Assembly: GCF_902762735.1 (NCBI RefSeq) | Contig: NZ_CACWPP010000025.1 | Location: 1-55,473, forward strand | Reading direction: 5' to 3' | DNA length: 55,473 nt | Source of the DNA: an uncultured Ruminococcus sp. | GTDB taxonomy: Bacteria > Bacillota > Clostridia > Oscillospirales > Ruminococcaceae | Shown here: one piece after another, positions 1 to 55,473 of the stretch | Numbering within the stretch: the first letter of the stretch is position 1 | How the letters are laid out: each line of letters opens with the position of its first letter | Notes under the pieces: generated by a model | The model's database searches: none | What the model saw: only the letters and a program-made list of their open reading frames with translations | Told to the model about the DNA's origin: nothing | Program-made: the position numbers and the translations under genes

Positions 1-20
1 TTGGTTTTCTTTTCCAGCAT
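1..20 (-). CDS. Start of a gene running off the left edge (partial)
   Basis: On the minus strand an ATG at 20 opens a frame reading MLEKKT before the window ends. A GGGGTG ribosome binding site lies just upstream and an extended -10 (TGGTATAAT) at 38-46. Only six codons are visible, so no function can be given. The start is credible because promoter, RBS and ATG are correctly ordered and spaced. Confidence 0.5.
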
Positions 21-37
21 CTTTTTCACCCCTCTTT

Positions 38-46
38 ATTATACCA
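38..46 (-). promoter_or_regulatory. Extended -10 promoter of the left-edge gene
   Basis: On the minus strand TGGTATAAT gives a perfect -10 with an upstream TG; no good -35 is visible. It is 18 bases from the ATG at 20. Confidence 0.5.
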
Positions 47-63
47 CACTTATTCAAAAAAGC

Positions 64-149
64 CTACCCTTTCGGGTAGACTTTTGCGACAGACTGGACT
101 GCCCCCGTTTTTTCGGGGGCAGTTCTCGTTTTTTCGGGGGCAGTTCTCG
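64..149. repeat. Cluster of short hairpins with a 21-bp tandem repeat
   Basis: A CTACCC/GGGTAG hairpin at 64-79 is followed on the minus strand by a T-run, as in an intrinsic terminator. A second hairpin, GCCCCCG/CGGGGGC, spans 101-120. A 21-bp unit ending in CGGGGGCAGTTCT is repeated exactly at 106-126 and 127-147, with a partial third copy after it. The region separates divergent transcription of the left-edge gene and the SDR gene. Confidence 0.6.
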
Positions 150-177
150 TTTTTGCTTGCCAATCCCCAAGAACTGT

Positions 178-185
178 GGTATAAT
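178..185 (+). promoter_or_regulatory. Likely extended -10 promoter of the SDR gene
   Basis: TGGTATAAT lies at about 177-185, with no good -35 at standard spacing. The transcript would have a leader of about 250 nt that contains the family 2 palindrome at 271-359. Confidence 0.45.
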
Positions 186-263
186 ATATCGTGGTGATCC
201 CTTTAGCTCGCAGGCTTAAACAGCGGTAAAAAAAGGATAATTGAGCGACCAGCGCAAAACGTC

Positions 264-366
264 TATATCAATCCAACTATTTAAATTCACAAAATCCAGT
301 CGCAAAAGCTAGGATCTATGGGTTTTGTGACTGGATTTTGTCTGAATTTTAAGGCGGATTGATATA
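264..366. repeat. Family 2 palindromic repeat, copy 1
   Basis: The core at 271-359 (89 bp) is an imperfect palindrome. Its reverse complement recurs at 46688-46776 with three mismatches. Here the outer arms extend to a perfect 11-bp inverted repeat, TATATCAATCC at 264-274 and its complement at 356-366. No flanking direct repeat was seen. The element lies in the SDR leader and could fold into one long hairpin. Confidence 0.8.
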
Positions 367-440
367 AGTTTCGGTAAAACCGCCTTTTGCAGTCTGTCAG
401 CGGGATGACCATGCAATAAAACAACGTAAGGACTGATAAA

Positions 441-1181
441 ATGGGAAAAATAAAAAAAGCCGCCATTGTCACAGGCGGTTCGGGCGGGATCGGCAGTGCT
501 GTATGCAGAAAACTGGCTCAGGCAGGTCATCTTACAGCGATATGCTATTCAAAAGGCGAAAAACAAGCAAAGCAGACGGCTGAGGAGCTTACTGCGCAGG
601 GTCTTACTGCGGCGGCTTTTCACTGTGATATTACTTCCCTTGAAAGCATCGAGACTTGTCTCGAAGAGATAGACCGTAAATTTGGACAGATAGAATTGCT
701 GGTGAATAATGCGGGCTCGGCTGAAATAGGGCTTTTTACCGAGCTTAGCGATGAAAGGCTGTGTGAGCTGATGAACGTTGACCTGCTGGGTCACATGCGT
801 CTGACTAAGGCAGTGCTTCCTCAGATGATCTCGCGGCATGTGGGTAACATCATCAACATCTCATCTGTTTGGGGTGAAGCAGGTGCATCGTGCGAAGTGG
901 CGTATTCTGCGGCTAAAGCGGGAATTATCGGCTTTACAAAAGCACTTGCCAAAGAATGCGCCCCGAGCGGTGTAAGGGTGAACTGTGTCAGCTGTGGGCT
1001 GATAGACACCCAAATGAATGCAGGATTGTCAGCTGATGATCTGCGGGCAGTCATTGATGAGATACCGCTCAGCCGCATCGGTACACCCGACGAGGTAGCG
1101 TCGGCAGTACAGTTTCTGGCAGAAAGCGGATCGTCTTATATAACAGGTCAGGTGATACGTGTCGATGGTGCGTGGCTTTAA
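441..1181 (+). CDS. SDR-family oxidoreductase, FabG-like
   Basis: A 246-residue protein of classical short-chain dehydrogenase length. The N-terminal Rossmann motif TGGSGGIG (residues ~11-18) binds NAD(P), NNAG lies near residue 90, ISS near 141 and the catalytic YxxxK (YSAAK) near 155. The C-terminal ITGQVIRVDGAWL is typical of 3-oxoacyl-ACP reductase relatives. The start at 441 has an AAGGA ribosome binding site. There is no fatty-acid gene nearby, so the substrate may be another ketone. The end overlaps the convergent sfsA stop by 4 bp, so the two transcripts run into each other with no terminator between them. Confidence 0.85.
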   Translation: MGKIKKAAIVTGGSGGIGSAVCRKLAQAGHLTAICYSKGEKQAKQTAEELTAQGLTAAAFHCDITSLESIETCLEEIDRKFGQIELLVNNAGSAEIGLFTELSDERLCELMNVDLLGHMRLTKAVLPQMISRHVGNIINISSVWGEAGASCEVAYSAAKAGIIGFTKALAKECAPSGVRVNCVSCGLIDTQMNAGLSADDLRAVIDEIPLSRIGTPDEVASAVQFLAESGSSYITGQVIRVDGAWL

Positions 1182-1864
1182 AGCCTGATCTCAACGGGTG
1201 ATCTGACATCAAGGCTTTCGGGCGTAACGGTGCTGTCATAGCACATCAGCCTGACACCGCAGTTATGAGCTTTTTTCATAGCTTCACCGAATTCGCGGTG
1301 TGTGGCGTAATTTGGGGTAAAGTACGAAATATCGGACATCTGTACCAGTATGAAAAGCGCCGCTTCGTATCCGTGCCTGCGGCAGTCGATAAGTTCATTC
1401 AAGTGCTTTACACCGCGTTCGGTGGGGGCATCGGGGAAAAGGGCTGTGCCATCGCGTTCGAGGGTGCAGCCTTTCACTTCAATGTAAACTGTTCTGTCCG
1501 AATTTTTGGATCTTAGCATTATGTCAAAACGTGAACTGCCGTAGGTCTTTTCACGGAAAAGCTCCATATCAGCCCCGAAGGGCTTTTCACGTTCAAGCCA
1601 TTCAGCGACCGCTTTGTTGGGTGCTTGGCTGTCAATATTGATGAGCCGCCCGCCTTTTCTGACAGCGACCAGATCATATTTAGTCCTGCGCGCGGGAGAA
1701 CTGCTTTGTTCAAGCCAAACCTCAGCGCCTTCGACTAGAATTTCCCTGCATCTGCCTGTATTTTTCACATGACAGATCTCCTGCTGTCCGTTTATCAGTA
1801 CATTTGCTGTAAATCTGTTGGGTCTTGAAACAAATTCACCACAGACGATGTTATTGTATATCAT
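1178..1864 (-). CDS. sfsA: SfsA family protein (sugar fermentation stimulation protein homologue)
   Basis: A 228-residue SfsA homologue of normal length. It has the FVSRPNRF and CHVKNTGR segments near the N terminus, SQAPNKAV in the middle, and the nuclease-like core SRFD...YIEVKGCTLERDG followed by PDAPTERGVKHL. The family is described as DNA-binding with a nuclease-like fold; its biological role is poorly defined. The start at 1864 has an AGGGTG ribosome binding site and a promoter at 1883-1911. It is convergent with the SDR gene and divergent from the diguanylate cyclase gene. Confidence 0.9.
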   Translation of the reverse strand: MIYNNIVCGEFVSRPNRFTANVLINGQQEICHVKNTGRCREILVEGAEVWLEQSSSPARRTKYDLVAVRKGGRLINIDSQAPNKAVAEWLEREKPFGADMELFREKTYGSSRFDIMLRSKNSDRTVYIEVKGCTLERDGTALFPDAPTERGVKHLNELIDCRRHGYEAALFILVQMSDISYFTPNYATHREFGEAMKKAHNCGVRLMCYDSTVTPESLDVRSPVEIRL

Positions 1865-1882
1865 ATCTTTATCACCCTAAAG

Positions 1883-1911
1883 ATTATATCATAACTGTTG
1901 AAAATTTGCAA
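1883..1911 (-). promoter_or_regulatory. sfsA promoter
   Basis: On the minus strand TTGCAA, 17 bp, then TATAAT with an upstream TG. It is about 20 bases from the ATG and divergent from the promoter at 1964-1992. Confidence 0.65.
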
Positions 1912-1963
1912 TAGTTATCAGCGTATGATAGAAAATTTTGTTGATAATAGTGTGTTAAAAATA

Positions 1964-1992
1964 TTGACTAAGGTTTAAAATTATGATATAAT
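1964..1992 (+). promoter_or_regulatory. Promoter of the diguanylate cyclase gene
   Basis: TTGACT, 17 bp, TATAAT with an extended TG. It is 35 bases upstream of the TTG start at 2027. Confidence 0.7.
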
Positions 1993-2026
1993 TATAATAA
2001 CATTTTTAGGCAGGAGATGGTCGTAC

Positions 2027-3085
2027 TTGCTTGAAAGGGTAAAAAATTACGCTCTTTACGGGGATACCGATAAAGAGAGTTATGGTATGATAAAAGAGAA
2101 GATAGAGGAAACCAACCGTTTGACAGCATTGATATTTGCATCGGTGGCGACTGTTCTGATATTTGTAATGTTCCTGCTGTCATTTAGGCAGGAGGGATTT
2201 GCGTCATCACAGCCTGTTTATATTTTTGGTATGATCTTCTCCCTGATACAGGTAGTTGTGTCACTGGCATCGCGAAAGATCCCTGTGCTGACGTATGTTT
2301 CGGTATATCTGGCGCTGTCGGTGTTTATGATATACGGTATAGCGATAGCTGCATTTACACGCCCTGAGGAGCAGACAGTGACATTCATGGTAATGCTTAT
2401 TTTTGTGCCGCTGATATTTGTTGACAGACCGCTGAGAATGGCTTTCGGGCTGATCTTCTATATAATCGCATTTATCGTGATAGCTTACCGTACAAAAAAT
2501 GACCCTGTATTATCTGTTGATGTGACAGATGCGGTGATATTCGGTCTGCTGTCCATCGTGTCTGAGACGGTGGTATATCGGGCTAAAATACGCGGTTATG
2601 TACTTGAGAAGAAGCTCCATAAGATGAGTGAGACGGATCAGCTGACGGGTCTGAATAACAGGAACTGCTATGAGTGGCGCTTGGGCAGGTATCCTATGAT
2701 GTATAAAAATTCGATAAGCTGTATTTATATTGATGTCAACGGACTGCATGAGCTTAACAACACAAAAGGTCATAAAGCGGGCGATGAAATGCTGCGATAT
2801 GTTGCGAATGCTGTAAAAAAGCAGTTCGGAAATAACGATAGTTACAGGATCGGCGGAGATGAGTATGTCGCTTTTGCGCTGGATATTTCACAGGAAGATG
2901 CACGCGGCAAGATCAAGAAAATGTGTGAGGAAATATCGGTAAAAGGCTATCACGCGGCTGTTGGGTTTGATGTGTTTGAGGGGAAAAATGTGGATATGAC
3001 CTCGCTTATTGTTACTGCCGAATCAAAGATGTACAAAAATAAGTACGAGTATTACAAGACCCATGACCGCCGTGCAAGAATATGA
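2027..3085 (+). CDS. Membrane-bound diguanylate cyclase (GGDEF)
   Basis: A 352-residue protein. Residues ~35-185 hold about six hydrophobic membrane segments; residues ~200-350 are a GGDEF domain that makes cyclic di-GMP from GTP. Visible motifs are DQLTGLNNRN, the metal/base-binding IDVNGLHELNNTKGHKAGDEML and the signature RIGGDEY (Tyr in place of the usual Phe). The RxxD product-inhibition site normally just before the signature is absent (NDSYRIGGDEY). The start is TTG at 2027, chosen because AGGAG sits 10 bases upstream and no in-frame ATG fits. It is followed by a terminator and appears monocistronic. Confidence 0.85.
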   Translation: MLERVKNYALYGDTDKESYGMIKEKIEETNRLTALIFASVATVLIFVMFLLSFRQEGFASSQPVYIFGMIFSLIQVVVSLASRKIPVLTYVSVYLALSVFMIYGIAIAAFTRPEEQTVTFMVMLIFVPLIFVDRPLRMAFGLIFYIIAFIVIAYRTKNDPVLSVDVTDAVIFGLLSIVSETVVYRAKIRGYVLEKKLHKMSETDQLTGLNNRNCYEWRLGRYPMMYKNSISCIYIDVNGLHELNNTKGHKAGDEMLRYVANAVKKQFGNNDSYRIGGDEYVAFALDISQEDARGKIKKMCEEISVKGYHAAVGFDVFEGKNVDMTSLIVTAESKMYKNKYEYYKTHDRRARI

Positions 3086-3097
3086 TATGTTAAATAT

Positions 3098-3135
3098 CTG
3101 CCCGCAAGGAACAGCTCTTCGGGCAGTGTTTTTTT
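3098..3135 (+). terminator. Intrinsic terminator after the GGDEF gene
   Basis: CTGCCCG/CGGGCAG stem with a 15-nt loop, followed by a seven-T run. Confidence 0.85.
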
Positions 3136-3243
3136 GCCTGCAATATATGCGGGCTTTGGTTAAATGGTTTTGATGATGTCCTTGTTTGAACATATAGCGC
3201 GTATTTTTTGGGGCTATGAGTAAAAAATTGGGCAAATATGCTA

Positions 3244-3273
3244 TTGACTGTATGTCTGAAAATATGATACAAT
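3244..3273 (+). promoter_or_regulatory. Promoter of the lipoprotein gene
   Basis: TTGACT, 18 bp, TACAAT, about 33 bases upstream of the ATG at 3306. Confidence 0.6.
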
Positions 3274-3305
3274 TTAAAGAAGTAATTTACGAAAGGAATT
3301 GTAAA

Positions 3306-4151
3306 ATGAAAAAAATAATTGCTGTTATCTTTGCTCTTACAATGTGCTGTGCAGGGCTTTCGGGCTGTGCTGACAAGACTTCCGATGAAAAGGAGAGCGG
3401 CGCAGAAAAGTCCGCTTCCGTTTCTGCTGCTGATGAGAGCGCTGCCGAGAGTAAGGCTGAAACCTCCGAAGCTGAGGAGCTTACTATGGCGCAGGCTTAC
3501 ACGAAGTCTATCGAAAACGCCAATTACAGGGCTGTGATGGTCACGTCATCCGATTTTATGGACGATTCTTCAACTATGGTGGAAGTATATGGTAAAGATT
3601 ATCACCTCAGTCTCGGTGACGGTGAGACTCAGACAGAACTGTATGTTATCGACGGTGTCATGTACGTTCTTAATCATGCCGAACACAATTATATAAAAGA
3701 CGAAACGCCTGATGAACAGTACATAAATATAGACACTTCCACCTATACTATGGGTGTTGATGACACATATACTTTTGTTGACAGCGTGACTGCCGATGGT
3801 GACCTGATCTGCGAGACTTACAATGCTCCCGATCTGATTTCGGGTGTAATGCCTACAAATGATGAGGACGGAGAGGTCACTATATATAAGTATTACTTTG
3901 AAAAAGACGGTAAGACACCCGTTAAGATAGAAATGTCAGCTTATGGATTGGAGCAGACAACTACTTTCAAGGAGTACAGCTTTGATATTGACAAAATAGT
4001 TCTCCCTGATCTTAGCGACTGGACCGATGATACCGAAAGCGCAGGTCTTGGCGCAGATGCAGGAGCAGGTTCAGAAGAGCCCGCTGAGGAAACAGACGAT
4101 GAAAGCGAGCAGTTTTCGGTAGAACAGGCTGATGCTGCCGAGACCGAGTGA
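3306..4151 (+). CDS. Secreted lipoprotein of unknown function
   Basis: A 281-residue protein. The N terminus is a lipoprotein signal: MKK, a hydrophobic stretch, then the lipobox LSGC with Cys near residue 20. An Ala/Ser/Glu-rich spacer (residues ~25-60) leads into a folded region rich in beta-type patterns (YGKDYHLSLGDGETQTELYVIDG), resembling LolA/LppX-like lipid-carrier lipoproteins, although this is only a resemblance. The C terminus is acidic and low-complexity. The start at 3306 follows AAAGGA; an in-frame start 90 bases earlier lacks a site and precedes the promoter. It is likely anchored outside the membrane. Confidence 0.75.
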   Translation: MKKIIAVIFALTMCCAGLSGCADKTSDEKESGAEKSASVSAADESAAESKAETSEAEELTMAQAYTKSIENANYRAVMVTSSDFMDDSSTMVEVYGKDYHLSLGDGETQTELYVIDGVMYVLNHAEHNYIKDETPDEQYINIDTSTYTMGVDDTYTFVDSVTADGDLICETYNAPDLISGVMPTNDEDGEVTIYKYYFEKDGKTPVKIEMSAYGLEQTTTFKEYSFDIDKIVLPDLSDWTDDTESAGLGADAGAGSEEPAEETDDESEQFSVEQADAAETE

Positions 4152-4289
4152 GAAAAACTTCCGTTTGTTTGAGTTTTCTGCATTATCAGCAGAATGGCAA
4201 TTTACGCAGATAGTTGAAACGAGGAGGGGCTTTTCAGCCTGCATGACACTGTTTGGAATGCTGCGTAATCGAAAAACTGCATTTATGGG

Positions 4290-4326
4290 AAAAGCACAGT
4301 GCATGTATGCGCACTGTGCTTTTTTA
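4290..4326 (+). terminator. Intrinsic terminator after the lipoprotein gene
   Basis: AGCACAGTGC/GCACTGTGCT stem followed by six T. It lies 140 bases after the stop; the gap between holds no convincing gene. Confidence 0.8.
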
Positions 4327-4384
4327 GTTAAAGACAAAAAGACTGAAAAACCGCAGGCAGTCTAAGGGTAAAAAGGAATAAAAA

Positions 4385-4420
4385 GAACTCATTCCCCGCA
4401 TGGGACAGGGGAATGAGTTC
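4385..4420 (-). terminator. Intrinsic terminator of the minus-strand membrane protein operon
   Basis: GAACTCATTCCCC pairs with GGGGAATGAGTTC; on the minus strand a TTTTTATT run follows. It closes the operon whose last gene ends at 4476. Confidence 0.8.
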
Positions 4421-4475
4421 AACGTGTATTGCAGATATTTGTGCATTTTTTATCTGTCAGAAGAACGGCAAAACA

Positions 4476-6089
4476 TCAGCTGTCAAGCATGGAGATCAGC
4501 TTTAAGGACGAATAATTGAACTTGTTATAATCTGAGTGATTGAGAACGGCGTTTGAAAACCTACAAAGCTCCTCATAACCCGCGTTAGGACCCGGCGCGT
4601 TATTGAATGCTTTATTTTTTATTGCGTATTTTTCATTTATATCAGTTCTGTATTCAGGTTCTAAAACGACAGCTGCTGCATCTGCTGACAGGCTTACCAT
4701 ATCATAAATATCATTATATGAAAGACTGTCCATACAATTTTCCATATTATAGCGGGCTATGAGAGCATCAGGTCTTGAAAAACAAAGAGCTGCAAAGAAA
4801 ATTGTAAATACAACTGCGAATGTGCGAATGATCTGAAAATCAATTTTGAACTGTTTAATTATTACAAATACAAATATCAACGCAGTGAGCAGCATGAACC
4901 ATGTAGTGTAAACGCGAAGCTGTGTCAGTCCGTAATTTTGGATATATAAAACCATTTTGCTGACAGCAGTGGCGGTTATGAGAAGCGTGAAAACAGAAAC
5001 TGTCACAGTGTAGAACTTGAGAGGTGCGGGCTTGTTTTTGCCTGTATTTTTCGCAAAAAAATTGATAAAGAAAATAACGCCCGCATTTATAAGCTCGATA
5101 GCAAACAGCTCAAAAAAGCCTCTTCTTGCGTATTCTGCGTAGCTGAACTGCTTTGGTAGATCTCCTGAAAAAGCTGACAGAAAATAGTTTGCCTGAGAAA
5201 CGAAAAACAATATGTACAGTATGCAGATCGGTGTGATGGAGGCATACAGTGCTATGTTTGACACTATCCTGAGTTTGAAAGTTGTCTGGTCACAATTTTC
5301 TTCAATAAGAGGTTTTGTTATTTCGGGGTGTGTATGCGAATAAATAAGACCGAACAAATAACCTGCAACGGGAATAGATACTGCGATCTGCGCTATCAGT
5401 GAAAAAACGTTGTCCATATTGACAGCTAACGCAAGCGAATGCAGCATACTTGCAACGCCCTCGTCGGCTGACATGAGTAATGCCGCTACTACGAGAGTAA
5501 GTGGGAGCGCGAGAATGAGTCCGCCAATAACAGCTTTAAGATTTGTACCGGTTTTTGTACTTTTGACTGTACTGTTGATGGCTGAGTATTCTGCTCCAAA
5601 GTGAGAGAACGGATCTCCCAGATTGCATTTGACGATCTCAAATACCGAATATCTGCCGAATAACTGCCTTTTTGAGGTCACAGAGTAGATGAGGTAAGCT
5701 ATGCCGATGTGCAGAAAAATTGAGTCGAGCTGCTTGATGAAATTATTATCAGTGAGCGAGAAAACAGTTGAAAAGCAGTACATAATTACGGACCATACCT
5801 TATGTGAGGTGGAAAATTTGTACTCGCATTTTGTAAGGTACGTCAGCGAGACTGTCAGTGCTGCGATATAAAAAGCGCTGGTAAAGAAACCTCTGGTGTT
5901 CCACAAAACAAAATGTACGAACAAAAAGGAAAGTATTGCCACCAAAACTGATAATATCTTTTCATTCTTTGTGAATGTCGGTTTTGGCTTGGCGACGTAC
6001 TGCGGCACGGTATTGCCGTATGGCGGCAAATAAGCCTGTTGCTGCTGATAGGGCATCGCGTTTGCGAAGTTTTCGTTGTTCTCATTCAT
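4476..6089 (-). CDS. Polytopic membrane protein, DUF4153/DUF4173 type
   Basis: A 537-residue protein with a soluble Gln/Pro-rich N terminus (residues 1-40), then about a dozen hydrophobic segments, and a C-terminal soluble stretch of ~100 residues. The segment FSYAEYARRGFFELFAIELINAG (in part) is characteristic of the DUF4153/DUF4173 families, whose function is unknown. The start at 6089 has an AAAGGAG site. It overlaps the preceding minus-strand gene by 8 bp, so the two are probably translated from one message, possibly as a membrane complex. Confidence 0.75.
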   Translation of the reverse strand: MNENNENFANAMPYQQQQAYLPPYGNTVPQYVAKPKPTFTKNEKILSVLVAILSFLFVHFVLWNTRGFFTSAFYIAALTVSLTYLTKCEYKFSTSHKVWSVIMYCFSTVFSLTDNNFIKQLDSIFLHIGIAYLIYSVTSKRQLFGRYSVFEIVKCNLGDPFSHFGAEYSAINSTVKSTKTGTNLKAVIGGLILALPLTLVVAALLMSADEGVASMLHSLALAVNMDNVFSLIAQIAVSIPVAGYLFGLIYSHTHPEITKPLIEENCDQTTFKLRIVSNIALYASITPICILYILFFVSQANYFLSAFSGDLPKQFSYAEYARRGFFELFAIELINAGVIFFINFFAKNTGKNKPAPLKFYTVTVSVFTLLITATAVSKMVLYIQNYGLTQLRVYTTWFMLLTALIFVFVIIKQFKIDFQIIRTFAVVFTIFFAALCFSRPDALIARYNMENCMDSLSYNDIYDMVSLSADAAAVVLEPEYRTDINEKYAIKNKAFNNAPGPNAGYEELCRFSNAVLNHSDYNKFNYSSLKLISMLDS

Positions 6090-6708
6090 GTTGATCGGCT
6101 CCTTTCAAAGTTGAACTGTCACTGTCCGATAATTCGTACTTATCTATGTATGACAGTAATTCTTCCCACCCTTTTTTATCTGAAGAATCGGGCACTCTGC
6201 TCAAAAATCCTGTTTCAATGACTTTTCTCGCAATGACTTTATCGTCATCATAAATTCTAGCTTTTTTTAGATCTGCTTTTGTATGATCCAGAATTATCAC
6301 ATCTTCTCTGATCTCTTCATTGCTGTAAACTATATATTCAGTATTGTCATTGTAGGTTGTCCATACAAAAAATTCATCGTCGTTTATCTTTTCTGAATAA
6401 TAGTCACAGGGCAGAGAACTTTCATCGTTATTCTTTATTGCATAAATGGTGTGGATACCTTTTTCGTCCTCTAAAGACATCGACCCCTTGCAAAGAAAGT
6501 GATCTGCCACGCTTATTTCTGCCTTGATCGTTTCCCCATTCGACGCTTTGAAATTTCCTTTATACAGCGTTTCACTGCTGTCAAATATTGTTGCCAACAC
6601 AAACAGAATGTATGGGAAAAATATCAGAAAAAGTCCTAAAGCGGATATTATTACTATAATTATGATAATCAGTTTTATATTTGTTATAACATCTTTTTTG
6701 CTGTCCAT
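6082..6708 (-). CDS. Single-pass membrane protein of unknown function
   Basis: A 208-residue protein. After a short Lys/Asp-containing N terminus there is one strong membrane segment (residues ~10-40, Ile/Leu/Phe-rich), then a soluble domain with several strand-like patterns (YKGNFKASNGETIKAEISV; FFVWTTYNDNTEYIVYS). No family was recognised. An AAAGGA site precedes the ATG at 6708. It overlaps the DUF4153-like gene and follows the XRE gene by 21 bp, indicating a four-gene operon 7419-4476. Confidence 0.6.
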   Translation of the reverse strand: MDSKKDVITNIKLIIIIIVIISALGLFLIFFPYILFVLATIFDSSETLYKGNFKASNGETIKAEISVADHFLCKGSMSLEDEKGIHTIYAIKNNDESSLPCDYYSEKINDDEFFVWTTYNDNTEYIVYSNEEIREDVIILDHTKADLKKARIYDDDKVIARKVIETGFLSRVPDSSDKKGWEELLSYIDKYELSDSDSSTLKGADQHE

Positions 6709-6729
6709 ATTTTTGTCCTTTTTTATCTT

Positions 6730-6930
6730 TTACACATGTTCAAGAATATCTCCCGGCTGACATTCCAGCACCTCGCAGATCTTATCGAGGGTGGAAAATC
6801 GTACAGCTTTCGCTTTGCCTGTCTTTAGTATAGACAAATTTGCTGCAGTGATACCGACTTTTTCTGCCAGCTCGTTTGAAGATATTTTCCGTTTTGCCAT
6901 CATAACATCAAGGTTAACGATTATTGCCAT
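6730..6930 (-). CDS. Small XRE/Cro-type regulator (YozG-like)
   Basis: A 66-residue single-domain helix-turn-helix protein. The core KISSNELAEKVGITAANLS...RFSTLDKICEVLECQPGDIL is typical of the minimal Cro/CI-type regulators that accompany DUF2975 membrane proteins. It lies 12 bp after the DUF2975 gene. The inverted repeat upstream of the operon (7523-7577) is a plausible operator, which would mean autoregulation (inference). Confidence 0.85.
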   Translation of the reverse strand: MAIIVNLDVMMAKRKISSNELAEKVGITAANLSILKTGKAKAVRFSTLDKICEVLECQPGDILEHV

Positions 6931-6942
6931 AAGAACGCCTCC

Positions 6943-7419
6943 TTATATCGTGAAGTCGTTCTCGGACTTCAGTTCTACTGCCTTCTCAAAAACGTTCTTA
7001 AGCACACGCATCACAAGTCCGAGAAACATCGCAAAAAAAGCGGCAAACAGGAACTCAAACCTCCACAGGCTGAATATGATGAATGTTATTCCCGCAAAGA
7101 CGATGCACCAGGAAATTATTCTCAGGCAGCGGGAATTTTGCTGTGTAAACACTTCATTTTTCGCAATATTTGATAATAGTTTATGCAGATGATAGACCGC
7201 AATAATTGCAAAGAGGTCACATATGTATATCATTATTGTGACTGCTGTTACAAGACCTCCCTTGATAAGCCCTTTTCCGACGGATATTACGCCGAACCAG
7301 TCTGCGATAATGTGCGCTGTGAACAATATGACGATAAGCAGAAATAATAAACCTGCCACCAGAAAACGCGATAATTTCAGCGATTTCATCTCTGACCATC
7401 CTGTTAATTCATTAACCAT
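6943..7419 (-). CDS. DUF2975 membrane protein
   Basis: A 158-residue protein with four membrane segments (residues ~20-40, ~55-75, ~95-115, ~120-140) and the conserved KNEVFTQQNSRCLRIISW segment typical of DUF2975. These proteins are commonly paired with a small XRE regulator, as here, and the pair may act as a membrane-linked switch (inference). The start at 7419 was chosen over a longer frame because a GGAGG site lies eight bases upstream. It is the first gene of the minus-strand operon, driven by the promoter at 7485-7513. Confidence 0.8.
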   Translation of the reverse strand: MVNELTGWSEMKSLKLSRFLVAGLLFLLIVILFTAHIIADWFGVISVGKGLIKGGLVTAVTIMIYICDLFAIIAVYHLHKLLSNIAKNEVFTQQNSRCLRIISWCIVFAGITFIIFSLWRFEFLFAAFFAMFLGLVMRVLKNVFEKAVELKSENDFTI

Positions 7420-7484
7420 TTTTTGTTCCTCCCGAATAAATATTGCCGACAATAAGGCTGCGGCATGACCCTCAGCCTGAATGT

Positions 7485-7513
7485 ATTATACCACATGATT
7501 TTTCGTTTGTCAA
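7485..7513 (-). promoter_or_regulatory. Consensus promoter of the DUF2975/XRE operon
   Basis: On the minus strand a perfect TTGACA, 17 bp, TATAAT with an extended TG. The -35 lies ten bases from the inverted repeat at 7523. Confidence 0.85.
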
Positions 7514-7522
7514 TAGCAAATT

Positions 7523-7577
7523 ATCGAAAAACAATAAAAAATATTTGAAAGTCAGAAATTCGATATTGTTTTTCGAT
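7523..7577. promoter_or_regulatory. 13-bp inverted repeat, candidate operator
   Basis: ATCGAAAAACAAT at 7523-7535 is repeated in inverted form, ATTGTTTTTCGAT, at 7565-7577, 29 bases apart. It lies just upstream of the -35 of the DUF2975/XRE operon. The spacing suggests two half sites bound cooperatively rather than one hairpin. The XRE protein is the obvious candidate ligand, unproven. Confidence 0.5.
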
Positions 7578-7765
7578 TTTATAGATATTTGAATATTTGT
7601 TGTTGGAATACGAATGCTAATGTTTCATATATTTACATTGATTGCTCCGTAAAATAAAAGCGAGGGACGGCTGATTTGACCTCAAAGCACAATTTAAGCC
7701 TAAAGATGAATATTATTTCATGCAAAGACTACAAAAATCAAGCGCAAAATTCTATATATCGAATA

Positions 7766-7794
7766 CAGACAAAATGAGAAAAATATGATATAAT
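7766..7794 (+). promoter_or_regulatory. Fucose operon promoter
   Basis: CAGACA, 17 bp, TATAAT with an extended TG, 47 bases before fucI. The rest of 7578-7765 is AT-rich and holds no gene I can support. Confidence 0.6.
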
Positions 7795-7840
7795 TTTTGC
7801 ATACGGATTATAAAGCATCTTATACAAGGAGGATATTATT

Positions 7841-9643
7841 ATGGCAAAAAATAGGTATCTGGGTGATTATCCCGTTATCGGCATTCGCCCCACTATCGAC
7901 GGCAGACGCGGTGCTCTGGGCGTTCGCGAGTCGCTGGAAGATCAGACTATGAACATGGCAAAGTCCGCAGCTAAGCTGTTTGAGGAGAATTTGCGCTATT
8001 CAAACGGCGAACCCGTCAAGGTCGTTATCGCTGATACCACCATCGGGCGCGTCGCTGAGGCTGCTGCCTGCGAGGCTAAATTCAAGAAATGCGGCGTGGA
8101 CATCACATTGACAGTCACCCCATGCTGGTGCTACGGCGCTGAAACTATGGATATGGATAAAAATACCATTAAAGCTGTCTGGGGATTTAACGGCACTGAA
8201 CGTCCCGGTGCGGTGTATCTTGCATCTGTTCTCGCGACTCATGCACAGAAAGGTCTGCCTGCTTTTGGCATATATGGACAAAACGTATGTGAAGCTGATG
8301 ACACAGAGATACCCGAAGATGTAAAAGAGAAGCTGCTTCGTTTTGGCAGAGCTGCTGTTGCTTGTGCAACTATGCGCGGCAAGAGCTATTTGCAGATCGG
8401 CTCTATCTGCATGGGTATAGGCGGTTCTATCATCGACCCTGCTTTTATAGAGGATTATCTCGGCATGCGTGTAGAGTCGGTGGACGAGGTGGAGATAATC
8501 CGCCGAATGACCGAAGAGATATATGACAAGGATGAATTTGAGAAGGCGCTTGCATGGACAAAAGCGAACTGTAAGGAGGGCTTCGACAAAAATCCCGATT
8601 TCCTGCAAAAGTCCCCCGAAGAAAAGGAAAAGGACTGGGAATTCGTTGTTAAAATGATGTGCATCATCAAAGACCTGATGAACGGCAACGACAAGCTTCC
8701 GAAGGTTCGTGAAGAGGAAATGGTGGGTCATAACGCAATAGCTGCGGGCTTTCAGGGGCAGCGCCAGTGGACTGATTTTTATCCCAACTGCGACTTCCCC
8801 GAAGCGCTCCTAAACACAACTTTTGACTGGAACGGTGCGCGTGAGCCTTATATTCTTGCGACTGAGAACGATGTTCTCAACGGTCTGGGAATGCTGTTTA
8901 TGAAACTGCTGACAAATCGCGCGCAGATATTTGCAGATGTACGTACATATTGGTCGCCCGATGCGCTGAAAAAGGCAGCCAATTACGAGCTGACAGGTCA
9001 TGCAAAAGAGGCGGGCGGCTTTATCCACCTCATAAATTCGGGCGCTGCATGCCTTGATGCCTGCGGACTTGCCACCGATGAGAACGGAAATGCTGTTATG
9101 AAAGAGTGGTTCAACGTCACCGAAGAGGATCAGAAGAAGATACTCGCGGCGACGACCTGGAATTATGCAGACTGCGGATATTTCCGCGGCGGCGGATTTT
9201 CCTCAAGATATGTGACAGATGCCGAGATGCCTGTCACGATGATAAGACTTAATCTTGTCAAGGGACTCGGACCAATGCTTCAGATAGCTGAGGGCTGGAC
9301 AGTCAAACTGCCCGAAGAGGTCAACGATATTCTTTGGAAGCGCACCGACTATACATGGCCCTGCACATGGTTCACGCCCCGTGTGACAGATGCCGCGCCA
9401 TTCAAGTCTGCATATGATGTTATGAACAACTGGGGCGCAAATCACGGCGCTATCAGTTATGGACATATCGGCGCTGACCTGATAACTCTCGCTTCTATGC
9501 TTCGCATTCCTGTTGCTATGCATAACGTTCCCGAAGAGAAGATCTTCCGTCCTGCTGCATGGAATGCATTCGGCATGGACAAGGAAGGTGCTGATTACAG
9601 AGCATGTGCAAATTACGGTCCTATGTACCGCGGCATGAGATAA
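7841..9643 (+). CDS. fucI: L-fucose isomerase
   Basis: A 600-residue protein, close to the E. coli enzyme (591). It converts L-fucose to L-fuculose using a divalent metal. Residues matching the metal ligands of the family are visible: Glu342 in ATEND, the Asp in [10 protein letters not shown] near 366, and a His in SYGHIGAD near 546. N-terminal [20 protein letters not shown] and [12 protein letters not shown] are typical. An AAGGAGG site precedes the ATG. First gene of a fucose operon with kinase, mutarotase and aldolase downstream; no fucose transporter or dedicated regulator is visible next to it. Confidence 0.95.
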
Positions 9644-9656
9644 AAACTGTTTGGTG

Positions 9657-9703
9657 AGCCCGCACGTGCAGTTCGCTTTTGTGGACTTTTGCATATGCGG
9701 GCT
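9657..9703 (+). other. Intercistronic hairpin between fucI and fucK
   Basis: AGCCCGCA pairs with TGCGGGCT across a 31-nt loop. There is no T-run, so it is more likely an mRNA-stability or processing element than a terminator. Confidence 0.4.
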
Positions 9704-9739
9704 GACCGTGTTCATATTTTGATGATGTGAGGTGAGTAC

Positions 9740-11212
9740 ATGGACAAAAAAGTTCTTGCCATTGACTTCGGCGCATCAAGCGGGCGGGCTGTCAACGGCA
9801 GATTTGACGGAGAACGCATCGCACTGGAGGAGATCCACCGATTTGCGAATGAACCTGTGACTCTTGGCGGTACGATGTACTGGGACTTTCTGCGGCTTTT
9901 CCATGAGGTCAAGCAAAGCCTTACAAAAGCAAAGCAGTACGGTAAAGTGGACAGTTTGGGCGTGGACACTTGGGGCGTTGATTTCGGGCTTATAGATGAG
10001 AATGGCAGACTGCTGGATAATCCTGTCCATTACCGTGACAGCCGCACGCAGGGCATGCTTGCGGAGGCTTTTTCGATTATCCCGAAAGAAAGTCTTTATG
10101 CGGTAACGGGCAACCAGTTTATGGAGATAAACACAGCATTTCAGCTGAAGAAAAAAAAAAAAAACAGACCCGATTTGCTTGAACGTGCCGATAAACTGCT
10201 TATGATGCCAAATCTTTTCACATTTTTTCTCACGGGCGAAAAGATAACCGAGCAGTCGATAGCATCGACCACACAGCTTTATGACCAGTCGGGCAAATGT
10301 TGGGCTTACCGCGTGGCTGAACGGCTCGGCATACGTGAAAGTCTTTTCACCAATATATTGCCTGCGGGTACAAAGATCGGGACACTCAGCCACGATATAA
10401 TGAAAGAGCTTGACATTCCCGATATGGACGTTATAGCAGTCTGCGGACATGATACTCAGTCTGCTATGGCGGCAGTTCCCGCACAGAACTCTGGCTTTGC
10501 ATTTCTCAGCTGCGGCACTTGGAGCTTGTTTGGAACAGAGCTTGACGCTCCTCTTACAGACTATACTGCATGCGAAAATTGTTTTACCAACGAATCGGGT
10601 TTCGGCGGTAAGACCTCTTTCTTAAAGAACATTGTCGGGCTTTGGCTTTTGCAGGAGACTCGCCGCCGCTGGGCGTGTGAGGGCAGGGAAGTCAGCTTTG
10701 CTGATATGGAGAAAATGGCAGTTGAGGCTGAGCCTTTCCGCTGCTTTATCGACCCCGATGACCCTCGCTTTGTCCCTGCGGGCGACATTCCCGACAGGGT
10801 GAGGAGGTTCTGCGCTGAGAGCGGTCAGCCTGTGCCTGAAACAGACGGTCAGGTGCTTAGGTGCATCTATGAAAGCCTTGCGCTGAAATATCGTCAGGCA
10901 CTGGAAGGGCTTGAAAAATGCACGGGCAGACACTTTGATGCGATACACATGATAGGCGGCGGCATTCGTGACAGACTGCTCTGTAAAATGACTGCAAATG
11001 CATGCAAACGACGTGTTATAGCAGGTCCTGTTGAAGCTACCGCGCTGGGCAATATTGCTGTACAGCTGATAGCAAGCGGCGATATTTCAGACCTCTCACA
11101 GGCGCGTCAGGTGATCGCCGCATCTGAAAATGTGGAGGTATTTGAGCCTGAGAGTCCCATGCAGTGGGATAAGGCATATGAAGATATTAAACTAATATTC
11201 GGAGGTAAATGA
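9740..11212 (+). CDS. L-fuculokinase of the RhaB-like FGGY family
   Basis: A 490-residue sugar kinase. The sequence resembles rhamnulokinase (IDFGASSGR; DSLGVDTWGVDFGL; YRDSRT; SCGTWSLFGTE; GGGIRD), but the operon (fucI, fucU, fucA) points to L-fuculose as substrate, giving L-fuculose-1-phosphate. All FGGY ATPase motifs are present. A run of 14 A at 10151-10164 encodes five Lys in a row (residues ~138-142) where relatives have a mixed sequence; the frame is intact. The start has a GAGGTG site. The stop overlaps the fucU start. Confidence 0.85.
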   Translation: MDKKVLAIDFGASSGRAVNGRFDGERIALEEIHRFANEPVTLGGTMYWDFLRLFHEVKQSLTKAKQYGKVDSLGVDTWGVDFGLIDENGRLLDNPVHYRDSRTQGMLAEAFSIIPKESLYAVTGNQFMEINTAFQLKKKKKNRPDLLERADKLLMMPNLFTFFLTGEKITEQSIASTTQLYDQSGKCWAYRVAERLGIRESLFTNILPAGTKIGTLSHDIMKELDIPDMDVIAVCGHDTQSAMAAVPAQNSGFAFLSCGTWSLFGTELDAPLTDYTACENCFTNESGFGGKTSFLKNIVGLWLLQETRRRWACEGREVSFADMEKMAVEAEPFRCFIDPDDPRFVPAGDIPDRVRRFCAESGQPVPETDGQVLRCIYESLALKYRQALEGLEKCTGRHFDAIHMIGGGIRDRLLCKMTANACKRRVIAGPVEATALGNIAVQLIASGDISDLSQARQVIAASENVEVFEPESPMQWDKAYEDIKLIFGGK

Positions 11213-11646
11213 TGCTGAAAAATATTCCGCCCATTCTTTCACCCGAGCTTTTAAAGACGCTCTGCGAAATGGGGCATTCTGACAGGATAGTTATTGCGGA
11301 CGGGAATTTTCCTGCCGAGAGCATGGGCAAAAACTGCAAGGTCATTCGTGCTGACGGTCACGGTGTGCCTGAACTTCTCGATGCGATACTCACGCTGTTT
11401 CCGCTGGATACATACGTTGATAAGCCTGTTTCGCTGATGCAGGTCATGGCAGGTGATGATGCTGAGACTCCAATTTGGGAGGACTACAAGCGAATTGTAG
11501 CCAAGCACGACCCGCGCGGCGGATCTGCCATCGGTGAGATCGAGCGCTTTGCTTTTTATGAGGAGGCTAAGACTGCCTACGCCATCATCGCGACAGGCGA
11601 AAAGGCTGTCTATGCAAATGTGATGCTCCAGAAAGGTGTAGTATGA
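11212..11646 (+). CDS. fucU: L-fucose mutarotase (RbsD/FucU family)
   Basis: A 144-residue FucU homologue that interconverts alpha and beta fucose anomers so the isomerase is supplied. Conserved elements include LKTLCEMGHSDRIVIADGNFP near the N terminus with its catalytic-region His, and the C-terminal YANVMLQKGV. Two adjacent ATGs occur, at 11209 and 11212; the GGAGG site at 11201-11205 is better spaced for 11212. The start overlaps the kinase stop, so translation is likely coupled. Confidence 0.9.
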   Translation: MLKNIPPILSPELLKTLCEMGHSDRIVIADGNFPAESMGKNCKVIRADGHGVPELLDAILTLFPLDTYVDKPVSLMQVMAGDDAETPIWEDYKRIVAKHDPRGGSAIGEIERFAFYEEAKTAYAIIATGEKAVYANVMLQKGVV

Positions 11647-11672
11647 TATAAAGATATGAAAGGGAGATGACA

Positions 11673-12236
11673 ATGGGGAACAAGATAAAGAATGATGATG
11701 TTTCACTGGGAAGATTTATCAGCCTCGTGCTGCGCCATCAGCCGCAGACGATAGGTCTGACGCTGGACGAACATGGCTGGGCTGACACGAAAGCCCTTAT
11801 CAGCGGCGTTTGTGCAACAGGAAGAAAGCTCGATATGGAAACGCTGGAGAGGATCGTGCGCGAGAATAATAAACAGCGCTACTCTTTCAATGAGGATAAG
11901 TCGAAGATACGCGCCAATCAGGGGCACAGCATAGCAGTCGATGTGGAGATGGATATTGCAGAACCGCCTGCGGTACTTTATCACGGCACAGCTGTGCAGA
12001 GCCTTGATTCCATTCGCGAAAAAGGCATACTGAAAATGAGCCGCAATTATGTTCATCTGTCCAAAGATATAGACACTGCCGTTAAAGTCGGTTCGCGTCA
12101 CGGAAAGCCCGCAGTGCTGGTCATAAACACGGCTGAGATGCTGGCTGACGGCTTTGTTTTTCGCCTTTCCGATAACGGCGTGTGGCAGAGCGAAGATATT
12201 CCGCAGAAATACGTCATCGAAGTCAAATATCCGTAA
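11673..12236 (+). CDS. kptA: RNA 2'-phosphotransferase (Tpt1/KptA)
   Basis: A 187-residue protein of full family length. Tpt1/KptA enzymes remove a splice-junction 2'-phosphate from RNA by NAD-dependent ADP-ribosyl transfer. Visible motifs are SLVLRHQP with the conserved Arg-His, the N-terminal winged-helix segment GWADTKAL, RANQGHS, LYHGT and VHLS in the NAD-binding half, and FRLSDNGVWQSEDIP near the end. The start at 11673 is favoured over 11667 because the AGGGAG site abuts the latter. It lies 26 bp after fucU and 32 bp before fucA, inside the fucose operon, an unexpected place. Confidence 0.9.
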   Translation: MGNKIKNDDVSLGRFISLVLRHQPQTIGLTLDEHGWADTKALISGVCATGRKLDMETLERIVRENNKQRYSFNEDKSKIRANQGHSIAVDVEMDIAEPPAVLYHGTAVQSLDSIREKGILKMSRNYVHLSKDIDTAVKVGSRHGKPAVLVINTAEMLADGFVFRLSDNGVWQSEDIPQKYVIEVKYP

Positions 12237-12268
12237 AAACGGACAGCTGCTTGAAAGGAACTTAGGAT

Positions 12269-12958
12269 ATGTACGAGGATATTAAGGATAAAATTGTGGA
12301 AGTTTGCCATAAGATGTGGCAGAAAGGCTGGGTAGCTGCCAATGACGGCAACGTGACGGTCAAAGTAGGCGAGAACCGCTTTCTTGCCACACGGACAGGC
12401 ATTTCAAAGGCTGAGATAACCCGCGATCACATCGGGCTAATCGACAAGGATTTCAACATTATCGAGAAGCCGACAGAGGACTGGAGACCGTCATCTGAGG
12501 TGAAAATGCACATCAAGTGCTACAATGACCGCCCTGATGTTGGAGCTGTCGTGCATGCGCATCCGCCTGTATCTACGGGATTTGCCTGCGCTCATGTGCC
12601 GCTGGACGACTACTGCATGATAGAGACTGTTATCGCGGTGGGTTCAGTGCCGCTGACACCTTACGGAACACCCTCAACATTTGAAGTGCCCGAAGCTATC
12701 GAGCCTTATTTGCAGGAACATGATGTGATGCTGCTTACAAATCACGGTGCGCTCACAGTCGGTGCAGACCTGACCACTGCTTATTACCGCATGGAGACTC
12801 TCGAATTGCAGGCGCAGATCTCCCTTGTTGCCAGACTACTCGGCGGCGTGAAGGACATCGACCGCGAAAATATCGACCGTCTGATCGGCATGCGCCCGCA
12901 GTACGGCGTGACAGGCAGGCATCCCGGCTACAAGAAGTATTCGGGAGAAGAGAAGTGA
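12269..12958 (+). CDS. fucA: L-fuculose-phosphate aldolase (class II, AraD/FucA)
   Basis: A 229-residue class II aldolase that cleaves L-fuculose-1-phosphate to dihydroxyacetone phosphate and lactaldehyde. Zinc ligands are visible as HAHPP near residue 94 and the later NHG near 155; the acidic residue in SSEVKMH near 75 fits the catalytic position. The N-terminal NDGNVTVK is typical. It is last in the fucose operon, followed by a strong terminator. No lactaldehyde reductase or microcompartment gene is adjacent. Confidence 0.9.
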   Translation: MYEDIKDKIVEVCHKMWQKGWVAANDGNVTVKVGENRFLATRTGISKAEITRDHIGLIDKDFNIIEKPTEDWRPSSEVKMHIKCYNDRPDVGAVVHAHPPVSTGFACAHVPLDDYCMIETVIAVGSVPLTPYGTPSTFEVPEAIEPYLQEHDVMLLTNHGALTVGADLTTAYYRMETLELQAQISLVARLLGGVKDIDRENIDRLIGMRPQYGVTGRHPGYKKYSGEEK

Positions 12959-12990
12959 TACCTCACCGAATTATCTGAAATATAGCAGAT

Positions 12991-13034
12991 AGACCCTCGC
13001 CGCGCTGAGTTTTCAGCGGGGTGGGGGTCTTTTA
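12991..13034 (+). terminator. Terminator of the fucose operon
   Basis: A long stem (AGACCC...GGGTCT with CGCTGA/TCAGCG inner pairs) followed by TTTTA. Confidence 0.8.
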
Positions 13035-13212
13035 TTGGATTGATTTTTGTTCAGGATTAAGATATTCTTTATGATTCTGTATATAAAATATTAACAACAT
13101 TCTTTCGCGACAATAATTAGTCAACTCGCGACATTTTCTTATCAGAATAATTAATGTGTGATAATATAAACAAGTTGAAAAATATTGTCGTGTAAAAGAA
13201 AGGAAGAATAAA

Positions 13213-14061
13213 ATGACAGATACTAAAGTAATTGACATGCGTGGATCGGGGCAGAACAAAATGAGTCCCAAAAAACAGTCGGTGCTGCTAGTCATCGGCA
13301 TGATGGCGGTCTTTCTGTTGATGACAGTCATCATGTCGGTGGTGAAAGACAATCTGACTGTTGCAGATAAAACTCTCGCGGCTGATGTATCCCACCTTCT
13401 GGCAGAAACGGCAACTGCCCTTACCGCAGTCTTTGCCGTTATAATTGCCCGAAAAACATCGGGCTGTGAACTGAAAGCGGCTTTCAGGTTCAAGAAATTT
13501 GACTGGTCTGTGCCGATCATGCTGACTGTGTTTGTCTGGTCAGCCTGCGAAACAGTCTCAGCCATCGACGGCGCGTTACTCAGCAGATTTATGTCGGTGC
13601 ATCATAGTTCCGAAAGCCGTATAACAGTCATTTCGGCGATATGTTCCTGCCTGCTCGCACCTTTTTTTGAAGAACTGGTATTCCGTTTCAGCTGTATGGG
13701 TGTGATGAAGAAGAGTTTTGGCAAACGCATGACCATAATTTTTCCCGCATTAATATTTTCATCTATCCACTTATACAATATCCAGGGCTTTTTTGATGTG
13801 CTGGTCGGTACGCTTGTGGCGGCGACTGTCTACTATTATACCGAAAATATCATCTATGTTATCTTGGAACATATCGCGCACAACAGCCTGTGTCTTATCG
13901 ACTTTAACAAAGTGGAACTTTTTGGCTCGGCAGTTTACCGTCAGCGCAGCGGCTTTGTGATAACGAATACCGGTTATATGATCATCAACATGATCTTGCT
14001 TGCGGGCTGTCTTGTTTGGTTCTTCAAATATTTCCGTCCTAAGTACAGCAGAACTGACTGA
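13213..14061 (+). CDS. CPBP-family intramembrane metalloprotease
   Basis: A 282-residue protein with about seven membrane segments. CPBP (Abi/CAAX-type) motifs are visible: LAPFFEELVFR near residues 154-164 (the EExxxR motif), SSIHLYNIQGFF near 180 with a conserved His, and LEHIAHNSLCL near 220 with HxxxN. These are the metal-binding residues of Rce1-like proteases. Substrates are often prenylated proteins or bacteriocin-related peptides; none is identifiable here. An AGGAAG site precedes the ATG. It stands alone between the fucose terminator and the family 1 repeat. Confidence 0.85.
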   Translation: MTDTKVIDMRGSGQNKMSPKKQSVLLVIGMMAVFLLMTVIMSVVKDNLTVADKTLAADVSHLLAETATALTAVFAVIIARKTSGCELKAAFRFKKFDWSVPIMLTVFVWSACETVSAIDGALLSRFMSVHHSSESRITVISAICSCLLAPFFEELVFRFSCMGVMKKSFGKRMTIIFPALIFSSIHLYNIQGFFDVLVGTLVAATVYYYTENIIYVILEHIAHNSLCLIDFNKVELFGSAVYRQRSGFVITNTGYMIINMILLAGCLVWFFKYFRPKYSRTD

Positions 14062-14192
14062 CACAGATGCGGCGCTGTATATGTGTTATCGGCAGTAAAT
14101 ACAAAATTTGTCAGTTTGCGTAAGATCTTGATCTCCTTATCAGCCGTTGCTTTTATGTGACGGCTGTTCCTTATTTTGACTGCTTTGCAGAA

Positions 14193-14335
14193 AAAACAAA
14201 TGTGGTTATCCCGCTGACACACCACAAAAACAGCGGCTATACAGAACTTAAGGTTCTTGGCGTATGGCGCTCAATTATCCTTTTGTTTACCGCATTTTTA
14301 GTTGGTGTGCTAAAGGGATAGTCATAAAAACAAAT
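14193..14335 (+). mobile_element. Family 1 MITE-like element, copy A with 9-bp target duplication
   Basis: The element at 14202-14326 (125 bp) starts GTGGTTATCCCGCTGACACA and ends ...GTGCTAAAGGGATAGTCATA; the ends are imperfect inverted repeats of ~24 bp. It is flanked by a perfect 9-bp direct repeat, AAAACAAAT, at 14193-14201 and 14327-14335. There is no coding capacity. The right duplication lies directly against the terminator hairpin at 14336. Copies B (37339), C (44783) and D (50573) share both ends. Confidence 0.9.
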
Positions 14336-14380
14336 ACCCCCGCCCGACTGCGATATTGCGTGTTCGGGCGGGGGTATTTC
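14336..14380. terminator. Bidirectional terminator between the CPBP and MATE genes
   Basis: Strong stem ATACCCCCGCCCG / CGGGCGGGGGTAT. On the minus strand the T tract that follows is part of the target duplication of the family 1 element. It serves the MATE gene ending at 14410 and possibly the CPBP gene. Confidence 0.75.
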
Positions 14381-14409
14381 ATATCATGCCGTGCAGCATT
14401 CAGACGGCA

Positions 14410-15747
14410 TCAGGCGGCTGATCTGTCGCGGCTGAAACGTCTGTATACCGCAAAACAAAGCGTTATCTGCAAAATAGTCGAGCATGGTGTAGCAAGTCCG
14501 ATGAGGGACAGCGAGCCTTTCCCGATGTGCTGCATTATCAGCGCAACTGGTATCCTTACCAGAAAAGCGCCGCAGATGCCCTGTATCATCACGAATGTGG
14601 TGCGCTGTATGCCGTTGTAGTAACCGATGAAGCAGAACAGGAAGCAGGTCAGCAGGCAGTCTATGGCGTAGGCTTTCAGGTAGTCCCATGCATCAGCGAC
14701 TGCTTCGCTGTTGTTCGAGAAAACACCTGCCAGCAAGTCACCGCGAAAGAATGTCAGCAGAAACATGACCACACCGAACGCAAATGATACGGTTATGCCT
14801 GTTTTAAGCGCCTTTGAAGCTCTGTCTGTTTTGCCTGCACCGTAATTCTGCGCCACAAAAGCCGACATCGACTGCATGAAAGCCGCAGGCACAAGCATTA
14901 TGAACGCGCAGACTTTCTCAGCTACGCCCACACCTGCCGAAGCCGTCAGGCTGATATTGTTGACGATAGCCAGCATGACAAGGAAAGAAATGCCTACCAG
15001 CAAGTCCTGCAAAGCGATGGGCGTTCCTATACGGAATATGGACGCGGCACAGCGGCTGTTGAGCTTGATGTGCGATCGGCGGAACTCAAATGGCAGGGCA
15101 GTGCGCCTGATTATGAACAGCGAGATAAGCACGCTTATAAGCTGCGCCAGGACGGTCGCCAGCGCCGCACCCGATGCGCCCATGTTCAGTTTTGCCACAA
15201 AGAAAAGGTCTCCGATTATGTTGAATATGCAGGCTATGCCCACTGCGATAAGCGGCGTGCGCGAATCGCCAAGCCCCCTGAAAATGCTTCCCAGCAGATT
15301 GTAAGCCGTTATTATCAGAAAACCCGAACCGCATATCCTTATATAGCTTGATGTGACTTTAAATGCTTCTGCGGGAGCGTTCATTATCTTTGCCAGCACC
15401 TCCGCGCCTGTAAGACACATTACAGTCAGTATCAGTCCCACAGCGGCAAATATCATAAGCCCTGTCCCGATGGTGTTTGCCGCCTCATCAGGGCGCTTCT
15501 GACCTATCTTCTGCCCTACGGAAACTGTTATGCCCATCGAAAAGCTGACCAGTATGTTTGTAAGCGTCATAATTATCTGTGAACCTGTCGATACCGCTGA
15601 AACTGCGGCGTTATCACTGAAACGCCCCACCACCAGCAGATCTGCCGCGCCGTACAGCGACTGCAAAAACATCGCAAACAGCACAGGCAGCATGAATTTC
15701 AGCAGTTTAGGCAGTATCGCGCCGCTTGTAAAATCATTGTCTTTCAT
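14410..15747 (-). CDS. MATE-family efflux transporter
   Basis: A 445-residue polytopic protein with about 12 membrane segments in two homologous halves, as in MATE (multi-antimicrobial extrusion) antiporters that use Na+ or H+. The N-terminal MLPVLFAMFLQSLYGAADLL and the second-half FVAQNYGAGKTDRA are typical family segments. The start at 15747 is chosen because GGAGG lies five bases upstream; a longer frame would begin inside the leader hairpin. It is preceded by a consensus promoter and an attenuator-like leader (15760-15809), suggesting induction by a compound. Substrate unknown. Confidence 0.9.
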   Translation of the reverse strand: MKDNDFTSGAILPKLLKFMLPVLFAMFLQSLYGAADLLVVGRFSDNAAVSAVSTGSQIIMTLTNILVSFSMGITVSVGQKIGQKRPDEAANTIGTGLMIFAAVGLILTVMCLTGAEVLAKIMNAPAEAFKVTSSYIRICGSGFLIITAYNLLGSIFRGLGDSRTPLIAVGIACIFNIIGDLFFVAKLNMGASGAALATVLAQLISVLISLFIIRRTALPFEFRRSHIKLNSRCAASIFRIGTPIALQDLLVGISFLVMLAIVNNISLTASAGVGVAEKVCAFIMLVPAAFMQSMSAFVAQNYGAGKTDRASKALKTGITVSFAFGVVMFLLTFFRGDLLAGVFSNNSEAVADAWDYLKAYAIDCLLTCFLFCFIGYYNGIQRTTFVMIQGICGAFLVRIPVALIMQHIGKGSLSLIGLATPCSTILQITLCFAVYRRFSRDRSAA

Positions 15748-15759
15748 AGTTACCTCCAT

Positions 15760-15809
15760 AAAAAAGCCGGATAAAACAGCAGACATCTCAGCCTGCGGTC
15801 TTATCCGGC
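15760..15809 (-). promoter_or_regulatory. Attenuator-like terminator in the MATE leader
   Basis: On the minus strand GCCGGATAA pairs with TTATCCGGC, with an inner GCAGGC/GTCTGC stem, followed by TTTTTTA and then at once the MATE ribosome binding site. Since the only promoter seen is upstream (15855-15883), this terminator would stop the MATE message unless disrupted. Confidence 0.7.
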
Positions 15810-15811
15810 AT
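15788..15811 (-). CDS. Possible leader peptide MPDKTAG in the MATE leader
   Basis: A 7-codon frame starts at the base of the terminator stem and ends in its loop region, so a ribosome on it would open the hairpin. GGAGGG lies upstream but at a long distance (~20 bases). Without evidence of translation this is a suggestion only. Confidence 0.3.
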   Translation of the reverse strand: MPDKTAG

Positions 15812-15854
15812 TACATTTCTGTCGAATGTGTTGCCCTCCGAACCAACTATATTG

Positions 15855-15883
15855 ATTATAACACACATAAGAAGCGGTGTCAA
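15855..15883 (-). promoter_or_regulatory. Consensus promoter of the MATE gene
   Basis: On the minus strand a perfect TTGACA, 17 bp, TATAAT. The leader to the ATG is about 100 nt. Confidence 0.85.
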
Positions 15884-16104
15884 GTGCTGTGACGGTGTTT
15901 GTATGTTGCACAAATATGAGCGCCGAAATTTGTGAACAATTCTTTGACAGTGTGGCTTGATTTGTTGTGCTTTTGTTGCGTTTGTTGTGGTATAATATGA
16001 AAAGCAGGCGGATAGCAATATCTCTTTGTCGTAATGCATAAAATTTAGTTTAAAACTTTGTTCAAAACTACAACAACAAAATGCTCAAAATTGTGTAAAA
16101 TTTG

Positions 16105-16133
16105 TTGCGCATTTTATGTTATTATGTTATAAT
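16105..16133 (+). promoter_or_regulatory. Promoter of the partner-switching operon
   Basis: TTGCGC, 17 bp, TATAAT. The -35 overlaps the right arm of an AAAATGC/GCATTTT inverted repeat (16078-16115), a possible operator. A second TATAAT lies at 15991 without a clear -35. The rest of 15884-16193 is AT-rich with no gene. Confidence 0.6.
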
Positions 16134-16193
16134 GTAAGAGGAAGAGGCAAACTCTTCAAATATGAAATTTGATTTTTGAAAGGAAAATGAAAA

Positions 16194-16490
16194 ATGGAGA
16201 TCAAAAAGGTAACTAACAATGGCACACTCAATGTAACTATCAGCGGCAGAGTCGATACGACAACCGCACCCGCTCTTGAACAGGAGCTGAAAGCAAGCTA
16301 TGGTGACTGTAATGCACTTGTCATTGATTTTGCCAATGTCGAGTACATCTCTTCGGCAGGTCTGAGAGTTCTGCTTTCTGCACAGAAAGTAATGTGCAAA
16401 AAGGACGGTATGAAGCTCATCAATGTCGGCGCGGATATTATGGAGATATTTGAAGTGACAGGCTTCAGTGATATTCTGACTATCGAGTGA
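16194..16490 (+). CDS. STAS-domain anti-sigma factor antagonist
   Basis: A 98-residue single STAS domain. The pattern ISGRVDTTTAPALEQEL followed by VIDFANVEYISSAGLRVLLSAQ is typical of SpoIIAA/RsbV-like proteins; Ser53/Ser54 in ISSAG are the likely phosphoryl acceptor. Unphosphorylated STAS would bind the HATPase encoded next and release its partner. First gene of a tight operon 16194-19697 with a kinase and a PP2C phosphatase, a complete partner-switching circuit. Confidence 0.9.
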   Translation: MEIKKVTNNGTLNVTISGRVDTTTAPALEQELKASYGDCNALVIDFANVEYISSAGLRVLLSAQKVMCKKDGMKLINVGADIMEIFEVTGFSDILTIE

Positions 16491-16906
16491 TGCATATGAA
16501 AAAAATAGAAGTACAGGCTTTAACTTCCGTACTGCCTGATGTGCTGGCGTTTGTGGACGAACAGCTCGAAGCGGCAGATTGTCCGATGAAAGTACAGATG
16601 CAGATAGATATTGCTGTTGAAGAGATATTTGTTAATATCGCTAACTATGCTTATGCCCCCGAAGTCGGAACAGCTGAGATCTGTATGGATATTGCGGATA
16701 ACACCGCAGTCATTACTTTCAAGGACAGCGGTACACCTTATGACCCGCTTGCAAAAGCCGATCCCGATGTCACTCTTTCTGCCGAAGAAAGGCAGATCGG
16801 CGGTCTTGGTATTTTCATGGTCAAAAAGACGATGGACGGTATGGAGTATAATTACATTGATGGTCACAATATTCTTACACTGAAAAAAGGACTGGTGATG
16901 GGGTGA
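16490..16906 (+). CDS. Anti-sigma-factor-like serine kinase (HATPase, RsbW type)
   Basis: About 138 residues, the size of RsbW/SpoIIAB-type GHKL kinases. The N box IAVEEIFVNIANYAY (residues ~40-54) and the G1 region FKDSGTPYDP with the later GGLGIFMVKKTMD are visible, so ATP binding is likely intact. It should phosphorylate the STAS protein and bind an unknown partner. The start is GTG 16487, ATG 16490 or ATG 16496; 16490 overlaps the previous stop. No sigma factor gene lies in the window, so the output partner is open. Confidence 0.85.
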   Translation: MHMKKIEVQALTSVLPDVLAFVDEQLEAADCPMKVQMQIDIAVEEIFVNIANYAYAPEVGTAEICMDIADNTAVITFKDSGTPYDPLAKADPDVTLSAEERQIGGLGIFMVKKTMDGMEYNYIDGHNILTLKKGLVMG

Positions 16907-19056
16907 TTAAGAAATTCGGAATGACTTTCGGCGGGCTTCAGCAGAAGATAATGAATCTGGTGCTGATTTTTATGCTGGCACTTATCGCTTTGTTTTCAGC
17001 TGTATCTGTATTTCAGATGAAGAAACTCAGCTCTGTCGTAGGTAAAGCAGGCAGCGAGCATCAGGAGGCTATTGAGAAGGTCTCCGGAAATACGATGCAT
17101 CAGGTCATCGAAAGTTCGATGACAAAGACAAATGCTCTCCAGGCGTATATAGCTGACGATATGTTCACAGATATTAAGACAGATGTTGCAACTCTGCAAA
17201 ATCTGGCAACGGGTCTGTTTGAACACAAGGACAGTTTTGAACCATACACTGCTTATCTTCCCGATAAGGCGAATGACGGCAAGTTCTCGGCACAGGTGCT
17301 GCATGAAGAAGGCGTTGACTATACTTCTTCCGAATATCTGGGCGTTGCGGCGCATATGAGCGAAACGATGATAGCTATGTGCGAGCAGTCAGAATATCTG
17401 AACAACTGCTTTATAGGTCTGGCGGACGGCACAGTTATCTGCGTTGATAACAACTCGGCAAGCAAGTTTGATGAAAACGGCAATATCCCTGCATTCGCTG
17501 TAAGGGAAAGACCCTGGTATACAGGCGCTGTCGAGGCGGGAGAGCTGTGCTTTTCCGGTATCGAACTTGATACCTACACCGATAATATCGGCATTGAATG
17601 CTCAGCACCTATATATGCCAACGGTGAACTGGTAGGCGTTGTGGGGGCAGACCTGTTTCTGGATTCGATGGGCGATTATGTAAATTCTTCGTCAAGTCAG
17701 GGCGGTTACATATCTGTTATCGACAACGGCGGCAAGGTCATATTTGCACCCGAGGGCAACGGCATATTTGAAGTAAAGCTGTCTGATGAGTCGGCTGATA
17801 TGAGAAACACCGATAATAAGGAGCTTTCTGCGTTTATCAATTCTGCTCTCAGCGAAAGGACAGGCTTGACCACAGTAAATGTGGACGGCAAAGACTACTA
17901 TATGACAGGCTCTCCCATGAGTACTATCGGCTGGGCAGTAGTTTCCTTTATCGAAAAAGAGATAACCGAACAGCCCACCAACATGATGATAGCTGAGTAT
18001 GACCGCATCAATGACGATGCAACAGGAAAGTTCGAGAGCGGACTGCAAAACTCAAAGAATACGACACTTGTTATGATCGCTGTTATTCTCGTGATGGGTA
18101 CTGTCGGGGCACTGGTAGTGGCTAACCGTATCGTAAAGCCCATCGAGAAAATGACAAAGCGCATGGACTCCATCAGCGGCTCAGACCAGGCGTTTGAGAT
18201 GGAAGATGACTACCGCACAGGTGATGAGGTAGAGATGCTGGCACAGAGCCTTGCAGATCTTTCGACCAAGACGAGACAGTATGTCACGCAGATCACAAAG
18301 ATCACAGCTGAAAAGGAACGCATCGGCGCTGAGCTGGAGCTTGCGACCAAGATACAGGCAGACATGCTTCCAAATCTTTTCCCTGCTTTCCCTGAAAGAC
18401 CCGAGTTCGATATTTATGCGACAATGACACCTGCAAAGGAAGTCGGCGGAGATTTCTACGATTTCTTCCTGATCGACGATGACCATCTCGGCATGGTCAT
18501 GGCAGATGTTTCGGGCAAGGGCGTACCTGCGGCACTGTTTATGATGATGTCCAAGATACTTGTGAACAACTATGCTATGATGGACGGTCATCCCGCTAAG
18601 GTGCTGGAAAAGGTAAATGCACAGATATGCAAGAACAATGACGAGGAAATGTTCGTTACAGTTTGGTTTGGCGTGCTGGAGATCTCAACGGGCAAGGTGA
18701 CTGCCGCAAATGCAGGTCACGAGTACCCGATAATCAAAAAAGCTGACGGCGGCTTTGAGCTGTTCAAGGATAAGCACGGCTTTGTCATCGGCGGTATGGA
18801 CGGTATGCGCTATAAAGAATATGAGTTCAGACTCGAAAAGGGCGGCACATTGTTCCTTTACACTGACGGTGTTGCAGAAGCTACAAACGCAAATAATGAG
18901 CTTTTCGGCACTGACAGGATGCTCGAAGCTCTCAATAAGGACAGCGAAGCATCGCCGAAGGAACTGCTCACCAACATGAAAACGGCAGTTGATGAGTTTG
19001 TCGGCGAAGCACCTCAGTTTGATGATCTGACAATGCTGGGTGTTAAACTAATTTAG
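16903..19056 (+). CDS. Cache-HAMP-PP2C (SpoIIE-like) phosphatase receptor
   Basis: A 717-residue membrane receptor. Membrane segment 1 (residues ~13-35), an extracellular Cache-like sensor (~50-370; RERPWYTGAVEAGE and DNIGIECSAPIYANGELVGVVGADLF are typical), membrane segment 2 (~385-407), HAMP (~408-465), a coiled coil, and a PP2C/SpoIIE domain (~490-717) with the metal-binding EVGGDFYDFF, MADVSGKGVPAALFM and FDDLTML. It should dephosphorylate the STAS protein in response to an outside ligand. The GTG start overlaps the kinase stop (GTGA), indicating coupling. Confidence 0.9.
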   Translation: MIKKFGMTFGGLQQKIMNLVLIFMLALIALFSAVSVFQMKKLSSVVGKAGSEHQEAIEKVSGNTMHQVIESSMTKTNALQAYIADDMFTDIKTDVATLQNLATGLFEHKDSFEPYTAYLPDKANDGKFSAQVLHEEGVDYTSSEYLGVAAHMSETMIAMCEQSEYLNNCFIGLADGTVICVDNNSASKFDENGNIPAFAVRERPWYTGAVEAGELCFSGIELDTYTDNIGIECSAPIYANGELVGVVGADLFLDSMGDYVNSSSSQGGYISVIDNGGKVIFAPEGNGIFEVKLSDESADMRNTDNKELSAFINSALSERTGLTTVNVDGKDYYMTGSPMSTIGWAVVSFIEKEITEQPTNMMIAEYDRINDDATGKFESGLQNSKNTTLVMIAVILVMGTVGALVVANRIVKPIEKMTKRMDSISGSDQAFEMEDDYRTGDEVEMLAQSLADLSTKTRQYVTQITKITAEKERIGAELELATKIQADMLPNLFPAFPERPEFDIYATMTPAKEVGGDFYDFFLIDDDHLGMVMADVSGKGVPAALFMMMSKILVNNYAMMDGHPAKVLEKVNAQICKNNDEEMFVTVWFGVLEISTGKVTAANAGHEYPIIKKADGGFELFKDKHGFVIGGMDGMRYKEYEFRLEKGGTLFLYTDGVAEATNANNELFGTDRMLEALNKDSEASPKELLTNMKTAVDEFVGEAPQFDDLTMLGVKLI

Positions 19057-19067
19057 GAGGATCTTTT

Positions 19068-19697
19068 ATGAAATCTGATGTTATACAGGTTTACAGTGAC
19101 CTTAAAGGCAGGGCTGAAGCCATGAAAACAGCCGAGAGCTTTGCGGCTTATAACGGTTTTACAGGCAAAAAAGCTATGCATGTGCGTCTGCTGACAGAGG
19201 AGCTTATAAGCATGGTCAACGGTATAATGGACAGCTTCAGCGGCAATATGTGGTTCGAGAGCGAAAAGACAGATAAAGGCATAATGTGCCGCATCTGCCT
19301 GTCAGCTCAGAAGTCTGCCGACATTTTGCAGGAAGGTCAGCTGCTTGGCGTTGCTACAAGCGGCAAGAACGAGAATGCAAAGGGAATACTGGGCAAGATA
19401 CGTGAAGCATTCCGCATCAGTTCCCAGTATTCGACAGACGGCGTTTATATGAGCGAGTATTCGGCACTTAACGGCTGGTACAGCATGGGCGCACATCGCT
19501 GTGAACTTTCGGGCGGCAGTTCGGTAGAACAGTACTGGTCGCTGATGAATTATCGCAGCAACCTCCCGTCAGAAAAAAACAAGGCAGCCGAAGAATGGGA
19601 CGAACTGGAAAAATCCATTATCGCCAAACTTGCCGATGATGTGAAGGTATGGCTCAAGTCAGCTACAACAGAAGTAGTGATCGAGAAGCTGATGTAA
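19068..19697 (+). CDS. Fourth protein of the partner-switching operon, possible degenerate HATPase
   Basis: A 209-residue soluble protein 11 bp after the phosphatase gene with an AGGAGG site. The segment KAMHVRLLTEELISMVNGIMDSF resembles the N box helix of RsbW-type ATPases, and later GKIREAF may be a helix of the same fold, but the ATP-lid glycine motifs are missing. It may be a non-catalytic ATPase-fold partner protein (inference). The C-terminal ~50 residues are charged and helical. No family was recognised with certainty. Confidence 0.6.
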   Translation: MKSDVIQVYSDLKGRAEAMKTAESFAAYNGFTGKKAMHVRLLTEELISMVNGIMDSFSGNMWFESEKTDKGIMCRICLSAQKSADILQEGQLLGVATSGKNENAKGILGKIREAFRISSQYSTDGVYMSEYSALNGWYSMGAHRCELSGGSSVEQYWSLMNYRSNLPSEKNKAAEEWDELEKSIIAKLADDVKVWLKSATTEVVIEKLM

Positions 19698-19713
19698 TAA
19701 GCTGATATATGGC

Positions 19714-19740
19714 GCACCACACATTTAATGTGTGGTGCTT
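19714..19740 (+). terminator. Hairpin ending the partner-switching operon
   Basis: Perfect stem GCACCACACAT/ATGTGTGGTGC with a 3-nt loop. The T-run after it is poor, so termination may be partial and read into the lipoprotein gene. Confidence 0.6.
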
Positions 19741-19807
19741 GTCTGTGAAATGGAAATGAACAGAAATGCTTGTATCCCGCAGACAATAGATCGAAAGGAT
19801 GTATTAT

Positions 19808-20824
19808 ATGATGAAAAAAGTTATTTCACTGACAGCTGCACTGCTGGTCTGCTTTGGCATGACGGCGTGCGGTGACAAGCAGGATACAGGTTCTTCTCAG
19901 GAGACTTCCGCTGTTTCAGCGGCTGAAACTTCGGCGGCTGAAGAAAGCATCACCTCTGCTGAAGAAAGCGCCGCCTCTGCTGAAACGCCTGCCGAAAGCA
20001 GTGCTGAACAAGATGAGGATCTGTTCGGGATCGTCACCGTAGCGCCTGCGGGTGTAAATGAATATCAGATAATAGGAGGCGGCTTTATCGGTGATGTTTT
20101 TACGCTTAATCTGATACTTGATGATGATTATACTTTAGTGTATTCTCTGGAAATGGATAAAGAGTTCGGAGATGTACTGCTCAAATTCAGTTCCAACTAT
20201 ATGCTGAAAACCGATGCCTCAAGCGGTATACTCGGTGAATATGAGCTTATAAGCAACGACACAGGTGAAAGTCTCGGGCAGATGACGGCAGAAGAGATCA
20301 CTGCGGCTTTTGACCCGACTGTTGGCAAAGAAATAGTTGACTGGGACTATAATGGCGAGGTCAAACTGTCCGAATTTGAAGAGGGCAAGCTGTATAAGGC
20401 TGATGCCAAAGAAGAAATGCCTAAGTTTGTCAACGATACCGACACGGATTATATAGTTCATATTATGAGCGGCATGGATTATTATGAAAGCAGCTACACC
20501 TATCCCGTCAAGGAGATAGAGGGTATAGGACGTGAAGAACCGTATGTGTTATCGGTGGGTGACAGCTTCTATGTCAGCATAGAAAAGCTGACCGCAGATA
20601 TGCTCGATCCCGATGATCTTGATATGCCCGCATTGTTCATAAACGGTCTTGAAAAAGGTGAAAGTGTCGAGATAGGGCTGAACGATCTGATGGTAAATGC
20701 AGGTGATACTGACGTTGATATAAAGATATTCCGTTCGGAAGGCGACCCGATAGAACTTAAAGTCGGTGCGGGCGAGATATACGCTGTCAACTGGATGAAT
20801 ATCGACCACATAGAGATCGTGTGA
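19808..20824 (+). CDS. Lipoprotein of unknown function next to the exporter genes
   Basis: A 338-residue protein. The signal peptide is MMKKVISLTAALLVCFG and the lipobox MTAC gives a lipidated Cys near residue 20. A Ser/Ala/Glu-rich linker with AAEESI-type repeats follows (residues ~30-68), then a soluble domain of ~260 residues with beta patterns and an EYELISNDTGESLGQMTAEEI segment. The start at 19808 has AAAGG nine bases upstream. Its place between the sensor operon and the exporter suggests a surface role, unproven. Confidence 0.7.
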   Translation: MMKKVISLTAALLVCFGMTACGDKQDTGSSQETSAVSAAETSAAEESITSAEESAASAETPAESSAEQDEDLFGIVTVAPAGVNEYQIIGGGFIGDVFTLNLILDDDYTLVYSLEMDKEFGDVLLKFSSNYMLKTDASSGILGEYELISNDTGESLGQMTAEEITAAFDPTVGKEIVDWDYNGEVKLSEFEEGKLYKADAKEEMPKFVNDTDTDYIVHIMSGMDYYESSYTYPVKEIEGIGREEPYVLSVGDSFYVSIEKLTADMLDPDDLDMPALFINGLEKGESVEIGLNDLMVNAGDTDVDIKIFRSEGDPIELKVGAGEIYAVNWMNIDHIEIV

Positions 20825-20994
20825 TTTATAGCTGATGATAGAAACGGCGGTCAATGTGCTGCTTACTCTGCCTTTGCAGGGGAAGCGTTACATGTCCGCA
20901 TCGGGATATGCGAAGTTTTTAATGTAATTTCTATAATAAAGCTCCACAGGCAGTAATGTGTCTGTCTGCGGTGATTTTTGAAAGGTATTTGCAA

Positions 20995-21846
20995 ATGGAT
21001 ACAGATCTGCTGGCAGAAAAGTACGGGCTTGATGCTTTTGAGAGAGAAGAGCTTTCGGAGTACCTGAGAAATAGGTTTGAAGGCGCACGGGAGCATGATT
21101 TGGAGAGCTTTGAACAGCTTGCTGTCTGGAAAAAGCTGGCTGTACTTGCGGAAATGGCAGGTGCGGCAGAGGTCATCAACAGAAAGCTGATACCCAAGTG
21201 CCCCGTAGAGTTTGCTGACCCCGACGGTGTAAGGCTGGAGATATTTGACTCTTTTGCGGGTGAGATACCTATTGTCTATACGAGGGCGGCAAGTGACTTC
21301 GAGGCGCTGGTGACAAACATCGTGCATAAGGGGAAACGTCCCGAAAATATCGGTCATACAGGCGCATCGTTCATATCGGGGAGGACTGTCAGGTTTATCA
21401 TACTGTCTGCAAAACCGTACAGCAACGTTACGGCTGACGAGCTGGGCATCGAAGATGATGACTGGGCTGAGAGATCGCTGATGATACGCCGAAGCCATGA
21501 GTGTACCCATTATTTTACAAAACAGGTGTACGGCATTTCAAATAATATTCTCCATGATGAATTGATGGCTGATCTGATCGGGCTGTATGATGCCTGCGGT
21601 CAGTTCAAGGCAGAATGGTTTCTGCGGTTCATGGGCGTTATCAAAGGCAGCGGCGGAAGGCTCGCGGTGTATACGGGCGGGCTGTCTGCCAAGGTGAGAT
21701 GCGCTGTTGAGGAAATTCTGGTAAACGCGGCAGAAGGGCTTGAAAAATGGTCACTGAGCGATGGTTTCAAAGAACTTGATAATGCAGAGAGAATAAAAAT
21801 AATGTGCCATGCAGGTATTTGCGGCATGGCGGATCTTCAAAACTGA
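20995..21846 (+). CDS. Putative zinc metallopeptidase with HECTH motif
   Basis: A 283-residue soluble protein without a signal peptide. It has HECTH at residues 168-172 (an HExxH motif) in RRSHECTHYFTKQVYG, followed 17 residues later by DELMADLIG (Glu189, Asp193), which fits a gluzincin-like third ligand. The family was not recognised. The start at 20995 is preferred to an in-frame ATG 39 bases earlier because GAAAGG lies at proper distance. It is upstream of an NHLP-type exporter, so it may process or degrade an exported peptide (inference). A family 3 repeat separates it from the adaptor gene. Confidence 0.6.
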   Translation: MDTDLLAEKYGLDAFEREELSEYLRNRFEGAREHDLESFEQLAVWKKLAVLAEMAGAAEVINRKLIPKCPVEFADPDGVRLEIFDSFAGEIPIVYTRAASDFEALVTNIVHKGKRPENIGHTGASFISGRTVRFIILSAKPYSNVTADELGIEDDDWAERSLMIRRSHECTHYFTKQVYGISNNILHDELMADLIGLYDACGQFKAEWFLRFMGVIKGSGGRLAVYTGGLSAKVRCAVEEILVNAAEGLEKWSLSDGFKELDNAERIKIMCHAGICGMADLQN

Positions 21847-21889
21847 AAGTCACAGTTATAATGCAGAAAACGTTTTACAACAGCGATAT

Positions 21890-22003
21890 TATTATTGACT
21901 CCTGATTTTTAAGTGTATTGCCGATGACAGAGAATGGCTTTTTCGTATTGTTATCCCGCTTTTGGCAGGGGAACGATACAAAATCAAATTGGGATATTAT
22001 TGA
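21890..22003 (+). mobile_element. Family 3 MITE-like element, copy 1 with 9-bp target duplication
   Basis: The element at 21899-21994 (96 bp) starts CTCCTGATTTTT and ends AAATTGGGA. It is flanked by perfect 9-bp direct repeats TATTATTGA at 21890-21898 and 21995-22003. A related copy lies at 35205-35303. It ends about four bases before the GGAGG site of the adaptor gene. Confidence 0.8.
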
Positions 22004-22018
22004 TATGGAGGACGAAAA

Positions 22019-22441
22019 ATGGAAGAAAAAAGCTCCGGTATTTTCAGACAAAGATCATTGGAACGTATCTCTTCTCCCGAACAGCTGACTGATTACCTGA
22101 AAGTAACAAATCCCGGTATATGGGTGCTTCTTGCGGCGGTGATCGTTCTTTTCGCAGGGCTGTTCGTCTGGAGCATGGTGGGCGATCTGGAAACAGTTGT
22201 TGACGGTGTCGCTGTCGTGCATGATTCGACTGCTGAGATAATGGTCACGGGTAGTGTCAACAGTAAGATGAGTTCGGGTATGACGGTGCGTATTGGTGAA
22301 GAAGAATACAGCATCTCCACTGTTGAAGAGGACGATCACGGCAGATCGGTGGCATATGCGCCTGTTAATGAAGCTGACGGCAAATATGATGTCAGGATAG
22401 TGACGGAAAGCATTCACCCTATCAAATTCCTGTTCGACTGA
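22019..22441 (+). CDS. Minimal HlyD-like secretion adaptor of NHLP type
   Basis: A 140-residue protein. The N-terminal FRQRSLERISSPEQLTDYLKVTNPGIW is typical of the HlyD-family secretion proteins of NHLM/NHLP bacteriocin systems. One membrane segment (residues ~38-58) is followed by ~80 residues with a lipoyl/beta-barrel-like segment (SGMTVRIGEEEYSIS). Family members are usually ~250-450 residues; the alpha-helical hairpin and most of the barrel are missing here. The frame is clean with a good GGAGG site, so it looks naturally short. It lies 11 bp before the first ABC gene. Confidence 0.75.
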   Translation: MEEKSSGIFRQRSLERISSPEQLTDYLKVTNPGIWVLLAAVIVLFAGLFVWSMVGDLETVVDGVAVVHDSTAEIMVTGSVNSKMSSGMTVRIGEEEYSISTVEEDDHGRSVAYAPVNEADGKYDVRIVTESIHPIKFLFD

Positions 22442-22452
22442 GAGGGCGTAAA

Positions 22453-24630
22453 ATGAGCAAAAAAAAGATAAAGCCTACTTTGACAAAAGTGGCAGCCAAA
22501 GTGCCTGTCATCATGCAGCTGGAAGCGCTTGAATGCGGCGCGGCAAGCCTTGCGATGATATTGGCTTATTACGATAAATGGATACCTCTTGAGCAGGTGA
22601 GGAGTGACTGCGGCGTTTCGCGTGACGGTTCAAATGCTAAAAATATCGCAAAAGCGGCCAGAGCATACGGCTTTAAAGTTCAGGCTTACAGCCGTACAAC
22701 CGACTCTATACGCGAAAAAGGCAGATTTCCCTGCATAATACACTGGAATTTCAATCATTTTGTGGTGCTTGACGGTTTTAAAGGAAAGTACGCCTACATA
22801 AACGACCCCGCAAGGGGTGCTGTCAAGGTCGGACCTGAGGAATTTGACAAGTCTTTTACGGGCGTTACGCTCAATTTTACACCGACTGATGATTTTGTAC
22901 CTGAAGGCAAGCGCAGAAGTACGCTGGATTTTGCGAAAAAACGCTTGATGGGTGCAGGCGCGGCGGTGGCGTTCGTCATGCTGACAACGGTGATAACATC
23001 GCTGTTCGGTGTGCTGAATCCGATAATGTCAAAGATATTCATGGACAGACTGCTGACGGGCAAAAATCCCGACTGGCTGATGCCGTTCATCGGGGTGATG
23101 TGCGGGTTTGCGGCTGTACAGCTGATAACTGCGTGGGCACAGACGATATATAATCTGAAGATCAACGGTAAGATGTCAGTCGTGGGTTCAACGGCGTTTA
23201 TGTGGAAGATACTGCATATGCCGATGGAGTTTTTCTCACAGCGAATGGCAGGCGATATTCAGTCAAGACAGCTTACCAACGCAAGTATCGCAGGCACACT
23301 TGTCAATACATTTGCACCGCTTCTGCTGAATACTGTTATGATGGTGTTCTACCTGATACTCATGCTGAGGCAGAGCGCTACGCTGACAGCGATAGGCATA
23401 AGCACGCTGGTGCTGAATATCGTGATCTCAAAGATCATCTCGGAAAAGCGTGTGAATATAACGCGCGTTATGCAGCGTGATGCGGCAAAGCTGAGTTCTA
23501 CGACTGTCACAGGCATAGAGATGATAGAGACTATCAAGGCGAGCGGAGCAGAAAACGGCTTTTTCCAGAAATGGGCAGGCTATCAGGCATCTGTCAACTC
23601 GCAGACGGTAAAGATCTACAAAATGAACAACTATCTCGGCATGATACCCACATTTCTCTCATCTGTGGCAAATTATGCGGTATTGGTGATGGGTGTGTAT
23701 TATGTTATGAACGGCAGATTTACTCTCGGTTCACTGCAAATGTTTCAGGGAATGCTCGGTTCGTTCATGATGCCTGCCATGACGCTCATAAGCTCGGGAC
23801 AGACAATTCAGGAGATGCGCACCGATATGGAGAGGGTCGAGGACGTTATGCAGTATCCCACCGACCCGAATTCAACTGACAGGGCATCGGAAGATGAAAA
23901 GCTCAAAAAACTGCGCGGGAATGTTGAGCTGAAAAATATCACTTTCGGTTATTCAAAGCTCGCCGAACCGCTTATAAGCGACTTTTCAATGACCATCAAG
24001 CCGGGCGGCAGAGTTGCTTTTGTAGGCACTTCGGGGTGCGGCAAGTCAACACTGTCAAAGCTCATTTCGGGTCTGTACGAACCGTGGAGCGGAGAGATAC
24101 TTTTTGACGGCAAGTCAAGAGCTGAACATGCAAGGTCTGTAATGACAGGCTCGCTGGCGGTGGTAGACCAGGAGATAACCTTGTTTGAAGGCACTGTCGC
24201 TGATAATATCAAGATGTGGGACGAGTCTATAAAAGATTTTGAGATGATACTGGCAGCCCGTGACGCACAGCTTCACACAGACATCATGGAGCGTGAGGGC
24301 GGCTATGATTCAAAGCTGACTTCGGGCGGCAGAGACCTTTCGGGCGGTCAGCGCCAGAGAATGGAGATAGCCCGTGTGCTGGCGCAGGATCCTTCGATAA
24401 TAATACTTGATGAAGCTACATCGGCGCTTGATGCAAAGACAGAGTTTGAAGTCGTCAAAGCCATAAAAGACAGGGGCATCACCTGCATTGTTATCGCACA
24501 CAGACTTTCTACCATACGCGACTGCGATGAGATAATCGTTATGGACAAGGGCAGGGTAGTCGAGCGCGGTACTCATTCTGAGCTTATGGCGCTGGGCGGC
24601 GCTTATACCGAGCTGGTGTCAAATGAGTAA
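22453..24630 (+). CDS. NHLP-type ABC exporter with C39 peptidase domain
   Basis: A 725-residue peptidase-permease-ATPase. The C39 domain (residues ~10-145) has catalytic Cys28 in ALECGAASLAM, His102 in FNHFVVLDGF and Asp118 in NDPARG, so it should cleave a double-glycine leader. Six membrane segments span ~165-440. The ATPase has Walker A GTSGCGKST, signature LSGGQRQRMEIARVL and Walker B IIILDEATSALD. The layout matches the peptidase-containing subunit of NHLP bacteriocin export systems. No precursor peptide was found in the window. Confidence 0.9.
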   Translation: MSKKKIKPTLTKVAAKVPVIMQLEALECGAASLAMILAYYDKWIPLEQVRSDCGVSRDGSNAKNIAKAARAYGFKVQAYSRTTDSIREKGRFPCIIHWNFNHFVVLDGFKGKYAYINDPARGAVKVGPEEFDKSFTGVTLNFTPTDDFVPEGKRRSTLDFAKKRLMGAGAAVAFVMLTTVITSLFGVLNPIMSKIFMDRLLTGKNPDWLMPFIGVMCGFAAVQLITAWAQTIYNLKINGKMSVVGSTAFMWKILHMPMEFFSQRMAGDIQSRQLTNASIAGTLVNTFAPLLLNTVMMVFYLILMLRQSATLTAIGISTLVLNIVISKIISEKRVNITRVMQRDAAKLSSTTVTGIEMIETIKASGAENGFFQKWAGYQASVNSQTVKIYKMNNYLGMIPTFLSSVANYAVLVMGVYYVMNGRFTLGSLQMFQGMLGSFMMPAMTLISSGQTIQEMRTDMERVEDVMQYPTDPNSTDRASEDEKLKKLRGNVELKNITFGYSKLAEPLISDFSMTIKPGGRVAFVGTSGCGKSTLSKLISGLYEPWSGEILFDGKSRAEHARSVMTGSLAVVDQEITLFEGTVADNIKMWDESIKDFEMILAARDAQLHTDIMEREGGYDSKLTSGGRDLSGGQRQRMEIARVLAQDPSIIILDEATSALDAKTEFEVVKAIKDRGITCIVIAHRLSTIRDCDEIIVMDKGRVVERGTHSELMALGGAYTELVSNE

Positions 24631-24644
24631 GGGGGTGAAGTGCT

Positions 24645-26828
24645 TTGGGTTGGTTTGAAAAACAGATCAAACAGCGCAGCGATCTCGATCAGCAGCTGTT
24701 TGAAGAGTCCTTTTTTCGCGTGGCGGGAGTGGTTCTCGGTGAACGTACAGCCACTAAGATAAGCGACGATCATATCGTCACAAAACAGGCGATAGATGAT
24801 ATACTGAAGTACTATCATTTCAAGTCGGCTGAGATACCGAAAAGCATCAAAACGCATGAAGCTCAGCTGGATTATTCACTGCGGCCGCACGGCATAATGA
24901 AAAGGCAGATAATACTGGAAGAAAAATGGTGGAAAGATGCATACGGTCCGATACTTGCATATACAAAAGAGGACGGCTCGCCTGCGGCAATTCTGCCCGA
25001 CAAGCTGTATGGGTACTATTATCTGGACAGGAATACAGGCAAGAAAGTCAGGATAGACAGTAAGACGGCAGAGCTTTTTGAAAGGGAAGCCTATTGCTTC
25101 TACAAGCCTTTCCCCCAGAAAAAGCTGGGCATACCCGACCTTATGCTGTACATGAAGAACTGTCTGGGCATGAGTGATGCGGTGATGATACTGCTGTCAA
25201 CGCTGGCGATAACAGGTGTGGGCATGCTGATGCCGCGAATTACAAAGGCGCTGACAGGTCCCGTGATAGCGAGCGGCAGTACAAGGATACTTGTCAGTAT
25301 CGCGATATTCATGCTTTGCACAGTTGTATCGTCACAGCTGGTATCGTCGATACATTCGCTGCTGACATCAAGGATACAGACAAAAGCAGACCTGAATGTT
25401 CAGGCGGCGATGATGATGCGCGTTATGAGCCTGCCTGCGAACTTTTTCCGCAGGTACAGCGCGGGCGAGCTTACAAGCCGTTCGCAGTCGGTCAATTCGC
25501 TGTGTCAGTTGATACTCAGCACGTTTGTTATGACGAGCCTTTCGTCGCTGACATCACTGCTGTACATTACGCAGATATTCAGCTTTGCACCATCACTGGT
25601 AGTACCATCTTTGCTGATAATAATCATAACTGTGGTATTTACTACCATTTCTTCGCTGGTGCAGATACGCATAAGCAAACAGCAGATGGAGCATTCTGCC
25701 AGAGAATCGGGTATGACTTATGCCATGATAAGCGGTGTGCAGAAGATAAAGCTGTCGGGAGCGGAGAAGCGTTTCTTCTCACGGTGGCTCAATCTGTATT
25801 CGGACGGTGCTGAGCTTGTTTATGCACCGCCTGCTTTCATTAAGCTGAACGGTGTCATCACCACCGCGATAACGCTTGTCTCGAATATCGTGCTTTACTA
25901 TCTTGCAGTAAAAAGCAGTGTTGACCAGTCCAGCTACTTTGCGTTTACAGCATCTTACGGCGCTGTGATGGGTGCATTCTCATCACTGGCGGGAATGGCG
26001 CTTTCTGTGGGCAGGATAAAGCCTATCCTGGAAATGGCTGAGCCTTTTCTTAAAAACGAGCCCGAGACTTCCGACAACAAGGAGATAGTCACAAAACTTT
26101 CGGGCGGAGTTGAGCTTAATAACGTATATTTCAGATACAGCGAGAATTCGCCGTATATCGTCAACGATCTTTCGATTAAAATACGTGCGGGTGAATATGT
26201 TGCCATCGTCGGCAAGACAGGCTGCGGCAAATCTACGCTGATGAGGCTGCTGCTGGGCTTTGAAAAGCCCGAAAAAGGCGCGGTTTTCTATGACGGCAAA
26301 GACCTTAACAGATTGGATCTATGCTCGCTGAGGCGGAATATCGGCTCGGTGATACAAAGCGGCGGGCTGTTTCAGGGAGATATTTTCTCGAATATAATCA
26401 TCTCTGCACCGCATCTGACACTGGACGATGCTTGGGAAGCGGCTGAGATAGCAGGTATCGCAGATGACATAAGGGCGATGCCGATGGGCATGCAGACACT
26501 TATCTCTGAGGGGCAGGGCGGTATATCGGGCGGTCAGAAACAGCGGCTGATGATAGCGAGAGCTGTCGCACCGAAGCCTAAGATACTCATGTTCGATGAA
26601 GCGACCTCAGCGCTTGACAACAAGACCCAGAAACAGGTCAGCGAAGCGCTTGACGGTATGGGCTGTACACGTATAGTGATAGCGCACAGGCTTTCAACGA
26701 TACGTCATTGTGACAGGATACTTGTGCTTGACGGAGGAAAGATAACAGAGGAAGGAAGTTATGATGAGCTGATAGCTCAGAACGGTTATTTTGCCGAACT
26801 GGTAGAGCGGCAGAGACTGGATATATAG
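24645..26828 (+). CDS. NHLP-type ABC exporter, second subunit without active peptidase
   Basis: A 727-residue permease-ATPase. The first ~165 residues form a soluble N-terminal domain without C39 catalytic residues, as in the second subunit of NHLP systems. Membrane segments follow (~170-460), then an ATPase with GKTGCGKST, ISGGQKQRLMIARAV and ILMFDEATSALD. It starts with TTG at 24645 behind an AAGGGGG site, 14 bp after the first ABC gene, and probably forms a heterodimer with it. Confidence 0.85.
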   Translation: MGWFEKQIKQRSDLDQQLFEESFFRVAGVVLGERTATKISDDHIVTKQAIDDILKYYHFKSAEIPKSIKTHEAQLDYSLRPHGIMKRQIILEEKWWKDAYGPILAYTKEDGSPAAILPDKLYGYYYLDRNTGKKVRIDSKTAELFEREAYCFYKPFPQKKLGIPDLMLYMKNCLGMSDAVMILLSTLAITGVGMLMPRITKALTGPVIASGSTRILVSIAIFMLCTVVSSQLVSSIHSLLTSRIQTKADLNVQAAMMMRVMSLPANFFRRYSAGELTSRSQSVNSLCQLILSTFVMTSLSSLTSLLYITQIFSFAPSLVVPSLLIIIITVVFTTISSLVQIRISKQQMEHSARESGMTYAMISGVQKIKLSGAEKRFFSRWLNLYSDGAELVYAPPAFIKLNGVITTAITLVSNIVLYYLAVKSSVDQSSYFAFTASYGAVMGAFSSLAGMALSVGRIKPILEMAEPFLKNEPETSDNKEIVTKLSGGVELNNVYFRYSENSPYIVNDLSIKIRAGEYVAIVGKTGCGKSTLMRLLLGFEKPEKGAVFYDGKDLNRLDLCSLRRNIGSVIQSGGLFQGDIFSNIIISAPHLTLDDAWEAAEIAGIADDIRAMPMGMQTLISEGQGGISGGQKQRLMIARAVAPKPKILMFDEATSALDNKTQKQVSEALDGMGCTRIVIAHRLSTIRHCDRILVLDGGKITEEGSYDELIAQNGYFAELVERQRLDI

Positions 26829-26880
26829 CGGAACGCTATGGATCGGTGATGACCGAGAGAAGGGAAAAGGGGGAGTCTGA

Positions 26881-27423
26881 ATGATACTGTATATCAACAG
26901 CTGTGTCCGCAGCGAGTCAAGGACAAACAGACTTGCGCAGGCGGTGCTTGAAAAGATGGGTGATTATACTGAGGTATATCTTCCTGCTGAGGACATAAAG
27001 CCGCTGTCGGAAAGAAGGCTCAATAAGCGCACCGAACTGCTTTCGGCAGGTGAGCTTGAAAATGCCATGTTTGACCGCGCACATCAGTTCGCAAATGCTG
27101 ATAAGATCGTTATTTCTGCGCCTTTTTGGGACGGTTCTTTCCCGTCGGTGCTGAAAGTCTATCTTGAAAACATCTATGCGGTGGGGATAGTTTCACACTA
27201 TTCAGCTGACGGGAAACCGATAGGCATGTGCAGTGCCGACGAACTGGTGTACGTAACCACTGCGGGCGGCAAGTATATACCCGATTTCAGCTACGATTAC
27301 GTCAAAGCGTTGGCGCAGGACTGTTTCGGCATTAAAAATACAAGGCTTGTCATGGCAGAGATGCTGGATATTGACGGAATGGACGCTGAGAAGATACTGC
27401 GCGAAGCTATCGAAGCTGTCTGA
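26881..27423 (+). CDS. Flavodoxin-fold NAD(P)H oxidoreductase (azoreductase-like)
   Basis: A 180-residue FMN-binding flavodoxin-like protein. The start LYINSCVRSESRTNRLAQAVL is the phosphate-binding loop region, and APFWDGSFPSVLKVYLENIYAVG is typical of the NQO/azoreductase family. It likely reduces quinones or azo compounds with NAD(P)H. It has a strong GGGGGAG site 52 bp after the exporter gene and precedes a terminator, so it may be co-transcribed with the exporter. Confidence 0.8.
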   Translation: MILYINSCVRSESRTNRLAQAVLEKMGDYTEVYLPAEDIKPLSERRLNKRTELLSAGELENAMFDRAHQFANADKIVISAPFWDGSFPSVLKVYLENIYAVGIVSHYSADGKPIGMCSADELVYVTTAGGKYIPDFSYDYVKALAQDCFGIKNTRLVMAEMLDIDGMDAEKILREAIEAV

Positions 27424-27437
27424 ACATTTTTGAAAAT

Positions 27438-27470
27438 GAGAGCTGTCGCTGTCTGCGGCGGCTCTTTTTG
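27438..27470 (+). terminator. Terminator ending the exporter operon
   Basis: AGAGC...GCTCT stem with inner CGC/GCG pairs, followed by TTTTTG. Confidence 0.75.
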
Positions 27471-27573
27471 TGTTTGACAGCTCATAACAGATATACAGCT
27501 GACGGCTTTGGCGGCAGACGTGAACGCCGCGCAGATGGGTCAGCCTATTTAGCCGAATAATGTAGCAGGGTAC

Positions 27574-27602
27574 TTGAAATCAGTGAAAATATGTGGTATA
27601 AT
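27574..27602 (+). promoter_or_regulatory. Promoter of the LacI-type regulator
   Basis: TTGAAA, 17 bp, TATAAT with an extended TG. TATGAAAC at 27604-27611, immediately after it, recurs downstream of the scrA promoter and may be an operator half site. Confidence 0.7.
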
Positions 27603-27640
27603 ATATGAAACATAATGTGAAACTGTAAAGGAGCGATATT

Positions 27641-28630
27641 GTGAATATTTCAGAATTTGCCGTATATGCAGGTGTTTCAAAGTCGGCTGTCAGCAGGTAT
27701 TTTAATGACGGCTATTTAAGTGACGACAAGCGGGAGCTTATCGAGAAAGCTATCGCAGAGACAGGCTATTCGCCCGGCATATCAGCCAGAACTTCCAAAA
27801 ACCGTGTGACAAAGCTGGTGGGCGTTATCATACCTAAACTCTCCAGCGAGAGCATTTCGAGGGTGGTGGAAGGCATATCCGAAGCGCTGAGCGCTGAGGG
27901 CTATGAACTGCTTCTGGTCAATACCTTCAATGACTGCCGCAAGGAGATCTCATCGCTGGAACTTTTCAGGAACAACCGCGTTGACGGGGTGATACTGCTG
28001 GGAACTGTATTTACAGACCTGCATTTGTCAGTACTTGGCAAGATGCATGTGCCAGTCGTGATAGCGGGGCAGAACGTCAAAGGATTCAACTGTGTCTGTC
28101 ATAATGACGAGGGTGCGGCTTATGCGCTGACAAAGCTGATGCTGGAGAAAGGCAGGAAAAAGCCCGCGATGATAGGTGTTACCAAAGATGACAGGTCGGC
28201 TGGGCTGTCCAGGTGGAACGGCTTCCGCAGGGCGGTGGACGAAGCGGGTCTTGATGTGCCTGCACGGTTTATGGAGACTTCGAGATTTGATATGGATTCG
28301 GGCTATGAAAAGGCAAAGTTCATGCTTTCGGGCGGCCATTTGCCTGACTGTATCTTCTGTGCCACTGACAGCATAGCTATGGGGGCTTTGCTTTATTGCC
28401 GTGAAGCGGGCATAGATGTGCCGAAGGATATGATGATAGCTTCTGTGGGCGACTCAAAGCTGGGACGTGCCGCGTTTATCCCGCTGACGACTGCCCATCT
28501 CCACTATAAGACTGAGGGCAGAGATGCCGCTGAAATGCTGCTGATGGCGCTGAAAAGGTCTGATACGGTGGCAAGGACGCTTGAACTGGACTATGAGATA
28601 ATAGAAAGGCTTTCTACTGAAACTGTGTGA
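27641..28630 (+). CDS. LacI-family regulator of the sucrose operon
   Basis: A 329-residue protein. Residues 1-22 form the helix-turn-helix (ISEFAVYAGVSKSAVSRYF), a linker follows, and the rest is a periplasmic-binding-protein-like sugar sensor (LVGVIIPKLSSESISRVVEGI; RVDGVILLGT; DCIFCATDSIAMGALLYC). The start is GTG at 27641 with an AAGGAG site. It lies just upstream of the sucrose PTS genes in the same direction, so it most likely represses them and itself. It corresponds in role to ScrR. Confidence 0.85.
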   Translation: MNISEFAVYAGVSKSAVSRYFNDGYLSDDKRELIEKAIAETGYSPGISARTSKNRVTKLVGVIIPKLSSESISRVVEGISEALSAEGYELLLVNTFNDCRKEISSLELFRNNRVDGVILLGTVFTDLHLSVLGKMHVPVVIAGQNVKGFNCVCHNDEGAAYALTKLMLEKGRKKPAMIGVTKDDRSAGLSRWNGFRRAVDEAGLDVPARFMETSRFDMDSGYEKAKFMLSGGHLPDCIFCATDSIAMGALLYCREAGIDVPKDMMIASVGDSKLGRAAFIPLTTAHLHYKTEGRDAAEMLLMALKRSDTVARTLELDYEIIERLSTETV

Positions 28631-28671
28631 AACCTACTGAAATATTTTGAGAAATTCTTGTATGCTGTCAA

Positions 28672-28726
28672 TAGAAATCCGCTTCTTTTTGTGCTATAAT
28701 ATGGACATGATATGAAACAGGTATCA
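28672..28726 (+). promoter_or_regulatory. Promoter and candidate operator of the sucrose PTS operon
   Basis: TAGAAA (28672-28677), 17 bp, TATAAT (28695-28700), then an imperfect palindrome TGATATGAAACAGGTATCA at 28708-28726, just after the expected start of transcription, a typical place for repression. TATGAAAC is shared with the regulator promoter. Confidence 0.55.
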
Positions 28727-28771
28727 CACAGATGATACTGCGAACGGATCAGGTATAAAGGAGCTGGTAAT

Positions 28772-30658
28772 ATGAATCACAGAAAATGCGCGTCAGAGAT
28801 ACTGTCAGCCGTAGGCGGAAAAGAAAATCTGGCAAGTGCGGCACACTGCGCTACAAGGCTGAGACTTGTTATTGCTGACAACAGCAGGGTCAGCAAAGCG
28901 GTGCTTGAAAACATCGAGGGAGTCAAGGGTGTTTTCGAGGCGGCGGGACAGCTTCAGATAATCATCGGCACGGGCACTGTAAACAAGGTGTACGATGAGT
29001 TTATCGCGCTGGCAGGCATAGAAGCCGCCACAAAGGACGATGTTAAGGCTGCGGCAGCGGCACAGTCGCCGTTTTACAAGCGGGCGATAAAAACGCTGGG
29101 AGATATTTTTGTACCGATAATCCCCGCCATAGTCGCAACAGGTCTGCTTAACGGTCTGCTGGGAGGGCTTAGCAAAGCGTTCCCGTCAATGGCAAATTCT
29201 GACTTTTTTGCACTGCTCAACATCTTTTCAAATGCGGCGCTGGTATTTTTGCCCATACTTATCGCGGTAAGCGCCGCGAAGATATTCGGCGGGAACATTT
29301 ATCTGGGCGCAGTCATCGGCATGATAATGATACACCCCGATCTCGTCAATGCATGGAGTGTCGGGAGCGGTGCAGAAACAAGCACGCTGTGGTCGTGGTT
29401 CGGCTTGTGGAACATACAAAACACGGGCTATCAGGGGCATGTTATCCCTGTGGTGATCGCGGTGCTGCTTATGAGCAAGCTGGAAAAACAGCTTCACAAG
29501 AGAGTTCCCGATGTGATAGACCTCTTCGTTACACCACTGGTATCGGTGCTGGTGACAGCATTTTTCACCATGACAGTCATCGGACCTGTTTTCTCACAGC
29601 TGGAGACTTGGGTGCTTGACGGCGCAAAAGCCCTGATAGCAATTCCTTTCGGGATAGGCGCATTCCTTATGGGCGGCGTTTACGCACCGACAGTCGTGGC
29701 AGGCGTACACCACATGTACAATGCCATAGAACTTGCGATGATAGCCGATAACGGTCAGAATACGTGGATGCCCATAGCTACCGCCGCTAATGTTGCACAG
29801 GGCGCGGCGGCACTGGCAGTGGCTTTCAAGACAAAACAGCAGAAAACCAAAAGCCTTGCACTGCCCGCATCTCTGTCAGCTTTTATGGGCATAACAGAAC
29901 CCGCCATATTCGGCGTTAACGTGAGATTTGTCAAGCCGCTGATAGCAGGCATGGCAGGCGGCGCAGCAGGTGCGGCAGTGGCATCGCTGATGAAAGTTTA
30001 CGCCACCGCAAACGGCGTTACAGGCTTGTTCGGATTTCTCATCACAACAAACTGCTTTGCAGGCTATCTGCTGACTTTCCTCACGGCATCGGCAGTGGCG
30101 TTCGTTCTTTCGTACATCATGTATAAAGACCCCGAAAGTGAGGAAAATGCTGACAGCAGTTCTCCCGAAAAGACGGCAGATACCGCAGATATGACTTTTG
30201 ATGAAAATATCCTGTATTCGCCTCTGTGCGGCAGGGCAGTCGATATGGCTGATGTTCCCGATGAGACTTTCGCATCTGATGTGCTGGGCATCGGCGCGGC
30301 GGTAGAACCGTCAGAGGGCAGGGTGGTCGCACCCGCAGACGGCGTGGTGTCAATGATGTTCGATACCTGCCACGCGGTAGGGCTGACACTGGATAACGGC
30401 ATGGAAGTCCTCATACACATCGGCATAAATACTGTTGAACTTGGCGGTGAAGGCTTCACGGCGCACATAGCTGACGGTGAGCGATTCAGTGCAGGTCAGA
30501 CGCTTATGACCTTTGATAAGGCGCTTATCGAGTCGAAGGGCTATAAGACAGTCACCCCTGTTATTATCACTAACCCCGATGATTACAGCGAGATTACCCG
30601 TGCGGCAGAGGGCGAAGTCGATTTCCTCGATAAATTCATAATTACAAGGAAGGCTTGA
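28772..30658 (+). CDS. scrA: PTS sucrose-type transporter, EIIBCA
   Basis: A 628-residue fused permease. EIIB (residues 1-85) with phospho-Cys26 in AAHCATRLRL; EIIC (~105-450) with about ten membrane segments and the conserved GITEPAIFGVN; EIIA (~480-628) with active His in VLIHIGINTVEL. It imports the sugar as sugar-6-phosphate. Sucrose is inferred from the adjacent GH32 hydrolase and fructokinase; trehalose or beta-glucoside permeases look similar. A GGAG site precedes the ATG. The EIIA fusion, plus HPr and EI in the same operon, makes the whole phosphorelay local. Confidence 0.85.
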   Translation: MNHRKCASEILSAVGGKENLASAAHCATRLRLVIADNSRVSKAVLENIEGVKGVFEAAGQLQIIIGTGTVNKVYDEFIALAGIEAATKDDVKAAAAAQSPFYKRAIKTLGDIFVPIIPAIVATGLLNGLLGGLSKAFPSMANSDFFALLNIFSNAALVFLPILIAVSAAKIFGGNIYLGAVIGMIMIHPDLVNAWSVGSGAETSTLWSWFGLWNIQNTGYQGHVIPVVIAVLLMSKLEKQLHKRVPDVIDLFVTPLVSVLVTAFFTMTVIGPVFSQLETWVLDGAKALIAIPFGIGAFLMGGVYAPTVVAGVHHMYNAIELAMIADNGQNTWMPIATAANVAQGAAALAVAFKTKQQKTKSLALPASLSAFMGITEPAIFGVNVRFVKPLIAGMAGGAAGAAVASLMKVYATANGVTGLFGFLITTNCFAGYLLTFLTASAVAFVLSYIMYKDPESEENADSSSPEKTADTADMTFDENILYSPLCGRAVDMADVPDETFASDVLGIGAAVEPSEGRVVAPADGVVSMMFDTCHAVGLTLDNGMEVLIHIGINTVELGGEGFTAHIADGERFSAGQTLMTFDKALIESKGYKTVTPVIITNPDDYSEITRAAEGEVDFLDKFIITRKA

Positions 30659-30661
30659 GCT

Positions 30662-32014
30662 ATGAAGAACGATCTCAGACAAAAACTGCATTTAGAGCCA
30701 AAGAAAGGCTGGCTCAATGACCCGAACGGTCTGAGCTTCTTTGGCGGAGCATATCGTGTGTACTTCCAGTATTCGCCCGACAGCCCATATGGTGACGGCG
30801 ACAAGTGCTGGGGATATTTTGAGGGCAGAGATCTCCTTGACTGGAAATACATGGGCGCAGTGATACGTCCCGATATTCGTGAGGATATAAACGGCGTATA
30901 TTCGGGCAGCGGACTGGTGCGCGGCGATAAGCTGTATCTCTTCTATACAGGCAACGTCAAGGAGGACGGCGACTACGATTACATAACCTGCGGCAGGGGT
31001 GCAAACGTGATACTTGTCACCACGACAGACGGCAGGCACATGAGCGGGAAGAGGGTGCTTCTGCGCAACAGCGATTATCCCGAATACTGCTCCTGCCACG
31101 TCCGTGACCCAAAAGTATGGGAAGAGAACGGCAGTTACAGAATGGTGCTTGGCGCAAGGACGCTGGAAGATAAGGGCTGTGTGCTGTTTTACCGCTCTGA
31201 TGACCTGCTGGACTGGCATTTTGAAAAGTCGGTGGGCAAAGATGATCTCGGTTACATGTGGGAGTGTCCCGATGTGATAAGGCTGGGCGGCAGGCGCTTT
31301 CTCAGCATCTCGCCGCAGGGTCTGCCGCACGGAATGTACAGTCACCAGAATGTTTACAGCGCGGGATACTTCGCTTTTGACGGCGAAGTTCCCCGCGAGT
31401 TTGAAGAATGGGACTACGGCTTTGATTTCTACGCACCGCAGTCTTTCACTGCCCCTGACGGCAGGACACTGCTGATAGGCTGGATGGGTATAGGCGATAT
31501 ACCATATAAAAACCCCACAGCCGAACTGGGCTGGCAGCACTGCCTTACTATCCCGCGCGAACTTTCGGTGGGCAAAAACGGCAGGATAATACAGCGCCCT
31601 TTCAGAGAACTGGGCAGGCTGAAAAAAGAACCGCCCGTCAGCATCGCGCAGGGCGAAAATGTCACAGCAAAACTGCCTTTCTGCTTTGCATCGGCGGCGT
31701 GTGAGGACAGCTTCTCGCTCAGGTTATCTGATGCGGTGGAGCTTAGGACTGAAAACGGCGTTTTCTCGCTGAAGTTTCCCGATGAAAGAGCGGGCGGCGG
31801 CAGAGATATAAGGCGCGTCAAGATCGGTGAATGCCGAAGTCTCGAAGTCATCGCTGATATGACCTCGCTGGAGATATTCATCAACGGCGGCGAAAAAGTG
31901 ATGAGTACGAGGTTCTACCCCGACGAGACAGCGCTGACGGTCGCGGCAGACGGGATAACGGGCATTATACACGAACTTGCAGAAATGAGGGTGATGACCG
32001 ATGAAAATGGATAA
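30662..32014 (+). CDS. scrB: Sucrose-6-phosphate hydrolase (GH32)
   Basis: A 450-residue GH32 enzyme. Catalytic motifs are WLNDPNG (nucleophile Asp, residue ~20), HVRDPKV (transition-state Asp) near 145 and WECPDV (acid/base Glu) near 200, followed by a C-terminal beta-sandwich. No signal peptide, so it acts in the cytoplasm on the phosphorylated sucrose delivered by the PTS, giving glucose-6-phosphate and fructose. It begins 3 bp after scrA and overlaps the fructokinase gene by 14 bp. Confidence 0.9.
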   Translation: MKNDLRQKLHLEPKKGWLNDPNGLSFFGGAYRVYFQYSPDSPYGDGDKCWGYFEGRDLLDWKYMGAVIRPDIREDINGVYSGSGLVRGDKLYLFYTGNVKEDGDYDYITCGRGANVILVTTTDGRHMSGKRVLLRNSDYPEYCSCHVRDPKVWEENGSYRMVLGARTLEDKGCVLFYRSDDLLDWHFEKSVGKDDLGYMWECPDVIRLGGRRFLSISPQGLPHGMYSHQNVYSAGYFAFDGEVPREFEEWDYGFDFYAPQSFTAPDGRTLLIGWMGIGDIPYKNPTAELGWQHCLTIPRELSVGKNGRIIQRPFRELGRLKKEPPVSIAQGENVTAKLPFCFASAACEDSFSLRLSDAVELRTENGVFSLKFPDERAGGGRDIRRVKIGECRSLEVIADMTSLEIFINGGEKVMSTRFYPDETALTVAADGITGIIHELAEMRVMTDENG

Positions 32015-32972
32015 AAATACCCTCGTCGCCATCGGCGAGGCGCTTATAGACTTTATACCCGATAAGACAGGCTGTGATTTTTCGGAAGTGACAGCATTTG
32101 CACCTAAAGTGGGCGGTGCGCCCGCAAATGTCTGCGGGGCTTTCACGAAACTGGGAGGGAATTCCCGCATGCTGACACAGCTGGGCGATGACCCTTTCGG
32201 GCATAAGATACTGGCTGAGCTGAAAGGCTACGGCATCGACACGAGCTGTATCAGCCTGACAGATAAGGCGAATACTGCGCTGGCTTTTGTAAGCCTTGAT
32301 GCTGACGGCGGCAGGACTTTCTCGTTTTACCGCAAGCCATCGGCAGATATGCTGTACGCCCCCGAGAACATAAGAAAAGAGTGCTTTGATGATGCGTATG
32401 CACTGCATTTTTGCAGTGTAGACCTGGCAGATGACCCGATGCGCGAAGCACACCGCACCGCCGTCACCTACGCAAGGGCAAGCGGTGCAGTGATAAGTTT
32501 TGACCCCAATCTGAGGTTTCAGCTTTGGCACAGCAGGGAAGCGCTGATACAGACTGTCATGCAGTTTATACCGCTGGCAGATATTGTAAAAGTCTCCGAT
32601 GAAGAGCTTGCACCCATCACGGGCGAGACAGACATCGAAAAAGCGCTGGACAAACTGTTTGCAGGTGCGGTGAAGCTGGTGGTATACACCTGCGGCAGTG
32701 ACGGTGCTTACGCCTATACAAGAAAAGCACGCGCTTTCTCTCCTGCGCGTCAGGTCAAGGCGGTTGACACGACAGGCGCTGGTGACGGCTTTATCGGCTC
32801 ATTTCTGAATGGGCTGTGCAGGAGGGGCATCGGTGCGGACAAGCTGGAAAGTCTCAGCAGTGAGGTGCTGGAAGAATGCCTGGAGCTTTCCAATGAATTC
32901 TGCGCCCGCAGTATACAAAAACATGGTGCGATAGCATCTTACCCCGATATGAAAGAATTGTTAGCAAAGTGA
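32001..32972 (+). CDS. scrK: Fructokinase (PfkB family)
   Basis: A 323-residue PfkB-type sugar kinase. The N-terminal GEALIDFIPD and KVGGAPANVCGAFTKLGG segments and the C-terminal DTTGAGDGFIGSF, with the anion hole and catalytic Asp, are present. It phosphorylates the fructose released by the hydrolase. The start overlaps the end of scrB, so expression is coupled. A GAGGGTG site lies inside scrB. Confidence 0.9.
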   Translation: MKMDKNTLVAIGEALIDFIPDKTGCDFSEVTAFAPKVGGAPANVCGAFTKLGGNSRMLTQLGDDPFGHKILAELKGYGIDTSCISLTDKANTALAFVSLDADGGRTFSFYRKPSADMLYAPENIRKECFDDAYALHFCSVDLADDPMREAHRTAVTYARASGAVISFDPNLRFQLWHSREALIQTVMQFIPLADIVKVSDEELAPITGETDIEKALDKLFAGAVKLVVYTCGSDGAYAYTRKARAFSPARQVKAVDTTGAGDGFIGSFLNGLCRRGIGADKLESLSSEVLEECLELSNEFCARSIQKHGAIASYPDMKELLAK

Positions 32973-33027
32973 TGCGTTATCCCGCTGACAGTCAGCAGGG
33001 AGATAAATGATGAAAGGAAGATCTGTT

Positions 33028-33288
33028 ATGAAAAAATTCAGCTACACTATCAAGGACGAAACAGGTATACATGCAAGACCCGCAGGCAATCTCGCCAAGC
33101 TGGCAAAAGGTTTTGCAGGTACGAAAATAACCATAGAAAAGGGCGGCAGGAGCGTTGATGTCACCAAGCTGATGATGCTGATGGGACTGGGAGTAAAGTG
33201 CGGTGATACCGTCACTTTTACGGTCGATGGTCCCGATGAGGAAGCGGCGGCTGCGGCGGCAGAACAGTTCATGCAGGATAACCTGTAA
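33028..33288 (+). CDS. ptsH: HPr phosphocarrier protein lacking the Ser46 site
   Basis: An 86-residue HPr. The active His15 in GIHARPA is conserved, so it can relay phosphate from EI to EIIA. The regulatory region reads VDVTKLMMLMGLG where Bacillus HPr has VNLKSIMGVMSLG; the position of Ser46 is Lys47 here, so ATP-dependent HPr kinase regulation through that Ser is not possible. The start at 33028 has AAAGGA; an earlier in-frame ATG at 33007 lacks a good site. It lies between scrK and ptsI. Confidence 0.9.
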   Translation: MKKFSYTIKDETGIHARPAGNLAKLAKGFAGTKITIEKGGRSVDVTKLMMLMGLGVKCGDTVTFTVDGPDEEAAAAAAEQFMQDNL

Positions 33289-33305
33289 CAAAGGAGGCGG
33301 CGGAT

Positions 33306-34946
33306 ATGGTAAAATTCAGCGGCAAGGGAGTCTACGGCGCTGTCGCTGTCGGAAGAGTGTCGGTATTTGCGCGGCAGGAAGCTGCTGTCCGCCGCATTCA
33401 CACCGATGACCCCGAACATGAGATAGCTAGGGTGGCATCAGCAAAAGAGACAGCATCTGAACAGCTTTCAGCAATATACGAAAAAGCGCTGAAAGAGGTG
33501 GGCGAAACTCATGCGCAGATATTCGAGATACACATGATGATGCTGGAAGATGACGATTACAACGAGAGCATCGAGAATAACATCAGGACGCAGAATGTCA
33601 ATGCCGAGTATGCGGTGGCTGTCACGGCGGATAATTTTTCGGCTATGTTCGCGGCTATGGACGATGCTTACATGCAGGCGAGGTCTGCCGATGTCAGGGA
33701 CATCTCCAACAGGCTGATAGCTTGTCTCACAGGCAGTTCGGAAGGCAGTGCGTCGTGGGGCGGCAAGATGATAGTCTGCGCCGATGACCTCGCGCCAAGC
33801 GAGACTGTATCGCTTGACAAGGACAGGGTGATGGCTTTTGTCACGGCGTTCGGGTCAACAAATTCGCACACAGCCATTCTCGCAAGGAATATGAATATCC
33901 CCGCAGTGATCGGTGCGGGCGAAGAGTTTCTTGCGGCGGTGAAAGACGGTGATGTGCTGATAGTTGACGGTCATACGGGCGAGCTTATCATCGACCCCGA
34001 CGAAGATACAGTGCGGGAATATCTTGCAAGGCAGGAAGATGATGCCCGAAAGAAAGCGCTCTTGCAGGAGCTTAAAGGCAAGCCCGATGTCACTGCTGAC
34101 GGCAGGGAAGTCAAGGTATATGCTAACATCGGCGGCGTTGACGGTATAGGTGCGGTGCTGGCGAATGATGCGGGCGGTATAGGTCTGTTCAGGAGCGAGT
34201 TTCTTTACCTTGAAAGCACGGAGCTCCCCACAGAGGAACAGCAGTTCTCGGCATACAAAAAGGTGCTTGAAAGCATGGCGGGCAAAAAGGTCATCATACG
34301 CACGCTGGACATAGGTGCAGACAAGCAGATAGACTATTTCGGGCTTGAAAAGGAAGAAAATCCCGCGCTGGGCATGCGAGCCGTAAGGATATGCCTGACA
34401 CGCCCCGACATTTTCAGGACACAGCTCCGCGCACTTTACCGCGCATCGGTATACGGTGAGCTGGGCATAATGTTCCCGATGATAACCTCAGCTGAGGAAG
34501 TGGAAAAATGCCTTGCCGCCTGCGGGCAGGTCAGGAGCGAGCTGAAAGCTGACGGCATACCGTTCAGCGAGAATGTTGAGCTGGGCATTATGATAGAGAC
34601 TCCTGCGGCGGCAGTCATCAGCGATATACTCGCGCCGATGGTCGATTTTTTCAGCGTTGGCACAAACGACCTGACCCAGTATACCCTAGCCTGTGACAGG
34701 CAGAACCCCAGGATAGAAGCATTTGTGGACACACACCACGAAGCTGTCCTGCGTCTGATAGAGATGTCAGCTGAGAACGCTCACAAGCACGGCGCATGGA
34801 TAGGCATATGCGGTGAACTGGCGGCAGATACATCACTGACAGAGCGATTTCTCAGAATGGGCATTGATGAACTCAGCGTTTCAGCGCCGTTTGTCCTGCC
34901 GCTTAGGAAGAAGATAAGGTCGCTGGACTTGTCAGCCGAAGATTGA
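33306..34946 (+). CDS. ptsI: PTS enzyme I
   Basis: A 546-residue phosphoenolpyruvate-protein phosphotransferase, slightly shorter than the usual ~570. The N-terminal HPr-binding helical part leads to phospho-His188 in GSTNSHTAILARNMNIPAV. The C-terminal PEP-binding barrel has GIGLFRSEFLYL, MFPMITSAEEV, GIMIETPAA, FFSVGTNDLTQYTLACDR and the catalytic Cys502 in GICGE. It takes phosphate from PEP and passes it to the HPr encoded 17 bp upstream. Last gene of the sucrose operon, followed by a strong terminator. Confidence 0.95.
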   Translation: MVKFSGKGVYGAVAVGRVSVFARQEAAVRRIHTDDPEHEIARVASAKETASEQLSAIYEKALKEVGETHAQIFEIHMMMLEDDDYNESIENNIRTQNVNAEYAVAVTADNFSAMFAAMDDAYMQARSADVRDISNRLIACLTGSSEGSASWGGKMIVCADDLAPSETVSLDKDRVMAFVTAFGSTNSHTAILARNMNIPAVIGAGEEFLAAVKDGDVLIVDGHTGELIIDPDEDTVREYLARQEDDARKKALLQELKGKPDVTADGREVKVYANIGGVDGIGAVLANDAGGIGLFRSEFLYLESTELPTEEQQFSAYKKVLESMAGKKVIIRTLDIGADKQIDYFGLEKEENPALGMRAVRICLTRPDIFRTQLRALYRASVYGELGIMFPMITSAEEVEKCLAACGQVRSELKADGIPFSENVELGIMIETPAAAVISDILAPMVDFFSVGTNDLTQYTLACDRQNPRIEAFVDTHHEAVLRLIEMSAENAHKHGAWIGICGELAADTSLTERFLRMGIDELSVSAPFVLPLRKKIRSLDLSAED

Positions 34947-34962
34947 AGCAAGCGCATCACCG

Positions 34963-35000
34963 ATACCCGCCCCGAAGTAAAGTCAGGGCGGGTATTTTTG
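34963..35000 (+). terminator. Terminator of the sucrose PTS operon
   Basis: ATACCCGCCC/GGGCGGGTAT stem followed by TTTTTG. Confidence 0.85.
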
Positions 35001-35195
35001 TCGGCAGACATTCTCTCATGCGGGCTGTAAACTGTGCTTTTTCGGGGAATATCCGGCAAGAGACACAAAATACAGAAACGCCGCAGCAAATTATTTTTAA
35101 TATCTCTCGGGCATAGAGGGCGAGCGGAGATATGTGGTTCTCTTATCACTGCGGTATAGTGGTGAAGTGTCTGTATATAGTATATCTGTCTTGCG

Positions 35196-35312
35196 ATAAA
35201 GCAACTCCCGATTTTGATGTGTATTGCTGATGATACAAAATGGCTGTTCTTTCGTATTTTTCCCCTGCCGAAGGCGGTGGAAAAATACACAGCCAAATTG
35301 GGATTAAAGCAA
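35196..35312 (+). mobile_element. Family 3 MITE-like element, copy 2 with 9-bp flanking repeat
   Basis: The element at 35205-35303 (99 bp) starts CTCCCGATTTTG and ends AAATTGGGA, matching the copy at 21899-21994 at both ends and in the middle (GTGTATTGC, ATGGCT, TTCGTATT). The flanks ATAAAGCAA and TTAAAGCAA match at 8 of 9. It lies in a gene-free stretch (34947-35705) that otherwise holds only terminators. Confidence 0.75.
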
Positions 35313-35464
35313 TAAAGCGCTGATATTGCGGTACACCTGCTGATGGTTTTCTCCCGAACACTCAGCAGTAAGAAATAACACAGCCGACTGCTCCTATCCC
35401 GTAAAAAGTCAATAATACGGCGTTTCGGCTTATGGTGAGCTTTATCGCCCAAAGAAGAGCTTCC

Positions 35465-35496
35465 GCAAAAAAACACCGAGTTTGAAACTCGGTGTG
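35465..35496 (-). terminator. Terminator downstream of the second MATE gene
   Basis: Perfect stem ACACCGAGTT/AACTCGGTGT; on the minus strand a T-run follows. It is 210 bases after the MATE stop. The stretch between has an open minus-strand frame without any recognisable protein, and I do not call it a gene. Confidence 0.7.
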
Positions 35497-35705
35497 TGAT
35501 ATTGAGATATTACAGCTCTGTGGTTTTTGTGCCGCTTGACTGATTTTTCCCGAAAATACGCGGTCAGCAGGGGACAGGGAGGCTGCTGTGTCCGCTGAGG
35601 GCAGTCCGCCGAGAAAAAAGCTATATGGCAGTTTGAGTGGGACAGTGGCGCAAGTCATACGAATGTCGCGCGAACGGTGATGCGTGGGCGGGAAGTCTGC
35701 GGCAA

Positions 35706-37064
35706 TCACACCGAAGTGCCGTCAAAGAAGTCTTTCATCGTCTTTCTGCGGAGTATCGTGTAAGCCGTTACCAGCGCCGCGCAGGTCACTGCCCAGCTGA
35801 GGGGATAGGCTTTGAGCAGGGTGGAGAAAGTCTTGTGATGGCTGAACACTTTGTACACCCACGTTATGCGCACGCCGCAGATGCCGACGGTGCATATCAG
35901 CGCGGGTATGAACGAGCGTCCGTAACCGCGCATGCAGCCCGACATTATCTCGATGATGACGTTTATGCCCTCGCTGAGAAGCACGTATTTTATGCGTATC
36001 ATGCCGACGGATATGACCGTTGGGTCGGAATTGAAAATATGCAGGAGCGGCTTGCCTGCCAGCAGTATCAGCATTGACATGACAACTGTTACTATCATAT
36101 CCTGTGCCAGTGCGATCTTTGTGGCTCTTATGCAGCGCTCGGGCTGTTTCGCACCGTAATTCTGCCCCACAAAAGTCGTGCATGCCTGCCCGAAGGAGTT
36201 GAGTATGTAGTAGGCGAATATCTCAATGTTGAAAGCCGCCGATGAAGCCGCCATAACGTCACTGCCCAGCTTGTTTATCGAGGACTGTATGATGATATTC
36301 GATATGGCAAAGACCATGCCCTGTACGCCTGCGGGCAGACCGATGCTCACCATAGTGCTGAGCTGTTTCCTGTCAATGCCAAGTTCTGAGAAAGAGAAGC
36401 GTATCTCCGATGTTTCCCTTGAAAGGAAGAATATCAGCAGTACCGAACTTATGAGATTTGATATGACAGTCGCCAGCGCCACGCCGTTGACGGTCATTTT
36501 AAGCACGATGACAAAGAACAGGTTGAGCAGTACATTGATAATGCCCGATGTCAGCAGACATATCAGCGGTGTGCGTGTGTTGCCGTGACTTCTGAAAACT
36601 GCCGATGAAAAGTCGTAAAGCAGAATGACAGGCATTCCTGCCACGTAAACGCGGAAATACAGCAGTGCCATGCTGAAAACTTCATCGGGTATCGACATGC
36701 GGCTGAGTATCTGCACGGACAGCAGTTCGCATATTACCGCGAAAAGAATGCCGCCCGCGAAAGCGAACAGCAGGGAGGTATGCACTGCCTTGCGCACCTT
36801 ATCGGGTCTGTGCTGACCGATAAGTGTCGATATGACCACGTTCGCGCCGATGGAAATGCCTGTAAACAGGCTGAGTATCAGTGCGATGACAGGCGAGTTG
36901 CTCCCGACAGCCGCCATAGCGTTTTTGCCGACGAACCGTCCGACGACGGCTATATCAGCGGCATTGAAAAGCTGCTGTAAAATGCCTGTGGCTGCCAGCG
37001 GCACAGCAAATCTCATCAGCTTGTCACCGATAGTGCCGTGAAGCATATCCATGTTGTTTTTCAT
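35706..37064 (-). CDS. MATE-family efflux transporter
   Basis: A 452-residue polytopic protein with about 12 membrane segments in two halves. MRFAVPLAATGILQQLFNAADIAVVGRFVG and FVGQNYGAKQPERC are typical MATE segments (each quoted in part). It is a paralogue of the protein at 14410-15747 but clearly diverged. The start at 37064 (MKNNMDML) has GGAG nine bases upstream; a longer frame would start inside the leader terminator. The leader carries two hairpins, the first a full intrinsic terminator (37164-37188), so expression is probably induced by antitermination. Substrate unknown. Confidence 0.9.
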   Translation of the reverse strand: MKNNMDMLHGTIGDKLMRFAVPLAATGILQQLFNAADIAVVGRFVGKNAMAAVGSNSPVIALILSLFTGISIGANVVISTLIGQHRPDKVRKAVHTSLLFAFAGGILFAVICELLSVQILSRMSIPDEVFSMALLYFRVYVAGMPVILLYDFSSAVFRSHGNTRTPLICLLTSGIINVLLNLFFVIVLKMTVNGVALATVISNLISSVLLIFFLSRETSEIRFSFSELGIDRKQLSTMVSIGLPAGVQGMVFAISNIIIQSSINKLGSDVMAASSAAFNIEIFAYYILNSFGQACTTFVGQNYGAKQPERCIRATKIALAQDMIVTVVMSMLILLAGKPLLHIFNSDPTVISVGMIRIKYVLLSEGINVIIEIMSGCMRGYGRSFIPALICTVGICGVRITWVYKVFSHHKTFSTLLKAYPLSWAVTCAALVTAYTILRRKTMKDFFDGTSV

Positions 37065-37090
37065 TTTTAACATCTCCATACACATAAATA

Positions 37091-37116
37091 AGCTGTGACC
37101 GCTATATGTCACAGCT
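37091..37116 (-). promoter_or_regulatory. Second hairpin in the MATE leader
   Basis: AGCTGTGAC/GTCACAGCT, a near-perfect stem 11 bases before the GGAG site. On the minus strand TATTTA follows, a weak T tract. It could control ribosome access or act with the upstream terminator. Confidence 0.5.
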
Positions 37117-37163
37117 TGACGATCTTGCTCCCGACTGTGATGAATACTGCCGATGCACCGCAC

Positions 37164-37188
37164 AAAAAAGCCTTCCGACAGGGGAAGG
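37164..37188 (-). promoter_or_regulatory. Intrinsic terminator within the MATE leader
   Basis: On the minus strand CCTTCC/GGAAGG followed by C and six T. It lies between the promoter (37238-37266) and the start codon, so full-length message needs readthrough. Confidence 0.7.
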
Positions 37189-37237
37189 ACAGCGTGAGTA
37201 TGTATCGCAGGGACAGCCGTATTATCCTTATTACTTT

Positions 37238-37266
37238 ATTTTAGCATTTATATGCAGAATAGTCAA
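37238..37266 (-). promoter_or_regulatory. Promoter of the second MATE gene
   Basis: On the minus strand TTGACT, 17 bp, TAAAAT. The leader to the start codon is about 165 nt. Confidence 0.7.
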
Positions 37267-37329
37267 ATAGAAAATCATCAGCACTGACAGCAAATTTTTA
37301 TTGATATGTCACACTTCATCATAAGTACA

Positions 37330-37485
37330 AAAAGAAATGTGGTTATCCCGCTGACACACCACAAAAACAGCGGCTATACAGAACTTAAGGTTCTTGGCGT
37401 ATATCTTTCCCCCGCCGCAGGCGGGGGAAAGATAGTTTACCGCATTTTTAGTTGGTGTACTAAAGGGATAGTCATAAAAAGAAAA
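37330..37485 (+). mobile_element. Family 1 MITE-like element, copy B with 9-bp flanking repeat
   Basis: The element at 37339-37476 (138 bp) has the same ends as copy A. Flanks AAAAGAAAT (37330-37338) and AAAAGAAAA (37477-37485) match at 8 of 9. It contains an ATCTTTCCCCCGCC-type hairpin cassette that copy A lacks, and it lacks the CTCAATTATCC segment that A and C have. It abuts the hairpin at 37482-37524. Confidence 0.85.
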
Positions 37486-37524
37486 GCAGTCACAGGCAAG
37501 TGAACCGCACCCATGACTGCTTTT
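37482..37524. terminator. Terminator-like hairpin at the end of the gene remnant
   Basis: AAAAGCAGTCA pairs with TGACTGCTTTT around a 21-nt loop; it has A/T tracts on both sides. The family 1 copy B duplication overlaps its left A tract. Confidence 0.55.
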
Positions 37525-37805
37525 ATGCTGTTTATGAATGCTTATGAGGTCATTTCTTGACAGCGGCATTTTTTTGCTGAAAGCCATCGTGGTATTGAAC
37601 AGTGAGTCTATCTGCTTCCTGCTCAGGAATTTGATATTTTCTCCCTGTGCGGGGGAGAAGTCTGCAAATTCATTTGCAGTATCTTTTCCCGGTCGTTCTT
37701 GAAAATGTTCTTCTCATCTGCATCAATTATGTTGTCATTGTAGAAGGCTGCAAGCGTACTGCCCACCCTGACAGCATCGCGTTGTGCATATTTTAAGCAC
37801 TTTGC
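37525..37805 (-). pseudogene. Remnant of a decayed minus-strand gene
   Basis: On the minus strand two frames carry protein-like sequence: first KYAQRDAVRVGSTLAAFYND followed by NIIDADEKNIFKNDREKI, then after a frame change ENIKFLSRKQIDSLFNTT and MAFSKKMPLSRNDLISIHK. Together they look like ~95 residues of one helical protein broken by a frameshift near 37640-37670, without a start. No family was recognised. The rest of the gap to 38349 is AT-rich and holds no gene I can support. Confidence 0.4.
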
Positions 37806-38349
37806 CTGTTGTTAATAAATTATGCCGCAAACTCGAAACGAAGTCAATTTTTTCGTGAATTACGACCGTTTCATATTTTTGCTCTCAGCTCTCTCTGTGC
37901 TTATATGATAGTACTTTTCCGAACTGTTTTCATTATTCTATGCACAGGCTGTCTGTTGCCAAAGCTACATTATGGCACAGCTGTGTAAAATAATTGTCAT
38001 AATGCGGCTGACTGCCTTGCTGTTTCATGCCGATATAAAATCAGTGTCAGCGTGAGAGCTGTATATTATGAAGCATCTTATGCCCGCAGAAGACAGCAGA
38101 ACTTATCTCCCGAATGCTGTAATGCCCGAAACGAGAAAATGTACGATTTCTTAATCGTTTTCGCAAAACAAGTGAAAACATACAAAAACAGAAAAAATTA
38201 CATTAACATTCATATAATTATAAAGAATAAAACGTTTTCATATGTTATACTTTTGATATACGGATAAAACAGTTTTTATTAAAGCGGCTGAAAACTGTTG
38301 GGATATATGTACAAATCATAAAACATATCCGAGTGGGGAGGACTAAACA

Positions 38350-39609
38350 ATGGTAAAGGTAAAAGGAAAAATGTTAAAGACAGCCGCACTGACTGCTGCG
38401 ATCATGCTTTCTGTGGCAGCAGCACCCGTTGTGCAGAACGGTGGTTTGCAGACACCTCAGATAACGGCTTTTGCTTATGAAGAAACTGATTTTAACTATA
38501 CTACGGTGGAGTATAACGGCGTGTCCTACGCCAAGTATTCCGACCACGTTGAGGCTAGTGGGCTGACAGACAGCAATAAATCGGCTTCATCGGTGGTTAT
38601 ACCGTCCACAGTAGATGGTCTGCCTGTTACAGCCATCGCACGCAACGGCTTTACGTGCTGCCAAAATCTGAGCAGCATCACATTCCCTTCATCAATTAAG
38701 ACTATCGGCTACTATTCTTTCGGCTTCTGCGACGCGCTTGCTTCCGTAACTCTGCCGAGCGGTCTTGATACTATGGAAATGCATGCGTTCGAGTGCTGTT
38801 CAAATCTTTCAACAGTTGTGTTCCCGAACAAGCTGGTGAAGATACATGACAGGTGCTTCGAGTATACTCCGTGGATGAAAGCCAAAAAAGCGGAGAGCAA
38901 GCTCGTTACCGTAAACGGTGCGCTGATATATGCACAGGAAGCATCGGGCGACATCACACTGTCATCTGACATAAAGTATGTTTCTCCTGGTGCATTCTCC
39001 AGGAACAGCAATATCACATCTGTTGTATTCCCCGCAGGCATTACCGAACTCTGTGACAGCACTTTCTACATGTGCGACAATCTCAGGACAGTTGAACTGC
39101 CTGGTGTCACCAAGATATGCAATATGGCGCTGGGCGGCTGCAAATCGCTGAGAGATCTGAAGCTGTCAGGCAAGCTGACCAAGATAGAGGACTACGCTTT
39201 TATGGACACTGAGAATACTTGCAGTGTAACATTTTACGGTGATCATTCCGCATGGGGCAGGGTCGAAAAGCCTGACTGCACTTTCCTGAAAAACGCAAAC
39301 ATGGTATATGACACCAGCCACACCGAGCCTCAGCCGCAGACCGATCTCTATCCTGTTGTAAAGACACAGGTAAAGAACCACAAGATAGGTTTTAAGTGGA
39401 ATGCTGTTGAAGGTGCTGAAAAGTACGGCATCGGCGTATATCAGGCTAACAAGTGGGTGGTCAAGAAACAGGTCGATGCAAGCGTGCATACATGGACTTC
39501 ACCGCAGGTAGCCAACGGCACTTACAGGCTGGTAGTGCTGGCTAAGGTAAACGGTGACTGGGTAAAGGCTGATGTATTCAAGCATGCATTCTATGTTACC
39601 GTAAGCTGA
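38350..39609 (+). CDS. Secreted leucine-rich-repeat (BspA-like) protein with CBM37
   Basis: A 419-residue protein. A signal peptide (residues ~1-40, cleavage near ITAFA) is followed by a short linker, then LRR_5/BspA-type repeats (~70-320; units such as CQNLSSITFPSSIKTIGYYSF, in part), and a C-terminal module (~335-419) from YPVVKTQVKNHKIGFKWNAV to the end. That module matches the C terminus of the GH9 protein (KWNAVEGAEKYGIGVY against KWDKVEGADRYGIAVY) and is CBM37-like. No catalytic domain, so it is probably a surface adhesion or binding protein. A GGAGGA site precedes the ATG. Confidence 0.85.
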   Translation: MVKVKGKMLKTAALTAAIMLSVAAAPVVQNGGLQTPQITAFAYEETDFNYTTVEYNGVSYAKYSDHVEASGLTDSNKSASSVVIPSTVDGLPVTAIARNGFTCCQNLSSITFPSSIKTIGYYSFGFCDALASVTLPSGLDTMEMHAFECCSNLSTVVFPNKLVKIHDRCFEYTPWMKAKKAESKLVTVNGALIYAQEASGDITLSSDIKYVSPGAFSRNSNITSVVFPAGITELCDSTFYMCDNLRTVELPGVTKICNMALGGCKSLRDLKLSGKLTKIEDYAFMDTENTCSVTFYGDHSAWGRVEKPDCTFLKNANMVYDTSHTEPQPQTDLYPVVKTQVKNHKIGFKWNAVEGAEKYGIGVYQANKWVVKKQVDASVHTWTSPQVANGTYRLVVLAKVNGDWVKADVFKHAFYVTVS

Positions 39610-39667
39610 TAAGCATAGTTTGATGAACTGTCAATGCTTTCTCATTCCTATACTATAATATTATAAA

Positions 39668-39703
39668 AGTGCGCCTATCCCTGACGGGGTAGGCGTGCTT
39701 TTT
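39668..39703 (+). terminator. Terminator of the LRR-CBM37 gene
   Basis: GCCTATCCC / GGGGTAGGC stem with a 3-nt loop, then TTTTTA. Confidence 0.8.
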
Positions 39704-39723
39704 ATGCAGTAACGTCTGCAAAC

Positions 39724-39762
39724 GCAAATAATAACGGCTGTACCGCAAATGGTACAGCCGTC
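39724..39762 (-). terminator. Terminator of the GH74 gene
   Basis: ACGGCTGTACC/GGTACAGCCGT stem; on the minus strand TTATTATTT follows. Confidence 0.75.
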
Positions 39763-39773
39763 AAATGTCGATA

Positions 39774-42386
39774 TTACTTTATAGGCAGATCGGAACTCTT
39801 GTAAACGCCTGCAGCGACTTTCTGTATAGCAAGTGCATCGTTCTTGTCGATACCGTTGCCGCCGCCTGCGACATCGGCATTCTTTTTGCCTGCATCTGTC
39901 AGCTTGACAGTCTTTGGCGAAGCGACATACTGAAGTACCAGCACAGCATCTGCTATGGTAACTTCACCGTCACAGTTTGCATCGCCGTACAGTATCTTGC
40001 CGTTATCGGAGGGTGCAGAACCTGTCAGCTTGCCATAAACTATGCCGCAGCCGACTGTTGACATGTATACCTTTCCGAATTCGTCCATGTCACCAACGAG
40101 GAAGTTGCCGTTTCCTGTACCGCCGTAGAGGTGGTCGGTGTTGATGCAGTCCCAGCTGTTTCCGCCGTCAGTCGAGCGGTAGATGCCCTCAGGGTCAGAC
40201 TCAGCGGGCTTGCCGTACATGTACAGTGCATTGACATCGCCTGTCTTTTCGGGTGCGCCGTAGCCGACGGTCTTTGCGTAGTAAACGTCCAGCTTGTCTA
40301 TCTTAGCGCCCTTATTGGAGATCTTGTACATGCCGTACCAGCCGCCTGCCATTACGATAGAACCGTCGCCGAGATAAGCGGGGTCGCCTGTGCTGTCGCA
40401 CATGTCATATCTGCAAACAGGTGTAGCCGTGAATGTTGCGCCGTAGTCTGTGCTGATGTAGAACGAGTAATGGCATTCATCGTAGGTAGGTTCTTTCTTG
40501 GTGGTGTCGTAGAACCAGTATTCGTTATACTTTACGCCCGATGCGTAAACGATAGACGGGTCTTTTGGGTCAACAAGAGTATATACAGCCTTTGAAGAAT
40601 CAACGCCCGAAGACTTGTTCCATGTCCCGCCGAAGTCGTCAGAATAGCTTACCGCGCCATTTTTGCTGGTATTGATTATCCTGTACTTGCCGTTCTTCAG
40701 CTTGGTTATGGACAGCTTGCCGCCTGTGCATGCGGGTGCAAATGCAGTCCATGTCTTGCCTCTGTCGAGGGTGTAATATGCGCTTGCACCGTTGCCGCCG
40801 TTTTCAGATGTCCTTGCCCATACATCGGTATTCTGGGGGCAAACAGCTATTGCAGAGGTCGAACCCATGTTGGGTTGATACTGCTGACCGATGGTCTTTT
40901 CATCGGCGTGTACAAAGCCGTCATAGTCACCGATAGCCGAGAGGTCAAGACCGTCGGGAGTGCTTACGAAGTCCAGTGAAACGACTTCCTCTATTCCGTC
41001 GGGGTGGAATGTGAATACAGGCAGTTTATCCTGATCGGTACTCCACAGATTGTCGCACACGAATACGCCGTTGCCCGATGTGATGAACATTCTGTCAGAG
41101 TTGCGGGGGTCTGTAACAACAGTGCCCGACCAGTGGATAGCCTTTTCTCTTATCCAGTCATAGCCGCCGTCCTGCAAATATTCGGATACGAGGGGCTGGT
41201 TCCAGCCGTGAGTCTTGCCGGGTGTGAAGTTCTCCCAAGTCTCGCCGCCGTCAAAGGAACGGAAGTACTGGTCGCCCCATACAGCGCCGTGATCGTCTGT
41301 CCAGGGACCCCACAGCTGATCCTGCCACTTGCCGCAGCTGCCTGCGATGAGGTGTTTGGGGTTGGAGGGGTCAGCCCATATCGAACCGAGACCCACACCG
41401 CTCTCAAATATCTGCGTAACAGTGCCGTTCTTGGGAGAATATCTGTAACCGCCGCCCGATCCGCCGTTGAATGCCAGACCTGCGATGTAGGTTATCAGCA
41501 GATCGCCGTTGGGGTCAAGATTGATCCTGGACGGATAAACATTTGTAGGCAGATCAGCGCTGAGTGCCTTGAAATTGTCATCGCTGACATTTGCAACATG
41601 GACGTTTGCAACGCCTGTCTTTGAAGTACCGACATACACCTTGCCGCCTGTTATCGCGATATTAGCCACGCCGTTCTGTGTCTGGTACTCACCGTCTGAT
41701 ACCGAACGCGCGACCACACTGCCCCATTTGGGCCACTTAGTAGTGCTGTCAAAAAGACCCAGCTTGTCATAGCCAAGTACAGGCTTCCATGTTTCGCCGC
41801 CGTCGGTGGACTTTATCAGTGCAGACTTCGAGTTCTCATCGGAAGTAACATCGCCGCCTGCGTAAATTATATCGGGGTTATCGGGGTCTACCGCGATAGC
41901 CTCGCCGCACTGTCTGCCGTCGCCGTTGCCCATTACCTTGATAAGACTTGTTACGTCTATCTCCTTGAAAGTCTTGCCGCCGTCAGTGGTCTTGAAAATG
42001 ACAGTCTTTTCAGCCGAGAAATATGCACAGCCGCACAGGAAGTACACAGTGTCATCATCGGTGGGGTCAACAGCCATCGCATCAACGCTGAGGAGTCCTC
42101 TGTCAGCCTCGTTGATGAAACCGAAAAGCTGTTCCCAGCACTCGGTATCATAGTTGTACTTGTAAGCACCGCCAACGTCAGTTCTTGCATACATCACATT
42201 TTTGCCTGTAACGATGCCCGAAACAAATCCGCCGCCGCCTATCCTGAGTGTACCCCACTCCATTGAAGAAGAGATGTCCTGCGCCGAAGCATCAATGGCA
42301 GAATTGCCAAGATCTGCAAAAGGCACAGCTGCAGCTGTCATGCATACAGCCAGAAGTCCCGCAAGTGTTTTCTTGAATAAACTCAT
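39774..42386 (-). CDS. GH74 xyloglucanase with C-terminal dockerin
   Basis: An 870-residue secreted enzyme. A signal peptide (residues ~1-35), then a GH74 double beta-propeller (~40-780). The two catalytic Asp are visible in YARTDVGGAY (near residue 69) and AIGDYDGFVH (near 485). BNR/Asp-box repeats such as STDGGETW and STDGGNSW recur. Residues ~800-865 are a type I dockerin with two Ca-binding repeats (YGDANCDGEVTIADAVLVLQ and ADVAGGGNGIDKNDALAIQ). It cleaves xyloglucan and should dock to a cohesin, none of which is in the window. A GGAGG site precedes the ATG. Confidence 0.9.
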   Translation of the reverse strand: MSLFKKTLAGLLAVCMTAAAVPFADLGNSAIDASAQDISSSMEWGTLRIGGGGFVSGIVTGKNVMYARTDVGGAYKYNYDTECWEQLFGFINEADRGLLSVDAMAVDPTDDDTVYFLCGCAYFSAEKTVIFKTTDGGKTFKEIDVTSLIKVMGNGDGRQCGEAIAVDPDNPDIIYAGGDVTSDENSKSALIKSTDGGETWKPVLGYDKLGLFDSTTKWPKWGSVVARSVSDGEYQTQNGVANIAITGGKVYVGTSKTGVANVHVANVSDDNFKALSADLPTNVYPSRINLDPNGDLLITYIAGLAFNGGSGGGYRYSPKNGTVTQIFESGVGLGSIWADPSNPKHLIAGSCGKWQDQLWGPWTDDHGAVWGDQYFRSFDGGETWENFTPGKTHGWNQPLVSEYLQDGGYDWIREKAIHWSGTVVTDPRNSDRMFITSGNGVFVCDNLWSTDQDKLPVFTFHPDGIEEVVSLDFVSTPDGLDLSAIGDYDGFVHADEKTIGQQYQPNMGSTSAIAVCPQNTDVWARTSENGGNGASAYYTLDRGKTWTAFAPACTGGKLSITKLKNGKYRIINTSKNGAVSYSDDFGGTWNKSSGVDSSKAVYTLVDPKDPSIVYASGVKYNEYWFYDTTKKEPTYDECHYSFYISTDYGATFTATPVCRYDMCDSTGDPAYLGDGSIVMAGGWYGMYKISNKGAKIDKLDVYYAKTVGYGAPEKTGDVNALYMYGKPAESDPEGIYRSTDGGNSWDCINTDHLYGGTGNGNFLVGDMDEFGKVYMSTVGCGIVYGKLTGSAPSDNGKILYGDANCDGEVTIADAVLVLQYVASPKTVKLTDAGKKNADVAGGGNGIDKNDALAIQKVAAGVYKSSDLPIK

Positions 42387-42634
42387 AATTTTACCTCCAT
42401 TGTCGCACTGAGTGCTTATTTTACCACCTGTATATATTGTAATTTTATCATAGTATTATTGCGAATGTGCGATGAAATTTTAAATATTTTTACCACAAAT
42501 AAAAGAAATAACGATTTAATACCGAAAAAATGAAACTCAGGGGACTTTTGTTTAATATATTTATATTTCTGCATTTTTCAAGGGGCTTTTTCAGCGTGCG
42601 AGAAATGCTCCGTGCAAAGATGCACTTTTGTAAA

Positions 42635-42673
42635 GAAAAAAAGACCGAAAGCTGACTGCACTTTCGGTCTTTG
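42635..42673 (-). terminator. Terminator of the Amt-PII gene
   Basis: AAAGACCGAAAG/CTTTCGGTCTTT stem; on the minus strand a T-run follows. The gap 42411-42634 is AT-rich and holds no gene; no clear promoter for GH74 was found there. Confidence 0.8.
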
Positions 42674-42681
42674 GTAGTATG

Positions 42682-44478
42682 TTATTCGTCAAAGTTCTGC
42701 AAAGCATCGTATCCCTGCTCGCCTGTTCTTACCTTTACAACGTTCTCTATGGGGTAGATGAACAGCTTGCCGTCACCGATATTGCCTGTGTACAGCGCAG
42801 AACGTGCGGCATCTATGACCGTATTCACAGGCACTGCACAGACAACTATCTCTGCCTTTACCTTAGGCAGAAGGTTCATCTCGATAGCCGCGCCGCGATA
42901 GTAGTGCTGCTGACCGTTCTGCATGCCGCAGCCCAGAACATGGGTGATGGTTATGCCCGTAACGCTGATGTCTTCCATCGCCTGAATGAAATCGTTGAGC
43001 TTCTGCTCTTTGAAAATAACGACTATCTTTGTCATCACGGGCTTGCCGTTAGGTGAAGGCGCTGTATAGCTTTCGACCTCGACTGCCTTTTCAACCGGAA
43101 CGGGTGCCATAGCGGGAACGACTTTCTTGACGCTCTTAGCATCGCTCTTTGTGTAACCGAAGACAGATGCATCGTTCATCGAGGGTGCGAAGTCTGCATA
43201 AGATGAAACCAGACCATGCTCGGTTATATCCAGTCCGATTATCTCTTCCTGTTCGGAAGCTCTCAGACCGATAGTTTTCTTTATAATAAGGAAGGTGATC
43301 GTGATAGTCACTGCTGACCATGCACCAACGCTCACAAATCCCAGAAGCTGTAAGCCCAGCTGTTCAAAACCGCCGCCGTAGAAAAGACCCTCTGTTTTTA
43401 TGCCGCCGCTTGCCAGCTGTATCGCATATCCGGGTGAGGTCTCTGTTGCGAACAGACCGACGGCGATAGTTCCCCAGATGCCGTTCATCATGTGTACGCC
43501 CACAGCGCCCACAGGGTCATCTATGTGCAGTTTGTTATCAAGGAACCATACGCCGAAACATACGAGAAATCCCGAAACAAGACCTACCATTATCGCGCCG
43601 AAGCAGTCCATTACATCACAGCCTGCGGTTATGCCGACAAGTCCCGCAAGTGATGCGTTGAGACACATTGAAACATCAGGCTTGCCGTATTTGAGCCATG
43701 TGAATACCATGCAGGTAACGGTCGCTACGGCGGGGGCAACTGTTGTTGTGAGGAAGATAGAGTCCAGCTGACCGACGCTTGATGCTGCCGCAGGGTTAAA
43801 TCCGTACCAGCCGAACCAGAGTATGAACACACCCAGCGCACCGAGAGTGAGGTTGTGTCCGGGGATAGCGTTGACCTTGATCTCGCCGTCTTTTGTCTTG
43901 ACGAATTTTCCGATACGCGGTCCTACTATCTTTGCGCCTATCAGCGCACAGATACCGCCTACCATATGTATAGCGCATGAACCTGATATATCATGGAAGC
44001 CCAGCTGTGCAAGCCAGCCGCCGCCCCATATCCAGTGCGCCTCGACAGGGTAGATGAGTGCGCTGATGATACCCGAGTAAATGCAGTATGACAGGAACTT
44101 TGTACGTTCAGCCATAGCGCCCGAAACTATCGTGGCGGTTGTCGCGCAGAACACCAGGTTGAATACGAACTGATCCCACTGGAAATTCTCATAGCTTGTA
44201 AAAATATCAAATCCGGGTCTGCCTATCAGCCCTGCCGCATCTTCACCGAGAAGAAGCCCGAAGCCTATCGCGATGAATGCGACTGTGCCGATGCAGAAAT
44301 CCATCAGGTTTTTCATAATGATGTTGCCTGCGTTCTTTGCGCGTGTGAAGCCTGTCTCCACCATAGCAAAGCCTGCCTGCATAAAGAATACCAGCGCTAC
44401 CGCTACCATGAACCACACGCCGAATACCGTTTTATCGGTACTTTGCGTGACCTGTTCCAATATTTCCTGTACGTCCAT
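42682..44478 (-). CDS. Ammonium transporter fused to a PII regulator (Amt-GlnK)
   Basis: A 598-residue fusion. Residues ~20-410 are an Amt channel with about eleven membrane segments and the pore twin-His residues in VEAHWIWGG and VGVHMMNGIWG. A ~70-residue linker leads to a C-terminal PII domain (~480-598): KIVVIFKEQKLNDFIQAME, a T-loop segment QHYYRGAAIEMNLLPKVK with Tyr, and TGNIGDGKLFIYPIENVVKVRTGE. PII would gate the pore in response to ATP/ADP and 2-oxoglutarate; fusion keeps it tethered. The start at 44478 has GGGAGG; an earlier in-frame ATG would lie inside the leader hairpin. Confidence 0.9.
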   Translation of the reverse strand: MDVQEILEQVTQSTDKTVFGVWFMVAVALVFFMQAGFAMVETGFTRAKNAGNIIMKNLMDFCIGTVAFIAIGFGLLLGEDAAGLIGRPGFDIFTSYENFQWDQFVFNLVFCATTATIVSGAMAERTKFLSYCIYSGIISALIYPVEAHWIWGGGWLAQLGFHDISGSCAIHMVGGICALIGAKIVGPRIGKFVKTKDGEIKVNAIPGHNLTLGALGVFILWFGWYGFNPAAASSVGQLDSIFLTTTVAPAVATVTCMVFTWLKYGKPDVSMCLNASLAGLVGITAGCDVMDCFGAIMVGLVSGFLVCFGVWFLDNKLHIDDPVGAVGVHMMNGIWGTIAVGLFATETSPGYAIQLASGGIKTEGLFYGGGFEQLGLQLLGFVSVGAWSAVTITITFLIIKKTIGLRASEQEEIIGLDITEHGLVSSYADFAPSMNDASVFGYTKSDAKSVKKVVPAMAPVPVEKAVEVESYTAPSPNGKPVMTKIVVIFKEQKLNDFIQAMEDISVTGITITHVLGCGMQNGQQHYYRGAAIEMNLLPKVKAEIVVCAVPVNTVIDAARSALYTGNIGDGKLFIYPIENVVKVRTGEQGYDALQNFDE

Positions 44479-44500
44479 ATAGATTACCTCCCGTAACTTA

Positions 44501-44540
44501 AAAGGAGATGCGCAGGCATCTTTGCCCACGCACCTCCTTG
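44501..44540 (-). promoter_or_regulatory. Second hairpin in the amt leader
   Basis: On the minus strand AAGGAG-GTGCG...CGCAT-CTCCTT forms a long stem with GGGCA/TGCC at the top, then TTTT. It lies 23 bases before the start codon. Confidence 0.6.
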
Positions 44541-44573
44541 TGCAAGTAATATGATATTCAAGCGCTTGTTAAA

Positions 44574-44610
44574 CAATAAAAGGACTGCAAAGCGTTATGC
44601 CCTGCAGCCC
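44574..44610 (-). promoter_or_regulatory. First terminator-like hairpin in the amt leader
   Basis: On the minus strand GGGCTGCAGGGC pairs with GCTTTGCAGTCC (with G-T pairs) over a 5-nt loop, followed by TTTTATTG. It lies between promoter and gene, as in transcription attenuation. Confidence 0.6.
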
Positions 44611-44629
44611 CGTTGCTGTTAATGTGCTT

Positions 44630-44658
44630 ATTATACACCGTTATCGTGCGGTTGTCAA
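44630..44658 (-). promoter_or_regulatory. Consensus promoter of amt
   Basis: On the minus strand a perfect TTGACA, 17 bp, TATAAT. The leader is about 150 nt. Confidence 0.85.
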
Positions 44659-44748
44659 GGGGTCAGAAACAAGTTTGTTATTTTTTGCCTGCAAGTTCGG
44701 GCTGAGTTTGAAAAAATCTGGTAATTTACGACAAGTTTACATTCGGGC

Positions 44749-44777
44749 TTGACAAGCAGTGCAAATGGTGGTAAAAT
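44749..44777 (+). promoter_or_regulatory. purF promoter overlapped by a family 1 element
   Basis: TTGACA (44749-44754), 17 bp, TAAAAT (44772-44777). The left target duplication of copy C (44774-44782) overlaps the -10 box. The leader to purF is then about 430 nt and includes the element. Confidence 0.65.
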
Positions 44778-44951
44778 ATTATGTGGTTATACCGCTGACA
44801 CACCACAAAAACAGCGGCTATACAGAACTTAGGGTTCTTGGCATATATCTTTCCCCCGCCGCAGGCGGGGGAAAGATATGGGGTGCTCAATTATCCTTTT
44901 GTTCACCGCATTTTTAGTTGGTGTGCTAAAAGGATAGTCATAAAATATTAT
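44774..44951 (+). mobile_element. Family 1 MITE-like element, copy C with 9-bp target duplication
   Basis: The element at 44783-44942 (160 bp) is flanked by perfect 9-bp repeats AAATATTAT. It has both the hairpin cassette of copy B and the CTCAATTATCC segment of copy A, so it is the fullest copy. It is inserted at the -10 box of the purF promoter. Confidence 0.9.
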
Positions 44952-45157
44952 AAGAGTTTTCAGGCGGTGCGCGGCACAGTCGGCTTTTGCGGCATGTGCC
45001 TCTCCCATAAAGCGATGGAGAGATGACCGATGAAAACAAAGCATAACAAGCTGTCAGCATGTTATGATACGGCACGACAGATCCGCAGTGTCGGGTAAAG
45101 GTGCAAGGTCATCATCAATGCGGCAGACAGAAAAAATGATAAAGGTTCGGAACGACG

Positions 45158-45200
45158 GCGTTCACAGCAGGCACAAGTGTCTGCTGTGGGCGCTTTTTTA
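45158..45200 (+). promoter_or_regulatory. Terminator (attenuator) directly before purF
   Basis: GCGTTCACAGCAG pairs with CTGCTGTGGGCGC (13 pairs, two G-T), followed by six T, then the GGAGGT site of purF at 45205. No gene lies between the promoter and this terminator, so it should act as an attenuator. No riboswitch or T-box class was recognised in 44952-45157. Confidence 0.75.
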
Positions 45201-45217
45201 TTTTGGAGGTATATAAA

Positions 45218-46636
45218 ATGGGCGGATTACATGAAGAATGCGGTATAATGGGCATCTATCAGGAAAAAAGTTCGGCGCTGGCTGAAACGGTATACTACGG
45301 GCTGTATGCCTTACAGCATCGCGGACAGGAAGGCTGCGGGATAGCTGTCTGTGATGACGGCGTTATCACGGCGCACAAAGATGTGGGTCTGGTAGGGGAG
45401 GTCTTTGACCGCCGTACCCTAAGCGATATGCCCTGCGGCAGTATAGCTGTGGGACACGTCAGATATTCAACTACGGGCGGCAACGAGCGCCGCAACTGTC
45501 AGCCCATAGTCGTTAACCATCAGAAGGGCAGAATGGCGCTTGCACACAACGGCAACCTCTCAAATGCCGCAGAACTCCGCTCTGCACTGGAACTTTCGGG
45601 TGCTATATTCCACACTACTTCCGATACCGAAACGATAGCATATGAGATAACCAAGATGCGGCTGAAAACTTCTTCTATCGAGGAAGCTGTGCTGGGGACG
45701 ATGGATATTATCGAGGGCGCTTATTCGCTGGTGGTAATGTCGCCTACCAAGCTGATAGCTGTGCGCGACCCGTATGGCTTCAGACCCCTCTGCTATGGCA
45801 TAATGCCTGACGGCGGCTATGTTGTGGCATCGGAAAGCTGTGCGCTGACAGCCATCGGTGCAAAGTTCGGGCGCGACCTGAAAGCAGGGGAGATGCTGGT
45901 CTTTTCAAAAGACGGCATGCGTTCGGATACGAGCCACTGCGGCAAAAAGCCCCGCCGCACCTGTGTTTTCGAGTACATCTATTTCTCTCGCCCCGATTCA
46001 GTCATTGACGGCATTCCCGTTCACAGTGCGCGTCTTAAAGCAGGGCGTATCCTTGCAGAAGAACGCCCTGTCGATGCCGATATAGTCATCGGCGTGCCCG
46101 ATTCGGGTCTGGACGCTGCGCTGGGCTTCTCACAGGCTTCGGGCATACCCTACGGTATTGGTCTGATAAAAAACAAGTACATCGGCAGGACGTTCATCTC
46201 GCCCACACAGTCGGCACGCACAGACAAAGTGCGAATAAAGCTGGCGGCGGTGGAAGAGACTGTTCGCGGCAAGCGCGTGGTGCTGGTGGACGATTCGATA
46301 GTCAGGGGCACGACAGGCGGCAGGATAGTTGCACTGTTAAGGGACGCGGGCGCTAAGGAGATACATTTCCGTGTGTCAGCACCGCCGTTTCTGCACCCCT
46401 GTTATTACGGCACAGACATCGACTCGGAAAAAGGCTTGATAGCCTGTCAGCATACGGCTGATGAGATAGCCGCGATGATGGGTGCTGACAGTCTTGGCTA
46501 TCTGCCTGTCAGCCGCCTTGACGAACTTGGCGGTGAGGGCTGCTGCAAAGCATGCTTCAACGGCGATTACCCGACTGCTGTTCCGCTGGGCGCAGTAAAA
46601 GACAGATATGAGATGAAGCTGTCCGAAAAGCCGTAA
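45218..46636 (+). CDS. purF: Amidophosphoribosyltransferase
   Basis: A 472-residue enzyme for the first committed step of purine synthesis (PRPP plus glutamine to phosphoribosylamine). The N-terminal propeptide MGGLHEE precedes the catalytic Cys of CGIMGIY, exposed after processing. The glutaminase half has QHRGQEGCGI and HVRYSTTGG; the PRPP-binding loop is VVLVDDSIVRGTTGG near residue 355. Two later Cys-containing segments (CFNGDYP; PPFLHPCYYG) resemble those of Fe-S type PurF. The start at 45218 is set by GGAGGT and the propeptide length. No other purine genes are in the window. Confidence 0.95.
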   Translation: MGGLHEECGIMGIYQEKSSALAETVYYGLYALQHRGQEGCGIAVCDDGVITAHKDVGLVGEVFDRRTLSDMPCGSIAVGHVRYSTTGGNERRNCQPIVVNHQKGRMALAHNGNLSNAAELRSALELSGAIFHTTSDTETIAYEITKMRLKTSSIEEAVLGTMDIIEGAYSLVVMSPTKLIAVRDPYGFRPLCYGIMPDGGYVVASESCALTAIGAKFGRDLKAGEMLVFSKDGMRSDTSHCGKKPRRTCVFEYIYFSRPDSVIDGIPVHSARLKAGRILAEERPVDADIVIGVPDSGLDAALGFSQASGIPYGIGLIKNKYIGRTFISPTQSARTDKVRIKLAAVEETVRGKRVVLVDDSIVRGTTGGRIVALLRDAGAKEIHFRVSAPPFLHPCYYGTDIDSEKGLIACQHTADEIAAMMGADSLGYLPVSRLDELGGEGCCKACFNGDYPTAVPLGAVKDRYEMKLSEKP

Positions 46637-46682
46637 CCGCAAAGCCTCCTGTTATATGCCCCGAGATGCACATGATGAATCA

Positions 46683-46781
46683 TAGCGATCCGCCTTAAAA
46701 TTCAGACAAAATCCAGTCACAAAACCCATAGATCCTAGCTTTTGCGACTTGATTTTGTGAATTTAAACAGTCGGATCGCTA
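46683..46781. repeat. Family 2 palindromic repeat, copy 2 (inverted)
   Basis: The core at 46688-46776 is the reverse complement of 271-359 with three mismatches in 89. Its outer arms are TAGCGATCCG at 46683-46692 and CGGATCGCTA at 46772-46781, different from those of copy 1 yet again self-complementary. It lies between purF and the next promoter and may act as a terminator for purF. Confidence 0.8.
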
Positions 46782-46808
46782 TTGTGTTTATATCTATGTT
46801 AAAAATGC

Positions 46809-46837
46809 TTGACACTTTATTCTTAATATGTTATAAT
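46809..46837 (+). promoter_or_regulatory. Consensus promoter of the MBG-repeat gene
   Basis: Perfect TTGACA, 17 bp, TATAAT. The leader to 46997 is about 150 nt. Confidence 0.85.
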
Positions 46838-46996
46838 GATATAAATGATATATGAATTGTTATCAGAATGGCTGATAGTTTACTGCATCCACATTTTTTG
46901 GCTGCTGTTTTGGCTGAATGTCGGCATTCTGCAAGACGATATTATCAGACAGACCCCTGCGGAGCGGCATGGGCATATCGAATAAGGAGGAAAAAT

Positions 46997-49588
46997 ATGA
47001 ACAGAAATGTTAAGCGAATTGCAGCTGCGGCACTGGCTGTTATAATGGTCGCAGGGTATGCACCATCAGAATTTGGCAGTGTGATGAATTTTGGAACTTC
47101 GATAACTGCAAGTGCGGGTTCTACCGCTGACCTGAAACCGAATATCACAGACTGCGATATTTACGGCGATAATGAACATCTGAAAAATCTCGGCGTTCAT
47201 CTCAGCTGGCCGTCAGGGTACAGTCAGGTAAATGCTTCGCTTGTCGTGCTGAACACTGATATAAGAAGCGGCGGAACAGCCCTCATAAGCCTGTACAGCA
47301 ACAGCGGCACTACTAATTATGAAGAGTCGCTGAACTATGTCAAGTCCCGCGTTGCCGGCACTGAAGAAGTTTCAAGATCGGGCATTCCCGGCGGTGAAGG
47401 CAGCAGTACGCTCATGCCGGGCAGGTCTTATGATATAGGTATCGACTTTGATGAAGGTTCGATAAGTGTCAATGACAGCAAGAAGTATTACATATATCTC
47501 TGGTCATCAGGCGGCAACAGAGTTTATCCCGATATGCTCCTCGCTGTGGTAGAAGCGAAGCCTGACGGCTTCTTCTGGTATGCAGTCGGCAAGGACAGCG
47601 GCGAGATCGACCCTGACATCAAGATCAGACGCACAAGAAAGCTCGCGCTTGATGCGAAGGACGCTGTATATACAGGCAAGGGCTACAATGGGCTGAGTGT
47701 CAGTGTAAATGCCGATGAGGACGAAGTTCCCGAAATAATTTACAGCGGCATCAACGGCACTGATTATCCCGAGTCCTCCACTGCACCCGTAAACGTGGGA
47801 GATTACTCGGTGTCTGTATCCTATCCCGATACTGACAGCTACAAGGCGGACAGCGCTTATGCAGAATTCTCCATAACCAAAAAGGCGCTGACTGTAACTG
47901 CGGATGCTGTGTCAAAAACTTACGGTGAGAACGATCCCGAGCTGACTTATACCGCAGACGGGCTTGCAGCAGATGATGCTCTCACAGGCAGTCTTGCACG
48001 CGAAGCAGGTGAGAATGCAGGCAAATATGCAATATCTCAGGGAACTCTCGAAGCAGGCGATAACTATGATCTCACGTTCAAGGGTAATGATCTTACCATT
48101 GATAAGGCGGCAGTCAAAGTAACAGCTGCTGCTGTCAGCAAAACTTACGGCAAGGACGACCCTGCGCTGACTTACACGGCAACAGGTCTTGTGGGTGACG
48201 ATGAGCTGACGGGTGAGCTTACCCGCGAAGCAGGTGAGAATGCAGGCACTTATGCTATAAAGCAGGGCACTCTTTCCGCAGGCACGAACTATACCGTTGA
48301 TTATACAGGTGCTGAATTTACCATAAATAAGGCACAGATAACCATTACTGCCGATGACAAGAGCAGTCAGTACGGCGATGATGTCACTGAGCTTACTTAT
48401 CAGATAGGCGGCGATATTGTTGAGGGTGACGATCTGGGCATTACTGTAACTTGCGACGCTGAAAAGACATCCGGTGCAGGTGAGTATGATATAACTGTTG
48501 ACTGGAACAAAAACAGCAACTATGATGCTGAGATTGTCGGCGGCAAGTACACCGTCACCAAAGCTCCGCTTGCGATAACTGCAAAGGGTGTTGATGTTGC
48601 TTATGACGGTCTTTCACACAGAATAAATGTTGACATCGGCAACTCCGATGCGGAAGTTTACTATGCCGAAGAAGAGCTTACTGCTGAAAACTATGAGACA
48701 GCAGGCAGCAAAACTGCTCCCGCATACACCGATGCAGGCGAGCACACTGTTTATTTCTATGTCGTATCCGATAATTACGAAGCCGACCCTGTCAGCGGCA
48801 GCAAGGTCGTAAATATCAGAAAGATAAGCCCTGAATATTCCGTTGGTGTAAATGATGAGCAGGTATATAACGGCAAAGCGCAGGAGCTTATCGACTCGGC
48901 AAATACCAACGATGGTACTGTCGTTTTTTCGGATAGTGCTGACGGAGAGTATACTGAGACTATCCCTGCTGAGACAAATGCAGGCACTTACAGCATCTGG
49001 TTCAAGGTCATAGGAGACAAAAATCACCTTGATTCTGAACCTGTGCTGATGCAGGCAAAAATACTGAAAGCTGACCCTGTTGTGACAACAGTTCCCGCCG
49101 CAAAGGAACTGACTGCTGACGGAAAAGCACAGGCGCTTGTCACCGAAGGCGCAACTGCTGACGGAGAGCTTGTTTATGCAGTCAGCTCCGATAAGGATAA
49201 AGCACCCGCTGATGATGCTTTCGGCAAGGCAGTGCCTGCGGGTACTGAGGCAGGCACATATTATGTGTGGTACAAGGTCATCGGCGATGCAAACCACAAT
49301 AACAGTGAACCTGTTAGTGTTGAAGTCAAGATAGCCGAAGCTAAGGCAAATGACAGCAGTTCCAAGAATGACAGCAGTTCCAAGAACGACAGCAGTTCCA
49401 AGAATGAAAGCAGTTCAAAGAATGACAGCAGTTCCAAGAATGACAGTTCTAAGGCAAACAGTTCAGCCGCAGGCACTAACAACAATTCCGCAGGCAACCC
49501 GTCAACAGGCGCACATGCCGCAGGTATGGGCACTCTGGCGATCGCAGCAGCTGCGATAATAGCTTCCAAGAAGAAAAAAGGCAAATGA
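46997..49588 (+). CDS. Wall-anchored MBG-repeat surface protein
   Basis: An 863-residue secreted protein. A signal peptide (residues ~1-38) is followed by an N-terminal domain of unknown type (~40-210), then a series of MBG-type beta domains (~215-780): KALTVTADAVSKTYGENDPELTYT and AVKVTAAAVSKTYGKDDPALTYT are tandem copies (in part), with further diverged units after them. A Ser/Asn/Lys/Asp-rich linker (~785-825) and a sortase signal NPSTG, hydrophobic stretch and KKKKGK end the protein. The start at 46997 has AGGAGG. It is likely an adhesin or structural wall protein; no ligand can be named. Confidence 0.85.
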   Translation: MNRNVKRIAAAALAVIMVAGYAPSEFGSVMNFGTSITASAGSTADLKPNITDCDIYGDNEHLKNLGVHLSWPSGYSQVNASLVVLNTDIRSGGTALISLYSNSGTTNYEESLNYVKSRVAGTEEVSRSGIPGGEGSSTLMPGRSYDIGIDFDEGSISVNDSKKYYIYLWSSGGNRVYPDMLLAVVEAKPDGFFWYAVGKDSGEIDPDIKIRRTRKLALDAKDAVYTGKGYNGLSVSVNADEDEVPEIIYSGINGTDYPESSTAPVNVGDYSVSVSYPDTDSYKADSAYAEFSITKKALTVTADAVSKTYGENDPELTYTADGLAADDALTGSLAREAGENAGKYAISQGTLEAGDNYDLTFKGNDLTIDKAAVKVTAAAVSKTYGKDDPALTYTATGLVGDDELTGELTREAGENAGTYAIKQGTLSAGTNYTVDYTGAEFTINKAQITITADDKSSQYGDDVTELTYQIGGDIVEGDDLGITVTCDAEKTSGAGEYDITVDWNKNSNYDAEIVGGKYTVTKAPLAITAKGVDVAYDGLSHRINVDIGNSDAEVYYAEEELTAENYETAGSKTAPAYTDAGEHTVYFYVVSDNYEADPVSGSKVVNIRKISPEYSVGVNDEQVYNGKAQELIDSANTNDGTVVFSDSADGEYTETIPAETNAGTYSIWFKVIGDKNHLDSEPVLMQAKILKADPVVTTVPAAKELTADGKAQALVTEGATADGELVYAVSSDKDKAPADDAFGKAVPAGTEAGTYYVWYKVIGDANHNNSEPVSVEVKIAEAKANDSSSKNDSSSKNDSSSKNESSSKNDSSSKNDSSKANSSAAGTNNNSAGNPSTGAHAAGMGTLAIAAAAIIASKKKKGK
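49352..49453 (+). repeat. 18-bp tandem repeat encoding a DSSSKN linker
   Basis: About five copies of GACAGCAGTTCCAAGAAT with small changes, in frame, encode the spacer before the sortase signal. The repeat number could vary by slippage. Confidence 0.8.
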
Positions 49589-49597
49589 TAGTTTCTT

Positions 49598-49630
49598 GCA
49601 GACCGTCCGCATGGGCGGTCTGCTTTTTTG
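49598..49630 (+). terminator. Terminator of the MBG-repeat gene
   Basis: GCAGACCGTCC/GGGCGGTCTGC stem followed by six T. Confidence 0.85.
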
Positions 49631-49677
49631 TGTAGGCTTGATTAGGGAACAGATGCCCCTAACGAATATCGCGTATA

Positions 49678-49716
49678 TCGAAAACAGCGGCAGGTGTATC
49701 ACACTTGCCGCTGTTG
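49678..49716 (-). terminator. Terminator of the glycosyltransferase gene
   Basis: AACAGCGGCA/TGCCGCTGTT stem with inner GTGT/CACA pairing; on the minus strand TTTTCG follows. Confidence 0.7.
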
Positions 49717-49741
49717 TAATTGTCTGATAAATTGGATAGTT

Positions 49742-50479
49742 CTAGCGCACATCATAATAGAAGCTGTCCGCCGCTTCACGGTCCTTGCCCGTAAAAATGC
49801 GTTTTGTGAGTTTGCGGTTCTTTATCAGATACCAGTCGCCGAACTCATCAAACTTGCGCGAAGATGTAAGCACATACGAACGTTTCAGCGTGCCGTATTT
49901 CAGCCCTCGCTTCTGACCCTCCTTTTTCAGCCTGACAGCGAGATCCATGTCCTCAAGACTGACCAGGCTTTCGTCAAAACCGTTGACTGCTTCAAAATCA
50001 CGCTTGTAGAACCAGAACATCGCACCACTGAGATAGCCGCCGTTTTTCAGCATTACAGGCAGAAGATTGAAGGCTACATACAGCGAAGAGACCGCTATCC
50101 CCAAAGATGCCCTGTCAAATTTCGGGTTAGTGCCGCCGCCGATGTATTTGCCGCTTTCCAGCTTTTCTCTTATCTCACAGAGCGAATATTTTGTCATCAG
50201 GCTGTCAGCATCTATCGTTACGATGATCTCGCCTTTTGCAGCTTTTACCCCCGTATTCCTGACAGCGGCGATGCATTTTTTGTCATTTACCAGTACCCCT
50301 GCGCCATAGTGTTCGGCTATCGCGCAGGTCTTATCGGTGCATCTGTTAGCAACAACGATGATCTCAACATTGTCGGGTCTGACATATTTTGATGCACTTA
50401 TGACCGCCCTCAGGCACTTGCCGATGTATTTTTCTTCATTATGTGCAGGTATCACGACTGAAAACTTTGTATTGTCCAT
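49742..50479 (-). CDS. Family 2 glycosyltransferase
   Basis: A 245-residue GT-A fold enzyme without membrane anchor. FSVVIPAHNEEKYIGKCL starts the nucleotide-sugar domain, IDADS near residue 92 is the metal-binding DxD-type motif, and SLEDMDLAVRLKKEG near 172 is the catalytic ED region. The acceptor and donor are unknown. The start at 50479 (MDNTKF) has AGAGGTG; an in-frame ATG 24 bases earlier has no site. It stands alone beside family 1 copy D. Confidence 0.85.
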   Translation of the reverse strand: MDNTKFSVVIPAHNEEKYIGKCLRAVISASKYVRPDNVEIIVVANRCTDKTCAIAEHYGAGVLVNDKKCIAAVRNTGVKAAKGEIIVTIDADSLMTKYSLCEIREKLESGKYIGGGTNPKFDRASLGIAVSSLYVAFNLLPVMLKNGGYLSGAMFWFYKRDFEAVNGFDESLVSLEDMDLAVRLKKEGQKRGLKYGTLKRSYVLTSSRKFDEFGDWYLIKNRKLTKRIFTGKDREAADSFYYDVR

Positions 50480-50563
50480 ATTACACCTCTCTGATATTCC
50501 CAAAGATCACCGCCGAAGTCTTACGCGGTATATATATTATATAGTATATCAGTCGTTTTGTCA

Positions 50564-50699
50564 ATTATTTGATATGACTATCCCTTTAGCACACCACTGC
50601 AAAATACCTTTATCAATGAGGAAAAACTGAGTTGATGTTATCTTTCACGGTATAACATCGTTTATTTTTGTGTATCAGCGGGATGATCACATTATTTGA
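50564..50699 (-). mobile_element. Family 1 MITE-like element, copy D with 9-bp target duplication
   Basis: The element at 50573-50690 (118 bp) is in reverse orientation. Its ends TATGACTATCCCTTTAGCAC and TGTATCAGCGGGATGATCAC match the family ends; the interior is different. Perfect 9-bp repeats ATTATTTGA flank it at 50564-50572 and 50691-50699. Confidence 0.85.
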
Positions 50700-50718
50700 A
50701 GAAAGTTCACTGCACAGA

Positions 50719-51357
50719 TCAGAGGTCTGCCTGAGAGTTGCGAGGTTCACGTATCAGGTCATACATATGAAACTTTTCGCCGCAGTTTCGTATCTTGTCT
50801 ATCGTCATGCCCAGATGCTGATAACGCATGCATTTGTTTTTATCATCGGTATCAAGTATGACGGGGAGATGTTTCTTGTCAGCCATGTTGTATACAGTTT
50901 GAAGGATCTTTCGCATATATCCCTGCCGCTGATATTCGGGACGCACCACCAGTACTTCTATGCGTATGAACTTTCGCTTTGCCTTTCTCATTCTTGTCTC
51001 GAGACTTCCGCCGTCGCAGAAGCATGCTGACACAAAATCTTTCAGCTTACGCCAGCCGCCAAGCGCTTTCTTTTCTGCAATTATCATCTTTATGCCGTCA
51101 GCAATTCCTATCGAACCGACAGTTTCGCCCGACACTATCAGGTAGCCTTCGCGCTTATCCGATGTTGTGTACATAAGACCGCTTTTGTATGCCGCCCTGA
51201 CTATCGCACCGATATATGTGTACATATCTTCACGGGAGCGGATATACTTTATCAGCCCCATATCTTCTTCATTGTATTTGTAGTCATAAAAAGCATCTGC
51301 TATCTGCTGTGAGATATTTTCGATCTCGTCCGCTGATAAATTGCGCAGTTTTTGCAT
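50719..51357 (-). CDS. GNAT-family N-acetyltransferase
   Basis: A 212-residue protein. The acetyl-CoA binding motif A is visible as IRIEVLVVRPEYQRQGYMRKIL (in part) near residues 130-150, and the later CMRYQHLGM resembles the family's last conserved segment. The substrate is unknown. An AGGAGG-like site precedes the ATG at 51357. A consensus promoter lies at 51401-51429. Confidence 0.8.
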   Translation of the reverse strand: MQKLRNLSADEIENISQQIADAFYDYKYNEEDMGLIKYIRSREDMYTYIGAIVRAAYKSGLMYTTSDKREGYLIVSGETVGSIGIADGIKMIIAEKKALGGWRKLKDFVSACFCDGGSLETRMRKAKRKFIRIEVLVVRPEYQRQGYMRKILQTVYNMADKKHLPVILDTDDKNKCMRYQHLGMTIDKIRNCGEKFHMYDLIREPRNSQADL

Positions 51358-51400
51358 ATATAAACCTCCTTGATGTAGTTAGTGATAACAAACCGATATT

Positions 51401-51429
51401 ATTATACACTACTTCGCAAAAAATGTCAA
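51401..51429 (-). promoter_or_regulatory. Consensus promoter of the GNAT gene
   Basis: On the minus strand a perfect TTGACA, 17 bp, TATAAT, about 40 bases before the ATG. Confidence 0.85.
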
Positions 51430-51454
51430 TGGTGCTGTACGCAGAATCATAGAT

Positions 51455-51690
51455 GTCCCGCTGAAACTCAAAACTGCTTTTCAGCGGGCGTTAACGAAAG
51501 CAGCAGAAAGTGCAGATGTAATATCGGCTTCTCTTTCGGGGTCAAGCCGTACTTGCCGCACTCACAAAAAGAAAAACGCTGCCATGGTGCGTTGACAGAA
51601 TATCTTGATAAACTGATGATCGTGGGCATCAAGAAGAACATTTTTAAGTTTCATACCATATACATCTGCGAATTGTTTTTTTATACTGCG
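51455..51690. other. Gene-free stretch with a hairpin and a possible gene remnant
   Basis: A CCCGCTGAAA/TTTCAGCGGG hairpin lies at about 51455-51488. On the minus strand about 51562-51690 reads as ~44 residues (DFRSIKKQFADVYGMKLKNV and onward) ending in a stop; this looks protein-like but has no visible start or family. The rest up to 51750 is AT-rich. Confidence 0.3.
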
Positions 51691-51750
51691 GAAATCTGAT
51701 GCGCCAAAGGTTTGAAATTAAAAATTATTGAAATAATATAATTAAAATCA

Positions 51751-51779
51751 TTGCAATTTGAAAAGTAATGTGATATAAT
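51751..51779 (+). promoter_or_regulatory. Promoter of the GH9 gene
   Basis: TTGCAA, 17 bp, TATAAT with an extended TG. The leader to 51935 is about 150 nt. Confidence 0.6.
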
Positions 51780-51934
51780 ACCTATTGGACATAACAGCGT
51801 AATGCTTGTGATGTGAAATGTCCATCCCAATTATAATATGGCTATGACTGTTTCAGGTATATATTTCGTTTACTGTAAGTTACAGCCGTATCAGATTTAA
51901 GTTCTTTTATTTTCAGAAGGAGGTTCAAGAGATT

Positions 51935-54900
51935 ATGAACAAGACAATGAAACGGATCGCCGCAGGGCTTGTGGCAATTACCGCCAGTTTATCGGCAGCA
52001 GCCGCATCTGCACCTATGAGTGTGTTTGCAGAAGATGGACAGATACTTATCCGGTCTGACTTTGAAGCAGGCATAGGTCTTCCGTGGTACACAGTAGAGA
52101 ATGCACCGGCACAGCAGGACTTCGATATTTCAGACGGCAGTTACAATATAACGATACTGAATAACGATGGTCCCGAGTCAAGATGGGATCTTCAGTTCCG
52201 TTGCAGAAATTTAGTGATACAAAAAGGTCATACTTACAAGGTACACTGGAAGGTCAATTCTTCCGAAGAGGGTGAGCTGTACACCAGGATCGCTAACTAC
52301 AGCGGAAATGTTGAAGTTTGGCACAACAACAGCGGCAATGATAATTACGATCAGACGTGGGATTGCGTAAAGATCGCTAAAGGCGACAACACCTTCGAAG
52401 CTGAGTTTACAGCTAAAGAAGATATTGAGGTTGCTGAATGGGTATTCGAGTACGGCGGAAGGGGTATGTATCAGCCGGTAGATTGTTTCCCCGACGGTAC
52501 GATCCTCAAATTCGATGATCTGTCTCTGATCGACACTACTCCAGGGGGCTGTGTAATCGAATTCAATCCTAACGAGTGTGGCGTTGTAAGACCCGAAAGC
52601 AACGTTCGCCTGAATCAGATCGGTTACTATCCTCAGCTGGAAAAGAAGGCTTCTTATGTTACCGATGCTTCTTCACCTCTGCAGTTTGAGATCAGAGATA
52701 AGGACGGCAACGTTAAGTACACGGGTACAACAAAGGTATTCGGTGATGACCCTGATTCAGGTACAGGCGAGACTACTACTGTTAACATAGGCAGCCAGAA
52801 CGTTACCAGACTCAAGGACAGCGGTTCTTATGTACATATCATTGATTTCTCGGATTTCAGAACTGTGGGCGAGTACACGATATTCGTTAAGGATACAGTC
52901 GGCGTAAGCGGCACTCAGGTGATGGATTCCAAGGGTGCAAACGATACAAAGCTCAGCGGTGATAAGCTTTTATGGACAAATCCCGTAACTATGAAAACTT
53001 ATACGATGAACGAGAGCAGTCCATTCAGGATAGACAGACAGATCTATGACGATCAGCTGCTGAGGGATTCCATGAACTACTTCTATCAGAACCGCTCAGG
53101 AGTACCGATAGAGTCTGAGTACATCACATCAGGTGATAAGAGCAAGCTGGCTCACGATAAGTATGGTCATAATCCTGATATTGCTTACATTCAGAGTAAG
53201 TGGGTAAAGACTTACGAAGATGACTTCTCTGATGGCGAGAAGGATAATAAGATCGACGTTACAGGCGGATGGTACGCCGCAAGCGACCACGGTAAGTACG
53301 TTGTCGAAGGCGGTTTCTCCGTATGGACACTTCAGAACGCTTATGAGTTCTCCAAGAGGAGAGGCAATACATGCAAGTGGACTGACGGCACGATAGCTGT
53401 CCCCGAAAATAAGGATAATGCTCCTGATATACTGGATGAAGCAAGGGTAGAGCTTGAGTGGATGTTCAAAATGATAAATGAGGACGGCTTCGTATATCAT
53501 TCAGTGCAGGATCATAAGTGGGTAGGTCCTCTGCTCACATCCTGGAAGGATGACACACAGCAGGGCTTTGAACCTGTCCGTATCGTCAGACCTCCTACGT
53601 ATGCAGCCACATTCAACATGATCGCTTGTGCTGCACAGGCTTCACGTCTGTGGAAGGGCATAGATGATGATTTCGCAAAAGAGTGTCTGCAAAATGCACA
53701 GAACAGCTGGAAGGCTATCATGGCTAAGCAGTCTGATTGGGACGTTAACAGAGGCTCTTACTATTCTGATCCTTACTTTGCTCCTACTGAATTCGGCGGA
53801 AACAACATTTTCGGTGACACCTATGTAGTTGACGATGCTTACTGGGCAGCTTGTGAGCTTTATGCAACAACAGGGGACACGGCTTACTATGATTTCTTAA
53901 AGGACTATAATAATTATAATGATCCGACAGGTCAGGATAAAGCATTCAGCCTGACTTCATGCCTGAGCGGCGGCGAGAACAACGGTTCGTTCGGTTCCTT
54001 CAATTGGGGCAATACTGCGGGTCTGGGCACCCTTTCGCTCTACCTGAGCGATAATACATCTTCTGCTGACAGGAAGATCATTACCAATTCTATCCAAAAT
54101 GTTGCTGACCGATATATTGCTCAGATGAGGAATCAAGGCATGGGCATACCTTACAAGAGTGTGACTATCGGGGACAATATCGGCAGCGATAGAGAAGTGT
54201 ACAAAGGTTATGAATACGGCTCCAACTCCTTCGTTATCAACAACGCTATGGTTCTTGCCTATGCTTATGATACTGATGACAGCAAATTTATTTATCCGAA
54301 CGGTGCTGTCGAAGCACTTGATTACCTCTTCGGACGCAACGGTCTGGGCTTCTCTTATGTATCAGGCTACGGCGATAAGGCAATGAGCTCGCCACACCAC
54401 AGATACTGGGCAAACAGTATCGATCCGTCCTTCCCCGCGGCACCCGCAGGTGTTCTTGCAGGCGGTCCCTGCTCAGGTATGTACCGTGATAACTACCTTC
54501 GTGGTCTCGGCTATAAAAAAGGCACTTTAGCTGATCAGAAGTACTATGTTGACAGTGCAGAGGCATGGTCTGTAAATGATGTTTCCGGCAGCTGGAATGC
54601 TCCTCTGGTCTGGATGTCATCATTCATGAACGATCGTTTCGGCGGGTCGAAACCGGTCCCTGTTCCTTATCCTACCAACATTAAGGTCGCTTACAGTGAA
54701 AAAAACCACCAGGTAAAATTTAAATGGGATAAGGTTGAAGGTGCTGACAGATACGGCATCGCTGTATACCTTGCAGGCAAGTGGAGAATTCAGTCGCAGA
54801 ATATCACAGATACAGTTTACACTTCTCCCAAAAATTTGATTCCCGGCAAGACTTACAAAGTTGCAATTGTTGCCAGAGTAAACGGCAAGTGGTATACAGC

Positions 54901-54940
54901 AGATGCTGTCAAACATGCCGGTACTGTTACTATAAAGTGA
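51935..54940 (+). CDS. CBM4-GH9-CBM37 protein with altered catalytic residues
   Basis: A 1001-residue secreted protein. Signal peptide (1-32), CBM4-like module (~35-200), immunoglobulin-like CelD-N domain (~220-330, NVRLNQIGYYPQ), GH9 domain (~375-905) and CBM37 (~915-1001). GH9 landmarks are present (GGWYAASDHGKY; SPHHRYWAN, His821-Arg823; GSWNAPLVW), but two catalytic positions differ: the first Asp of the usual WYDA(G/S)D is Ala448 (Asp451 is kept), and the acid Glu of the usual NEV is Asp882 (VNDVSGSWNA). Activity may be reduced, changed or lost. An AAGGAGG site precedes the ATG. Confidence 0.9.
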   Translation: MNKTMKRIAAGLVAITASLSAAAASAPMSVFAEDGQILIRSDFEAGIGLPWYTVENAPAQQDFDISDGSYNITILNNDGPESRWDLQFRCRNLVIQKGHTYKVHWKVNSSEEGELYTRIANYSGNVEVWHNNSGNDNYDQTWDCVKIAKGDNTFEAEFTAKEDIEVAEWVFEYGGRGMYQPVDCFPDGTILKFDDLSLIDTTPGGCVIEFNPNECGVVRPESNVRLNQIGYYPQLEKKASYVTDASSPLQFEIRDKDGNVKYTGTTKVFGDDPDSGTGETTTVNIGSQNVTRLKDSGSYVHIIDFSDFRTVGEYTIFVKDTVGVSGTQVMDSKGANDTKLSGDKLLWTNPVTMKTYTMNESSPFRIDRQIYDDQLLRDSMNYFYQNRSGVPIESEYITSGDKSKLAHDKYGHNPDIAYIQSKWVKTYEDDFSDGEKDNKIDVTGGWYAASDHGKYVVEGGFSVWTLQNAYEFSKRRGNTCKWTDGTIAVPENKDNAPDILDEARVELEWMFKMINEDGFVYHSVQDHKWVGPLLTSWKDDTQQGFEPVRIVRPPTYAATFNMIACAAQASRLWKGIDDDFAKECLQNAQNSWKAIMAKQSDWDVNRGSYYSDPYFAPTEFGGNNIFGDTYVVDDAYWAACELYATTGDTAYYDFLKDYNNYNDPTGQDKAFSLTSCLSGGENNGSFGSFNWGNTAGLGTLSLYLSDNTSSADRKIITNSIQNVADRYIAQMRNQGMGIPYKSVTIGDNIGSDREVYKGYEYGSNSFVINNAMVLAYAYDTDDSKFIYPNGAVEALDYLFGRNGLGFSYVSGYGDKAMSSPHHRYWANSIDPSFPAAPAGVLAGGPCSGMYRDNYLRGLGYKKGTLADQKYYVDSAEAWSVNDVSGSWNAPLVWMSSFMNDRFGGSKPVPVPYPTNIKVAYSEKNHQVKFKWDKVEGADRYGIAVYLAGKWRIQSQNITDTVYTSPKNLIPGKTYKVAIVARVNGKWYTADAVKHAGTVTIK

Positions 54941-54968
54941 TAGACTAAATTTATATGATTTAAAAACA

Positions 54969-55010
54969 AAACGGATAATCGTCCTAAGCAGACGACTATC
55001 CGTTTTTATT
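54969..55010 (+). terminator. Terminator of the GH9 gene
   Basis: AACGGATA..CGTC / GACG..TATCCGTT stem followed by TTTTATTG. Confidence 0.8.
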
Positions 55011-55473
55011 GTTTAACAAATAAAGAAAATGTATCTTCATTCAATACGCTCCAGCTGTACCTGTCTCCTATTTCTTTTTTTCCTTTAAACATTATGATCA
55101 ACTTGGTTGAATTGTATTCTCCTTCCAGATGGCAATATATATATCTTTTCAAAACTTGAATTTAAAAGTGCCTCAAATGAAGCAAAAATCTTCAAAATCC
55201 TAAAACTAATTCGAAAAGTTAGTTTTAGGACTCTTAAAGGAAAATAGAAACGAAAACATACCCAAATCGGAGAAAATCCCGGGCTACAAACAGCGTTTAA
55301 GTTCATTTCTGCCCTAAAACTACCCTAAAACTGTACCAAAACTGGATTTTTTCATTCGTTTTTTCTTCCCTTTTTACCTCGTATAATAGATTTTAGGTTA
55401 GTTTCAAGAGTACCCCAATGAACCTCTGCCACGCTCGGTTGAGTAAGGCAGCAGTGAAATCGTAATGAGCGTA
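55011..55473. other. AT-rich right end with hairpin and CCTAAAACT repeats, no gene seen
   Basis: A perfect stem TCCTAAAACTAA/TTAGTTTTAGGA lies at about 55198-55230. CCTAAAACT recurs at about 55314 and 55324. A minus-strand ATG with a purine-rich site near 55350 opens only an 11-codon frame. No protein was recognised on either strand. Confidence 0.4.

Follow-up and report, generated by a model that had tools for sequence, protein, structure and literature searches.

High-copy MITEs with IS1595-type ends and 8-bp target duplications in an uncultured Ruminococcus

Four short elements lie in the 55,473-nucleotide stretch of DNA from an uncultured Ruminococcus sp. that was analysed here (hereafter, the window). 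We are highly confident that they are MITEs mobilised in trans by an IS1595-family DDE transposase, which recognises their ends, and that they insert into AT-rich sites with an 8-bp duplication. That they moved by non-autonomous transposition had been proposed in a preliminary description of the same DNA, and this is borne out by copies with duplications throughout the genome, by a parent-type IS1595 element and by two empty sites in a relative. The source genome is a 4.06-Mb draft in 242 contigs, and the bacterium is close to Ruminococcus albus. Among the relatives compared, G023 is R. albus 7, as judged from identical plasmid coordinates, and the coordinates of G024 fit contig00045 of R. albus 8.

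Results and discussion

Elements in the window

The features of the window are collected in Table 1. All four elements begin with T and end with A, and the imperfect 24-bp inverted ends of the MITEs read TGTGGTTATCCCGCTGACACACCA and TATGACTATCCCTTTAGCACACCA. The places assigned to copies A-D in the preliminary description were right, with starts and ends up to one base off; its set of four overlooked a decayed MITE1-type copy, which is interrupted by a different small palindromic element with ends like TATAGCAATCC and GGATTGCTATA and perhaps a TA duplication. An Rfam scan of the window gave no match at the gathering threshold.

Copy A sits between convergent genes for an Rce1-like protease (13213-14061, +) and a MatE protein (14410-15786, -). 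The neighbours of copy B are a second MatE gene (35706-37163, -) and an LRR_5 gene (38350-39609, +), and those of copy D are a glycosyltransferase gene (49742-50503, -) and a GNAT gene (50719-51357, -). Copy C has an ammonium transporter gene (42682-44529, -) on its left; on its right stands a gene (45203-46636, +) that encodes GATase and phosphoribosyltransferase domains and is called purF-like below.

Table 1. Positions of the elements, their duplications and associated features in the window
Feature	Position	Strand	Description
Copy A	14201-14326	+	MITE1 without central GC hairpin, 126 bp
Copy A duplication	14193-14200 and 14327-14334	+	AAAACAAA, perfect 8 bp
Copy B	37338-37476	+	MITE1 with central hairpin, 139 bp; internal deletion relative to C
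Copy B duplication	37330-37337 and 37477-37484	+	AAAAGAAA, perfect 8 bp
Copy C	44782-44942	+	MITE1 with central hairpin, 161 bp
Copy C duplication	44774-44781 and 44943-44950	+	AAATATTA, perfect 8 bp
Central GC palindrome of copy C	44845-44879		ATATCTTTCCCCCGCC, loop GCA, GGCGGGGGAAAGATAT
Copy D	50573-50691	-	MITE2 subfamily without central GC hairpin, 119 bp
Copy D duplication	50565-50572 and 50692-50699	+	TTATTTGA, perfect 8 bp
Decayed MITE1-type copy	190-413	-	By eye; left limit approximate; interrupted at about 264-366; no clear duplication
Small palindromic element	264-366 and 46681-46783		Also inside a MITE1 at L073:11806-12032
F3 copies	21899-21995 and 35205-35304		About 100 bp; perfect 8-bp duplications
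Promoter-like site	44749-44777	+	TTGACA-17-TAAAAT; -10 extends into the duplication and stops four bases short of copy C
Terminator-like hairpin	45157-45194		Directly before the purF-like gene

Length of the target duplication

The elements had been described as flanked by 9-bp repeats, three of the four perfect. The duplication is real, but its length is 8 bp, the ninth base being the element's own first T; re-cut at 8 bp, the repeat of copy B is perfect too, and all four are exact. Among 49 MITEs with exact 8-mers, the ninth base obtained by extending the left copy with the element's first T matches in 40, and the alternative ninth base, supplied by the element's last base, matches in 42; mismatches inside the 8-mer amount to 1.7% of positions (counted in the 58 pairs with one mismatch or none). 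In the 16 copies of the parent IS with exact 8-mers, the first-base and last-base ninth positions match in 0 and 10 copies, respectively. On these match rates in the MITEs and the parent IS a 9-bp duplication was rejected: the ninth base behaves as a target preference (A before, T after) and not as duplicated DNA, and copy B is thus not imperfect. The base before the 8-mer is A in 12 of the 16 IS copies and 43 of the 49 MITEs, and the base after it is T in 16 and 38, respectively.

The duplication extends well beyond the window. A 434-kb sample, composed of the window and loci L061-L080 (378,902 bases, picked near known hits and therefore biased), contained 42 paired elements of 102-227 bp without a transposase gene, 23 of them with exact duplications and 5 with one mismatch. 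When G024 and G002 were added to our own samples, 129 pairs were obtained (88 with IS1595-type ends, 36 of the family F3 and 5 mixed with F3). Of the 88, 50 have exact duplications and 58 are within one mismatch, compared with 0.15% and 0.97% in a control that paired the flanks of different elements. The other 30 show no duplication within one mismatch. Copies lacking a flanking repeat had been named beforehand as evidence against transposition, and we judge them outweighed by the remaining evidence; absent duplications are usual for old or recombined copies.

Copy number and distribution

A search of the whole 4.06 Mb with both end types returned 358 + 350 = 708 matches at up to two mismatches and none for the reversed control, such that the ends are not due to chance; the cores of the left-type end gave 227 + 224 matches at up to three mismatches, with 2 in the control. 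Copies with flanking duplications occur genome-wide. If all 708 ends were paired, they would represent about 350 elements. A coordinate-fixed sample, screened with a detector limited to substitutions and to known modules, yielded 53 IS1595-type half-ends in 455,473 bases, which corresponds to some 470 ends, or some 235 elements, genome-wide, and one scan scored 40 of 457 candidates, a figure which is not a copy count. The safe statement is that the genome contains a few hundred elements.

Among 61 genomes searched, the ends were found in 14, all of them among the 29 of the same genus (Ruminococcus) and none among the 32 others; G020 has 145 matches and G002 has 22. Searches of plasmid and phage records with copy C, and of viral contigs with one exact 37-base pattern, gave no match.

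Parent-type IS1595 element

A full insertion sequence with ends similar to those of the MITEs and an 8-bp duplication was found in R. albus 7. Like the MITEs, it has 24-bp ends of the same form, an AT-rich duplication and a similar YA..TR target; unlike them, it is 1023 bp long and encodes a 291-aa transposase. The R. albus 7 record NC_014824.1 matches it with 100% identity at identical coordinates and annotates it as an IS1595 family transposase, and the encoded protein combines a DDE domain with an N-terminal zinc ribbon, as expected of the family (Pfam DDE_Tnp_IS1595, E 1e-21; Zn_ribbon_IS1595, 1.4e-10; NCBIfam transpos_IS1595, 1.3e-47). There are 42 matches to the protein in this genome, 25 of them full length, and an exact 8-bp duplication is present at 16 of 18 IS loci examined (all except L129 and L130). 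None of five full-length IS loci outside this genome (L082, L088, L092, L143 and L146) has an exact duplication; L092 and L146 have identical flanks. The same IS occurs in named records of R. albus AR67, KH2T6 and 8, of the Ruminococcus sp. MAGs RGIG7433 and RUI259, and of an Oscillospiraceae MAG (13 loci).

The ends of IS and MITEs match imperfectly (CCCTTTAACACACCA versus CCCGCTGACACACCA), and the full IS at L128 has an end, TATGGTTATCCCCCTGACACACCA, that is intermediate between the two. The short elements show features expected of MITEs, namely inverted ends like those of an autonomous IS, imperfect but clear, and a duplication of the parent's length. The MITE interiors aligned to the IS with p values of 0.06 (A), 0.05 (B), 0.08 (C) and 0.51 (D) in 300 shuffles each, not clearly better than the shuffles, and the idea that they are a cut-down IS is unsupported; not all MITEs need have an interior that arose from the parent by deletion.

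The preliminary description placed the parent transposase outside the window, and indeed the three IS1595 matches in the genome all lie on contigs other than the window's. A complete IS1595 gene was not found in this assembly, which has three pieces, two of them at contig edges: C167:3-374 (124 aa, 87% identity; the contig begins inside the gene), C4:68910-69011 (at a contig end) and C64:8104-8217 (with stops). Draft assemblies can break at a repeated IS, so that the pieces do not imply the lack of an intact copy. We infer that a working IS1595 copy exists or existed in this genome. At the cut-offs used, no IS1595 gene was detected in G020 (76% complete) or G002. The IS is plentiful and MITE ends are scarce in R. 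albus 7; in the window's genome the proportions are inverted.

Empty sites

Ninety empty-site queries were compared with the sampled loci, and two gave clear junction-spanning matches, both at L075. This locus carries a MITE2 and an F3 copy; the aligned stretch of G024 (89% identity over 1007 bases) has neither, and a single 8-mer stands at each of the two sites, TTTCGCTT (one substitution) and TCAATTTT. The remaining queries returned nothing, their own locus or its neighbours, or other repeats. An element-free locus with two copies of the repeat, which would speak against transposition, was seen at none of the sites examined. Identity between the window's genome and G024 is 74% in the purF-like gene, and at 89% the G024 stretch may therefore have been exchanged between the two genomes. 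At copy C, the gene order of ammonium transporter and purF-like gene is kept in R. albus 7 without the element; an exact empty site was not obtained there, the intergenic DNA being too diverged. The recent movement suggested earlier is plausible, but carries no date, and the mean column identity of the MITE1 alignment is 83% (37 of 48 MITE1 pairs, hand-chosen without nested or strongly deleted copies).

Families and the central palindrome

The 42 paired elements of the coordinate-fixed sample, which consists of the window and loci L152-L171, comprise 10 MITE1, 8 MITE2, 1 MITE4, 18 F3 and 5 mixed elements. F3 has ends of its own, CTCCCAATTTTGATGTG and ATCCCAATTTGGTTGTG (18 paired copies in the 455-kb sample), and its target pattern differs from that of the elements with IS1595-type ends (20 elements). 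Exact duplications flank 20 of its 36 pairs, and 32 of the 36 are within one mismatch.

A GC palindrome with the core CCCCCGCC/GGCGGGGG and a 3-base loop occupies the middle of MITE1, MITE2 and F3 copies. It occurs at 183 sites in the window's genome (control, 0) and in 9 of the 29 genomes of the genus; as G002 has 43 palindrome sites against only 22 ends, it is not tied to the families with IS1595-type ends alone. Among 74 hairpins in our own samples, 67 adjoin a recognised MITE half and 7 adjoin none. The stem is 96.6% paired in the 37 aligned MITE1 rows (of 48; about 19 with the hairpin), a value reached by none of 500 shuffles, and 3 of its 16 pairs change on both sides, a count also attained in 12 of the 500 shuffles and in one slid control. 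Covariation over the whole MITE1 element involves 3 of 31 predicted pairs, and as RNA the elements fold end to end (z of -4.1, -6.6, -7.0 and -2.2 for A, B, C and D). Read in the same orientation, 14 MITE1 rows carry GCA as the loop, 3 carry the reverse complement TGC and 20 of the 37 lack such a loop; from these loops it looks as if the palindrome can flip.

Hybrids with swapped halves

Some copies join halves of different families at the palindrome. MITE1/MITE2 hybrids with perfect duplications were found at L154:6021-6183 and L164:10682-10798, and a MITE2/F3 hybrid at L168:4503-4651 also has a perfect duplication (TTAATTAT), hinting that one transposase may pair MITE2 and F3 ends. Duplications within one mismatch accompany 5 of 14 hybrids versus 86 of 115 pure pairs (Fisher p 0.005); L078, counted as a hybrid, reads instead as a MITE1 with a deletion.

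For two other hybrids, the whole genome was searched for the expected partner junctions: the first pattern had no match, and the second matched once, with one mismatch, at a normal F3 copy flanked by a duplication of its own. For the 8 testable among 9 duplication-less hybrids, the sampled loci gave several partial, weak matches (L163, L062, L068:6276, both L080 hybrids and L180). On these searches, recombination between distant copies is not confirmed as the source of hybrids. At L064 (4469-4753), two adjacent MITEs are accompanied by the same 8-mer, TTTTTAAT, three times, and in view of this arrangement a half-swapped hybrid with a perfect duplication could also stem from neighbouring insertions followed by a deletion. 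That the palindrome common to the three MITE families is an exchange point, from which hybrid MITEs able to transpose arise, is a tentative proposal that we consider rather doubtful as yet.

Leader of the purF-like gene

A promoter-pattern search of the region at copy C found 2 sites, with a mean of 1.1 in shuffled sequences. The position of the promoter-like site (Table 1) suggests that a transcript would begin inside the element, and copy C may thus supply the start of the leader RNA. In R. albus 7, which lacks the element, TTGACT-17-TATCAT stands at the corresponding place (by eye). A sequence similar to the terminator-like hairpin is also found at its place in that genome (by eye), suggesting a leader or attenuator.

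Mode of transposition and alternative explanations

In the proposed mechanism, an IS1595-family DDE transposase would recognise the 24-bp imperfect inverted MITE ends in trans and direct insertion into AT-rich targets that roughly follow the pattern YA-[8 bp]-TR, where gap repair would leave the 8-bp duplication. Judging from the similarity of ends and targets, the IS1595 transposase described here very probably moves the MITEs; because the match between IS and MITE ends is imperfect, the actual helper could be a different IS1595 variant. It is improbable that the elements are moved by a different, non-IS1595 transposase with similar ends and 8-bp duplications. Such an enzyme would accord with the assembly having no detected intact IS1595 gene, with the two MITE-bearing genomes (G020 and G002) in which the gene was not detected, and with F3, a second MITE family with 8-bp duplications and other ends that needs a helper as well; yet full-length IS1595 elements of the same genus agree with the MITEs in the form of their 24-bp ends and in duplication length, and have a similar target.

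Still less credible is the view that the elements are functional intergenic repeats, such as terminators or REP-like palindromes, spread by recombination and not mobile. None of 24 elements with IS1595-type ends lies inside crude ORF calls, compared with 86.6% of random placements, a comparison biased by the fact that insertion into a gene breaks the ORF, and 5 of 18 F3 elements do lie inside such calls. The end-to-end RNA hairpins of copies A-D and the paired changes in the GC hairpin would also suit a function, but palindromy is expected of MITEs, and the exact duplications and empty sites argue for mobility. A secondary regulatory role of the elements is possible.

Relation to known elements

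PMC8101967 gives 8-bp duplications as usual for IS1595 members, and PMC12561309 reports A/T-rich 8-mers left by ISApl4; ISXO2-like genes are mentioned for Thiomargarita in PMC4853749. Like Correia, ERIC, Chunjie and QMITE elements, as treated in the main text of the review PMC10969869, the Ruminococcus elements are short, with inverted ends and duplications, are often intergenic and can reach high copy numbers, for which that text cites more than 120 Correia elements in N. gonorrhoeae and 711 ERIC elements in Photorhabdus luminescens. Unlike those elements, they have IS1595 as parent family and share a GC palindrome between families, with half-swapping; the same main text contains no mention of IS1595, Ruminococcus, mosaic or hairpin. 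TIMEs (PMC4133298) are, by the title of that paper, mosaic and non-autonomous like the present elements and, unlike them, derived from Tn3. Among the titles and abstract beginnings of the literature matches listed, none names these MITEs, in a search whose coverage leaves out most subscription journals. The elements are solidly identified as a known kind, of which they form a new high-copy member, unusually abundant and modular, with half-swapped families.

Conclusions

A very abundant Ruminococcus repeat, present in a few hundred copies and making up about 1% of the genome by arithmetic, can now be linked to a recognisable IS1595 helper, and the ends and the target of the repeat are defined exactly. 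If the palindrome does act as an exchange point, it would be one route by which bacterial MITE families diversify.
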